This document shows, in pieces, positions 1-64,000 of a stretch of DNA of 64,000 nt; position 1 is the first letter of the stretch, and each line of letters opens with the position of its first letter. The position numbers and the translations under genes are program-made. Location of the stretch: NCBI GenBank assembly GCA_951213105.1, contig OX578136.1, positions 76,566,437 to 76,630,436 of the forward strand. The letters run 5' to 3'. The notes below the pieces were generated by a model. It had not been told where the DNA came from, did not search any database, and was given only the letters and a program-made list of their open reading frames with translations. This DNA is from Amaurobius ferox (Eukaryota > Arthropoda > Arachnida > Araneae > Amaurobiidae).

Positions 1-1039
1 ACGCCAGCGTTGCTGGGTGTGAGTTCGAATCATAGACTTGACCTCGCTATGAAGGTGGCGGAGTTGCGCTTGCAAAGGGGGATACCTACTGCGCTGCCAA
101 TCTCTCCGCACACGGTTACGCTGCCTAATTTTGACTTTAATTTCACTCGGGAGTGAGTGATAGTTCACACGTGAACGATTTGGTTTCGAGGCTGCAGCAT
201 ATGCCTCTAGCAGTAAGTGATTAAAATCTTGGACGCTATTTTCAATATCGTCCGTGCTGGTAATTTTGAGAGGGGGGGCAGTACTTTTAGTATTAAGAAG
301 GTGACGAAAATCGTCCCAATTTGTGTATAGCTCCACCGGGTGGTTTAAAGAGATATTACCAATATTAAGGGTGAGTATTACAGGAAGGTGATCAGACGTC
401 AATTTATTATCGACACTGATCGTATGACTGAATGGAATATTTCTGAAAAGAGCCAGATCAATTATGGTTGGGGTCCTTCCTGTAAAGAAGTGAGTAGGGG
501 TGGGTGGAGCTACGATCCTAAAGTTGGCGCACTGAGCCAGTCGTTTTAGATCTCTGCCTTTTCCATTCGAAGCTATGTCCCAGGAAACATGGCGAGAATT
601 TAGGTCACCAGCGATGATAATGTTACTGCTAAGTCCTAAAAGTGCTTCAAGCTCCGAAGAAGGTAATCTAGTATTATTATCAGGAGGGATATACACTGAA
701 GCAAGTGCAATCGGGACCAAATTTGGAATAGTGACTTGAATAGCTGTGGCCTCAAGCTTCGTGAAGGCCGGGACACTTAACCTATGATGAGGAATGTTGT
801 TTTTAACATAGAGTGCAGTGCCGCCGTTGACGCCACCCCTCACCGCCGCCCCAGCTCTCATTCTATATGAGAAATAACCTGTGTAATTACAGATTCCTGG
901 GGAGGCGGGGGGGGGTGAGGTGGGTCTCATTCACCATGAAAATATCAAAGTTTTCATCTACAACATAATCACGCAACTCATCGAGTCTGGAACGCACTCC
1001 ATTGGCGTTCCAAAAGCCGACTTTGAATCGAACAAATGA
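1..1039 (-). pseudogene. Jockey-type LINE ORF2, endonuclease domain (partial)
   Basis: Reading leftwards from about 1039, the frame encodes an apurinic-like endonuclease of a non-LTR retrotransposon. This enzyme nicks target DNA for target-primed reverse transcription. Visible motifs in order are GFWNANG near the start, NET about 35 residues on, GDLNSRHVSW, and SDHLPV, which are the usual catalytic positions of this fold. The WNANG opening and overall pattern point to the Jockey superfamily. The frame is preceded by a stop (complement of 1040-1042) and no clear ATG is seen. A run of nine C on the coding strand (907-915) throws the frame off; eight C would restore continuity, so the copy is a pseudogene or the run is a sequencing error. 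The reverse transcriptase would lie beyond the left edge of the window. Confidence 0.88.
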
Positions 1040-1274
1040 TTACTACTAATGGCGAGGCTTTTATAAAACCGGGTGGATGGGTAACATTTTGTGAGCGAGG
1101 TATTTTTAATTTATCTTGATTCCGGAACCTGCAGCCATTCTCTTGAAGATCTAGTTGAGATTCGGTACCTTCTCCTAAATTTTAAAATGAAATATTAGAA
1201 CGCATCTTTTTTTGAGATTCGGTACCTTCTCCTAAATTGTAAAATGAAATATTAGAACGCATCTTTTTTTGAGA
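1040..1274 (-). pseudogene. Possible ORF1 (gag-like) C-terminus of the Jockey-type LINE
   Basis: Upstream of ORF2 on the minus strand one frame stays mostly open and overlaps the ORF2 start, as ORF1 does in Jockey elements. It contains a 57-bp tandem duplication (1155-1211 and 1212-1268, with a third copy just beginning at 1269). 57 is a multiple of three, so it preserves frame, but one copy carries an in-frame stop. No CCHC knuckle is visible, so the assignment rests on position and frame only. Confidence 0.35.
1155..1274. repeat. 57-bp tandem duplication
   Basis: Two near-identical 57-bp units sharing GATTCGGTACCTTCTCC and a following T-run. They differ at one base (TTTT versus TTGT after the AAA), which indicates a fairly recent local duplication. 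Confidence 0.85.
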
Positions 1275-1405
1275 CTTTCGAAATCTCTTGTGTGCACCGG
1301 ACTCTCTTGATTGTAATCCTCTGATGTGGTGACCGATATTTTTTAATTTGTGACTTTTGAAACGACCATTGTTAATTTACACCGTCCCATAAATTATTTT
1401 TTCAA

Positions 1406-1838
1406 ATGAGTGTTAAAAAAAATGAAGTTTTTGAAAGAGTGGCCATTTCGCGAAAAAAACGCGCCATGGTGGTGTGGCAAATTCTTTTGGTTTTGAAAGA
1501 GTGGCCATTTCGCAAAAAAAAGCTTGTGACCAAATTGTATAAAATTAGCGCACACAATTTTCGTTCTTTCAAAGGCAGCACCACAAGCGACCAAAATTGG
1601 GTCAACTAGAATTGCACACAGACTAAAAAATAGTTTTTCCCTACAATACATGTCGAGACCATGCGAAAAAACTATTTTTAGCGTGACGTTTCTAATGGAC
1701 ACACTAGCTATTTGACAATGTTTGAGGACTCAATTGAATTTAACTAACGAAAGTCATCAGATTTTTACTTTCCAGAGAAAGTATTGGAACTTTTCGAGAC
1801 AATAAGAAAAAACTAATTTTAGCATGACGGACTGAAGA
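1406..1838 (+). repeat. Degenerate ACTTTCC-family repeats with head-to-tail junction
   Basis: Two 30-bp copies of a segment containing GAGTGGCCATTTCGC (about 1429 and 1492) resemble the interior of the ACTTTCC repeat family annotated at 16908 and 41714. At about 1636 the text TTTCCCTACAATACATG matches the start of that family, and at about 1750-1764 GAAAGTCATCAGATTTTT matches its end. The next base begins a new ACTTTCC start (1765) with a short hairpin. This looks like one strongly deleted copy followed directly by the start of another. Confidence 0.6.
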
Positions 1839-2041
1839 ATGTTTGATTTTACGTAAGTAGTTTCATGTAATAATTTTAGCATCTTGATATTTTGCATGCT
1901 TAGACTAAGTTGGAACTTAAGAATTGAAATGGCATGTTTTTAATAGATTCTAACAATTTTGCATGCTTCTGTTGAATAATTAACAGAACTGTATGTTTTC
2001 TAACAAGAGTCGACTTAACATCGGCAGTGCGAACGGGGGTA
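1838..2041 (+). mobile_element. Deleted Harbinger-like element, right end
   Basis: 1838-2010 matches 3276-3444 inside the larger element at 2435-5606, and then jumps to that element's right terminal repeat (GTGCGAACGGGG, about 2028-2039). It ends in GTA followed by TAA, a permitted TWA target site of PIF/Harbinger elements. It is therefore a second, internally deleted copy of the same family; its left end is not recognisable. Confidence 0.65.
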
Positions 2042-2434
2042 TAAACACGTGTGTTCTGAAATGAAAAACGGGTTTCCGTAGGCGACAGATAGTAACAACT
2101 GTTAGCTCATCTGCCGTTTCCATGTCTTTTTATTTTGTCACATCATTTGCATACATCAGACAGCTACGTTTATCTCGTAATTTGCATAATTATACGATCA
2201 AAGCTTCATGGTGTTCTATGTCAGGTAGTCAAAATGTAAATATATCGTTTTAATCTTCGAAATAAAATTCTAATTATTATTACATTTTATTTTAATTCAT
2301 TTATGTTTGCAGTTTCTACTGCGATGTCCAGTTCCAATTTTGTAAAGAATTACGTAAGAATGACTGCTTTCACAAAATTACAAGATAGTTTGGTCAATTT
2401 ATTTTAAATTTGGCATGATTCTTCCAAACAGTTA

Positions 2435-2470
2435 TACCCCGTTCGCACTGAAAGTTAAGTCGACTTATCT
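2435..2470 (+). repeat. Harbinger-like element, left terminal inverted repeat
   Basis: Starts TACCCCGTTCGCACTG; its inverse is at the right end. The inner TTAAGTCGACTTA is itself a near palindrome. Confidence 0.82.
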
Positions 2471-2994
2471 CCCGAATGCGACTCAAATATGGCGGCGTTT
2501 GGGACTTAACTTCTTCCAAAGCGACTTAGTTCCTTCCGGAAAGCTACTTAAGTTGCATTACGCGACTTAACTGTCATGGTGTCCAACATAGATGAAAGTG
2601 CTAGCGTGAAAAAGATGAAAATTCGAAAGAGAAATTAAGGTAAAGGAAATATTTTTTGCATCAAAAGGACCACCGATGAGATACAAAAAAAAAAAAAAAA
2701 ATACGGAATTTGACACAAAGTAAGTTTTAAATATTATTGATTATTATTTTTAAATTTAGTCACTGTCTATGGTAAATTATCTCATGTAGTTTCGTACCGA
2801 AATTAAAACTTGCCCAAAGATGTTTCCAAGCTCTAAGATTAAATCAAAATGTGCATTTGTTTTCTGTATCGTATTATGCAATGAAGATCTCGATAAGTTG
2901 GTACTTTTAATAAAGAGATTAAAACATATTAGTCAATGTACACTGCCTAATTTAATATGTATTGTAAACTTATGTTTGCAATACATATGTTTTT

Positions 2995-3580
2995 TAACGA
3001 GAGTGTATTTTGTTTGTTGATTTAAATGTGCAACCTTGCATTTATTTCATGAATTGAGTATTATTCTATGTACCCATTCTGTGTATCTTTTAATTTCAGT
3101 TTAATGTTTGGATTGTACAATGGGATTTATAAAGTATACTTACGGTGTCTTCCATTACAGTCATATAAAGCTAAATAATCACTAGAGAGTTATGTTGCTT
3201 TTAAAATGTCAACAATCTTTCTAGTGGTTTTTTGGCTGAAAATCTTCAAGGATATTTTTCTCATCTCACAGAATTGAAGAATGTTTGATTTTATGTAAGT
3301 AGTTGCTGTAATAATTTCAGCATCTTAATATTTTGCATCTTTGTCAGAGCTCAAGAATTGAAATAGCATGTTTTTAATAGATTCTAACAATTTTGCATGC
3401 TTCTGTTGAATAATTAACAGAACTGTATGCTTTCTAACAAGAGTGTATTCTGTTTGTTGATTTCAATGTGCAGTCCTGCATTTATTTCTTGAATTGAGTA
3501 TTATTCCCATTCTGTGTATCTATTAATTTCAGTTTAATGTTTGGATGGGATTTATAAAGTATATTTACGGTGTCTTCCTC
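2995..3580 (+). repeat. Internal segmental duplication in the Harbinger-like element
   Basis: 2995-3153 recurs at about 3438-3575 (offset about 443 bp). Shared text includes GAGTGTATT, TGTTTGTTGATTT, TTCAGTTTAATGTTTGGAT and a closing ACGGTGTCTTCC. Small indels separate the copies. Confidence 0.75.
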
Positions 3581-5569
3581 TTTATCTTTAGGCAATTGTC
3601 AAATTGTGTAGTCCATCTTAGCGTTTTAAAAAGTGACTAGTTTTTCTAAAAAGAATTTTTAAAATACGGTTTGTTTTAGGGTACATGTTAAAAATAAACT
3701 CTTTAAAAGTTGTTAGTTTGAATGAGTTCTCGCTGTAATTCGCTGAATGAGTTATCGCTGTAACATTTAAGCTATGCATTTTTTTACGGAATGATAAAAA
3801 ATGTGCATACTATCTGCCATCATTTTTAAAAAGTTTCTATTTTCTATGACAACTGCAATTGTTCCAACAACCGAAGCTAAGTACTTAAGGACATGAGTGG
3901 TATTGCCTACAATGACTTCACCCAACTACCTATGGCATTTTTATACTCTCTCATCTAATTGTCAAACATAATTTTTGAGAGGAAGTTCTGTTTTCTTTAT
4001 CATTGTTGCAAATGTTTTACAAATAGGTTTTGTTTACATTTTGTAAAACAAAAATGTATTTTGTTTTGCATTGCGAAGAAATAAGCAGATATGTAAAAAA
4101 AAACTAGAAGATTTTTATAGCTAGAAATGGAAGCAGAGGTTATAAATAAATTTGGTTCAGAAGACATCAAGTTCCACAAGCCTGATAAAGCTCCAGACAA
4201 AACGAAAAGTCGCTCAGCTCACAAAGATGCTTTCCTGATCTTAGGACTTTAGTAGTCCTATTAAACTATAGCAAAATTTGGTGATGAGATTTGAAAAATA
4301 CATTATGAAGGATAAGGTCTATTATTGGTATTATCTACAACGTCAAAATAGAAAATAAATTTCATTCAGGCAATAATTAATGAAATATTAGGATCACATT
4401 CCATGTATAAATTAAATCTGTCGATTTTCAAATATTTGAGAAATATTCCAAAATAGAATGCTTTTTTCTTTCTGTAGATTAACAACATATAATTATAAAA
4501 TATTTTTTGAATCATCTGCAATATTTTGTTAGAAAATTTAAAACACCAATTTGATTAGTTTCCATTTGCTGAATATTTTAAGAAATTTGTAGGTGATATG
4601 CTTGCTGATTGGTAAGTAATAAATAAGTAGCAAATACCAACTTGAAATAAAAATACCACTTAAATTTATCTTAAGAGGAATTTTTTCCCCAATATAACTG
4701 TGGATGAGATTGTTCCATTATATGATTAGAAGGAACGTTAACATAAAGATAATAATTTTTTGAGTAAGAGCATAATGCACAAACAGAACAAGTAGTTCTA
4801 ATTCAACATCCAAATAAGATATTTTACAGACAACAGCGAATTAGGCGATTTTCCAAAAGGGAACTTCTTAAAGGTTTTAGGCATTAGACATATTTTTACT
4901 AAAATTATTAAAAAAAAATTCACAAAGAGAATAAACAAAATATTAGAAACATATTTTATTTAATGAAGAGTAGCAATAAAATAAAAGCATATACAATTAT
5001 AAAATGTGATAGACATTTTAAATAAATATTGTCACATTTCAATTTTATTTGTGCTATTAGGTCAAGGTTATTTGAATAATTTATGGGGTTATTCCATGTA
5101 AACAGCAGTGATTTCAACTTTTTTTCCATACGTCATTTTGTTTATATTGTTGTGAAAGCTGCTTTTAAAAACTATAGTAGCATCGATTTCTCAAATGTAT
5201 AATATTCTATTAACTTTTTGTACATAAAATAACAGCAGTAAAACTTTTATAGATGAAAAATTTGAATATTTGCTTAATTTTTATTTTTTGCTTAATTAAC
5301 AAAGCAGAAATCCTCGAGAAATTCCATTTCTGAGCATTTATGTTTGTAATCAGCACTTCTATTTCCATTTTAGGTAAATAAAACAAAATTTACGTTTTAA
5401 AAAAATAAAAAACACTATATAGTAATCAAAACACTGGAGAAACAACGCAAAAATTAAGAAGCAACGTAAATAAACAATCGTAATCTCTAAGAAGCGACCA
5501 CCGTTATTTTTTTAGATTTCCCTTGTGCGACTTAGCAGTGCGAACGCTATATGGAGATGCAACTTAAGA

Positions 5570-5606
5570 GTTAAGTCGACTTAACATCGGCAGTGCGAAC
5601 GGGGTA
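5570..5606 (-). repeat. Harbinger-like element, right terminal inverted repeat
   Basis: Ends GTGCGAACGGGGTA, inverse of the left end, then TTA. A nearby extra GCAGTGCGAACG at about 5534 looks like a subterminal repeat. Confidence 0.82.
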
Positions 5607-5609
5607 TTA

Positions 5610-7589
5610 GCTACGTAGCCGATTTTTAATTGAGGTTTTCTTTACAATTTTATCGTGAAAATTATAATACAAATTTTTGAGTAAAAAATCACTGATTTTC
5701 TTTTCTATCGTCAACATTTTTTTTTCTCATCTTACTTTATAAAATATCTGACCGTGTAGCGGAAAATTGGCTACAGAGATGCTTCAAGTCTCAGGACAAT
5801 ACAACTCGGTAATAAAATAAAATAATTTAAAATATCGAATTAGTTGAAAAGCTACAAACTTTTAAGGCCAAAAATTGGCCATTTCGTTAATCTATTCATT
5901 CTTTCAGACGATATTTGACAGCAGGTGTTTTGATTTAAAAACATGCATTAGAAAAGAATTTACAATTAATTGTTATACAAACTTACCTCAGAATTATTAG
6001 ACTTTTTAGACGTCAGTCTCCTTCTTCCTCTATGGAATTCCATTCAAATATAAGGAAGATGAAAAATTAGTGTCATCAAATTTTATAGAATGCCTTAACA
6101 AATTCGCACAATCTGAAAAATAATCACAAAATTTATTAACATACCAAATCAATTAAAACAGAGTTATGGAAAATAATTTATTTATAATTACTTAATTAAT
6201 GCTCTGGCTGTACATACTCACTATAGTACATATCATCATTCTACATAAATTTGAAATTAGATAACACTGGGTAGCATATTTAAAGTAAAAAACAAAGGAT
6301 AAGAAAAACTTGAGTAACATATTATTATCTTAGTAATGCTTTAATACGCTGCTCAAGTTTTTTTTGCAAAAAATTTAGGGAGGGGCTTTGAACCTGATGC
6401 CCCTTCAAACTTTTCTAGAAATTTATGAGCATGACTTTTCTATATGTTAAAATACAAATATGTTATATACAACCTTAATATGTTTATTATATCATATCAT
6501 CTTTCTCGAATACTTTTTGTTTTAGCGATTTTTTTATTACCTTAATTTGTTGCTATGCACTCCCAAAAGTTTCAAGTATTATTTTAATATTTGTAATAGA
6601 AAATGTTTTTTTATTTTTATAACTCTGACTGATGGAATACAAAATCTAATTTTAAATCAAATGCTGCCTCAAACTAGTAAGTAGGCATAGCATTTGTACT
6701 AGAATATAATTAGCAAATATTTCATAAAAAAGTAGATTTAATTAAAGATACTTACCTGCATTTCCAAAATCCTTATTCTTAGTTCTAGACACTGAATTAG
6801 TTTCAATTTCAGATTTTTATACAAAAATATGAAGCTTGCTCCAAAGTTTCTGTCAGTAAGCAGTCTCCAAAGATGAAAATAACCACATTTTAGAATTGGT
6901 AGTCTGGGATGACATATGATCTGCAAAAAATTTACACATATTATAGAGGATGGAAATTCATATTGTATATACTATAGATACAATTAAAAACAATGAACAT
7001 TTTATACAAAATTTACTAAAATCTTAGAAAAACATTAAACAGAGATAATGTTAAGAAGACGGAATATAATTCTGCTTTATAATAAAATAAAAACTGTGAA
7101 AGTATAAACAAAAATATAATTGAAATACAGCACGTTATACAATTTATTATCGAAAATTTATAAGAAAAATATGAAAATACCTAAATTTATAGCTTTAAAA
7201 CAGAATGTAATACTGTTTTACAATAAATTTAAAAATATCACAAAATGAAACTTAAATTTGAATAGGGAGGTTTCACCTATGTCGCGTTCCTTTAGCAACC
7301 ATTTGAGCAGAAGACTGCTTTGTACAAGCAACAGCTAGAACCACATTATAAATCTTTTTCCACAGCTAGATCCTGGATATAAATGCTTATATTCAGATAA
7401 AATCAACGAAATTGGAGGTAAAGATCTTTATAAAAGCAAATTCTTTGAAGAAAATTGCAATCTTTGGCCTGATATTGGACATTTTGATATTTTTAACTAC
7501 CTCGTGTACTCGACTAACAGCGTTACCTGAGAACAAATGAAAGCGTATAAATCACTGGAGGCTCATAACTATTTTACGAGGGTTCACAA
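5610..7589. other. No gene recognised
   Basis: A+T-rich sequence with only short frames, all interrupted. No transposon end, RNA gene or conserved coding pattern was seen. Confidence 0.6.
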
Positions 7590-7724
7590 CAAAATGTTTT
7601 TGCACAAATCAATCTCTTGCCAATTTAGACTATTATATGGAAACAAAATGTTTTCACAAATCTTGCCAATTTAGACTATTATATGGAAACAAAATGTTTT
7701 CACAAATCTTGCCAATTTAGACAG
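7590..7724 (+). repeat. Tandem array, period about 46 bp
   Basis: Nearly identical units containing CTTGCCAATTTAGAC and ATATGGAAACAAAATG, with the CCAATTTAG anchor at 7620, 7666 and 7712. Confidence 0.85.
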
Positions 7725-9980
7725 TTTTGATGTAACTTCATGCTCACTGAAATCTCATGTCGATTTTATGTCATGTCTGTCACGATGGGTTTTTAATTTT
7801 ATATTAAATAAGTAGACAACTTGAGATTTTGAAACTGCCCTAGGAAATTGCTGTGATATACATATGGGAATAAAATTCTTTTTCCTAGAAATATTATCTT
7901 CTATGTCAAATATGCTATATTACACATCTGATGTCATGTCTGTCACAAACGAACTACTGAATTTGGTGATTTTAATTTGATGTTGATTTTTTTAATTTTA
8001 GATTTATGAAACCAAAAAACAATTACGGAGTTGATTGCTAATAAATCAATGATTGTGTAATCAAACACAAGAAAGTAAAGTTTTTTTAAGAATTATTAAA
8101 CTTAAATTGAAGAACATAGTGTCATATAATGTACTCACCATGAATGAAATGCAAACTTTCCTATTCTTCAAATTTTCAGTATTCAAATCTTCTCTGTTGA
8201 TTCTTACTTCATTTAACAGACAAATTTATTTCCTTTATTTTCAATTATTCGAGGGAATGAAAAAAAATGATACATTACAATCACGTACGGATCGTTTGCT
8301 ACACACCAAAACGTATCTTTTACATGCCTAGATGCGTCGTAGATTGATATTAATAATCAAAAAAGTTTCAATCATTTTAAATGTTTTTCTTATCTTAAAA
8401 GTACCATCACGCGTAACACAAAAAGTAAATAAATGCCAATTTGAAACGAAGAAACCGGATGACAGCACACACAGATTAATACATATTCTGTGACAGCACA
8501 CTACTATAATCTGTGGAAACAGACGCCATTTTGAAACAAACACACCAGGTTGCAGGAAAACCTGTTTGGCGCTCAAAGCCAGTCGATGTAGCCATTATCT
8601 ATTTTCTCGCCAACCTGTACTTCTGAGGCAATATTTTGGCACACGTGACTTTTAAATATAAACTGATTATTTTTTATGTATTACTTTTTTATACTTGTGT
8701 TGCTCAGCTTCTACTAATGAAATGTTGTTCAACCTCTACTAATGAAGTAGTTTTGAAAAATAGTTTTTGAAATTAAAAAGGATGTTTTTTTTAGTCCTTC
8801 AAAAAATTCAATTCAATTTTAGATTTTTCGTTAACAAATTAAAATAGAAAAGCTCCGTAGTATTTTGGAAAAAATAATAAATTACTGACTAAATCCCATT
8901 TATTCACAACCCATTTGAATGGAATAATTTTTAAATCTACTTTTTTGATGGGGTTACTGTAGTTTGATTATATATTTGAGAGACTGTACACTTGATAAAG
9001 GTATTTTAATTATTTCAATCTCTAAAGATGTTGACGAAAGATAAAGTATTACCTTCAAAAACATCTTCCCAAAATGTATCAATTAGTCCCCATCAAATAT
9101 TAACTTAATTGGTTTCCCATTGCAACCCATGTATTTCCGGCAATATTGTTTTAATTTTTTATGCGCGTATGCGCGAAAGGTTCTCAATTGAAAATATGCA
9201 CAGAAAGAAACCGCTCAACCCTCTCATTCTAATGCTCGCATGCAGAACTCAAAATTCATTATAAAAAGAAAAATAAACACATTATAAACAAAAAAGCTGT
9301 AAACGAAACATAAAAAGTTGCAAGTGAAACATAATTATATAGCACAAAAATAAATAAATTTAACTAAATGGAACATATGAGAGTTAGTTTATTTTTTAGC
9401 ATAATTTCCGACTGCTCACTTGAGATCACTGATTGAAATGGAAACTAGAAAATGCAAATAATTAAGTCATACCGCCATTTGGAATATTTTAATGACAATG
9501 GGAACTTTCAAATTAAGTTCTATTTTATAGAAAATATTTTACGTCTTTTGTTCGAAAAAAGTGCTCGCTGTAGAAGAAATGTTCATGACATTTCTTTCAC
9601 TTTTAAAATTTTCTTTATTTTTTAAAAAATAAAAGCACAGTACATTAATATCGCAAAGTGCAGTTTAAATTCGCATATAGCAAACATAATATCATTTTTA
9701 TATTTCGTTTTCCTTTAAATATACACCTAAGGGAAATCCACAGATCCAAATGAATGTATAACGAGAGTTTTCTATCCTCAACTTTAAGGAGAAATATATT
9801 ATTGCCTTGTGGTAAACTGAAAAAAAATATGAATGTTCTATTATTTTTATTTCTTTACTTAAAAGTATCAACCATTCAGTACATTTTTATAAAACATGAA
9901 AAGTAATTAAAAAAATCACAATATGAACAGCATCGTATATCTTGTATTGTTATTACGGGCAATCTAGAAGATTCAGCCAG
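7725..9980. other. No gene recognised
   Basis: A+T-rich, non-coding by eye. Frames at 8053-8331 (plus) and 8328-8576 (minus) show no domain, and their composition matches their surroundings. A short C-run lies at about 9985. Confidence 0.55.
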
Positions 9981-10439
9981 GGACCCCCCCCCCCCTCCAT
10001 ACAAATTAGGAGCACCCCCTATTCATATTTGCATTTACCTTTTTCATGAATTTTTCTTGTATGTTTCTCTCCTACAAAATTATTGGGGGTCCGATGCCCC
10101 TTTGGAGTCCTACCTCCTTCCCCTTGGTGTTCGCTTCTCCCTACGGGCGGCCTTGTCCCAGGTTCAATTCTTACTTCTAGACCATTGCGATTTAGCGATA
10201 AACAGGTTTATAAATAAAACTATATTATTTACTTCATCAAATTTCTATGAAAAGAGAAGAATTGCATAAATAAAATGTGCTGAGTAGGATAAGAAAACAA
10301 GAAGTTTATAAAGGAACCTTCATGTAGTCGTAAATGGTGTGTACACTTATACTTTTACATTTATAATTGAACTGTCAATCATTTTTATTGTACTTTTCAT
10401 ACTTATTTCGTAAAGTCATGCGGAATGTAAAATAAACCG

Positions 10440-11050
10440 GAAGAGACGTCTCCAGAATCGGAAGTGTAAACCCTTAGTGAATTTCCAACTCTCTCTGTAA
10501 TTCGATACTTAAACAATACCAGTCTTCATATAAGCTTTATATATAACCAAATGTAAGAAATAGATGTTTCAAAAAATATTTTAGGCCTGTAGTGGAAAGA
10601 AACTGGAAGTGGAAATATTTATACCCCCCCCCCCCACTCGGAATTTAATGATGCCTTCATGTAAGTCATCATCTAAGCTCTATCTATAGCCAATTTTAAG
10701 AAATATATATCTCATCAAAACTATTAACCAGTTGTGGAAAATAACCGTAAGTGGAAATACCTAGAAATCCCGCATCACCCTTTGGTATTTAATATTGACT
10801 CCATATCAGTTGTTATTGAAGTTCTATATATAGTCAATCTTGATATATTTCAAGTAAAATGAAAGTTTGGAATCAGAAATGAAAAAGAACTGGAAGTGTA
10901 AATACTTAATGTCCCCCCCCTTTTACATTTTCCTCGCAGAATTGGCTGCTGCATCAAAAAAATTCCCTTCTGTGCTCTATAATAGATCCTGAGAAATATA
11001 TATTACATAAAAAAAATAATTCGCAAAAATTATAATACGGAAATTTTTTT
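10440..11050 (+). repeat. Degenerate tandem array, period about 145 bp, with C-runs
   Basis: Four to five diverged units, anchored by GGAAGTG(G/T)AAA at about 10458, 10605, 10748 and 10892. Most units carry a C-homopolymer just after the anchor and a later CTATATATAGCCAAT-type segment. The units differ by many substitutions, so the array is old. Confidence 0.7.
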
Positions 11051-11555
11051 GCCACCAATAATTAATTACTGCGGATATACATGATATTAAAAATTGCATA
11101 GAAAGCGGGCAATGCATGGGAGCACCGGATAGCCGAAAAAAATCCTATGCATATGGCTGAACATGCATTATACGTATGGAAAGAATGAATAAGAGTGCGT
11201 TGCTTAGTTCTAAATTTCGAACAGGTAATTCAATTTTAGGATTGTATCAATCCGACGTTTTTTCCCCTAATTCCTGTTTATAGTCTGAAAAAATCTGAAC
11301 TGATTTAATCGTGCACGTATTGTGAAATTAGAAAATGTTTCTTTATGCATTTTTACTGCAAATTTTCGAGGTATTTTAATTGCATTTTTCCCAGACATCT
11401 ACGGCGATAAAAGTATATTTTCTGTCTATATTTATTGTATAAATAATTTTACATTAAAATACTACACAAAAAAGAAATTGAGACGGAATCTCTGGAGAGA
11501 TCTAAAGGGGAGTCACGAATCGTCCTCAGCAAGAACATTTCAGTCATTCCAGAGG
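11051..11555. other. No complete gene; possible upstream Penelope-type coding debris
   Basis: Mostly non-coding. From about 11470 to 11575 a frame reads as a basic, charged peptide that could be the region just upstream of the RT frame at 11633. It stops in the short AGAATAAAAT repeats at 11556-11610. Confidence 0.3.
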
Positions 11556-11610
11556 TAATAAATAGAATAAAAGAATAAAAGAATAAAATAGAATAAAATA
11601 ATAGAATAAA
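11556..11610 (+). repeat. Short tandem repeat AGAATAAAAT
   Basis: About five imperfect decamer-like units immediately upstream of the RT frame. They add stop codons (TAA) in most frames and may mark where the element's coding region was disrupted. Confidence 0.7.
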
Positions 11611-11632
11611 AGCACTGTATAAAAGAATTGGT

Positions 11633-12598
11633 ATGGATATTAAATCAGTAAAATTTCCATACTTGATCCTTATTCCCAAGTTACACAAAAAACCAGTCAA
11701 GTTCCGTACTGTAACAGTGGGATGCGGATCGTACCTGGAACAAGCAAATAAAATACTTCTGAAATTACTCCAATATGTTATAACTGATATTAAGAAGCAA
11801 AACTCCATAATGTTAAAAAACGGACAGGAATTGATAGACCGACTGAAATTTTGCCATAAAGATTTGAACTTCAGAAGCTACGATTTCCGGGATCTGTTTA
11901 ATAACATCGATTTAACAAACCTACAAATGATCTTGAAAGAATTACATGAGGAATATAATTTAAAACCATATATAACTCTCAGAAGATATTTGGATTTGAT
12001 TGAGTTAGTATTGAATGAAAACATACTATATGACGGTACGCATTACTACAAACAGGTCAAAGGCATACCCATGGGGGGTGCATGCTCATCAATATTGGCG
12101 GATATTTATCTATCCAAATATGAAAGAGGAACCCATATATTATCGGAAATACCTTATTTCCGTTATGTTGACGATGTGATATTAGGGGGTTATGCAAACA
12201 CCCCTGACATAGATTTTGCATTCTACCCAAGGGAATTAGACTTAATTGAAAACCCGATCAATGAGGATGGATCGACAGACTTCCTGGACTTGTCAATAAG
12301 AAAACACCAACAGTATGGAATTTATACAACCATACACGACAAGAGAAATTCATACAATATCAAAATTAATAATATTATTGATTGGAATTCAAACCTCACT
12401 AAAAATATATTCAGAAATATTATTGTCGGGTACTTCAGAAGAAACAGAAACTACAGTACTTTTAAAAAAGACTGCATTTATGAATGTAATAAAATAATAA
12501 ATGATGCATTAAAAAGAAATTACCCTATATATTTTTTACAACATTATTACTATTCCTTTTTCAAAGAAAGAAATTGTGCATTGTTTGATTCTAAATGA
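11633..12598 (+). CDS. Penelope-type reverse transcriptase (N-terminally incomplete)
   Basis: A 321-residue frame copying RNA into DNA for an endogenous retroelement. IPKLHKKP at residues 14-21 followed by a KFR motif is the hallmark of RTs of the Penelope/telomerase-related group. The motif A aspartate is D84 (YDFRDLF), the motif B-type loop is KGIPMGG at 143-149, and the catalytic box YVDD is at 178-181, so all key residues are present. The C-terminal part (FYPRELDL at 198-205, TDFLDLSIRK at 215-224) matches the conserved thumb-side region of this family. No GIY-YIG endonuclease follows. The frame is open upstream only to the stop at 11594, so the real N-terminus is missing or in another frame. 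The 178-200 interval seems short for the family. Which Penelope lineage it belongs to I cannot say. Confidence 0.85.
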   Translation: MDIKSVKFPYLILIPKLHKKPVKFRTVTVGCGSYLEQANKILLKLLQYVITDIKKQNSIMLKNGQELIDRLKFCHKDLNFRSYDFRDLFNNIDLTNLQMILKELHEEYNLKPYITLRRYLDLIELVLNENILYDGTHYYKQVKGIPMGGACSSILADIYLSKYERGTHILSEIPYFRYVDDVILGGYANTPDIDFAFYPRELDLIENPINEDGSTDFLDLSIRKHQQYGIYTTIHDKRNSYNIKINNIIDWNSNLTKNIFRNIIVGYFRRNRNYSTFKKDCIYECNKIINDALKRNYPIYFLQHYYYSFFKERNCALFDSK

Positions 12599-13040
12599 GT
12601 ATTCTTAATCATATATATCTTCATATCTGCGATCCTATCATCATGAAGTCTTATCGCGCATGTGCGACTTTCCCTTATAAAATGTTGTGTTTTCAAGCTG
12701 GATTGTAGGGTGTATCTCTTCCATGCTTGGTTCCATCTTTGCTTTTGTGTCCGTTCGGGTGCTTCTGTCTTTGCACATGTGGGAGATTGACCATTGAGTT
12801 ACATTGGTGCCGTGAGCGTTGCCCGGGTCGTAAAAGCTGCTTTAAGCGGGAAAGGGGTGTCACAATCCACCCCTGCCATTCTATGCAAATCACATGGTCA
12901 CTCCTGTTCTCGCTTATTTTTTCTTCTTGTTTATATCCTTATATGCCACTCTGGATGCAGAGCTGCTAAGCGCCACATCCTCTGTAAGGTTTCTGTTTTC
13001 TCCTTTACTTAAATAGGAGTTCCGTTCGTGATATACTTAT
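12599..13040. other. Downstream of the RT frame; no gene recognised
   Basis: Less A+T-rich than its surroundings between 12690 and 12960. May be the 3' non-coding part of the Penelope-type element, but no terminal repeat was found to prove it. Confidence 0.35.
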
Positions 13041-13042
13041 TT

Positions 13043-13044
<2 letters not shown>

Positions 13045-13116
<72 letters not shown>
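13045..13116. repeat. (TA)n microsatellite
   Basis: Almost uninterrupted TA dinucleotides with TG interruptions at the two edges. Confidence 0.95.
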
Positions 13117-13256
13117 AAGAGAACAAACGGAATTTCTAATATAAAAATTATTGAACCTTAGACTGGCTGCAGCACAGGAGTGGTGTGGAGTATAAGATAA
13201 CATGCTCTGCTTGAAAATTAAGTATACACCAAACAAGCGACACATATAAAGGGTTT

Positions 13257-13317
13257 TTCCCGGCCACACATATAGCTACAGTAAACCTTCTGGTCTGTCG
13301 TGTGGTCTGGGTTTTTG
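13257..13317 (+). mobile_element. 61-bp hairpin retroposon (copy D)
   Basis: A 61-bp insert between two perfect 15-bp target duplications, ACATATAAAGGGTTT at 13242-13256 and 13318-13332. It begins near CGGCCACACA and ends GTGTGGTCTGGGTTTTTG, resembling the last 60 bases of the SINEs at 33182, 46927 and 62292. The 5' arm GGCCACAC pairs with GTGTGGTC, allowing one G-U pair. There is no 5' head, no promoter boxes and no coding capacity. It could be an extreme 5' truncation of a SINE or LINE with this tail, or a mini-retroposon in its own right. Confidence 0.75.
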
Positions 13318-13494
13318 ACATATAAAGGGTTTAACTAATCACCCGCACCATCCCTGAATCGTAATTTCGCCGTCATTGCGGCTTCGCAACATAGGCCTGG
13401 CATTGAGATGTTTAGTGAACAAAAATTTCAAATAAATATTTTAAGAATATCCTTCTGTAAGCTCTTTTTTCGAAGCCAGTAACATTTTATGGTA

Positions 13495-13559
13495 TTTTAT
13501 TTAGGCCATACACCGTATGGCCTAAATAAAAACGGCCTAAATATTTTATTTAGGCCGTT
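13495..13559. repeat. Twin adjacent palindromes
   Basis: Arms of 17 bp (13495-13511 and 13515-13531) around a 3-bp spacer, followed directly by arms of 13 bp (13531-13543 and 13547-13559) around TTT. Both share the core ATTTAGGCC. Both are perfect and cruciform-prone, perhaps the ends of two abutting small foldback elements. Confidence 0.9.
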
Positions 13560-13852
13560 AACAAAATTCTAATCGCCCTGAATTAGTGTTTCTTTCAGAA
13601 TTTTTTGGTTAGGGAGGCGACTGACATGTTTGGGGGGGGGGGGGGGCAAGATTTCTATTTGCCTTATATGAATATATCTAAATGATGGGTCACACAAATA
13701 GAAACTAGGTTTCATAAAATGCCCGATGATTCATAAAATGCCTATAATAGATGTTATTCGCATCAATAGCAATCATAACGTTTCTTTAAAAAAAAAAGAA
13801 ACAATGTCATACACAACGGCCGAAATTCGGCATAAAGGTTAATCTACGCATA

Positions 13853-15300
13853 TACTGGCGTAAAATAAAATACCAACACCAAGAAGGAGATGTGATAGAT
13901 AAACGAAATTTGGGAGGCTCGTTTGCACATATGAAAGATGACTCCTATTCAAATTTCGAGCTAGACCAATAAAAGTGGCGCTAGCAGCGCCACTACGATC
14001 ATGCAAATCACGTTTGCTTTAAATACATGGTGTAAACTTCGTGAGCGCTATTTATCTTTCAGACTGGGCATTGTGAGCTAGGTTTGATTCAAGAATGCCT
14101 TCAAGGAAGCGAAGAAGGCAGTATCAGCAGCTTAGTGAGTTTGAACGAGGCCGTATAATAGGGCTACGAGAAGGTGGATTTTCTTTCCGGGATATTGCAG
14201 AAAGACTTGGCAGGGATGCATCAATGGATGTATCAATGCAGGGATGTGCATGATTGTTGGCAGTAGTGGTCACGGGAAGGCACTGTCTCAAGAAGATCAG
14301 AGTCCGGCCGGACACGGGCCACTACTGAGAGTGAAGAGCGCCGTATTCGCCTCATGGCTGTGGCGGATTGTACTGCATGAGCAGAAGCAATTAGAACTTC
14401 TGTTGGCCCTAGAGCGACACAGCGAACTGTAAGAAATCGATTACTTGAGGGACAGATCCGAGCCAGAAGGCCTGTAGCGTTCATACCACTAACTCCAAAT
14501 CACTGCCATCTGCGACGTCAGTGGTGTCAAGCTAGAGCTCATTGGAGAGCTGAGTGGAAATCTGTTACATTTTCAGGTGAGAGCCGTTTCTGTCTTGGTG
14601 CCAGAGATGGTCGTATGTTGGTAAGAACGAGGCCAGATGAACTCTTGGAGACACACTGGATCTACACAAGAGTTATGGTCTGGAGAGCCATTTCCTATGA
14701 CAGAAGGAGCACTCTCGTCGTTATTCCAAGCACCTTGACAGAAAATGTGTACATCAGACTGGTGATTGAACCGGTTGTGCTGCCATTCATTTGCAGTATT
14801 CAAGAGGGTGTTTCCAACAGGATCACGCATGTTCTCATACCGCTACTGTCACCCAACGTGCTCTGCAGAGTGTCGACATGTTGCCTTACCACATGTTGCC
14901 TTACGACATGTTGCCTTAGATTACGAGATTTTTCTCCCATCGAGCACGTATGGGACATTATTGGAGGACAAATCCAGCGCCATCCACAACCAGCATTAAC
15001 CGTTGTTGATTTAACTGACCAAGTGCAACAGACGTGGAATTCCATTCCACAAAATGACATACGGCACCTGTACGATACAGTGCATGCACGTTTGCATGCT
15101 TGAATTCAAAATCGTGGCTACTACAGAGGTTATTAATGTACCACCATTTCACATTCGAAATGGCTCTTCTCGCGCATACGTTAACCTTTGACCTTGAAAC
15201 TTTAATGAAATAAATATGTTACCTACACAATTGCTTTGCCTAAATTTCATTACTCTAAACTAATTTCTTCTTGGTGTTGGGATTTTATTTTCCGCATAAT
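13853..15300 (+). mobile_element. Tc1/mariner-type DNA transposon (inactive)
   Basis: A 25-bp inverted repeat with one mismatch, AATACCAACACCAAGAAG at the left (13862-13886) and its inverse at 15267-15291, brackets a transposase pseudogene. The outermost ends are degraded, so boundaries are approximate. A perfect 9+3+9 palindrome (13974-13994, GTGGCGCT core) sits in the 5' leader. Confidence 0.82.
14094..15103 (+). pseudogene. Tc1-type transposase pseudogene
   Basis: The start at 14094 opens a helix-turn-helix region (QLSEFERGRIIGLREGG, residues 13-29) typical of Tc1 transposases, which bind the inverted repeats. The frame is lost at about 14215 and resumes in another frame with in-frame stops. 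Recognisable blocks follow: a GRP(T)RATTE-like hinge, HCHLRRQWCQARAHW, FSGESRFC, MVWRAISYD, FQQDHA, and SPIEHVWDIIG. The first catalytic Asp of the DD34E triad is Gly (FSGESRF for FSDESRF); the second Asp (FQQD) and the Glu (SPIE) remain. A 15-bp segment reading DMLPY is triplicated at about 14875-14920 and breaks the frame again. Ends at 15103 with a conserved-looking C-terminus. Cannot encode active enzyme. Confidence 0.88.
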
Positions 15301-16680
15301 TATCTAATGTCTAAATTTTATAATAATTATCTAATGTGTTTGTGTTTTTTCAGACTCTACAGGCCGCCCCCTCCCCTCTGGTGATCCAGAGGACTAATAC
15401 TTTGCACACTTGTAGTAAACTTATAGTATCGAACACACTTATATGCACTTTAGTATTTATACGCTTAGTACACTTACATTACCGAAAACAGGAAAGAGTC
15501 TAATGTAGTCTTATTTTGATCCTTTCCCGCGACATCCAAGAGCGAATAAAATACTTTCTATGTCCTCCAAGAACATCCGAGGTGACTCAGGAAGCTAAAT
15601 TATTGCACAGTTGCAATATTGACCTTGGGTGGAAACTTAATAGAAATGAATTTTGATTTCCCCTTCAGGGGGCGTAAAATATGGGATGGTTTCGAAGACT
15701 TTGCAGACGTTCTAGAAGACCCCGGTGACCTAAAAGGCTCGTTGCACATTTATATTAATCACGAGCAAGAACCTAACATTGCTGAATTTTCGATTTCTTC
15801 CCCGGATGGGGGTGGAAAAGTGGTGGGTCGAAAAGTCCTTCCCTTTGCGTTCCGTTGTCTTTCCAGACCGTCTAGAAACCCTCTATAACGTAGAAGGCTT
15901 AATCTTAGTACACGTATAGTATTGTTAAGGTGTATCTTCTGGAATCGTGGGTGTGCGCTCAGGATACAAGAATGAGCCCAAATTTATAGATAACTAACAC
16001 GTTTATTCACAAGCACAGCATAAACAGGAATACTATGTAGTAAAACAGCACACATTTTCCATCCATTTCATAAAAAACTGATACGATTCTTGAAACATTG
16101 GAGTATTTTATTTCACAGACAACCACTAGTATTCTAAAAACATTGATGAAAATCACAGTTCAATGTAGCTTGTTGCATCACGTCAATTGTTCACCAATGG
16201 AGTGATGACTCTTTTTATAGACTCTACTAAAGAGTATGGTTATTTCGAAATGTTTCTCGACGCTTCGAAAAGTCGCCAAACTGGCGATAAATAGCTAAAT
16301 CTGGCAACTCTTCTTCGAACTTCATTATATGGAAACCCTAGATTTTCGTCACGGGAAAGGATGCAAGTATGTGTGTTTTCCCTGCCTAGACTTCGAAAGA
16401 AACGAAAATGGGAGGGTAGAAACGAGACCCCACGTCATTTTAAAATTTCGTAACAGTATTAAACATGTGGCAGAACCTAAGGATACTGGGTTTTTGATTC
16501 AAATAACAATTTACTACACTAAGCTCTGTATATTTTAAAGCAAAAATAAACACATTCGTAAGAAGTTGCAGGCTTATCTTATAAGACTGTTACGTTTTCC
16601 ATGTCTTTGACAACTGCAGACGTACGTATATGCCTTAATATTTGACAGCATATAAAACAAAAATACTTTCCCTGCCGTAG
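15301..16680. other. Unassigned sequence, one 89-codon frame
   Basis: Contains a frame from 15619 to 15888 (plus) that begins MTLGGNLIEMNF and is richer in G+C than its neighbours. No domain, signal peptide or homologous motif is apparent. The decamer CTTAGTACAC occurs on both sides (about 15464 and 15905). I regard it as unproven as a gene. Confidence 0.3.
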
Positions 16681-16682
16681 CT

Positions 16683-16870
16683 GTTGTTATTTATTTATAC
16701 TACGCTTTGCCCTCAGCATCTGGCGCCAAGAAATAATTCATAAATCTAGACACATTAAGTCGAAGGAACTTTAATCACAGACGTGTGCATTGTAAATGAG
16801 GGAAATAAAACAAAGAACAGGGGCATGACAGGACGAATTATTCATTTGTTAATGCATTATTTAAAATGTT
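16683..16870 (+). repeat. Dispersed repeat family 3, copy 1
   Basis: Shares ATCTGGCGCC, AGTCGAAGGAA, GTGCAT and GACA(T)GA blocks in order with 34205-34400, and more distantly with 20345-20535. No open frame. Nature unknown. Confidence 0.6.
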
Positions 16871-16907
16871 TTCGTAAGATCGTAAGTTTTCTGTTTTTTT
16901 CATTTTT

Positions 16908-17716
16908 ACTTTCCCTGCAATGCATGGTAATGTATAGGGAAAATATTGGAATCGTGTCAAAAATCGCAACTCGTGTTTTCGACTGATCTACACGTTTCGG
17001 GACGTCTAGAATAGGAAAATTTCTTTTTTGCTTGACGTATGCGTGTGTGCCTGTGAGTCTATATGTGTGCCTGTGTGTGCAATGTATGTATCCACTCTAA
17101 CTCAAAAACTAATGGATCGAATTTCATAAAATTTGGTAGGTAAGTCACTTGGGTATGACCCTGGTGATGATTAATTTTTGGTACGATTCTCAAAAACAGA
17201 ATCCGCCTTTGTTTGCGAAATGGCTTGCAAAAATCGTATGTATTCACTCTAGCTAAAATACTAATTAACCAAATTTCACAAAATTTGGTAGATAAGTTAC
17301 TTGTGGATTACTCTCTGGTGCTGCTTAGATTTTGGTACGATTCGAAAAAAAAACAACATGCCTTTTTTTGCGAAATGTCCCGCAAAAATCGTCAAAATCT
17401 AAATTAAAAGACTACGTAGCCACAAATACATCAATAAAATGCTTGTTTTATAAGCAATGTTTAACGATGAAAGGGATAAAACCAACTCCAATACTCCAGA
17501 ACTTACCGTTCTCGAGATATTTGAGATTTATTGAATTTTTGTTACTCTGTCTTTGAAAAAATGTCCACTTACTAAATAAAACAAACATTGGATTAAAAAT
17601 GCAAATGTAGTATTATTTTGTGCAAATAAACTCAATTTAATGAATTATTAAAGAAATAAAGAAAAAATTATTTTGAGCCTACAGGGAAAGTCATGTGTTG
17701 TTCACATCAGCTTTTT
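16908..17716 (+). mobile_element. ACTTTCC repeat family, subfamily 1 (copy 2)
   Basis: Begins ACTTTCCCTGCAATGCATGG and folds to AATGTATAGGGAAA, giving a terminal hairpin. A GT-rich stretch follows (17040-17075), then two ~145-bp internal repeats containing AAATTTGGTAG and TGGTACGATTC (17087-17235, 17238-17390). It ends GGGAAAGTCATGTG...CACATCAG plus a T-run. No coding capacity. Hairpin end, microsatellite, internal repeats and T-flanked insertion resemble Helentron-derived non-autonomous elements (HINE/DINE-1 type), but no helicase is present to prove kinship. Confidence 0.7.
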
Positions 17717-18280
17717 CTGGGATATATATGTACTATATAATATTTTATATGAGATAAGAAAAAGATAAATATGTAATTGAGTCATCTTTAATATTTAACA
17801 TGCATTTTTAATCTCACAAAATCATACATAAGACAAAAAATACATTTCTATACCTATGTCTTTATAAATAAATAAATAATCTTAAATATCAAAATAAAAC
17901 ATTTTAAAATGCAAAGTAGAAAAATAATAAATTATAAAATTATTTTCCTTCGGCAGATGAAACTTGGTTAGATTTACTCCAATGGTTCTAGATTTAAATT
18001 TTCTACATTTCTAGATTTAAACTCTTCTAGAATTAAACTAGTGGTTACAGATAGACACGGCGAAAACTTTCAATTATTGAAAATTAATAAACGCAAAAGG
18101 TCTCTAACCTTGAATTTTCATTTCAAGGATATCTTCAAAAGCTAAAATTTTAGTATCAATGTTTTAAAGTATCCATTACCTTATTAAACGATTCAAAGTT
18201 ATATTGTTTGATGACTGATTAAACGTTTGATGTTTACTGAATGTGTAAACAGCTTTGAAAATAAATAGCGAATCATTGGC
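17717..18280. other. No gene recognised
   Basis: A+T-rich, low-complexity. Nothing supportable. Confidence 0.6.
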
Positions 18281-18281
18281 G

Positions 18282-18432
18282 TGGCTTCTTGGAACTTAAA
18301 ATTATCATCTATCTCTAAATTATTATCTTAAAATTATCATCTAAACTTAAAATTATCATATTGAATTGTAAAGTATCATCTTAAAATTATCATTTAAACG
18401 TATGGAACTTAAAATTATCATCTAAAAGTTAA
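18282..18432 (+). repeat. Minisatellite with unit CTTAAAATTATCATCTAAA
   Basis: Six or so variable-length, imperfect units of about 18-25 bp. Confidence 0.75.
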
Positions 18433-18667
18433 AAAATCGAGTTAAAATGTTGTGTATAAAGTATTATTATTGCAAATAGCTATTTCGAAAAAACGTAATT
18501 GTCTACATTATGAAACCAATTTTAAAAACTCTCATCGTGGAACATGTGTTGCATCCGGTATGGAATGTGCATATGCTTGTTGCCATTCAGTAAATGATAA
18601 TAAATTGAGTAAATTATTCCCTTGAAATTATAGTATTTGATTTTCCTTTTGCTACATTTGTCTGTTT

Positions 18668-18724
18668 CTTTTTCACTCGATACTATTGCTGTTACATGAA
18701 CAACAATAGTATCAAGTGAAAAAG
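18668..18724. ncRNA. 57-nt near-perfect hairpin
   Basis: Two 26-nt arms around ACATG pair with only two mismatches (C opposite A in both), starting CTTTTTCACT and ending in its complement. Size and shape suit a small-RNA precursor or a foldback MITE remnant. There is no evidence of transcription from sequence alone. Confidence 0.5.
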
Positions 18725-19540
18725 TTCAAAATAATACATTTATGTTAAACTTTGTACGATTTACGAAATGTAGTCTTGGTAAATATCAAAAGGAAATACT
18801 TTTCGATTTGTGTGTTATATAATTTCGTAAAACAACTTCGTTAGAAGTAAATAATGCGACATTGCGAGTAGATAAAAACATAAAATACAATTTAAAACAA
18901 CTTTGTTAGAAGTAAAGAATGCGACTTATCGCACAGATCGAAACATGAAATATAGCGCAGATAAAGATAGAAAAGCATGCATACGTTTCAGAAATCAGTG
19001 AATTTCCTTCTTTGGTGCAACAAGCCAGGAACAGAATGCCAAAATAAGCGCGTATTAAGCCGGTCAAATTGATAATCGCTAAACGACAGAGGTAGTATAG
19101 TTGGCAGTAGAGTGGTGCAACGTAGTGTGACGATGGCGAAGTAAAATAAGAAAATATTAGAAAATCAAGGGAAGTTAAATACGAGAAAAAAACAAAAAAA
19201 TAAATAAATAGCATAATATACATCAATATGTGCCATATAAAGTTTCTATGAAGCAGAGTATATGGACTTAGTATGCATAAAAAGGGAGATAGAGAAAAAA
19301 TATACATGGTCATGCCAAAACACCGAGAAATAGGGGGTCATTGACAAATAAAAAGCAATATTACCGAAATTTTTATTGATAACGTAAACATCAAAGAAAT
19401 ACATATCAAAAACTGAAGTGCACTCTTAAATAATGGTGGCAGAGGAAAAATCAAATCGGTCACAAATCATCCAACAATGATTAGCGATAGAATATTTATT
19501 GCCTTCTTGGCTACTTTATGGCGTGTTGAATAGCACATGT
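18725..19540. other. No gene recognised
   Basis: Includes a 135-codon minus-strand frame (18906-19313) rich in Phe, Tyr and Leu. This is what A+T-rich DNA yields by chance; no domain or homologous motif seen. Confidence 0.5.
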
Positions 19541-19672
19541 TGTTATAATGTTGTTCAACACATGTTGTCGTAATGATGTTCAACACATGTTTAATGTAAT
19601 GTTGTTCAACACATGTTGTCGTAATGATGTTCAACACATGTTTAATGTAATGCTGTTCAATACAAAACTACA
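19541..19672 (+). repeat. Higher-order minisatellite (two alternating ~26-bp units)
   Basis: GTTCAACACATG followed alternately by TTGTCGTAATGAT and TTTAATGTAATG, the pair repeated about twice (about 51-bp period). Confidence 0.85.
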
Positions 19673-19964
19673 TTAAAGGTGTTATCGAAACACCTTTATA
19701 TCTCCTCACACCATGAACTTGCGTTATATTGTGAGTGGAAAAGGTCTTTCAATAAACTGAGATAAAACATTTATAGACTTTTGGGAATAGTGTTTGGTCA
19801 GAAGGAAATATGTTAAAGTGTAATAAGAAGATAACAAAACCAAAATTTATTTGAAAAAAAAATAAGCATGGAATAATATTAATAATCGATTTATTTTGTA
19901 TTTTTTAAACTGATTGCTAAAATAGTGACCACGAACTGCGAGCACTGCATCGGTGCATATACGT

Positions 19965-20035
19965 ATGCACCGAACGCATGCAATGCGTTCTACATAGCGT
20001 TCTACGTAGCGTTCTACGTAGCGTCCTATGCGTTC
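19965..20035 (+). repeat. 12-bp minisatellite GCGTTCTACGTA
   Basis: Four to five units, G+C-richer than the surroundings, with a preceding ACGCATGCAATGCGT palindrome. Confidence 0.85.
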
Positions 20036-20344
20036 CATACACTGGGGGCATATGTTCAGTATATACGTCCCATTTTCCTTTTTCTAGTTAGTGCAAAAGT
20101 AACGGCCAAGGGTTAAATCAAATATTCTTAGCTACATTGGACTTATTTCTTTGAAGGGCTACAGGTACTGTAGCTCGTCTATATTAATCATGTAGAAATA
20201 ATGACCTTAGAAATTATAGAAACTACAAGAGATATAGTTTAACCGATTTTTAAGTCAAATTCAAGTAAAATAAAGCATATATTTGAAACATTTTCACATA
20301 CTTCCTTGCAAATTTTAATGTATTCAGAAAACAGAAAAGTTTTT

Positions 20345-20535
20345 TAACTTTGCTGTTATTATTTATGCGTACTGCATTTTTATTAAGACATATGGCGCAG
20401 AAAATTTATAAATCCTGACATGATGGTTTTAGGGTGATCACTTACAAAACTTGCATAACAAATGAAGTAAACAAAGAAATAAACGAAAGCAGCATGGAAA
20501 GAAGGAACTGCTCCTTTCTTGATGCATAATTTAAA
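20345..20535 (+). repeat. Dispersed repeat family 3, diverged copy
   Basis: Aligns with 16683 and 34205 through TATTTATG, GACAT(A/C)TGGCGC, TATAAATCC and TGCATAA blocks. Confidence 0.5.
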
Positions 20536-20709
20536 AGGTGATGCACAGCTTGTAAGTTTTAGTATTTTGACACTTTTTATAGCAATTGTGTAACATTAAG
20601 GGTTGACATTCTCACATATTTGCCAAAGTAAGTCAAAAAATGTGTAAAATTTGCCAAAATATGAGTTCATTTTGATTTGAAAATCAGAATTATATTTAAT
20701 ACTGGCCGA

Positions 20710-20830
20710 TAAGTAACACTAAATATGAAGTAACATTAAATATGCAGACATGGAAACATTAATTGCAAAGTAATAATAAATATAGAGTAAAATTAAATAT
20801 GAAGAAAGCATTAAATATGGAGACAAGGAA
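20710..20830 (+). repeat. Degenerate short repeats, AACATTAAATATG
   Basis: Several imperfect AACATTAAATATG-like units in series; old and irregular. Confidence 0.5.
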
Positions 20831-21061
20831 ATTGAATAAATACGTTTTTGTAATTATAAAATTTAATGAATTCAATAATGTTTTTATTTCACTGCATGAA
20901 TGAGTCGTGAGTTGATGTTAGTTTTTATGGAAGAAACTTTTAAACATATGTTAAAAATTTTGTATAAATATCCATCTGTATGTGCGTATATATTTGTATG
21001 CGTTTGTGATGTGCGGATACTTTAATCCAAAACAAATGCATATACCGACTTGAAATTTTAT

Positions 21062-21066
21062 GCACG
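21062..21066. repeat. Target-site duplication GCACG (left)
   Basis: Perfect match to 31070-31074; five bases is usual for gypsy-type integrases. Confidence 0.95.
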
Positions 21067-21977
21067 TGTCATAAGGTAAAATTGTCCTTATCAAAAATTA
21101 CCTGTATAGGACTTACCTATGATGCCGCCACTAAGGGTGGAGCATGTAAGCTCCCGGTTCTCAAGCTCGGACTACGAACACACCAAAACATAAAGAAATA
21201 CACAAGCTTAATTGCTCAATTTATTTTAATATTTTACTTAATAGTTATCTATTGTATCTGGAGTAACTATGCTATAATTAAATCAATTATTAAAAGACAC
21301 ATAATACTAACAATATTACATTAATATATATATATATATTTACACACATTATAACTTTGACTTAAATTTCTTAAAAAACAGTTTCCTTTAAACAATCGAT
21401 AAAGAATAGTTCTTATAGTTCAATATTACGAACTCGTTCATATGGTCTACTCATACGAACTGGTAGTCAATTAATTTAATAATTGTTAAAGGTGTGCCTT
21501 CCGTGCTAATAGTGACAATTGAAAGTTGGTTACCTTTTCTCTTTGTGTTACGTGCATATTCGTGCTATTTCAATGATGTAGGAACACCGTTACACATCTA
21601 ACTGCACTCGCTACCATTTTGTTGCTCACATTCTATAGACACTTTTCACAAACCCAAGAAAACATGATGCTGACTCGTTCGAAAGTTTTAAGTCGACTAA
21701 AAAACCTCAGGTGCGTCTAGGACGCTGTCGAAATTGCATTCGTGGAAAGTTCTAGAACATTCTCTCAAACCTTTTTCTTTTCACATTGTAGTGTCGTTGT
21801 TGATTCGTTGAAGTGAAGAAGGGGATGCGCTGCTTATTTATGTTTGTATTGCCATTGGCTCCCTCCGCAGCATTTAAATAGCTCATTAGCTAGGTTGGCA
21901 TCCGCAATTGGAATTGCAAAATGGCTAGGTTGGCATCCGTAATTGGGTGTAACATGTAATACATATATTGTGTTACA
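21067..21977 (-). repeat. 3' LTR
   Basis: Left copy, the 3' LTR because the genes run on the minus strand. It has one additional TA pair in its TATATA stretch relative to the right LTR. The 80-codon plus-strand frame inside both LTRs is antisense and unlikely to be a gene. Confidence 0.96.
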
Positions 21978-21993
21978 TGATATCCCCCCTTGC
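21978..21993 (-). promoter_or_regulatory. Polypurine tract
   Basis: On the coding strand GCAAGGGGGGATATCA abuts the 3' LTR start (TGTAACAC). It is the expected primer site for plus-strand DNA synthesis, although ATATC interrupts the purines next to the LTR. Confidence 0.7.
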
Positions 21994-22269
21994 AGAGAGA
22001 AAATTTCAGCACACGGTAAACATTGCACTGAATACATATGTGTACACATTGCGGCCACTGTGGAAATGTTGCTTTGATCCACTGCACATATATCTGTCAC
22101 AGAAATGCAGATCACCGCATGTAAGACACATTATATTGTAACATTGACATACATATATCGGTGCATTACAACCGACATGTCAGTAAAATGAAGGAACTCA
22201 CTGTTCGGAAGATACACCATCGTACTTGGTAACACATATATTGGTGTACATGAAGAAATTATGACTGTT

Positions 22270-22434
22270 CGGAAGGCACACTATATTGTCACATGGAATT
22301 ATCACGAGCACGGAAGACACCTTATTGTCACATGTAATTATCATGAGCACGGAAGACACCTTATTGTCACATGGAATTATCATGAGCACGGAAGACACCT
22401 TATTGTCACATGGAATTATCATGAGCACGGAAGA
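22270..22434 (+). repeat. 39-bp minisatellite
   Basis: Units start CGGAAGACACCTTATTGTCA. One diverged 41-bp unit is followed by three near-identical 39-bp units (22311, 22350, 22389) and a partial one. As 39 is divisible by three, both strands show spurious repetitive frames. Confidence 0.92.
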
Positions 22435-24584
22435 ATGAGTCACCATCCTGTGACTTAACTTTCAAAGTTCCGGTACTTCAATATTTATATTTTCATTATG
22501 TTGCTTGTACACTTCAAATGAAGACTATCATAATTGTTATTTGCATTTCTATTTATATACAAGTTCACAACATTACATTAAAATATACGCAATTCATTAC
22601 CTTGATTTCTCATTTTCACAGACGTAAATAATTTTTAGACAATTTTTTAGCTGTATATATTTCTTATTTGTTACAATGAATAACATATTATATATTTCTG
22701 TGTGTATAAATCATGACTCTTTTGAACACCATATTTATATCATATTACATCTCGGCCTTTAAAATATCAAATATATCTACTCATTTCGCTACTCCAAACT
22801 ACTGTGCATCTCATAATACGCACTTTCAATTCCCTCTTCGACTGCCCTTTCGTGTGACACAACTGCGCGGGAGGAAGGGAGAAAAGAAAAAAAAGAAAAA
22901 ATTTTGCTTGACCCGTAGCTTTCCTCTGCTCCCCTCCATGCGTTTCTATGGCAACTGCGAATTTGTTGACCCCCACGGCGAGCCTTGAATGAGTGTCTTC
23001 ATTGTTTGCAGAGCGCAAACTTACGTAAAAGGGATTTTAACTGCCTTTTGCATGTATCGCTAAAGATTTAATCGTTATCGTGCAACTTTGGCGGTAACCT
23101 CTTCTCAAGCGCGGGCTTTTAGACTGTCCGGTGGTGAATGTACGAGCTAACATTGACGTGGGATTTTCTGGCTGTATCTTTTAAGGAATTTATTTACACT
23201 TTTTCTTTCAAGTTCTTTTTTTGTATTCTTACTTATATTTATTCTACTTATCTTGTTAATAATTCTATTTAATTTGATATATATATATATATATATTTTT
23301 ATTATTATTATCTTATGACCTTAACACAGATCTGATTGTTGAATTATTATTTTGATTTCATGTACTTTTAATTTATTGGATTTATTTATCCCTTGTTGCA
23401 ACAACGCGTGATATATTATTTTATGTGTAGTATTATGAATATACCATGCTTTTGTTATGTTATTGATATAACTGACTTTATGTTCCCGTTTCAGCATAAC
23501 TTTACATATTTATTTATTTAAATATATTCTTTCATATTTAATTTTATCTGTTATTTCTTTTTATTGCCAGTGATACTTAATTAATGCATTAATTTATTAA
23601 TAATACTCAATCATTTATCATTTACATACAAATCAATGTCTTTTCCTAATGTATTTTATTTTTATATACCGGCCGGTATTTTTAACTAACTATAATTGCC
23701 TGCAATTATAATTTTAAATTTTGATACATTGATTGTATGCTTACAATAGAACTTTTTTTTGTATTATTCACGTACTATGCAGGGGAGATTTTCTCCGATG
23801 TTTATTTTTAGCCTGGCTATTTATTTTGAAGGTGACTAGCTTTCGCCGTGCAATGGCCATATATGGAGCTGTTACGCTGACTGTGACAGCTGGGAAATTA
23901 ATCCTACTCATTCAAGTTTTATTAATCCATATATGTAATTAACTTTTATTTTGTTTTTTAGATTGCGTGTTTTCGTAAAAGGTCTGTATACACTATTTAT
24001 GCAATAAATATTTATTAATTTACTAATTATTATTTACATCAGCTGTGAGTGTTTATTTTGACTTAAAATTTTATTTATTTATTTATTTCTGATTTTGCTT
24101 TTATTCTGTCAGCTTTTTATGAGGTATTTGATTAATACTTTTATGATTTTGAATATTATATACTTGCATTTACCCTGTTCCATGACTTTATTTTGCATTT
24201 TATTAATTATGTTATACTATTTTTTCAAGACCCGTACTAGAAAAGGAAAAAAAAAAAAAATATCGTGAAGAATTCCATCCCACACATCTTTATCATTGGA
24301 ATGTCTACCTTGCTCTTAAGCATCTATCATTGGAAGACTTGTATTTTTGATGCCCACTACTGACTGTTACCACCTTTCGTTTTCAAGCAAGACAAATTGC
24401 AAGTAAGTGAAATTTAATTATCTCTCTCCTTTTTTTTTCTAACACCTTAGTTTATTTTATTTTAGAACATTGAGGGGTATTGTATGTATTATTTATCACT
24501 TCTACATATTTTTCTGATATTTATTGCTCTATTCATAAAATGTATCCATACATAAATGTTTATTTATTACCTATATTTTTATTT

Positions 24585-24715
24585 TATCCTCATATTTACA
24601 AAATCCTCATATTTACAAAAAAAATTATCCTCATATTAATTTTACAAATATGTTATTCTCATATTTATTTTACAAAATATATTATCCTCATATTTATTTT
24701 ACAAAACTACCTTTA
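24585..24715 (+). repeat. Tandem array, CCTCATATTTATTTTACAAAA unit
   Basis: Four to five imperfect units of about 25-30 bp with TCCTCATATTTA and TTTTACAAA in common. Confidence 0.75.
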
Positions 24716-24851
24716 TTTCATTATTAATTTTTTTAAAATTATACATTTAATGCCTTCATTACCGTTACACTAATATAACATATTTTGCGTTTTCGCACAT
24801 AAAATTTTCATATTAAATTTTTATCATTATATATTATTTTGCTTTCGAATA

Positions 24852-25457
24852 CTATTTTTTGCGTGTCCTTAGATTATAACGTCTAGTACTCCCATCATTT
24901 GGATTATTGGCGTTATATTCTTTGTTTACATGCGATTGACTTCTGTCAACAGTTCGCCGTGTTTGTTTACTTTGTAAATACTTTTTACGCGGCTCTGCTT
25001 TATATAATTTATTCGCGTGAACAACTATCCATTTTTTATTTGGATCGTTCATAGGTGTGATAGCGTAATTATTGTTACGGATCACCTTTACGATGCGATA
25101 TGGCCCTTGAAATTTTTTTTGTAATGCTGTGGTGGGTCTCAGGTTTTTTAAGTACACAATTTGTCCTTTTAATAATTTCTGCTGTCTAACTCTTTTAAAA
25201 ATTCTTTCTTGGCGACTTTGGGCTTGAATTTGTTTTCGTTTTGTATATCTATTAATTTTTTCCGCTAAAGTAAGTGCTTCACTGACGTCATTATCATATT
25301 CAGTTTTAGTTAAATTCGGACTGTCATCAGGGTCCGCTATTTCCAGATTATTTTCTCCGGGTAATTTCAAATCTCTGGTAAGAAACAAAATAGCGGGACT
25401 GTGGTCTATATTTGCGCTGGGTGTTGCATTATGAAATAATTTTACATATGGCAAGAC
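24852..25457 (-). pseudogene. gypsy pol: integrase C-terminal region
   Basis: About 200 residues in a third frame after a shift near 25455-25465. Carries the GPYR signature (residues 117-120, then IVKVIRNNNYAI), the GPY/F module found at integrase C-termini in Ty3/gypsy elements. It ends in a basic tail (RRYNLRTRKK). No chromodomain is recognised. It would be continuous with the 25429-26472 frame in an intact element; the junction (after QTFNWQS) requires +1 or -2 nt, so the copy is broken or mis-sequenced here. Confidence 0.88.
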
Positions 25458-26472
25458 TTTGCCAATTAAAAGTTTGGTCAGCCATTGCTGCCAAAGAATT
25501 TTTTATTCCTAAGTGGCTTCTTTCTAAAATTGCATTTGAGCTAGGTTTGTAAATAGACGTATATTTTATTTTTATATCATGTTGCTCTGCGAATTTTTTA
25601 AATTCTTCGCTTTTTAGTTGTCTCACGTTATCACATAAAATCCAATTTGGTACTCCGTTTGAAGCTATCCAATTTGTTACTACCTGTAATATACTCGCAG
25701 TTGTAATATTTCTCACGGGTACTGCCTCCAGGAATCTCGAGTAATGGTCTATCATCGTTATGATGTACTCATGTTGTCCGTTACTTCTCGGTAGCTTCCC
25801 TACAATGTCTAATGCCACTGTGTGATTTTGTTTACATGGACGAGGGACACGTTGTAATGCCATAGGTCTTATAGCCTTATTTTTGTAACATAAACATGCA
25901 TCACATGATGCGCAAAAATTTTTTACATCACTGTATGCTCCTTTCCAGTAATATTTTCTATTCAGAATTTGATAGGTTTTTTCTACTCCAAAATGCGGTG
26001 TATGAGCTAACTCGATAACTGCGAATTTTAGACTGTGAGGTATTAGAATTCTGTCCTTTTGCATAGGATTTCTGATATTTCTAGCAGTCTTTATCATAAT
26101 TAATCCTGTATTTACATCTCTATAGTATTTATTTACATATTTTGGCTGTTTAAATTTTGCATTCAGTCCGTTAATAATTTTCTTTATCTCTCTATCTTTT
26201 GCTTGCTCTTCCAAAATTTTGGCTATCGTTATCGCGCTGTCATTAGCAATAATGTTATTTATTAATTTAGTCTTAGTTTGTTGAGAAAAAATTTGTCGCG
26301 ACATAAAATCACTGGGATTATCTTGTCCTTTAATGTATTTTATGTCAAAAGAATATTGTTGTAAATTTAATAACCATCTTGCGATTAAATCAGAATTTTG
26401 ATTTTCTAAGTGTATGTAGTGAGTTAAAGCTTTAGAATCAGTAAATACCGTAAAATGCGTACCATATAAAAA
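25429..26472 (-). pseudogene. gypsy pol: RNase H C-terminus and integrase
   Basis: From the shift at about 26472 the frame reads the end of RNase H (FTDSKAL, with its third Asp) and a connection, then integrase, which joins element cDNA to host DNA. Counted from the first Met (26304): zinc-binding H101, H104, C131 and C134, then catalytic D166 (VALDIVG), D225 (ILCDNVRQ) and E261 (NAILERSH). Exactly 35 residues lie between D225 and E261, giving DD35E. The usual DN-G after the second Asp is DNV here, and the two His are closer than usual. The frame ends early after QTFNWQS by a second shift. Confidence 0.92.
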
Positions 26473-28689
26473 TCTTTGAAATGTATTATAGCGTCGTGAA
26501 TTGCTAACAATTCTAGCTTCATGCTCGGATATTTCTTTTCACTGTCTGAAAGTTTCCTGCTATAATACTCGATAGGATGAAAATTTCCATTCACTGATTG
26601 AAGTAAAATTCCTGACGCGGCTACTTTTGAACAATCAGTCGACAAAAAGAACGGCTTTGACATATCAGCTGCTTTGACTACCGGTTTCGATAAAATCGCG
26701 TTTTGCAATGTTACAAACGCTTCTTCGCATTTCTCCGTCCATATAAATTTCTTATCCTTCTTTGTTAACTCAATTAATGGATTGCATAGTTCAGAAAAAT
26801 TTGGTATGATCTGCCTAAAATAATTACATAAACCTAAAAATGATTTTACTTTTTTTACTGTCGTTGGCACAGGGAAATTCGTTATTTTTTGTACATTATC
26901 ATCTGAAGGTGTTATGCCTTCCTTACTTATCTTAAATCCTAGAAATTTAATGTTCTCTTTACACATTTGTAATTTTGAAGGGTCAATGGTTAAACCAAAT
27001 TTACCTAATCTCGAAAATACCGTTTTTAATTTCTCCAACATTTTCTCGAATGAATTTGCGGCAATTACAATATCATCTAAATAAAATTCAATTTTCTGAT
27101 CTTTTAAATCTCCTAAGCATTTCATCATTAGTAATGAGAAATATGCTGATGAGTTTTTTGCCCCAAAAGGTAATCTATTAGGTCTATATGAGCCATCATT
27201 TGTTATGATATTTAATCGGAAACTATCCTCCGGTTTGATTTTTATTTGGAAAAACGCGGACTTTAAGTCTATCACCGTGTACAAATTGTGGCCTGCGATG
27301 TTGTGCAGAATGTCGCTGATTTTACCAATATTTACGGGCAGTAATTCAGTAATTTGATTAAGTAGCCTATAATCTACGGCTAAACGATATTTTTGTTCTT
27401 TATTGGCATCATTACTATTAATACTGGCTTTCTTCTTTATCAATAAGCATGGGAACGCATAATTACTTGTAGATTTTTCTATAATTCCAGCTTCACACAA
27501 TTGTTTGATTTCACCTTCTAGTACAGGTTTTAACATTTTTGGCAAGGGATAAGGTTTACACTGAATTGGGTATTGGTGTAGTAAATTAAATTCCGGTACT
27601 ATTTCTTCTGTCATTACCAGCGTTTTGTATGATTTCGCAAATACATCATAATTTTGTAACAGTAATTTTAGCAATATATGTTTTTCATTTTCTTGTAAGT
27701 GATCTAGTTTAAAATCTTGCGGTGTTAATTCCGCTTTTCGTAACGCTGAAATGTCCATTTTTTGTGGATCATTTAAGCTTTCGATATTGTTAATCTGTAA
27801 AATTTTATCAGTATCATGTTTCTCTTCACAGATTTCAAACTGCGGTGTTACAGTACCAAATATCATATTTTTATTTAGATGAATCTCTTCTTCTGTTTTA
27901 TTTGTTATTATAGTAGAAATATATTTTCTATTATTTACATAATGTATAGAATTTTGAGTATGTAAATCTTTCATTGAGTTTGAAATATTTAACAATACAT
28001 CCTTATCTTCAAAATAATTTTCGCTTAATTTTAATTTTATTGATTTTGTTTCTTGAGGGAGTAATTTAATTTTATGCGCTAAGCTTGCATTTAAGCATTG
28101 AATATGTTCAACTCTTGTATTATTATTTTCTGGTTGCTGTGCTTTTTTCTGATTTTTGTCTCGAAATGGTATAGATATGGATTCTTTGACAAATTTTAAT
28201 ATTAATTTATTTGTGTCAATTATGGCATGATGATTTTTGAGAAAATCAAATCCTAAAATAATTTCATAAGGGGTGTTATTTAATTGTTTAGTTATGAAAA
28301 AAGAATTTTTGCATCTTTTGTTTTCAATTTTAAAGCTAAAGCTGATACATTTTGAAAATTGAATGTTTTCTTTGGTCATAGTCTGTATTTTTACTTGTCT
28401 AGATAAATAGTTAATTTTAATTTTATTTTTTATTTTTTGAAAAATTCTATCTGATAATAAACTGACACTTGCGCCACTATCTATGAGAGCCACTGTTTTT
28501 ATTTTCTCTAAATTTATGTTAATCATTGGCAATGCGTCACTCTGTCCATATGTTGAATTCAGTAAATGTTCATTTAAATTTTGTGCATCCTTATTAATTT
28601 TGCTTGCAATTTTATGGGATCTCGAATCCTTATTTGATGCCTTATAACTTTCTATATGTCTTTTATTTCGAGGTCCCTTTCTTAGTTTA
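26424..28689 (-). pseudogene. gypsy pol: protease, reverse transcriptase, RNase H N-terminus
   Basis: Open from the gag end in the -1 frame, with no stop through 28532, where the first usable start-like codon (TTG) lies, to 26424. Numbered from 28532: aspartic protease active site DSGAS at 18-22 with IILGFDFL at 91-98; RT motif A with D422 (VIDLKSAFFQ), PFGAKNS near 455, and catalytic YLDD at 484-487; tether; RNase H with D633 (STDCS) and E674. It converts the genomic RNA to DNA and processes the polyprotein. A one-base loss near 26472-26476, just after HF in the RNase H domain, sends it into a short false tail ending at 26424. Confidence 0.94.
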
Positions 28690-29812
28690 AATATTCATTA
28701 TTCTGATATTGTCTATGATTGCTTTCATAATGTGGTCCATTATTCTGATATGATCTTCTGTTATTACTTTGAAATTGTCTGTTGTTATTTCCTGCACGCC
28801 GCCGTATTCCCCGGTTATTTATGAAATTACCTCTTCTGAAATTCGCCCTACTATAGTGTGCATAATTATTTTGAATAGTGGGTCTTTGTTGAAAATTGGT
28901 AGTTTCCTGAATGTTATTTCCATTTGTCATCGCCCTTTTTAAATTGTCTTGTACTTTATGAAGCATATAGCATTCGGACATCCAGTGATTGTTACGACCA
29001 CACGCTATACAGAATTTCTGTGGCGGGTTTTCTGCAGTATTTTCCGTTTTTACATGATTTATTTCCAGATTCTCACTTATTTTATTTTCTACATCAATAC
29101 TATTTACACAATCATTTTGTTCCTCCAATGCGGATTCTATTACTTCAGCTATTCTCACTGCTTCCTCAAAAGTTTTCGGATCATTTTTTTTTATTTCTGT
29201 TCTTAAATCTTCTCTAACTATCTGTAAAAATTTGGTGAGTTTAATTTTCTCTGTAATTTTTTTTATATTTGCGTCCATTGTTTCATCTACTTCTAGAAAA
29301 ATTATCGCCTGGTTTTCGATTTCTTGTGCAAGCTCCTTAATTGTCATATTTGGTAAATGTTTCAGATTGTTAAAATTGTTGTGTTTTTGCACTAATGTTT
29401 GTTTCCTTTCAAATTTGTTTTTTAATAACTCCATGAATTTTTCATATGATTTTTCCTTTTGCAGGGCAATATTTTCTGCTAGAAATTGTTGAGCCTTTCC
29501 TTTTAATCTTGATTTGACAATTATAATTTTCTCTTGTTCGGACCATGATGTTAACTCCGCTATTTCCTTAAATTGTATGATAAAGAAATTGACATTATTT
29601 TCCTTTTGTCCATCAAATGATGGCAACATCTGCATAATTGGCAACGATGTATTTTGCTGCGCTTGATTTGCGGGCATCTGTATCTTGATCGCGTTATTTA
29701 CCGAACTATCTGTTACTCTGTTATTTATATGTACCTCCTGCTGTATATTATCGATAATTGGAGCATCTTGCCTCGATCTTTTACTTATTTGCCTAGTTTT
29801 ATTCGGCGCCAT
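28682..29812 (-). CDS. gag: gypsy gag polyprotein
   Basis: 376 residues, intact from ATG at 29812 to the stop at 28682. Assembles the virus-like particle and packages the RNA. A retrotransposon-gag region spans roughly 60-230, with MLPSFDGQ at 62-69 and LKGKAQQFL at 103-111. A single zinc knuckle C268-C271-H276-C281 (CX2CX4HX4C) follows, then an Arg/Asn-rich tail likely to bind nucleic acid. The 5' leader from the LTR is about 350 bp. The last sense codons are TTA AAC next to TAA (see the slippery site). Codon use is A/T-rich like the rest of the element. Confidence 0.93.
   Translation of the reverse strand: MAPNKTRQISKRSRQDAPIIDNIQQEVHINNRVTDSSVNNAIKIQMPANQAQQNTSLPIMQMLPSFDGQKENNVNFFIIQFKEIAELTSWSEQEKIIIVKSRLKGKAQQFLAENIALQKEKSYEKFMELLKNKFERKQTLVQKHNNFNNLKHLPNMTIKELAQEIENQAIIFLEVDETMDANIKKITEKIKLTKFLQIVREDLRTEIKKNDPKTFEEAVRIAEVIESALEEQNDCVNSIDVENKISENLEINHVKTENTAENPPQKFCIACGRNNHWMSECYMLHKVQDNLKRAMTNGNNIQETTNFQQRPTIQNNYAHYSRANFRRGNFINNRGIRRRAGNNNRQFQSNNRRSYQNNGPHYESNHRQYQNNEYLN
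28685..28691 (-). promoter_or_regulatory. Putative -1 frameshift slippery site T TTA AAC
   Basis: On the coding strand the heptamer TTTAAAC is in the gag phase T TTA AAC and directly precedes the gag TAA. A -1 slip reads TTT AAA and continues into the open pol frame, bypassing the stop. The phase and position are exactly those of known -1 sites. No strong downstream stem was obvious by eye. Confidence 0.65.
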
Positions 29813-30124
29813 GATTTAATACACTGTTATACAATTCTGACTCTATATTAAATATTTATGCTAATACATACATATATATATACAATCATATAATACATAT
29901 TTAAATTATCATTTTCATGCATTTTCTTATCATTCTACTGAGTTATATCTCATTATTAAATTCATTGTTAAATTCAATATTACATTCCACTTATTATTAA
30001 ATTCACTTTTATATTCAAACTCATTATTAAATTTAATATTATATTCAAACTCATTATTAAATTTAATTTTGCCTTTTACTTATATATTTTACTTTCTCTT
30101 ATGAAAATTAATTCTCCCCGAGCT

Positions 30125-30142
30125 TGACCACATACGGCACCA
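30125..30142 (-). promoter_or_regulatory. Candidate primer-binding site
   Basis: On the coding strand TGGTGCCGTATGTGGTC starts 18 nt after the 5' LTR. TGG matches the CCA end of a tRNA and GGTGCCGT resembles PBS sequences. The 18-nt gap is unusually large, and the tRNA was not identified. Confidence 0.4.
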
Positions 30143-30160
30143 ATTCGCGCGGCGACATCA

Positions 30161-31069
30161 TGTCATAAGGTAAAATTGTCCTTATCAAAAATTACCTGTA
30201 TAGGACTTACCTATGATGTCGCCACTAAGGGTGGAGCATGTAAGCTCCCGGTTCTCAAGCTCGGACTACGAACACACCAAAACATAAAGAAATACACAAG
30301 CTTAATTGCTCAATTTATTTTAATATTTTACTTAATAGTTATCTATTGTATCTGGAGTAACTATGCTATAATTAAATCAATTATTAAAAGACACATAATA
30401 CTAACAATATTACATTAATATATATATATATTTACACACATTATAACTTTGACTTAAATTTCTTAAAAAACAGTTTCCTTTAAACAATCGATAAAGAATA
30501 GTTCTTATAGTTCAATATTACGAACTCGTTCATTTGGTCTACTCATACGAACTGGTAGTCAATTAATTTAATAATTGTTAAAGGTGTGCCTTCCGTGCTA
30601 ATAGTGACAATTGAAAGTTGGTTACCTTTTCTCTTTGTGTTACGTGCATATTCGTGCTATTTCAATGATGTAGGAACACCGTTACACATCTAACTGCACT
30701 CGCTACCATTTTGTTGCTCACATTCTATAGACACTTTTCACAAACCCAAGAAAACATGATGCTGATTCGTTCGAAAGTTTTAAGTCGACTAAAAAACCTC
30801 AGGTGCGTCTAGGACGCTGTCGAAATTGCATTCGTGGAAAGTTCTAGAACATTCTCTCAAACCTTTTTCTTTTCACATTGTAGTGTCGTTGTTGATTCGT
30901 TGAAGTGAAGAAGGGGATGCGCTGCTTATTTATGTTTGTATTGCCATTGGCTCCCTCCGCAGCATTTAAATAGCTCATTAGCTAGGTTGGCATCCGCAAT
31001 TGGAATTGCAAAATGGCTAGGTTGGCATCCGTAATTGGGTGTAACATGTAATACAAATATTGTGTTACA
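30161..31069 (-). repeat. 5' LTR
   Basis: Right copy; would carry the promoter. Boundaries are fixed by LTR-LTR identity and by the GCACG duplication just outside. Confidence 0.96.
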
Positions 31070-31074
31070 GCACG
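31070..31074. repeat. Target-site duplication GCACG (right)
   Basis: Partner of 21062-21066. Confidence 0.95.
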
Positions 31075-31516
31075 CATGCATTTTGCAGAAATCTCGAATT
31101 ATAGAGAATCGCTGATAATTTATTTGCTAAAATTACGATTTAAAATGTGAAAAAGCTTGATAATTTTATATTTATGGAAAGATAGAATAATCTTCAGAAC
31201 AAGGATAAAAGTATAATATGTGATCTAATCTATACGGGAAAATAATACATAGAGTCATATACTCTATACGGGGTGATTAAAAAAAGATGGACCAAACTTT
31301 ACGAAGTGGTAATATACACCATACCAATCATTTGTCGTCAGAGTTTACCGGATCGGAAATGAAACAGAAAGGCGCTAGTGGGCGCTTAATGGTGAAACCG
31401 ATGAGATGAGGCGAAAATACAAGAATGACTTAGAAGTTATAAAATGACATGTAATAAACAATAATTACAATAATGGCTCAAAAGCAATGGCTTGGATTCG
31501 CTGGAGATAGTATGGG

Positions 31517-31576
31517 TGGAAGACCCAAACCGCTCGACTGACCTTAAGGTTTGCAGTAGTCGTTTGAGTGGCCGAC
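31517..31576 (-). mobile_element. 60-bp hairpin retroposon (copy G)
   Basis: Minus-strand copy: CGGCCACTCAAACG at the start, GAGCGGTTTGGGTCTTCC at the end. Flanked by imperfect target duplications GAGATAGTATGGG (31504-31516) and GAGATGGTAGGG (31577-31588). The arms GGCCACTC and GAGCGGTT pair with G-U pairs and one mismatch. Confidence 0.65.
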
Positions 31577-31588
31577 GAGATGGTAGGG

Positions 31589-31628
31589 TCGAAAACCCAG
31601 ACCACCCGACTCGCCCTAGGCCACGAGC
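31589..31628 (-). mobile_element. Truncated hairpin retroposon (copy H)
   Basis: On the minus strand AGGGCGAGTCGGGTGGTCTG and a closing TTTTCGACC closely match the 3' part of copy F at 44916. The 5' arm is missing. Directly adjoins copy G, head to tail. Confidence 0.6.
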
Positions 31629-32289
31629 ACTGTTCTCCATGCAGAACCCACCACACGGTGGATTGTGGCACACCAAGAGTTTGCTTCATTTGCTATTGTG
31701 CTTGTGTCTGGCTGAACTGCTACTGTGTCCAATATTGCCTGTTCCACGCTTGACGTTCTAGCACACCTTGCACAACCTGCATCATGCCTGGTAGCAAGAA
31801 AGGATCCTGATTTACAGAGCTGCTGATGCAAGCGTTCGCATGTTTTTCAATTGAGCAACCGCCTACAGAGAAAACGTTCTCCGTGTAGTTGTTGTGTCTC
31901 TCTGCCATTCCCGTTTGCAGCTCCACAGATGAAATGCATATCGGCTGTTTACCTATTTGTAATGTCCTCCATCATCTCAAAAGTTGAAGCTGCAAATAAC
32001 TGCTACGAACTGGTAAAACTATACTTTAGGTGTTACGAAAATTTGCATAAGGGTTCTTCGTCTTCCCGAGATGGAATGTGCATATGTGGTGTTCTTCTTC
32101 AACCAGGAAATAACAATCTGAATGAGTTAAGTTTACGGAGCGGACGCTTCCCAATGAGTAAGGTCCTGTAACTCATTTACATTTAATTTCCGATCATGTA
32201 TACTATGACGAAAAATGCTGGATTTGGTGTATACTATCCCCTCTTAAAGTTTGGCCTATCTTGTTTTAATCACCCTATACATTTAAAGG

Positions 32290-33168
32290 ATATAAAAAAT
32301 AATATTTATAACAATAAATTATCTTTATGTAGAAACTTTATAAAATTGTCTGTCCAGTTGACAACTCAAAAACATATTTAAAGATATCGATTATATATGT
32401 AAATTGTGAAATGTGGAAGCATGGATGCAGTCGAGTTGAGATAAGTTGCGTGGAGTTAAACGCATTTCATTAGCTTGCCCTGTTGCATTCAAATTTGTGA
32501 TTGATTTGTAATCCAATTTTGCCGATGTTCAATTGACTTGAAACATTGCATAATTTTGTATTCCTGATGACAATACGATATTCCGTCAAATTTGAGCTGA
32601 CCCACTTCATTCCCCTTCTTCTCCCGGGTTATTATATTATCAAAACTCCCTAGAAAAAACTCTATCAACAAATACGCGTATACGTGAAACTGTTTTAGTG
32701 ATAATAGATCAAATAGTCAGGTTTGAGTTCATTCCTCCCAATTTTTCACATTGTCAAAAATCACAAATATGGGTGTCTAATTTAAGGGGAGTGATGGCTC
32801 AAAGTTCAAGTCTCACATGAGCTATATATTTTTTGAAAATTAAGATTTATATACAGGTTTTATTTGTCTTGTGGTCAAATGTTTCGACACAGTTTGTAAG
32901 TATCGCTGTGATAAATTTTGCCATGATCTTATATAAGTTGGGTACACACGATATTGACTTAAAGTGCTTGGGTCTAATAGGCGATTTGGTCTTACGTAGC
33001 AGGTATGTAGCGTGGTGTAGAATCATTCGAATCATTCTTCCGGTGATATCTCTCTACTTATGATCTTCTTTATTTCTTTCACTATAAAATGATGTAAAAA
33101 CAGAAATTTATTTTCAAAATTCACTAAAATGGAGAAAATAAATTTTTTAGTATTAAAAAATTGTTCAT
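32290..33168. other. No gene recognised
   Basis: A+T-rich. A 76-codon frame at 32833-33063 has no support. Confidence 0.55.
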
Positions 33169-33181
33169 ACATAAATGACTA

Positions 33182-33469
33182 AGGGCGCGGTAGTCCAGTG
33201 GTTAGCGCACGGGAATTGCACTCGGTAGGCCCGAGTTCGATTCCCGCCACTGCCCAAACTGCCACCGTGTTCACGCGGAGTACGATCACGTTAACCATGT
33301 GGGTGCGTAAGTCCTGCCGAGAGGTTGGTGGTAGGGGAAGGAGGGTACGGTCCCTGTCGATGCCTCCTCCACTGGGTTCCGGTCTAAATTGGGTGGCACT
33401 TCCCGGCCGTCCAAACAGTTACCTTACACCCTTCCGGTAGGTCGGACGGTCGGGGTCTCAAGAATAATA
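33182..33469 (+). mobile_element. tRNA-headed SINE (copy A)
   Basis: 288 bp between target duplications ACATAAATGACTA (33169-33181) and ACATAAATAACTA (33470-33482). The head, to about 33256, is tRNA-like, with A box TAGTCCAGTGG and B box GAGTTCGATTCCC for RNA polymerase III. The body (about 33265-33400) contains GTTCACGCGGAGTACGATCA and GAGAGGTTGGTGGTAGGGGA. The last 60 bp form the hairpin tail ending GGTCGGGGTCTCAAGAA. Moves only with LINE machinery in trans. Confidence 0.9.
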
Positions 33470-33482
33470 ACATAAATAACTA

Positions 33483-34204
33483 AAAATAAAAGCGTGGATA
33501 TTTTTCATTCGTTCCTTCAGCTATTAAAATCATAACTTATTGTTCACTATTGGCTTCCAGTTATCTAAGAAATTCTGAAAGTTACTATGAATGAATTTTT
33601 GCTCCAGTAATGAATATTCCATCATGAATTTCCTAACACATACACACCTGTACTTTAGACATACAAATAAAATATTCAGCAGAATATTTAAAACAATGTA
33701 TAAAAAACGCAACGTGTAATTTGGCAGATATTGTTGTTACACAAATTGTAACATTATATTTCCACTAATCATTTCCCCTTTTATACAACAATATTTCGAT
33801 AACATGGAAAATGACAGTAATAAGATTTAATTAAAGAAAGTATCCAAGCTTTTGTTTTTATTTATGTGTGTATGAAAATATTTTTGGTACCGAAGAAATG
33901 TTTATGTTTTCCGTTTTAGGCCAGTTTGAAGTAAAAGTGTATTTTTATAAAAGTTATTTATCATATATTTTTATTTAAAATTAAATTCATGTATGGATCA
34001 ATAAAATATTTACAAATGCAAAGAAATGCAAGAATTTCCGGTAAAAGACCTCAATAAATGGAAAAAAGCAGATGTTTTCAGTAATTTATGGAAAACATGA
34101 ACTTTGTAAACAATTTCACACAGACTGCCATTCCTGTTAGCAACTGCGTTGCTACTTGTTTAACTTTATTTAAAAAGTATTCCAATGAAATACTTTTTTA
34201 TCTT
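33483..34204. other. No gene recognised
   Basis: A+T-rich with short chance frames only. Confidence 0.6.
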
Positions 34205-34400
34205 ATTTGCAGTTATTTATGACAACTACACTTTTCTTTAGACATCTGGCGCCGAGAATGCATAAATCCAAACTCAATGAGTCGAAGGAATTTCACCCAC
34301 AAAAGTGCATAATAAATAAGGACAAAACAACAAAAGGGGAAGGGGAGACATGAGGGAAATATATTCTTATTTAGTGATGCATCTTTAAACGTATTGCAAA
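34205..34400 (+). repeat. Dispersed repeat family 3, copy 2
   Basis: Partner of 16683-16870: ATCTGGCGCCGAGAA, AGTCGAAGGAA, GTGCATAATAAAT and GACATGA in the same order. No terminal repeats or coding sequence found. Confidence 0.6.
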
Positions 34401-34429
34401 ATGCAAGTTCTCTTGTTTCTACCACACGC

Positions 34430-36475
34430 TAACATTAATTATGTTATAGAAGTCTGAAGGAAACCAAAAATGTGGTTATTTTAATCAAAATACAGGTATA
34501 ATACAGACATAACAATGGGAAGGGCAGGCAAAGTATTATAATAATAAGTTATTAGAGAGCTGTAGTTAGCATTAGAATTTTTTAATTAATTGAGTTGCAT
34601 TATTTGTTTAACCCTCCCATTTTGCTGCTGCTAACATAATACTTACTTTGCTGTATAAATTTAATTAAAATTGAGTTCATTAAATACTTCTTTATTTCAA
34701 TTATTATTATAAAGCATTATCAGTATTGAAATTGAGGGAATATTATAAGGGAAGATAACGTTGCTTAAATTCATCAGTATTAATGCGGAGGCCAGATCAA
34801 CCTGGAATATTGAATTCAGTTGATTTTCTATCTGTTTAATCTCAAGATTAATGGAACTGGAATGATTACTTGATCTAATTTACATTCATGTAATTCTGCT
34901 AGATCTAGCCTCAAATAATCCTCTTCTAGTTGGAGGTCGGTAATTTGGCTAGTCTGTAATCCATCTTTGATTAAGCTCACTATGAAGCAAAACAATATTG
35001 CTGATTTAAAGGATAACTAATGTTTTAATAACACAAACACATCAAAAATTTGAACAGCATAAAAGTACCGACTCTAAAAATAAAAGATGGCAATACAAAA
35101 ATTACATAAATCAATGAAATGTAAATAAATGCTTTTGCTCATCGACAGTTTGAAATACATTAAAAAAGTAATAATTTTAAATTAATAAAGCACTTCATTA
35201 TCTGTATTTTGATTAGTATTAAGGGCATATAAATGGTGCATTGCAATTCATTTAAACTTTAATACTGGTGGAAAATAGAAGTCCAAAGTTATAAGCAAAT
35301 TCGTTCAAAATGCCATCCTTGTACCAAACTCTCGGATAATGTGCAAAATATTTAAAGAAACTTATATTCATAAATTTAAGTTATTATGGACGAGAGAAGC
35401 GAAGTACATTTTCCACCCCTAAAGAAGCAAAATAAACATTTGCCTGAATGTTGTTATCCCTTTTACTCAAAAGCCACGATTAAATTTTGCATACATACGT
35501 AAAATTTCACGCATATTTAAAAATTACAATTTGGATTATTAAAACGAAATGTAACAGGACGAAACGCCTATTTTTAAACTGCTCAAGCTCACTACACGTC
35601 TTACAAATAGCGCGCAAAAAACCATTGTTAACAAAAGTTAAAAATGATTCCAATATTAAGCTTCACCATCTTGTTTTTACACGGTTGCTTGTTTTTACAC
35701 GGAACGTAACGAAGCAAAATACACAACCATGGAATTAGTCAGTTACGCTTTAATTCCATGATACATACAATAATAAAACGCAAATATATGGAAATAAGTT
35801 TTGGTGATTTAAATGTGCTACTTTGATTCCGGTGTTTCCCTCTATTATAAGTTATTTAACATACAATTCAAACTCTAAAAACGTTTATGCTCCTTTGTAT
35901 TATGTTTCTCAATTATTGAAATTATTTTTTTTTATATTTCTAATTTCATAATTTATTTGTCAAGTTAAATTTTAATGTGGAAATTTTATAGCTGACATGC
36001 TTCAAACATGCAAGTACACTCAAAGCCCGGCTTTCGCTAGTTAAAATACATGGATATCTTGAAACGGATAATGCATGGATTAATTTGAAAGGAAACACAC
36101 ACCTCAATGTTGATCTGATTTAAATGTAAGTACATATAGTAATTATAGAAGAACGTCAACGTGTTACGTGAATTTCGTAACTGTTTTGAATACAAAAAAG
36201 AACTTCACGCAATATCACACGCGCTTAATCTTTGACATTTAAAAGTATAGCACATTTACTAACGCGATGATGCATTTGAACATTCTAAATTCACATTAGT
36301 TGTTTCTCTTTCTCGTCAAATTTTTTTTCTTTTTTCGGAGGATATAATATATTAGATTCTTAACATGAATTGTTCATTAAAAGTTATGGCTTATACAAAA
36401 TATAGATTTAACAAACCGCACAGAGAGGCTTTTGTGAACTGAAATCAAAATTCTAAAGGCACGATAATAAAGGTT
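34430..36475. other. No gene recognised
   Basis: A+T-rich non-coding DNA. The frame at 35487-35738 has no recognisable domain. Confidence 0.55.
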
Positions 36476-36975
36476 CTTCCGAAACGAAGCAAATCGAAAA
36501 TTGAAACGGAAGTAAAACTCTCCCAATTGTGGTTCAACCATCGAGTTAGAAAGAAGGAGATAAAACTGCAGATGGAAAGCTAGAAAATATCATAATGCTT
36601 GAGAATTACATCTAGGTGTCGCTAGTGTTAGTAAAGTAGCTGGTATTGTTAGTTGACACAGAGAAGTGTAGTATTAAGTATATACATATTTCATTATTTT
36701 TAAATTAAGGGTTCCTCTTAATTATGAGTATAATTAACCAGTATCTTTTCATAGCTGTAGGATAGAGTACAAAAATATATGGAGATAAAACTAAATAGCA
36801 AAGGAAAATAATTGTGAATACATAGGAATATTTTTTATTGTTACTACTTATTTATTCTACTTTGCATCGTGGTAATAATTCATTTTTACAAAATTGACAG
36901 TTTAAATAAATATTTTAGGTCTTTCGCTATCGAAATGCATACAATGCAGGACTACTTTACGTATCCCAGCGCCAC

Positions 36976-38040
36976 CTGAATCATTGTCTCAAACGATATT
37001 GGCGTTTCCTAAATATGACGTTTTAACTCCTTACTTTTACCTCCATGGGAGCAACAATTGAGACGGATAGAGTCAGGACGGCGAGTTACACTTTCTGTTA
37101 CGCCCTCCATTGAGTTAGTGGAGAGAGCAGCCATCAGTAAACCAGTAAGTGAACATAGAGTGAGTGTTACACATTTCCGTTATGGCATCAGGTGTTTGAT
37201 ACGCATCGAGAGAGCTTAACGTGTTTCATATTTTACATACCATTGTAAAGCGTTTTAATGTGAGACATTTTAAAGTGCATGGTTGTGTAAGTCCGTTTGA
37301 TGGAAATCGTAGCATAACGAATATTGAAACGGAAGTAAAACTCCTCCAGCAGTGGGACGACAATTGAGTCTTATAGAATAAGGACGGCAAATTGCATTCT
37401 GTTTCGTACTCCAATGAATTTCTGAAGGGAGTGGCCATCGCTCGCCCCACTCTTTGTAGACCAGTGAGTGAGGCTAGCGTGTTACATATTTTCGTTATGT
37501 TGTTAGTTGTTTGCTACGTATATAGTGAGTCCAGCGTGTTTCATATTTTATATTGTAATGCGTTATTTCACTGAAACTTTTAAAGGCACACGGTAATGCA
37601 AGTTCGTTTAATGGAACTCCGAGGATAACGAAAATTGAAACGGAAGTAAAACACCTCTAATAGTGGCGCAATAATTAAAAAGCATAGGACATTGATCTGT
37701 ACTTTCTGTTACGCCCTTCAGTGAGTTAGTAGAGGGCGTGGGCATCGCTCACCCCACTCTTTGCAGACTAGTGGGTGGAGCTAGTATGTTACACATTTTC
37801 GCTATGCTATCAGTTGTTTGCTGTATATAGAGTGAGTCTACGGTGTTTTATATATGTGTTCCTTTGTATACTGTTGTAACAACTTATTAATATGAAACTT
37901 CTTAACGCACTTGATAGTACAAGCTCGTTTTATGGAAATCAGAGCATAACGAAAAGTGACACTCATCCAACGGTGGCGCCACAGTTGAGACGTATAGAGT
38001 AAGGGAGGTATGTTACACTTTCTGTTACGCCCGCCAGAAA
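36976..38040 (+). repeat. Tandem array, period about 306 bp
   Basis: Anchors TTTCTGTTACGCCC or close variants occur at about 37085, 37391, 37697 and 38011. Other shared blocks are GAAACGGAAGTAAAAC and ACACATTTTCG-like segments. A partial unit with ATTGAAACGGAAGTAAAACTC also occurs at about 36495. The units are substantially diverged from one another. Confidence 0.8.
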
Positions 38041-38287
38041 ATAATAATTGTGAGAAAATGTGTAATTTTCATTGCGTTTCTTTTTAAATTCATTTGTGTT
38101 TTACTGTAAAAGGTACTAATAACTTTAATGTTTTGTCGTAGTAATGCTTTTTCTTTTCGCATATCATATTATCTGGATCAGTTTTATTATATGTTATATT
38201 GTGCATATTATACATTTAAAACACTGATATGTTACATTTGCAAAAATATAATATATAAGTGAGCCGAAATAAAGTCATATGTGGTGA

Positions 38288-38346
38288 CGGCCACACAACT
38301 TGTTACCATAAACCCCTGGGTTGGTCGTGTGGTCTGGGTCTTCAAC
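38288..38346 (+). mobile_element. 59-bp hairpin retroposon (copy E)
   Basis: Flanked by perfect 12-bp duplications CATATGTGGTGA (38276-38287, 38347-38358). Starts CGGCCACACAACTTG and ends GTGTGGTCTGGGTCTTCAAC. The 5' arm GGCCACAC pairs with GTGTGGTC. Aligns along its whole length with the SINE tails, with the stem bases changed together. Confidence 0.8.
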
Positions 38347-38989
38347 CATATGTGGTGAAATAAATTAAATGCCAATGTTTATATTTTAAATGTATAGCGA
38401 CTACGGCGTACATTGCATTTGCTGGCAATAACCCTTCAAATTTACCTCAATAGTGCGAGTTAACTTACTGTACTGTAAGACATGGGTCATTAACCACAAA
38501 GTTTATCTTTTAAATTATATATTGATTTGTGTGGCACTCAATTATTAAAATACATTTTCAACTAATACTTTGTACAATGACCATTAATGTAATATATTTT
38601 GAGAAATGATTTAGGGGTTGATTTGAGACCGGTAATAACTACTGGACATATTAAAGCATCTGCGCTCTACCTAATTGTAAATCTATGTTGTTGGCACTTA
38701 CCTTCGCTTTATGTACACTGCATTAACCGGAATGGTTTTTAAAAATCATTTGTTGTAAGTATTTTATATTTTAATGTATTTATTCATTTGCAGGTGCTTT
38801 CAAGAATCATTTGTTGTCAATAGTTTGCATTTTAATGTATTTTATTATATTTTAATCTGTATATTCTGCATTCTGTTTTATCTTCCACACTGTTACTGGG
38901 ACTTTGTCCTTTAGAGTGCAATCTTTTAAAATAAATAAATAAATACATACATAAATTAAATGTAATGATCGTTGGCTTGAGATGGGTAC

Positions 38990-39310
38990 ATGATACTTGG
39001 TTGACTTCAGTTGATTCATAGCAAATATATTATTGTCTTTTATTTTGAGGAGCCTTTCCTCTTTGTATCTCAACAAACATTTTCAAAACTGATGTCGGTT
39101 TAGCATCACGGCGAAACTTTTCCAACTGTTCATTCTTATGAATTTATAGGCTTGGGTGCACGGTACCTGACTGACTTCAGTTGATTCACAGCAAATATAT
39201 TATTGTGCTCCAAGAGCCTTTCCTCTTTGTATCTCAACGGATATTTTCAAAACTGATGTCGTTCAAGCATCACGGCGAAATTTTCCAGCTGCTCATCCTC
39301 TCGGTCGGCA
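38990..39310 (+). repeat. Tandem duplication, offset about 170 bp
   Basis: TGACTTCAGTTGATTCA, GCCTTTCCTCTTTGTATCTC and AGCATCACGGCGAAA occur twice (about 39002 and 39172) in the same order. The first copy has an extra stretch before the GAGCC. Confidence 0.85.
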
Positions 39311-39319
39311 ATCTTAATT

Positions 39320-40380
39320 TAATTTTACCTTTTTTCAGGGGTTTACGATTTCCCCTAGTTCCATTGTCCTTTCTTCTTATGATATCTTGTGGTCGTCCTG
39401 ATTGGACCTCCCCTTTTGAATAAGCCTGTTCGAGTATGCTCGAAACATAGGTTACGCCCATGTAGCTGTCTTGTCTGATGATGTCATAGCAAATTCGTGA
39501 ATTTATAAGTCATAAACATCTCCAAGCAAAACTCTCAAACCTGGTGCCGCTTGTCTGATTCCTTTATTCAGCTTGTTTTCCTTGTTGCATTGCCTGAATT
39601 AAAAATTGCCTATTTGGTCTCACAATAAGTATATTTACCAGTATATGATTGTTGCATTCTTTCATCGATAACCCAGTGTCTTTATACTGCTGTAACATTT
39701 TTTACTTCCAACGCGCATGAATATCATGAATTCATTTGTTCCAATTTATTTACTTTTGATGATGCATATTTACGAAAGTTGTGAAATTTGATAAATGTTC
39801 TTCATTATATAACAAATATGGGACAAAACGAAGGTAAATTGAAAATAAAATTTTAAGAGAATACAAATTGTATTTTGTTATAGCAAATAAATCGAATCCA
39901 AAATATAAAAATGCAAATACATCATATAATTGTTTTCAAAATGTCACGAAAAAATACCTCTACCTCTATAAGTTGTAAAAAAAAAATGCATGTCTCATCC
40001 AAAATTTTTACAACAGATTCCCACTTGGTCAGTTGACATGCATACCGTTGACCTTCTGAGACGTAATATTTTCTTCTGTTGTAGAAGTGGATTAAAAGTT
40101 ATCCATCTCCTTCCGATTTCAGACCTAACTAACAATTAGCATTTAAAATACCTCTCTTCTCACTCATGGTGTTGCATTATCATTAAATATTTTAAAGTAC
40201 TCTAATGCACATTTTATGTATGTGCAATACAATACAAAATATCTCGAGAACGGCTTGTGAATAATCCTAAACAGTCAATTCACTTCCAAATTATGATGCT
40301 TACAAATTATGTACACATTTGATAATATTTAGCGCATTTAATTTAATTTATTTGTGACTGTTAGTATTCAGAAAATTATA
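39320..40380. other. No gene recognised
   Basis: Non-coding. A minus-strand 63-codon frame (39270-39461) is charged and looks slightly protein-like, but matches nothing I know. Confidence 0.45.
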
Positions 40381-40381
40381 T

Positions 40382-41188
40382 TCTTTCCTTGCAACACATG
40401 GTAATGTATAGGGAAAGTTTTGAAATCGTTGTGAAATATGCAGTTCTAGTTTTTGACAGGTAAACACGTTTTGAGGATCTCTAGAACGCGAAAATCAATT
40501 TTTAGAGTGGTGTTTGTGTGTGTGTGTGTGTGTGCGCGCGCCATGCATGTATCCACTCTAACTTAAAATGTAGTTGATCAAATTTCATACAATTTTATAT
40601 GTGAGTTACGTGTGGGTGACTCTAATGCAGATTAGATTTTGATATAATTCGGTATAAAGGAATCTGTTTTTGTGTGAAATAGCCAGCAATGTATCCTTTC
40701 TATGTAAAAACTAAGGAACCAGTTTTCACAAAGTTTGGGAGATAAGTTATTTGAGTATTACTCTGGTACTGATTACATTTGGGTACGATTCGTAGGGAAG
40801 GGCCCAACCAGTCTTTCTTTATAAAACGACCTGTAAAAATCGTGAAAAATCTAAAAAAGAATACGTATGCTTAAATGCATTCATTAAATGCGTGTTTAAT
40901 ATGTAATATTTGACCATGAAAAGTATAAGATACCTCATTACTCTAGGACTAACCGTTCTCGAGATATTTTAGAATTTTCATGTTTTTGCTATGTCGCCTA
41001 TGAAAATACGTCCAGTTATCAAATGAAAACGAAAATTCAGTTAAAAGTGCAAATTTAGTATAATTTAAAAAAATTATGCTTGTTATTTTGTGCAATTGAA
41101 CTCAATTTTATTTGTCATTAAAGAAATAAAAAAAAAATGAATTCGGAGTCTGTAGTGAAAGTCATGTGCTGTCCATATCATATTTTTT
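40382..41188 (+). mobile_element. ACTTTCC repeat family, subfamily 1 (copy 3)
   Basis: Starts CTTTCCTTGCAACACATGG with the GTAATGTATAGGGAAAG return arm. (GT)n at about 40513-40540, duplicated ~145-bp interior units, and the end GAAAGTCATGTGCTGTCC. More diverged than copy 4. Confidence 0.7.
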
Positions 41189-41713
41189 TATTATAAAAAT
41201 ATATACTACCTTTAAATGTTTGTTCTGATTTGCCACTAGTACGTATGAATTGATTAGTTTGTAAGAAGTCAGCTAGTTTTCTATAAAAGCATAACTTTTG
41301 TTCACAATAATAAGCAACTTTTAAAAGAATGAGAACTTAAATTTCAAATACCAAATGAAAAATTAAAGGAGAAAGAAAGTTCTTGTATTTTTACAGCGTT
41401 TTTTGTCAAGTATTAGAAATGGCCTAGTTTTTAGTTGTTTAATTATTTATGGCATTTTGAAATTCAGTGGATAAAAAAGGGAAAAAAATATGCTCTAGAG
41501 AAACAGTTGTTTTGAAAACACACTCTTTTCATTACTGTCATGTCTATGTCTATTTCTATTTTTTGCTAATGCGACAACAATGCATCAGAAACTTGTAAAA
41601 AACAGCTCTTTGTCATTCAATTGCTTGAAACGATATTATTTAAGTAGGTACTTAAATATTTTTATGTGAAAACGCATTTCATATGTTAATAAAAAATACA
41701 TTTCCTAAAAATT

Positions 41714-42488
41714 AAAAATCTGATGTGGGCAGCACATGACTTTCTCTGCAGACTTATATCCGCGTTCTCTGTTTATTTTAATAAAATTTATTTCACTTTT
41801 ATTCCATTTTCGTTCTCATTCGGTAACCGAGTTATTTTCAAAAGTGGCGTAGAGAAAGTACGAAAAACTAAAATATCTCGAGAACGGCTAGTTCTAGTGT
41901 AATGGTGTTGGTCTTATTCTTTTCGTCCTTAAAATTTACGTATTAAACGGACATTTAATGGATATATCTGAGTATATATAGTTCTTTAGTTTAGATTTTG
42001 ACGATTTTTGCGGGCCATTTTGCAAAAAAAGGCAGGTTATTTTTTTCCGAATCGTACCAAAATCTAATCAACACCAGGGTAACCCAAAAGTGACTTATCC
42101 ACCGAATTTTGTGAAGTTTGGTCCATTAGTTCTTCAGTTAGAGTGGATACAAGATTTTGCGGGCCATTTCGCAGAAAAAGGCGGGTTCTTTTATCCCGAA
42201 TCATACCCAAAACTAATCAGCACCAGACTCGCTCACAAGTAACTTACCTACCAAATTTTGTGAAATTCGGTTCATTAGTTTTTTAGTTAGAGTGGATACA
42301 AAATCTGCACAGACTGACACACAGACAGACACACAGACACACAGACACACACACAGACGTCACGCTAAAAATGGTTTTTTCGTATTCTAGAGGTCTCGAA
42401 ACGTGTAGATCCGTCGAAAACTCGAGTTGCGATTTTCGGCATGATTCCAATACTTTCCCTATACATTACCATGTATTGCAGGGAAAGT
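41714..42488 (-). mobile_element. ACTTTCC repeat family, subfamily 1 (copy 4)
   Basis: Inverted relative to copy 3, about 525 bp away. Left edge AAAAATCTGATGTGGGCAGC; right edge is a hairpin TTTCCCTATACATTACCATG with the return arm ending GGGAAAGT. An ACAC/CAGA microsatellite lies at 42305-42357. The two interior repeats hold AAATTTTGTGAA and CAGCACCAG. Confidence 0.75.
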
Positions 42489-42607
42489 AAAAAATAATAT
42501 ATAAGATATGTTTTTCAGGATAGCTTTAATTTTCATGCAATATACAATATATATGCACAGTAATTCAACGGTTTATATGAAACTTGTGTTTATTTAAAGT
42601 CAATGGA

Positions 42608-42770
42608 AATTTTAAAAACTCATTTAAGACAACTCATTTAAGACAGCTATTATAACTAATCATAAAACTCATTTAAGACAGCTATTATAACTAATCATAA
42701 AACTCATTTAAGACTGCTATTATAACTAATCATAAAACTCATTTAAGACAACTATTTAATACAATTCATT
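42608..42770 (+). repeat. 35-bp tandem array
   Basis: Units AACTCATTTAAGACAGCTAT... at 42631, 42666, 42701 and 42736, nearly identical, with a partial unit before the first. Confidence 0.92.
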
Positions 42771-44900
42771 AAATAATTTCGTATTTAATCCATTCGTATT
42801 TTATTCATTCTGTATTTAATATAATTTAGTATATAAAATAACACCTCTTCCCGTGTATGGCTAGTTGTACAGAATCGATGATTACTGAATCCTAAGCTGA
42901 TGATTCAGCAAAATCATTTGAGTGGTACTATATAAAATTTTTTACAAATACTGATGTAGGAAATTTTAGCACATTAAACATGTAAATTGGAAATTATTCT
43001 AATTATTTTGAATACTTAACTTCAACAATGTTTGAAACATTAACAGTTTTGACTAAGGGTCAAGTTGAACAAACAGTTTTAGATTGAAGAATAAAACAAT
43101 AAAAGATTAAAAGGAGTAGAGTTAAATAAAAAAATCCTGCAAGACTGAAAAATGGTGGATCGTAAAGTAAATACACTTAAAGAGTGAGAAGAAATTTAAG
43201 GGCCTGGATCAACTGCATATCCTAACGGGAAAAGTTGAACAGCATGACTAAAATTATTCCTGCGAAGGAATTAAAAGTATTCCTCAGCTTGAATCAGCAT
43301 GATTTGTTATTTACTTGATATAAGGTGGGTTCATATTCCAATTTGCTACGTGCTTAGACTGCATTGAACTACGCATGTAGTCATCCTTTAAAGGTGACTG
43401 ACAAAACTAAGTCAGCTTTGACTTTATTGAATTGAAGAAATATCAAGAATTTTCATTTGAGCCACTGGAATTATCAATTGCATCACAAAGTTTCCGTGTT
43501 TGTTGTTACCTAAATAGATAAGTTTTAAATTTCCAGTTCCATTTTAATATTCTGAGACGTTAAACATGGAATACTGCTGAACCATTGCTTTTTTATTATG
43601 GCATATTTAAGACATTTGAGAAATGTTGGTTCCATGTTTAATGAGTTATATACGGACTCACAACGACTGTATTTGTGTTAAAAAATAGACAACTTTAATG
43701 TGAGGTTATTAAAGAATTTAGACAAGTGTTATTCCAAAAATCTGGTGGTAACCCTTCACTTGTTCAATAGAGTGCCCCGATAAGCCGGTATAGGGAGTTT
43801 TGAAAAAAATGTCTTTAGTTAAAGACTAATATTTCCATAATATCTCAAAATATGTATTGTATCAAACGTTTCATGTTCGATGGACATTTTTTATACTTTT
43901 CATGTGTTATAGAGAATTCTGTAAATTATTGAAAAAACGTGCAGTAGATATAGGCGTTTGTTTACGCTCAAACTACATGCCCAACGGTTTTCTTCTCGAC
44001 ATTGATGCCTTGTACGTATTAAATTATATAACTTTTGAAAGTTAAGAAATAATATTAAAATGTAACCATAAAATCAAAATAAATATTTCAAAGTATTTTG
44101 TTATATTTCGTAAAATTTATATTTAGGGGTTTAAACTCTATGTAAACCTTATGGAGCGGCTACATAATTTTTAAAAATCGATACAATTTCATATTATTTA
44201 TGGACTATTTCGTAATGTGCATATAAATGTATTTTCAGTTAAGTAAGTAATATAATTAATTTGCAATGTGCAATGAGACACAAAATGTACAGTGAGGTAA
44301 CTTCAAATTAGGTAATTATTATACTGTTTCCCAGTTGATTTAAGATCGCAATTGGACACTGAATTTAAAGCAGTACAATTTTCTACTGTGGTAATTATAA
44401 CCCGTAAGAAATCTGACTACACACAGTTGGATACCTTGCAGATATGCTTCGATAAGATTTTACCAGAAAAATCTTGTTTGAAAATTGTAAAAGGAAATCT
44501 AATGTTCTACAATTATCTCAATTTTACAATTACCAACAATTTTCATTCGTTTTCACAAAACATCTGAACATTTTAATTTTGCTTAATTAACATCATAATT
44601 TTTACATAAAAATCTAAACAGGGACCCAGTTACAGTTGTAAATAAGTCAAGTAAGTTCTGAAAGATGGTACATACCTAGAGCTATGGAAGTAAGGTTTCG
44701 GTATAGTAAAGTGACCAGACGTTACAAGAGGAAATTAATGACAGCGCTCCTAGAGGTAAAATTCTCAAATTATTATTTCTATTTCGTAAACTATGAGATA
44801 TACAGGAAGAAATTAGAAATGTTTGAAGCATTACCAAAAACGTAGGGGAACGTTAATTCATTTACTACAAAAACGGCATTTGCATAACGTAAATTTTTAT
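42771..44900. other. No gene recognised
   Basis: A+T-rich with short chance frames (for example 43857-44045 and 44352-44567). No conserved motif. Confidence 0.55.
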
Positions 44901-44915
44901 ACAAAAGTATTCTAT

Positions 44916-44976
44916 TCTGGTCGTCTAAACAGCTGCGCATGTCTAAGGGCGAGTCGGACGGTCTAGGTTTTCGACC
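44916..44976 (+). mobile_element. 61-bp hairpin retroposon (copy F)
   Basis: Flanked by perfect 12-bp duplications AAAGTATTCTAT (44904-44915, 44977-44988). Starts TCTGGTCGTCTAAACAG and ends GGACGGTCTAGGTTTTCGACC. GGTCGTCT pairs with GGACGGTC using three G-U pairs. Closest relative is copy H at 31589. Confidence 0.8.
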
Positions 44977-44989
44977 AAAGTATTCTATA

Positions 44990-46910
44990 TGCCGACAATC
45001 TACCGCAGTGCTAGTCTGAATGCAAAAAAGAACTTTCTTTTTCACATCCATTTTCACTATGGATGAATATATAGTAGTAGGAAATCATTAGGCAAACTGC
45101 TGTGAACTTTCCATGGCGTTTCGGTTGAATTGGCTCTATAGGATAATATATTTATAGCCGTATATATTCAAATAGACCTTCATAATTTTTTGACGCGATG
45201 CACATTAAAATACACACATCCAATGACAGACGATCATTTTCGAATTTTCTAGCATATATTATCGGCAGGAGAAATTTTGCACGTCACAGATATCATTTGC
45301 ATACAATACTCAGAGAAATGCTTAGAACTTTCTATATACATAATTTGCTTCTACAGAAAATGTATTTTCTAATTAATCGATAATGATCTACAATTTTCTC
45401 ATTAGCATTTTTTCTGTGTCTCTCATATTTTCCGAGACAGGAGTGCAAACTTCCAACTTTTGCAGCTAGGAACGTTGTTACCAATCTGATTTGGTAGTGA
45501 ATATTCACTTTACTATACTGGTACATCCCTTTCATAGTTCTAGCTACCACTGACAACGGCAAAACAAAATCGGCATACCAACAATTAAATCTTTCGCATA
45601 CTGAAAACAAAATTGGATTTCAGAAGTGCTTACTAAATAAGATTACTCATAAACTAAAATTAAACTTAATTAAAGGGATACGCCTTGCAAAATATCAACT
45701 ATATAGGTACATGCTTGAAAAAATTTGGGATCCTGCTATAGCAAACAGACTTCAAACTTGCACTCCAAATACCCTGGTATTAAATGTCTCTTAAACTAAT
45801 GTTCAAATCGAAAAAAAGTTGATTTCAGCGTATTCCAACATTTCTTTACAAATGTACCAAATATCATATTCCTGTTTGCTATAATTTTTTACAGTAACAG
45901 AATGAGAAACTCGAGGGATACGAAATTTGTTAAACAGCGTAGAGAGCGGCCTCAGCAGCTCGTTTTTCTAGGGGAAATTATACCATTTTTAACATTATCA
46001 TTTAGTTCTATGATTTTCGATATTAATATATTTGATGGAGTTCCTTTATTTTGTGTTTTCTATTCACCTACATAAATAGAAACTCTTCAAAATTTCCGGC
46101 ATCATGCTCTAGTTACATTAAAATCTGTATATTCAAGGATATTACTTTTTAATTATATTTTCTTTAAAAACATGCTTTCTATACTATAGTACAACAAAAT
46201 AAACATATATGAAATCTTCCTTCGTTTTGTTAAAAAACATCTCTACCACTGCTTTCTATGAAATTTGAAATGTATGCTGCAATTTACCATTTAAGTAATC
46301 CACATATATAATATTCGAATTGCAAAATGTATTCCAGTATTTTTGTCTCAGTAAATTAAGATTTACTGGACATATTTTGTGTATTTTATACTTCTGCAAT
46401 GTGGTGAGTTACTATCACTTATGTTTGAAAATGGAAGTCTAATTTTGGCCTTAGCAACACCACTTTTACTTGCTTTCCAACAGAAACACTCTCTCACGAG
46501 AAAGAAGGATTGAAGACTGTTCTCATGCAGCTGTACAATTTTATAAAATTCCTAAAAGGAGATGCCAGATGTATTCCCACACAAGAAGAGAACCTGTGCC
46601 AATATTCGCACAAAAGATGTCGAATTTAATTGCCCTTAATGTAATAGGAAATCCATACCAATACTGCAAAAGCGCAGAAATTGAGATATTCTAAAATTGA
46701 TAATAAATTATTTTGAAATTGATAATTGATAATGAATTTTTTTGAAATTAATAATTGGCCAAAGATATTTATATAAAATTATATTAAGCATGCAATTTGA
46801 TATATAAGTAATTAGTTGCAACTTATTGATAAAGTAACATATATAATCAAAAATATAAAATAACTAAAATAAATTTTTATATGCAATTTAAAGGGTAATT
46901 ATTGTTTTGA
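44990..46910. other. No gene recognised
   Basis: Non-coding by eye. The frames at 45332-45610 and 46470-46694 show no domain. Confidence 0.5.
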
Positions 46911-46926
46911 CACACCTACTAAACTT

Positions 46927-47313
46927 GAGCCAACGGCCGTACTGTGCTGAAAACACCGGTTCTCGTTAGATCACCGAAGTCAAGCAGCATCGGGCGCGGT
47001 TAGTACTTGTGTGGGTGACCACCTGGGAACACCGCGTGCTGTTGGCACATTTCGGATGCGGTAGCCCGATGGTTTGCGCGCTGGATTTGCACGCTGCCGC
47101 AACTGCCGCCGTGTTCATGCGGAGTACGATCAAGTTAAACATGTGGGTCCGTAAGTCCTTCCGAGAGGTTGGTGGTAGGGGAAGGAGGGTACGGTCCCTG
47201 TGGATGCCTCCCCCACTGGGTTCCGGTCTAAATTGGGTGGCACTTACCGGCCGTCCAAACAGTTACCTTACACCTTTCTGGTAGGTCGGACGGTCTGGGT
47301 CTCAACAACAACA
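46927..47313 (+). mobile_element. 5S rRNA-headed SINE (copy B)
   Basis: 387 bp between perfect 15-bp duplications ACACCTACTAAACTT (46912-46926, 47314-47328). The first 118 bp (46929-47046) are a near-complete 5S rRNA sequence including the internal control region (GTTAGTACTTG, GGGTGACC). Next is a remnant of the tRNA head with the A-box region (GTAGCCCGATGG) but about 30 bp spanning the B box deleted relative to copy A. The body and hairpin tail then match copy A, ending CTCAACAACAACA. It is a SINE3-type element; the tail presumably binds a partner LINE reverse transcriptase. Confidence 0.92.
46929..47046 (+). repeat. 5S rRNA-derived head of SINE copy B
   Basis: Begins GCCAACGGCC and ends CTGTTGGC, self-complementary as in 5S rRNA helix I. 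Not a 5S gene: it runs directly into SINE body and lacks a T-run terminator. Confidence 0.9.
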
Positions 47314-47329
47314 ACACCTACTAAACTTC

Positions 47330-48190
47330 TTCGCTGGATAGAACCAGTTTCCTGGTTATGCACCCCTTGGTGATTGAAAATTTACGGTGAGTCAAATAGG
47401 GTGTCTTAGTTAAATTATTCTAAGAACAGAAGCTAATTTTTTAAATAGTTTTTTTCCAAATTTGGAATTATTTTGAATTAATGAAATTAAGATTACCACA
47501 CCCTGTTTGTCACACTAAGATGCGGGGAATCCATTTATGTACGAATCACTCATTATAATTTTTATGAATCTATTCCTGAGATACATTTGGAGGAAAGCTT
47601 TAAGAAATAAATTGAATATGTCCTTCACTCTTATGCACCATATTTTTCTCTGATACCTAGAAATAACTTGAGACTAGTTTTAAGGGTCTTCGTGTTTATT
47701 TCCGTTAAAAGTTTACGCATTGTGCTTCTATTTGAAGTATTAAAGTACACGCTGTGGGCGTATATAATGTTAAGAGTGAAATCATGAAATGCATCCTTTC
47801 AGGAAATATAAATGAAAAATATTTCTTCATTCTTTATTTTTAATAATTGTGCTTAGTAATTTCGTATGGGAAATATTGCTAAAGGATTTAAGAATAAAAT
47901 ATTTTGTTGAAAATATCTTCATCAAATATAGTCAGAGAATGTTTGTGTGAATTAAAATATAGTGCTTTATACAGCATTAGGTTTAATTTTATCTAAAAAT
48001 CAACAATCAGTCGCAACTTCGAATCGAAGTCTTGCTTGATAAATATAGCCAAGTTATGTTACTATGTATACAACAACGGTTATGTAAAGAAATTCTTAAA
48101 ATCCTTACAGAGTTATGAACTGAAAGGCTCCGGACTTTATTAAAGAGACACGCATTTTAATTTTTTTTTGTCTTTACTTGAGTCGCTAAT
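47330..48190. other. No gene recognised
   Basis: A+T-rich, non-coding. Confidence 0.6.
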
Positions 48191-48199
48191 ATCTGAGTA

Positions 48200-49665
48200 C
48201 AGGCGTGTGCTTCTACAGTGGAGTCAGAAATACCAAAATTGGATTCTATATCAGTGTGGCAATGTGCTTTTCACTAATGAGTCGAGATTCAGTTTACAGA
48301 CTGTTTCTCGTAGCACCACTATATGAACTGAGTGGAGATTACGTTGGCATTCATTTAACTTATTGGAAAGGGGCCTATTTGAAGGTGGAGTTTTGGTATG
48401 GGCAGACATAACGCCGAACGGGTGTGCACATCTCCACATTTTCGATAGCGATAGGTTCTGTTATTGGTATGTGAAGTAGAGGTGACATACTGGAGTCCTA
48501 TGACCGTCTTTTTACTTTACTTCCCTGTATAAGGAAAGTATTGTGACGGGGTCGAAAATTCGAATTTGAGTTTTCGACGGGAGAGCACGTTTCAAGCATC
48601 CCTGATCACGAATTAAACATTTTTGAAGTGATGTCTGTGTGTGTGTGTGTGTCAGTGAGACTGTGGAGACGATAACTGACGAACGAATGGACCGATTCAA
48701 ACGAAATTTGGTACAAAAATCACAATCCGTAGACACTGTAAGCCTATTGTTTTTATGAGCAATCGAATGTTCAGAACCCCCTTAAATTTTCGATTGAAAT
48801 TTTGAAAAAATCGTCAAAAAATCAAAACCGCTAATAAAGTTACGCAAATAGCCCATTTCTTATGTAATTTTTTATTAGAAAACGATTGACATAAATTTTA
48901 GAACGCTAACGCGAACTGTTCTCGAGATATTGCACATTTTTCAAAAAAATTATCAAAAGTTATATAAAAAAATATTTCCTATTGAGAAACATGTTCACTT
49001 TTCATATGTAATACCATGCGATAAATTTGGTGAGATCATTCTGGTGAATCTAGCTCGTTCCATTCATGAAAAAAGATACTTTGAGTAATACTTTTGTATT
49101 TGAACGCCAATAGTCATTTATATGCTGTAAAAATAACTTATTTCTCCGCCCATAACGCTTGGCGAGATTTTGGAGACGAATTTGGTGGAATGTCTCCAAC
49201 TTGGCGACATTTTTAATTGTTGCCAAATTAACAAACATCTCGCCAAATTGATAAAAATGACTCTAAATCAATGGAAATGACGACTAATTGAAGAGAATTC
49301 AATATCTTGGAACGAATATAAGTATCTACTATAAGAATAACATTTTTTTAACTGTAAAGGTAGTAAATTCATTGCATTATATAAGGAAAGTCATGTGTTG
49401 CCCACATCAGATTTTTTGAGTTGACATCGGTCCATAATTCGTATTGATGGACGATAAAGCGTGCAAAACTCTCTCAGATGGTCTATGATTTTTTTAGAAG
49501 TCAACATATTAAGCGAATGTAGTGGCCATTAAAGTCTCCATATATGAATGCCATTGAACAACCGCTATCTACACTAGGAGTGACATTTTTTGCACCTACA
49601 TCTCGTGAACAAGTTAATAAAATGCAGGAAAAATCAATGTCAAGATTATGTAGCTGCAATAGGTG
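48200..49665 (+). pseudogene. Tc1-type transposase pseudogene split by an insertion
   Basis: Left part (48200-48513) reads VLLQWSQKYQNW, VLFTNESRFSLQT, GGVLVWADITPNG and LHIFDSDRF, standard Tc1 transposase blocks with several stops. Right part (49417-49665) reads VLMDDKACKT, SPYMNAIEQPL and SREQVNKMQEK, the second Asp region and the Glu region. The first catalytic Asp is Asn (FTNESRF). Between the parts lies a full ACTTTCC-family copy inserted in a T-run, so the two halves give its empty site. Inverted repeats were not found. Long dead. Confidence 0.85.
48514..49416 (+). mobile_element. ACTTTCC repeat family, subfamily 2 (copy 5)
   Basis: Begins ACTTTACTTCCC, then a return arm AAGGAAAGTA, GACGGGGTCGAAAATTCG, a (TG)n tract, GGACCGATTCAAACGAAAT, and a TTGGCGA-rich segment at 49140-49240. 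Ends AAGGAAAGTCATGTGTTGCC then CACATCAG and Ts. Inserted within the T-run of the Tc1 pseudogene with no obvious longer duplication. Confidence 0.75.
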
Positions 49666-49669
49666 ACCA

Positions 49670-50915
49670 CATCCCTTATTAATCTTCATGTAACATAGTA
49701 GTTTTAGTTTAAACATCTTCTTATAAAAATTGTATATCTCCATCTTTATTCCTTATCTTATTTTTTCTACCGCTGTGCTTGCTTTACCTTATTACATACG
49801 CATACCGAATTTCGTTCTATTCACAGTTTTGGTTCGTAAAGCATTCACACATTATGTTTAACTTTTATGGACACCAATGTTCTCTAAAAAGGAAAAAAAA
49901 AACATAACATTTTTCAAGTAAAATTTAGCAAATTACAGAACTATATCTAGATTTTGGAAAATAAAACTAGTTGAATTTTGAGATGTTTACGAGGATAGGA
50001 ATTTTAAAACATAAATAAGAAGACGATTTCAATTTCAAATTTTTGAAAAAAAAAACTATTAGAATATATTTTATCATGGTGCTAGTTAAGTTCCATGGCT
50101 AATACTCAGTAAAGTTATTTTAAACTATTAGAAATAATCCTCAAATATTTTTGCAAGACAGGAATTTTAATTGCAATTGTAAAAGAATATCAATATTAAT
50201 TGGATATTCTAAATGTTTAAGTAGAAAGAATAACTTTCAATAGTAACTTAACATTTTATTGCACACCTAGCTTTAAAAACGGGGAATAGAAAATTGATTG
50301 AGGGGAAAATATTGCGTATATTCTATCATGTTTTAGGCGTTGATTGTCTCATAGGCTAGAAGTGACGATCTCAAATCGTTACAAGAAAAGCAAGTGAAAT
50401 TCACAGGAGTGTAGCTGAACTTCACTTTCTCATACCAGAATCCATTTTCAATAGATTTTTTTCAAATTTCACAAGAAAAATTTTGAAAAATCGGCTTCAT
50501 GTGGCCAAACGACTACAATTATAGCATGTTATCATTCACTTTAAAGGGATTGAAAAAATCTCTTGATTGATATCATACTTGGCAACGTAACCCCCAGGAG
50601 GCGGATGACGTCACGAACAAAATAACTATATCGCGGCTATTTTTCTCAACAATGATTGAAACTATAAAATCTCGTAATCATTGAGCCATAAATAAACCTT
50701 TTTATTCATGATTATGTTAATTTTTTTCTATCGACCACAGACATAGACTGATAGACAGACAGACGGACACACTCCAAAAATAGTTGAAACGTGTTCAGGA
50801 GGTGTTAGACCATATATTGCCATCGCAATTTTGGAATAGAAATTTGTCACAATATTTTCTCAATATTGCGTATGAGATAGCAAATATAGCTAGCTGCAAA
50901 TTCTAAAAAGTTTAG
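49670..50915. other. No gene recognised; possible old repeat
   Basis: 50720-50860 has a CTGT/GACA-rich tract and GCAATTTTGGAATAGAA, reminiscent of the microsatellite-bearing end of the ACTTTCC family but not alignable with it by eye. Confidence 0.35.
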
Positions 50916-50924
50916 CGATTGAGA

Positions 50925-50985
50925 GTCGCCAGGACCGAACTCGGGACCTCGTGCTTACAAGACCAACATTATAAGTTTAGAGCAA
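50925..50985 (-). repeat. tRNA-derived fragment (tRNA-Thr-like 3' part)
   Basis: On the minus strand GGTCTTGTAAGCACGAGGTC followed by CCGAGTTCGGTCCTGG resembles the anticodon arm (loop with TGT), variable loop and T arm of a tRNA, with a B-box-like GAGTTCGGTCC. The 5' half is not tRNA-like. Best read as a SINE or pseudo-tRNA relic. Confidence 0.4.
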
Positions 50986-50999
50986 AAGCTAGCTTCGAC

Positions 51000-52015
51000 T
51001 CGGAACTCATAATTCGGGTATTCTAGCATCTGCGATCGATGTCTTTGGCAGGAACAGAGTCGTCTGCTGCCGCAGAAATTTGTCTGGCTACAATTTAAAC
51101 ATTGGAAAAAGCATATAGATGGCAGGTTAAAAAAAGCCATCACCACGAAATCATAATAATCTCAAACATAATCGACGAAATATGGTCAGCAAAACTTGGT
51201 CAACGAAAACAACATTGCCATCAAAATAGTCAGCAGTGCGAAATAATACTATATATCAATACGAAATCATAATAGCCGTAATACAAAAAGTCATCAAATA
51301 TCCGACTGGCTATATTCCAGTGTATTATTCCTATTGGAATTCTACTGTATATTACAACTTCATGTTCAAACGCTCAATCAATATACGTTTAATTGATACT
51401 TCTAAACGCCCTGATTTTAATTTTATTATTTAATCAAATCATAGTTGCAATTGTTGTTTCTCAAGACAAAATTCAACGCAAATGATAATATCAAGACGAA
51501 TTTTAAATAATATTCAACTTCATGTTTTCAAGCAATTCACGCATATTTAGGGGCTCAAAGAACATACACAATTAAATAATGAGAAAACATTTACTCTTTT
51601 AAATTTTTCAATATTTCTAAAAGTATCAGTATATTTACATTTATATCACATCCTGATGTATGTAAATCACCTACAGCGTGTATTTTAATGAATCTAGTTA
51701 TAGAAGAATGTTTACGCATCTTTCTCTCTAACATGAAATAAAATGCCTGAAACTAGTTATTTATAGTTTTCAAAGAAAATGGCAATGCATGATATACAGA
51801 AACACAATTTAAATGCTAATATCTTGAGTCAAATGTATAAAAAATGACATAACTAAGCATGACAGTAAAAATATTCAAATTTCAAAATAATGTAAAAAAA
51901 CAAATGTTAAGACAAGTTATGTTTTATTTATAGTTTTGACTGGTATTTAAGACTGTCAAAGATAGGGAACTTAACACTCTTAACAAAATCAAAAGTTGCA
52001 GTATTTTGAATAAGT
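51000..52015. other. No gene recognised
   Basis: A+T-rich, non-coding. Confidence 0.6.
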
Positions 52016-52021
52016 CTTATT

Positions 52022-52140
52022 ACTTTCCTTATAAACATAATGTATAAGGAAAGTATTGTGACGGGGTCGAAAATTCGAGTTTTCGACGGGAGAGCACGTT
52101 TCAAGCATCCCTGATCACGAATCAAACATTTTTGAAGTGA

Positions 52141-52198
<58 letters not shown>

Positions 52199-53297
52199 TG
52201 TGTGTGTGAAAGTATGTGTGTGTGTCTGTGTGTGTGTGTGAAAGTGTGTGTGTGTGTGTGTGTCAGTGGGCCTGTGGAGACGATAACTGACGAATGAATG
52301 GACCGATTTGAACCAAATTTGGTACAAAAATCACAATTAGTAAACACTGGAAGCCTATTGTTTTTATACGCAATCGAATGTTCAGAACCATCCTAAATTT
52401 TCGAATGAAATTTTGAAAAAATCGTCAAAAAATCAAAACCAATAATAAAGTTACGTAAATAGACATTTCTTATGTAATTTTTCATTAGAAAACGATTGAC
52501 ATAAATTTTAGACCGCTAACATGAACCGTTCTCGAGATATTGCACATTTTTCAAAAAAATTATCGAAAAGTCATATAAAATAGAAAAAAAAATATTTCCT
52601 ATTGAGAAACATGTTCACTTTTCATATATAATATCATGCGATAAATTGGGTGACATCATTTTCGTGGATCTAGCTCGTTCCATTCATGAAAAAAGATACT
52701 TTGAGTAATACTTTTGCATTTGAACGCCAATTTATCTGCTGTAAGAATAACTTATTTCTTCGTCAATAACGCTTGGCGAGATTTTGGCGACGAAATTGGC
52801 GGAATGTCGCCAACTTGGCGACTTTTTTAAATGTTGCCAAATTAACGAAAATCTCGCCAAATGGATAAAAATGACGCTAAATCAATGAAAATGACGACTA
52901 ATTGTGGAAAATTCAATATCTAATAAGTTATATAATATATAAATAAATAATAATAGTTATATAATATATGTCGAAAATTCAATATCTAATAAGTTATATA
53001 TATATATATATAACTTATTTCTTCGTCCATAACGCTTGGCGAGATTTTGGCGACGAAATTGGCAGAATGTTGCCAACTTGGCGACTTTTTGAAATGCTGC
53101 AAAATTAACGAAAATCTCGCCAAATGAATAAAAATAACGATAAATCAATGAAAATGAAGACTAATTGTCGAAAATTCAATATCTTGGAAAGGATATTAGT
53201 ATCTACTAGAAGAAAAACCTATTTATTTTACTGTGAAAGTAGTAAATTCATTTCATTATATAAGGAAAGTCATGTGTTGCCCACATCAGATTTTTTT
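52022..53297 (+). mobile_element. ACTTTCC repeat family, subfamily 2 (copy 6)
   Basis: Terminal hairpin ACTTTCCTTATAAACATAATG with return arm TATAAGGAAAGTA, then the same GACGGGGTCGAAAATTCG block as copy 5, a long (TG)n tract (52141-52263) and GGACCGATTTGAACC. The TTGGCGA-rich segment is present twice (52752-52905 and 53026-53180) around short TA repeats. Ends AAGGAAAGTCATGTGTTGCC then CACATCAGATT. Confidence 0.8.
52141..52263 (+). repeat. (TG)n microsatellite
   Basis: TG dinucleotides with a few GAAAG/TCTG interruptions, inside copy 6. Confidence 0.95.
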
Positions 53298-53344
53298 GTT
53301 TAATAGTGCATGGTAGTTAATATCGGAAGTCGTTGCTTCAGATA

Positions 53345-53428
53345 CAGATTGGAACCCCCCATTAGCCCCCATTAGCGGGCCCCACTAGCGGGCCCCACTA
53401 GTGGATTGCCCCCACTAGCGGGCTCCTG
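53345..53428 (+). repeat. G+C-rich short repeats CCCACTAGCGGG
   Basis: Four to five imperfect units of about 15-20 bp; conspicuous G+C-rich island in A+T-rich DNA. Confidence 0.8.
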
Positions 53429-53429
53429 A

Positions 53430-56400
53430 AGGGATCTGAGACACTTTACTCCTTTCCCCATTTGTTTCCCTACTCCAAGAGAAAAATCCAATGTTGTTCA
53501 GATAGATTTGGTTCATTGGCCGACAATAGAAGTGCGCAAATATTCAGCCTTCTGAGCCATCGGTAGACTGCTGGTCTTTAAAAACATACAAAAATCTATA
53601 AAACTGCTCTCCCAGGGGGTAAATAAAAAATCCGGCTATGGTATATTCTTCTGTAAGTGTAGGCTGTATATCTCTATGACACTATAAGTGTGCAAAGATT
53701 TAAGACTACCAACGGAGCTTCTGAATGTTTTGAAATGAGTGTTTGGTCCCATTTCCTCCGGTCCATATGTGTAATACGGCTGTGTTATGTGTGAAAATAC
53801 GGCTGTGTTATGGTCTGTTCCATAATCAATACTATAAATGTGCACAAATTCAGACCTCTAGGTCAACAAAGGAAATTGTAAATTCCCGACTACAACTCTT
53901 TCATCTCGGGATCAAAAACGATAATATGAAGCTGCTCATTCTCACACCCTCTACAATTTCCACTACAGAAACTATGTATTGCTATTGCATTAACTATGGA
54001 AATAGTTATCTTTCCAAGTTAAATAGATTATAATGTACCATGTTTCGTGATATAAAATTATTTAGGATATCACATAGATTCAAGTATGAGGGAAAATCCA
54101 GGTTAAGGAATTATTTTCCGCAAATGCTTAGGAGAATTGTAAATATTTTATAAGTAGTTTGAAAATGATCATAAAAATGTTATATTATTTATTAATAATT
54201 CTTAGACGACGGGTGTAATAATACAGCACCAGATTTACTTTTTTACGTATAATTGGACGACATCTGTCGTTTAAATATTTATGAAAGCATTAAACTTTTG
54301 ACGTGGAAAATTCTTTCATGTTTCTCTTATATTTATAATACTCACCGTTCGATGACATGCATTTCATAAAATATTTATCTCATATCACCGCAAGTGCAGA
54401 TATTATATTTTTATTTTTTGCTTTTAGATAAATTGTGGCTTTTTAATTCAAAAAACAGAAATTATGTTTTATATTAGAAAATTATGAGGAAAAACAAGAA
54501 ACATACATCCTTTCAATTTTGTCATTTTATTAGAAAAATTCTATTTTTTGCTATTCTGTCGGTAAAGTTTAAAAATCTGTTTTAGATATTTCAACTCTTG
54601 TCTTGGTAGTAAGTCAAGCCCCTAATCTCCTATAGTCAGGTGGTTCATCACCCTGTGATCTACTGAGACGATTATCTTACTTTCTCTATTTGAAGTGGAT
54701 TTTGCACTTTTTTGAACAGAGTGTTTATTTTAATGACGACTCGTTTCATGAAGGTTGAACTGCATGTAACAGATATATTTACCAACAAAATTTGACAACG
54801 TATATTTGTCTATCTAACTGTGCACTTATGTACGCACATGCAATTCCTCTCAAAATAAAGCACCTGAAAAGAGTTTGATGTTACAAGATGTGACTAATTT
54901 ATGGATTTCAAAGGGGGGGGGGACTTCGGAAGTTGATGTGCAAAATTTATCTGACACGTTTGAGTAAGAAATTACCTCTTCATGGAAGCTTTAAATGCAT
55001 TAATAATTGTCCGCCATGTTGCTAAGTTTCGGAACAGACTTTAGAGTTTAGAATCTGTTGATAAACTGGAGGGCTTTTGACGTTGCGGCAATCAACATCA
55101 GAAACAGCCTAAAATTACTAGTTTTTTAAATATAATACTACTACTATTTTATTCTATGACTAGATTTATGTAATTTTTTTTCATATTTATAGGAATACAA
55201 CAAACTTAAAGGTCAACAAGAGGTAAAATCTGTGTGCCTGTGTGTGCAGTCTGTAGCGAAAAATATGAGCCTTGTACTGTCATGACATTTGGTACACAGG
55301 TGCTGTAGGACACGAATAGGTGCACCTCGGCGTTATTTTTCATAATTTAGAATTATTATTTTAGTTACTGGGTAAGCTCGAATTTTCTTTGCGATCACTA
55401 AAAGCACCATAAATTACATGGAGAAAAATGCGACTCGAATTTTATTCAAGGCATCGCGTCAAGATCATAGACAAGCGTTTCGCACCGGAAACCGGGAAGC
55501 CCAGACGGTTGGCGCTTTGTACTGGTTTAAAATCCAGAAATTTCAAATTCCGAGTTTTACAGAGATATTTTAATTTTTAAATATAAGATTATAATAGTAT
55601 TATAAGCATTCCCTGAAAAAAATCACGTTTTACGATAACTTCTAAAGTCAGCATAAAATTAGCAATTAAAATTTTAAACAGCCAATTTTTTTTATTTTTT
55701 TTTTATTTTTTTTTTATTTCTTTGCGGATAGTGTACCTGGTGAATTGCTGAATAATCCGTTCTTGTAAAATAAATATTCTTGTAAATATATTCGATGAAA
55801 ATGTCATAACATAATCATATTTTGAATAATATTATAAGAGGCATATTTATGAATATGCTTCTTAAAATACCTTTTCTGTCCTATTTTGAGATGTAAAAAT
55901 AAAATTAAGAGAAAATTTGAATATCTCTACTAAATGTTACTATCATATTTAATTATTGGTAATTTATGAACATTATTCCGGGATACTACCAGGTTTCTAC
56001 CCGGTGTAAAACTTTTGCAAAAGGTTAACATTTACACCCACGCATTGGTGCAGCGACAATTTTAATTTTAATATAACTGAATTCAATATGACTTGCAATA
56101 AGTCATGCTCATTTTATCAAAAATTTTCTAAAATAAGAATATTTTATGTTTCGGATTATTTTTCAGATAAGGAGAAATTTTTCAGTCCTTTGAAATTCAA
56201 ATCAGGTCCTTTTTCCCCCGTCGTTGTGTGAATTTGCATAACAATATTTCATCTGAAAGGAAAGACAGGTATTAGGACTTTTACACCTTTTCGGCAGTTT
56301 CAGAAAATTTATCTAAGAATGCTTAATGAAAGAAATGAAAAGCCCATTGTCAGGTGAAAAAAAATATCATATATATGAAATATGTTCCGCTGAAATCAAA

Positions 56401-56612
56401 TATTGTAGCAAAAATGTCTTTATCTACTCTAGGGTATAGTAAAATGTCTTTATGTAGTCTAGGGGGTAATTTATATGTATAATTTAATATATTGAGGTCT
56501 TTCTGAAATCGGATATGGTCATGCAAAATAAATGGTTCAAAAATATAATTTTTTATTAGCGCCAAACTCTAAAATAAGTCTAACATATCTCTAAAATAAC
56601 TCTAAAATAATG
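53430..56612. other. No gene recognised
   Basis: A+T-rich, with homopolymer runs (G at about 54907, T at 55683-55720). No coding pattern or element ends. Confidence 0.5.
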
Positions 56613-56616
56613 GAGT

Positions 56617-56705
56617 TCTTTACTTTCCTTTCGACACATGATAATGCATAGGAAATATATTCGAATTTATTTCGGCCTGTCAAAGTCGGAGAAACTAACA
56701 CACTT
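56617..56705 (+). repeat. ACTTTCC repeat family, end fragment
   Basis: ACTTTCCTTTCGACACATGA and ATGCATAGGAAAT, followed by GGCCTGTCAAAGTCGGAG; the typical start of a subfamily 1 copy, decaying afterwards. Confidence 0.55.
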
Positions 56706-56709
56706 AAAG

Positions 56710-58555
56710 AAATATATTTCAACTCTTTTAAAACGTTTAATTTTTTTTAACAATGTATTATACTTTAGCGTCAACAGTAATAATATTAATAGGAAAACGG
56801 CTCAGATAGGCTTTGTTTCCTGGTCGATACTATTAGTATGCAAAGTTTCATTACACAACGTCATTGGTGGCGGCTTCTGGATTGTCTCAAAGACATTACG
56901 ACCGTCCCCTATCCATTTTGCCATCCTCCGAGAAAGACATCGAAAATTCTAATATGTTAGGTTCTGCTTCGAAGATTATACAGTAAGATATAAATATTTA
57001 GTCTTTTAGGTCAATGGTAGAGTTCTAAACGGTCTGTAATGTCTTTTTAGAAATCCCCCATTTTTTCTGCCTAATGGGAAAGGGAAACGAAAATTCGGCC
57101 CCGTTTACTTTCGTCACGTATTCGAAATCGCAAATATTTAAATATTTGATCTTTTAGGTCTCCGGATTTTTGGAGGAACTGGAAAGACAGTGACAGGTTA
57201 TAGATAGAGTCAAAATTTGGAATTCGAATTTTCGATTTATTTACATCTTTGAGCTATCTAAAATACTATCTACTTTAAAACGGTTATAACTTCATAATAC
57301 TTTCAGTGTAATTTCTTTTTTATGTTTTAACGCCATGAAACTAAAGGTAATAAATTATCACTTTAACTGATAAAAGTTACTTTAAGTGATAAAATTCAAC
57401 AGAAAAACATTAACTTTGTAATCATGGGAGCTGACTCCATAATTTACATTAGGATAGTAAGAATTAATAGTTAGTTAGAAATGGTAAAAATATTAATTAG
57501 CTTTGATTAGTTTTTAATTAGCAAAATTTTTAATCAGTTTTATCACAATAAAATAGGAATTTTGTAAAAAAAAAGCAAATAAATTTTTTATTTCATTTAA
57601 TGTTAATGTCATTTCAAGAGCTTTAAAATTTCTGCTGTATGGCACTGTATGATAAGGGAATAAAGAAGAGTCCATATTTTGAGACTTTATCAGTGACTAC
57701 TTACTTATTGAGAAATGGTACATGCAGGTTCAAATGTACGAAGGAAAATTGTTTACATTTCGTCAGTTATTTACATTCCGTCATTTTTAACACTTTACAA
57801 CAAAGTTGAAAAGTGTTTATGACTTTGTTCATTCTGTCCGTAAAAATGACTTAATCAAAATGAAATTTTAGTATATTGTTCAGCCGGTCTGTAGAACCTA
57901 TGGGAATATAAATGAATAATATCACCCAAATAGTTTTGGATTAAACCCGGGTTGAAAAAATGAAATACATTGAGCCCTATGAGACCTAATTCTTCAAAAA
58001 AATTTTAAGCGGATTTAAAATTCACAAATTACTTCGAAAATTTTAGGTAATAATCAAATTGTTCCATAAAATATGTAAAAAAAAATTCAACGAAATATTT
58101 TCAGTAGTTTTTTAAAGAAAAATTAAAATAATAATTACATCTCTTATATGAAACGATCTCGTGACCATGATATAAAAAGATCACATGACCCACTTCAAAA
58201 TGGCATCCATCTTGTTTCAAAATCGTGATTTTTTAAGTTCTTTTTAATTCATATTGAGTGTTGTATCCGTCCTAAAACTACTTTATTTTTGCTTAAATTC
58301 TGTGCATCTACATACTGAAACAACGCAAATACAATATACCTGAGTTTAAATGATTATCCAAATTTGATTATTTCTACAACGAAGTCTGTTTTTCACTTAT
58401 GTAAAATGTAAACAGCAAAATATGTAGAATGAGTTGTATTAGAATTGCTGTATTTCTTTAACACAAAATAATTTAGCCCATGGAGTCTGCATGGCTGATA
58501 TGAATTAAATATTAATTGATTTTATAAAGAGAAGGACGGTTTTTTGGGATGAAGT
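56710..58555. other. No gene recognised
   Basis: Non-coding, possibly the decayed interior of the repeat starting at 56617. Confidence 0.45.
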
Positions 58556-58559
58556 TTTA

Positions 58560-58990
58560 AGCATAGAGTTAAATAACTTGTAGCTCCATGGTCTTAATTT
58601 TTAAATAAAATAAATTATTATAGTATTGTGATGAATAACATGAATAGGAAATTATTTATGAATGAAATTTTGCTTTTATAGAGAGAGCCAGGCGTGTTAT
58701 TTTTTCTATGACATCATTTGAATGAATTTCAGTTGTTTTCGATGAAGTTTTCAAATATAATAAATTATCGTAGTATTATGATAATTCTAAAATTATTACC
58801 GTGGAATATATTGTATTTTAGAGATATTGAAACCAGTCAATTTATATTTCAATGCCATCATTTGAATGAAATTCATTTTTTTCAATGAAGGTTTAAGTTT
58901 TCAAATATAATAAATTAATGTAGTATTGTGATAAGTTTTAAAATATTACCAAGCAATGTATTGCATTTTAGACTTTTTTAAATAAAATTG
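58560..58990 (+). repeat. Tandem array, period about 150 bp
   Basis: Anchors AATAAATTAT.GTAGTAT(T/A) at about 58609, 58758 and 58909, with ATCATTTGAATGAA and TTTTC(A/G)ATGAAG blocks between. Confidence 0.75.
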
Positions 58991-59053
58991 CATTGAAGTT
59001 GGAAAGTGTTTCATAATCAATGCTTTAAGCATGATTGATCTTTCTTGTTTTTT
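58982..59053 (+). repeat. 72-bp inverted repeat, left arm
   Basis: Identical in reverse complement to about 63928-64000: begins ATAAAATTGCATTGAAG, contains AATGCTTTAAGCATG, ends CTTTCTTGTTTTTTT. The match may continue beyond the window. Confidence 0.9.
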
Positions 59054-59234
59054 TAACCAAGAAACATCTTAACTACATATTTCGTATAGTTTTTGACATC
59101 CATGTTATACCATTACTGATTTTTTCATGAGATAGAATTTCTACTTGTAGCTGTGCAGTGGGCTACGTATCCATAGGAGGCGGGTTTGTGCCACGAGTAC
59201 GTGTGAGGAACCTTGACTACCCCTTTATATTTAA

Positions 59235-60114
<880 letters not shown>

Positions 60115-60118
60115 TTAA

Positions 60119-61405
60119 CGCTTCACATATGTACCCGGTCACGAGAACTATGCTTTCGGCCAGCCGAATTTGAATTACTGAGGACGCTGTGACCGGTTAA
60201 TTGCTCAGTTTTGCTTTTATACATCCAATATACGTACATTGATTAAATTGCTACCATGGTAACAAAATCTGTTTTGCATATCCATTTAGAATACTCGTAT
60301 TATTTAAAGATGACATACCCTTAATTTTGAATTTTAATTATGAAAATCCGTTGAATTGAATTTAAACTATCAGCTTAATACAGCTAAGTTTTATTTTAAA
60401 ATTATTAATAACATTGAATACATGAACCATATAATATTGTGGAGTTTTATATTTTTACACATCTTTACCAAGTTAGATTTGCCGCAAGTATAAGGATTCG
60501 GAATCAACATTAAATGGTAGGTTTTCGTCAAAGTTACCCATGTGTGCTTAAAAAATAGTAAACTCTAAAAAATGTATCTAATCAACTTTAATGCGATAGC
60601 TAAAAGTAATCGACAAATTCGCAGTTTTGATTGCTTAAAAACACGTTCTTTATCCTACAAGATAACAGGTATTCTTCGTCGTACAGGGCAACTGAATGAG
60701 TGCTTATTTATTACAGTGCGAAATAGAGAATTTTTTTACAGCTGAAATGTTTTGTTTTATGTTTACCACTTAAATTTGAGAAGTTTTTCTGTATTTAATT
60801 TTATATAAAAAGAATCGCAATTAACTTTTCTAACTCTAAACTTTTTAGTTTAAACATTAAAATGCGCGACTAGTTGAAACTGGATATTGTAAATATATTG
60901 CCTGCAATACTTCAGCACTAATGATCCGTTTATATTCCAGTATTTAAGCACTTATGGTGATGATATGATTAGGTAGTTCTTCCACTTCTCCTCGCGTTAA
61001 AAGCTAATTAAAGTTTGCTAATGATTGCGCAATGGTTGTTATAATGACTAGATAATTTTTAGAAACTAGTAAATATGTGGCGAGATAAATTTCCAATCAA
61101 CATTTTTCCGGAATGTTAAGTACTGCGGCTATTCAAATATGGACTATTTATTATTGTGATCAGTTGAGTACTTGGGAGAATTTATGATACTTTTAGATGT
61201 TAGAACTAAGATGAATATATTATGAATAGGTTGATACAAGTATAATCTATATACAATTATACAAGTATAATTTACTTTCTTATTAATGTATAGAGATTAG
61301 TGATAATAGGAAAAGCAGTAACTGATATTGTCCTTGAAACAACCTATAAATAATAAACATAGTAATAGACACATAAATAAGTGAGAAATATTAAGAAAGG
61401 GAGTA
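60119..61405. other. No gene recognised
   Basis: A+T-rich, non-coding. Confidence 0.6.
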
Positions 61406-62235
61406 AAAATATCTGATATGCACAGCATATGACTTTCCCTGTATAATACTATTAATTTCCTTCTTTTACAATGAATAAATGATGTATAAGACCTACGGCA
61501 CAACGTTTTTAATGTTGAATTGTTGTACAGTTAGTATTTCGGATGACAAGATGTTCAACTATTTCAAAGTATATAATTAATTTATATTTCATGCAACTCT
61601 AAATTAACAAGTATCAATATTGATAGCATTGTCAATAAGTGATAAAATTCATATATTAAAATATTTAAATCATTAATTCGTCAATTTGGCGTCATTTTCG
61701 TTAACTTAGCGTCGCTTTTGTAATTTTAACGATATTGTCGTTAATATGGGGCGACATATCACCAAGTTGGCGATATTTCGGCGGAATAGCGCTCAAGTTC
61801 GCCAAATATATCACCAAGTGTAGTAAATAAAGGAAAGAAGAGCAGTTTTATATTCGAGAAGGTATGCTTGTCATATGACGTAATTCAAAATTTGCAAAAT
61901 ATTACCTTTCATTTAGCGTCATTTTTTTTCAATTTGGTTCATTTTCATCAATTTAAGCAATAATATCCAGATATTAAAATATTTTAATATTAATTAATCA
62001 ATTTGGCGACATTTTGATTAATTTAGCGTCATTTTTGTAACTTTAAAAATATTTTCGTCAATCTGAGGCAAAATATCGCCCACTTGGCAATGCTTCGCTT
62101 AATTAAAAGCTAAGTTAACCAAATTTATCAAGAGTTACAGACAAACAGAGAGAAGATCATTTCTTATATATAAAATACTCTTAGCAAGTTGCTAGGCATC
62201 AGTCAAAATTCAAAACTATTACATTAAGTATCTTC

Positions 62236-62279
62236 GCCTTTCTGGTAGGTCGGATGGTCTGGGTCTCAACAACAACAAC
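62236..62279 (+). mobile_element. 44-bp orphan SINE tail
   Basis: Only the last 44 bp of the SINE, from CTTTCTGGTAGGTCGGA to the CAACAACAACAAC end, between perfect 11-bp duplications TAAGTATCTTC (62225-62235, 62280-62290). Confidence 0.85.
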
Positions 62280-62291
62280 TAAGTATCTTCT

Positions 62292-62670
62292 ATACCAACG
62301 GCCGTACCGTGCTGAAAACACCGGTTCTCGTTAGATCACCGAAGTCGAGCAGCAGCGAGTTAGTACTTGGGTGGGTGACCACCTGAAAACACCGCGGGCT
62401 GTTGGCATATTTCGGGCACTGTAGCCCGGTGGTTTGCGCGCTGGATTTGCACGCTGACACAACTGCCGCCGTGTTCATGCGGAGTAGGATCACGTTAAAC
62501 ATGTGGATCCGTAAGTCCTTCCGAGAGGTTGGTGGTAAAGGAAAGAGGTTACGGTGCCTGTGGATGCCTCCCCCACTGGATTCCGGTCTAAATTGGGTGG
62601 CACTTCCAGGCTGTCCAAACGGTTACCTTACACCTTTCTGGTAGATCGGAAGGTCTGGGTCTCAACAACA
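62292..62670 (+). mobile_element. 5S rRNA-headed SINE (copy C)
   Basis: Same structure as copy B: 5S head (62295 to about 62406, with a short deletion before GTTAGTACTTGG), B-box-less tRNA remnant (GTAGCCCGGTGG), body, hairpin tail and CTCAACAACAAA end. Duplications AAGTATCTTCT (62281-62291) and AAATATCTTCT (62671-62681). The left duplication is shared with the orphan tail next door. Contains a few extra substitutions relative to copy B. Confidence 0.9.
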
Positions 62671-63585
62671 AAATATCTTCTCTCGTGAATGGAGAGAATT
62701 AGATCTACGAGAGTGAAATCAACAAATTTATCGTGCAATATTACAAATAAAAATGGAGAATATTTGAAACTAAATTATATTTTTTAAATTTTATGTGATT
62801 TTTTTTATAAACTTTTTTAATAAGTGCAATTTCGTGAGAACTGTTCGCCTGCTAACGTTCCAAAGTTCGTGTCAATTATTTTCTAATAAAAAATTACACA
62901 AGAAATGATTATTTACGTAATATTTATGCAAATTCGGATTTTTTGATGATTTTTTCAAAATTTCATTCTAAAATTTAGGGGTTCGTCCGAAAATTTGATT
63001 GCGTCCGAAATCAATACATGTCCAGTATTCACAGACTGAATTTTTTTTGTACCAAATTTATATCGAAATGATCCATTCGTTTCTGAGATATCGTCTCCTC
63101 AGACTTATGGACACACACACACAGACATCGCCTCAGAAACATTCGATTCGAGTTCAGGGATGCTTGAATCGTGCTCTAAACGTGAGTTCTTTTTTTTTTA
63201 TAGGAGAATTAAATTCAATGGCTTAATGAAATTTGTCTGAAAACAATATGAATGAAACAATTTAAAAATTTTTCAAATTTTTAAATCATGATCATCGTCG
63301 GATATATTTGCTAGTATTTACACAAATTCCATCCGCACTTATGCAACCAAATTTGTTTCAGTTTCCACCACTCCATAGTCTTGCGAAATATTTGAAACAG
63401 GAACTAGCATTTACGATCGCCGTGCGTGTGAAAACTCAAATTCAGAAATTTTTTTTTTCAGAAAAATTAAAATTTGCACCCAGACAGGTTTAAATTATTA
63501 GTTCTAGATATCTCAAGGATCTTAAATAGGCATGTGTCATTAAAAGTAATAAATTTCCTTGCCATTTGTATAATTTTTATGTTAC

Positions 63586-63802
63586 GATTGACATTAGTCA
63601 TTAATAACATTTGTCATTATTGACATTTGTTATAATTGACATTTGTCATAATTGGCATTTGTCATAATTGACATTTTTGATAATGGGCATTTTTTAAAAT
63701 TGACATTTGTCATAATTGACATTTGCTATTATCGACATTTGTCATAATTGATATTTGTTATAATTGACATTAGTTATAATTGACATTTGTCATGATTGAT
63801 GT
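63586..63802 (+). repeat. 16-bp palindromic minisatellite
   Basis: About 12 imperfect units of ATTGACATTTGTCATA; each contains the palindrome TGACA-TT-TGTCA. Confidence 0.9.
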
Positions 63803-63927
63803 TTTATAAAATAGTTCACATTTTTTTAAACATGCCTGTTTAATCGATCAGCTTATATAACAGAATGACAAATAGATCACAACAGTTATTTTATTAAAAA
63901 CTTCCTTCAGACGTATATACAATTTTA

Positions 63928-64000
63928 AAAAAAACAAGAAAGATCAATCATGCTTAAAGCATTGATTATGAAACACTTTCCAACTTCAATGCAATTTTAT
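63928..64000 (-). repeat. 72-bp inverted repeat, right arm
   Basis: Reverse complement of 58982-59053, running to the last base of the window. Either a second copy of a dispersed repeat in opposite orientation or the inner part of a longer inverted repeat. Confidence 0.9.

Follow-up and report, generated by a model that had tools for sequence, protein, structure and literature searches.

Waldo and Mino are R1-clade LINEs with microsatellite-like targets. The LINE described here, from the spider Amaurobius ferox, has an ORF2 of R1 type, as judged by its nearest protein names, and an AC-rich target, which is a short TTTAC|ACAC-like motif found at scattered sites. In the stringent-type elements UnaL2, ZfL2-1 and ZfL2-2, as presented in an excerpt of PMC4176376, a 3′ stem-loop common to LINE and SINE is bound by the LINE protein. 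Compared with the elements of that excerpt (PMC4176376), a 3′ stem-loop is here likewise present on LINE and SINE, but the LINE is R1-type and its tail inserts by itself, in large numbers and at a nearly fixed length. Mammalian tailless retropseudogenes, according to part of PMC5322556, are pieces of small RNAs with target duplications, cut at defined, structure-related positions; they need a relaxed L1, and their preferred 3′ end points were attributed to internal priming. Both those and the spider copies are short RNA pieces with target duplications and structure-related ends, whereas the spider copies have a fixed 5′ end, the 3′ end of the LINE itself and, in the RNA, the hairpin of the LINE. 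In the titles and abstract openings of the open-licence papers that searches returned, no description of such an element was found. We consider, with a probability of about 0.7, that the inserts represent 3′ tails of R1-type LINEs, retroposed on their own.

Hairpin copies and SINEs in the window

The window, meaning the whole stretch of 64,000 nucleotides that was analysed, contains all four of the inserts of about 60 bp that an earlier note had pointed out (copies a to d). The features are as follows.

13242..13256, + strand: target duplication of copy a, ACATATAAAGGGTTT, 5′ copy (15/15 match)
13257..13317, + strand: stand-alone hairpin copy a, ACAC/GTGT stem
13318..13332, + strand: target duplication of copy a, 3′ copy (15/15 match with ACATATAAAGGGTTT)
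31517..31576, − strand: stand-alone hairpin copy d, ACTC/GAGC stem with one A.C mismatch; adjoins copy e
31587..31629, − strand: copy e, 5′-truncated tail of the same type as copy d
33161..33470, + strand: tRNA-headed SINE; related 3′ hairpin at 33403-33463; A/C-rich (CAA-like) tail
38276..38287, + strand: target duplication of copy b, CATATGTGGTGA, 5′ copy (12/12 match)
38288..38346, + strand: stand-alone hairpin copy b, ACAC/GTGT stem
38347..38358, + strand: target duplication of copy b, 3′ copy (12/12 match with CATATGTGGTGA)
44904..44915, + strand: target duplication of copy c, AAAGTATTCTAT, 5′ copy (12/12 match)
44916..44976, + strand: stand-alone hairpin copy c, GTCT/GGAC stem
44977..44988, + strand: target duplication of copy c, 3′ copy (12/12 match with AAAGTATTCTAT)
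46928..47314, + strand: 5S-rRNA-headed SINE; related 3′ hairpin at 47247-47307; (CAA)n tail; duplication ACACCTACTAAACTT
62233..62279, + strand: 5′-truncated SINE tail; duplication TAAGTATCTTC; adjoins the SINE at 62293
62293..62674, + strand: 5S-rRNA-headed SINE; related 3′ hairpin at 62607-62667

As had been claimed, the duplications are perfect at copies a, b and c (15/15, 12/12 and 12/12) and imperfect at copy d, where CCCTACCATCTC and CCATACTATCTC face each other with mismatches. In a mispaired-flank control, a score of 10 was reached in 4/390 comparisons. Copies d and e form a same-site pair with CTACCATCTC between them, and comparison of the flanks recognised no target duplication belonging to copy e. 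A covariance model matched 13260-13320 (+), 38287-38347 (+), 44917-44976 (+) and 31515-31575 (−) with E <= 4.1e-15; since it was built from 19 copies including the four of the window, these matches are not an independent test. No Rfam match above the gathering score was obtained at the window copies. Two tails, the one at 31587-31629 (−) and the truncated SINE tail at 62233-62279, were absent from the list of the earlier note.

The two arms pair imperfectly and in the manner of RNA, G.U included. When single sequences were folded and compared with shuffles, copy a was clearly more stable (z −2.5), and the copies at 38288, 44916 and 31517 were not clearly so (z −0.5, 0.1 and −0.9); the minimum-energy structure of the latter two differs from the consensus fold. 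As single folds are this weak (z +0.1 to −2.5), the case for the structure depends on covariation among the copies. Compensatory stem changes amounted to 91 cells against 27.5 in shuffles (0/500), in agreement with the selected RNA hairpin proposed before. The proposal that the arms change together stands for the compensatory changes that recur across copies, and needs correction at 31517, where the stem has one A.C mismatch. A conserved terminal stem-loop, which is a criterion of the stringent type, is thus present.

The free copies had been aligned end to end with the tails of the SINEs of the window. This alignment does not hold: the SINEs run from GGGTCTC into (CAA)n, while the free copies stop at TTYNAC[A/C] without it. 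The 5S- and tRNA-derived SINEs do have a related 3′ hairpin, but also a head, a body and a (CAA)n tail, and the stand-alone copies are without all three. No Pol III-type head (tRNA, 5S or 7SL) was found in the 61-bp unit, where the hairpin is followed by a short 3′ end and nothing else is present, and no Pol III promoter was recognised in it by eye; a 3′ tail common with a LINE, which is one criterion of a SINE, is present. A SINE origin of the free copies was ruled out, since they differ from the SINEs in tail and stems and since the search turned up LINEs whose termini match. R1-type LINE subfamilies carry the hairpin at their 3′ end, so that of the earlier ideas, tails of the window's SINEs had to be given up and different parents was retained.

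Parent LINEs and the genome-wide family

LINE 3′ ends were inspected for the same hairpin, as had been suggested, and it was found. At locus L010, a LINE is flanked by a 13-bp duplication, CACTCACATCCCG, and the hairpin is its exact 3′ end. Pfam domains of this LINE are an endonuclease (Exo_endo_phos_2 type) and a reverse transcriptase in one open frame, with RNase H in a downstream piece, and the named proteins nearest to it come from spiders and are called R1. The upstream junction was followed at 19 loci (L010 and 18 fetched), every one of which ends at the hairpin, and the hairpin lies behind ORF2 in 20/20 LINE relatives inspected (20 among 150 listed). The 3′ end consists of a covarying hairpin of ~52 nt, which differs between LINE subfamilies, and then ~10 nt (..TTCAACA in L010); subfamilies B and C have an extra short repeat behind the tail, either CTTCAACA or CACACT-like. 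Stand-alone copies and a LINE of the same genome thus have a common 3′ end. The tail of subfamily B is 92% identical (55/60) to copy a, while copies b, c and d have a similar LINE tail only, the best ones seen being 80, 75 and 72% identical and none closely matching. A 93-bp LINE tail is found at L112-L114, three of the 19 junction loci, which resemble one duplicated insertion.

For copy number and length, we used a 17-base 3′ anchor, which sets no length constraint on the copies. It had 607 exact matches in the genome, far more than chance would give, and its reversed control had 0. Among 67 distinct copies sampled in this way, 53 had clear duplications (score >=10) and 14 had none. Measured before the shared AC[A/C], 40 of the 53 were 56-63 bp long, 5 were shorter (33-52) and 8 longer. 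L030, L046, L087 and L090 were dropped from this sample; L033 and L090 are duplicates, and L075, L081 and L095 are not duplicates but have a common SINE upstream. In a second sample, of hairpins identical to one LINE tail over a 46-mer and hence blind to copies shorter than the hairpin, duplications were present in 38/39 and 34/38 were 56-63 bp long. Mispaired controls reached score 10 in 2/419 (17-mer sample) and 2/305 (LINE-identical sample). The duplications vary, roughly from 10 to 16 bp. These results describe a unit of ~61 nt in high copy number with its 5′ start mostly at the hairpin base, and both samples show the length peak near 60 bp and no smooth continuum of truncations. The earlier note, which had named such a continuum or non-compensatory stems as evidence against itself, was therefore not refuted on these samples.

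Upstream of the hairpin, 0/110 sampled copies matched any of 39 LINE 3′UTR pieces (E 1e-3), while 39/39 pieces found another piece in the positive control. When this was repeated with dust off and E 0.01, weak matches of short length appeared at three loci (L051, L062 and L092), none adjoining the hairpin. The 5′ start lies more than 2 bp from the hairpin base in 10/36 LINE-type copies, and in 2/36 measured, 4-5 extra bases (CTTC, TCTTC) are LINE sequence from upstream of the hairpin; these two look as if they had been made from a longer RNA.

Origin of the short copies

Copies of 33-52 bp, the 93-bp LINE tail and SINE fragments show that truncation occurs. If LINEs or SINEs were simply being cut short at random from the 5′ side, a broad spread of lengths would be expected; two samples, one of which was set up with no restriction on length, instead have a spike at 61 bp, which makes this reading highly improbable, and we ruled it out. 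Even less credible is a foldback DNA transposon or a satellite, to which the inverted arms, the tandem arrays (L100, L158) and the palindromic loci (L009, L079) could be ascribed: variable duplications and a fixed 3′ end rule out a foldback element, and 5′-truncated copies, the identical LINE terminus, a LINE with a similar target and imperfect arms with G.U are likewise at odds with it. An unlikely account, though one of more weight, is that the reverse transcriptase takes full-length LINE RNA as its template but habitually stops as soon as the hairpin has been copied, the copies being abortive LINE insertions. The LINE bases upstream of the hairpin in 2/36 copies would fit this, as would the 100 hairpins listed of the 416, all identical to that of the LINE over 46/46 bases. 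However, the enzyme reaches the 3′ arm first, and by this reasoning a halt exactly past the 5′ arm is not what a structure block would give. Intermediate LINE lengths were seen in 0/110 sampled copies with the 39 pieces, and elsewhere in one 93-bp tail. Finally, among 19 SINEs that have a similar hairpin base, upstream CTTC and similar target sites, 12 were full length and 7 truncated, and the truncation coincided with the hairpin base in only 1 case; this control is small and may use another LINE subfamily, as its tail differs ((CAA)n). Because these SINE copies truncate at scattered points, a discrete short template is favoured for the sharp 5′ end.

Such a template may also come from a self-propagating minimal SINE, in which the 61-bp copies themselves would supply the transcripts that are retroposed, with LINEs giving protein only. 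We regard this as doubtful. Within 3 mismatches of the LINE hairpin there are 416 hairpins against 19 LINE junctions, so that stand-alone copies of one subfamily appear to exceed LINE-attached ones roughly 20:1, a rough ratio as two different search patterns were used. Stem variants among stand-alone copies are many, several without a LINE partner seen, but partners were sought in only 20 inspected of 150 scored hits (13,390 candidates), and the missing ones mean little. That no Pol III promoter was recognised by eye and that the young subfamily is identical to LINE tails speak against it. Equally doubtful is its extended form, that a 61-nt hairpin with nothing on it but the signal through which an R1-type LINE recognises and primes its RNA forms a replicating retroposon lineage, estimated at the order of 10^5 copies, with its own stems evolving by compensatory change and its target regenerated into arrays, perhaps the smallest retroposon and one without a known promoter of its own. 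If the 61-nt unit does replicate by itself, the minimum size of a retroposon could be lower than so far established.

Proposed mechanism, target sites and arrays

For solo retroposition of LINE tails, target-primed reverse transcription is suggested by the anatomy of the copies. The LINE protein would recognise the RNA through the hairpin, plausibly the recognition signal of the LINE reverse transcriptase, and would nick the target, whose 3′ end (..GTGT) could anneal to the ..AC[A/C] of the RNA. The hairpin alone would then be copied into a TTTAC|ACAC-like site. The template would be a discrete RNA of ~61 nt, which could be a piece left by cleavage or protection at the base of the hairpin, or could be transcribed in its own right. 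If this is right, natural copies show that the cis needs of the LINE are a ~52-nt hairpin and about 10 nt. At least 100 near-identical natural insertions of one tail, together with several covarying subfamilies, are a resource for direct tests of LINE-tail co-evolution, target choice and template-end effects.

Insertions were found at scattered TTTAC|ACAC-like sites, and the target of the LINE is similar to that of the stand-alone copies. Since the ..ACC/ACA of the tail mimics the target, the 3′ junction remains a target, and members would re-insert there and build arrays; an element rebuilding its own target is the suggested origin of such same-site arrays. Same-site neighbours were present at 20/110 sampled copies, and arrays were observed at L002, L100, L158 and L191, those at L100 and L158 being tandem.

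Hairpin inserts and SINEs of the window

We looked for the four inserts of about 60 bp that the earlier note had described as stand-alone hairpins, and all were present (copies a-d below). An HMM built from these four copies also matched the window SINE tails, and added two further features.

Hairpin-related features of the window
13257-13317, plus strand: stand-alone hairpin, copy a
38288-38346, plus strand: stand-alone hairpin, copy b
44916-44976, plus strand: stand-alone hairpin, copy c
31517-31576, minus strand: stand-alone hairpin, copy d
31587-31629, minus strand: shorter copy e, adjoining copy d (HMM of the four copies)
from 62233: truncated SINE tail (HMM of the four copies)

As claimed, the target duplications measured 12-15 bp and were perfect in three of the four inserts, that of copy d being imperfect. 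The proposed end-to-end alignment of the free copies with the SINE tails stood only for the hairpin, which is related, since the (CAA)n end of the SINEs is absent from the free copies. The three window SINEs have a body and a related hairpin in common, followed by (CAA)n or a degenerate variant; two have a 5S rRNA head (Rfam) and one a tRNA-like head. At 46928-47314 and 62293-62674, the 5S rRNA head is followed by a tRNA-like segment and then by the body of the tRNA-headed SINE (33161); judged by sequence, the head of these two SINEs is composite. The exact 26-base tail of the 5S-headed SINE occurs 47,706 times in the genome (reversed control, 0). Elsewhere in the window, 21067-30717 resembles an LTR element: where compared, its end repeats agree at 99-100%, and its minus strand carries long frames similar to gag and pol; this element looks recent.

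The assembly comprises 3.56 Gb in 276 contigs. For copy number, 20 random stretches of 10 kb were used: a seeded script had drawn 160 from portions of 13 contigs out of the 276, and the first 20 were taken. They contained eight stand-alone copies; copies with a CAA tail were not counted, nor was the one attached to a LINE in one stretch, L010. A covariance model gave E < 1e-6 for all eight, but seven belonged to its training set; with an HMM trained on other copies, seven scored 5e-14 to 3e-5 and the eighth 0.013. Extrapolation from these eight copies gives about 140,000 stand-alone copies in the genome (Poisson 95%, about 60,000-280,000). The exact 17-base 3' anchor, a single variant, was found 607 times (reversed control, 0).

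The probable parent LINE and the hairpin structure

LINE 3' ends, where the earlier note had proposed to look for the hairpin, did carry it. In L010, a LINE of roughly 5.3 kb, inserted with the duplication CACTCACATCCCG, ends exactly with the hairpin at its 3' side; its frames are interrupted, and it may lack part of its 5' end. Exo_endo_phos_2, RVT_1 and RNase_H were recognised in its pieces. The best-matching protein (55%) has no name; among named proteins the nearest come from spiders and are called R1, which makes a spider the probable host. The same upstream LINE junction ended at the hairpin in 18 of 18 further loci fetched. From 13,390 candidates of a LINE C-terminus search, 150 were scored, and 20 of these were picked for their spread and the length of their open frames. 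The hairpin lay downstream in all 20. L010 also holds a second, different LINE with an endonuclease domain (reverse complement 1447-3456 and 8730-9999), which hosts the insertion, apparently between its ORF1 and ORF2. In stringent-type LINEs, a 3' stem-loop is bound by the LINE protein (PMC4176376).

Two LINE subfamilies differed in their ends: subfamily B ends in GGCCACACACTTAGCTACAGTAAACCTTCGGGTCTGTCGTGTGGTCTGGGTTTTCAACA, mostly then CTTCAACA, and the tail of subfamily C continues ..TTCACACTCACAC. Identity to the subfamily B tail is 92% for window copy a; for copies b, c and d, the best-matching LINE tails reach 80, 75 and 72%. At C19:86695233-86706712, four equal-score LINE C-terminus matches lie about 3.7 kb apart, the first with a subfamily C tail (L198), perhaps a tandem array.

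From 19 copies, RNAalifold, run unaided, gave one hairpin in which three helices are stacked. In its outermost pairs, the first CC is matched with the GG that follows the 3' arm, and the element's 5' end is therefore the hairpin base. The claim that the paired arms change together was borne out over 67 copies (63 distinct): consensus pairing reached 94.7% of cells against 86.6 when shuffled, 11 pairs varied on both sides, and both-side changes filled 91 cells against 27.5. None of 500 shuffles reached the observed values; slid partners paired in 24-52%. Shuffling takes no account of the relatedness of copies, but of the main stem classes (ACTC, ATTC, ACAC and GTCC, each with a matching 3' arm), two set LINE subfamilies apart: subfamily B has ACAC, and the other subfamilies seen have GTCC. 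When sequences were folded one at a time, all three LINE tails examined adopted the hairpin (z -1.4 to -1.8), but window copies c and d did not.

Length of the copies and its possible origin

The recurrent length near 60 bp, also claimed earlier, appeared as a peak in two samples. The 17-mer sample consisted of 71 listed single sites on contigs C1-C3, unselected for length and fetched with 240 bp upstream; sites in L001-L004 and an array on C2 were set apart, and close pairs gave one member as anchor. Removal of four segmental duplicates (L030, L046, L087, L090) left 67 copies, of which 53 had duplications scoring at least 10 and 14 had none reaching that score. Measured before AC[A/C], 40 of the 53 were 56-63 bp long, five 33-52 and eight 67-194; four of these eight (L039, L047, L069, L097) were same-site clusters with an upstream neighbour. 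The second sample, the first 39 of 100 listed copies identical to the LINE tail over 46 bases, is blind to copies shorter than the hairpin; 38 had duplications, and 34 of these measured 56-63 bp. Two of the 100 (C13:1676565, C15:9868042) coincide with LINE junctions. The 5' start lay within 2 bp of CC in 59 of 81 copies with a measured 5' junction, duplicates kept, and in 26 of 36 LINE-identical ones. In the sequence flanking the copies upstream, no LINE 3'UTR match was detected at E 1e-3 (positive control, 39/39).

This length could be set by a stop of the enzyme itself at the hairpin base, or by the template. SINEs, which have a similar hairpin base and CTTC upstream, served as the control for the 5' stop. 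Among 19 distinct copies, 12 were full length; the truncation points of the other seven were scattered, and one lay at the hairpin base. Two of these seven had duplication scores of only 8 and 9. Six further truncated copies measured 34, 44, 54, 60, 100 and 102, and that of 60 (L023) starts near the hairpin base but has an internal deletion. Because an enzyme-intrinsic stop should show more strongly in these SINEs, we favour a putative discrete short RNA template over such a stop. Against the short template, 2 of 36 LINE-identical copies carry 4-5 LINE bases upstream of the hairpin, and the small size of the SINE control (19 copies) also counts against it. For mammalian L1, short tailless insertions whose end points relate to structure have been described (PMC5322556); in the open-licence literature searched, we found no description of solo amplification of a LINE tail as a unit of about 61 bp.

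Target site and arrays

LINE-identical stand-alone copies are inserted at AC|ACAC, with a T-rich stretch before it. In 38 such copies, the duplication starts with A (37), C (38), A (36) and then C (22), preceded by C in 27 and A in 20. The shared AC is assignable to element or target alike, and an RNA 3' end ..AC[A/C] would be able to pair with a nicked target ..GTGT. One target repeat was filled in L007, L075, L089 and L139 and empty in L009 (twice), L019 and L027.

Another hairpin or SINE tail ended within 30 bp upstream in 20 of 110 copies, and four loci (L002, L100, L158, L191) are arrays in which copies of a single duplication lie between the members. Such same-site neighbours and single-duplication arrays are most simply explained if the tail re-creates the target at its own 3' junction. 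L100 (C2:82322000-82323800) is a satellite-like array of the retroposon, with tandem 71-bp units, each a hairpin plus an identical 12-bp target duplication (20 units carry the exact 17-base anchor, and about three are variants). In L158 (C14:20984349-20984920), GTCC- and ACAC-stem hairpins alternate with a 144-bp period and one duplication between them. L191:270-642 contains a subfamily B LINE tail and then four further hairpins, with near-identical CACTATTCCCAAG between all. Finally, in L079 and at L009:88-138, hairpin copies lie head-to-head in a palindromic arrangement with inverted flanks.
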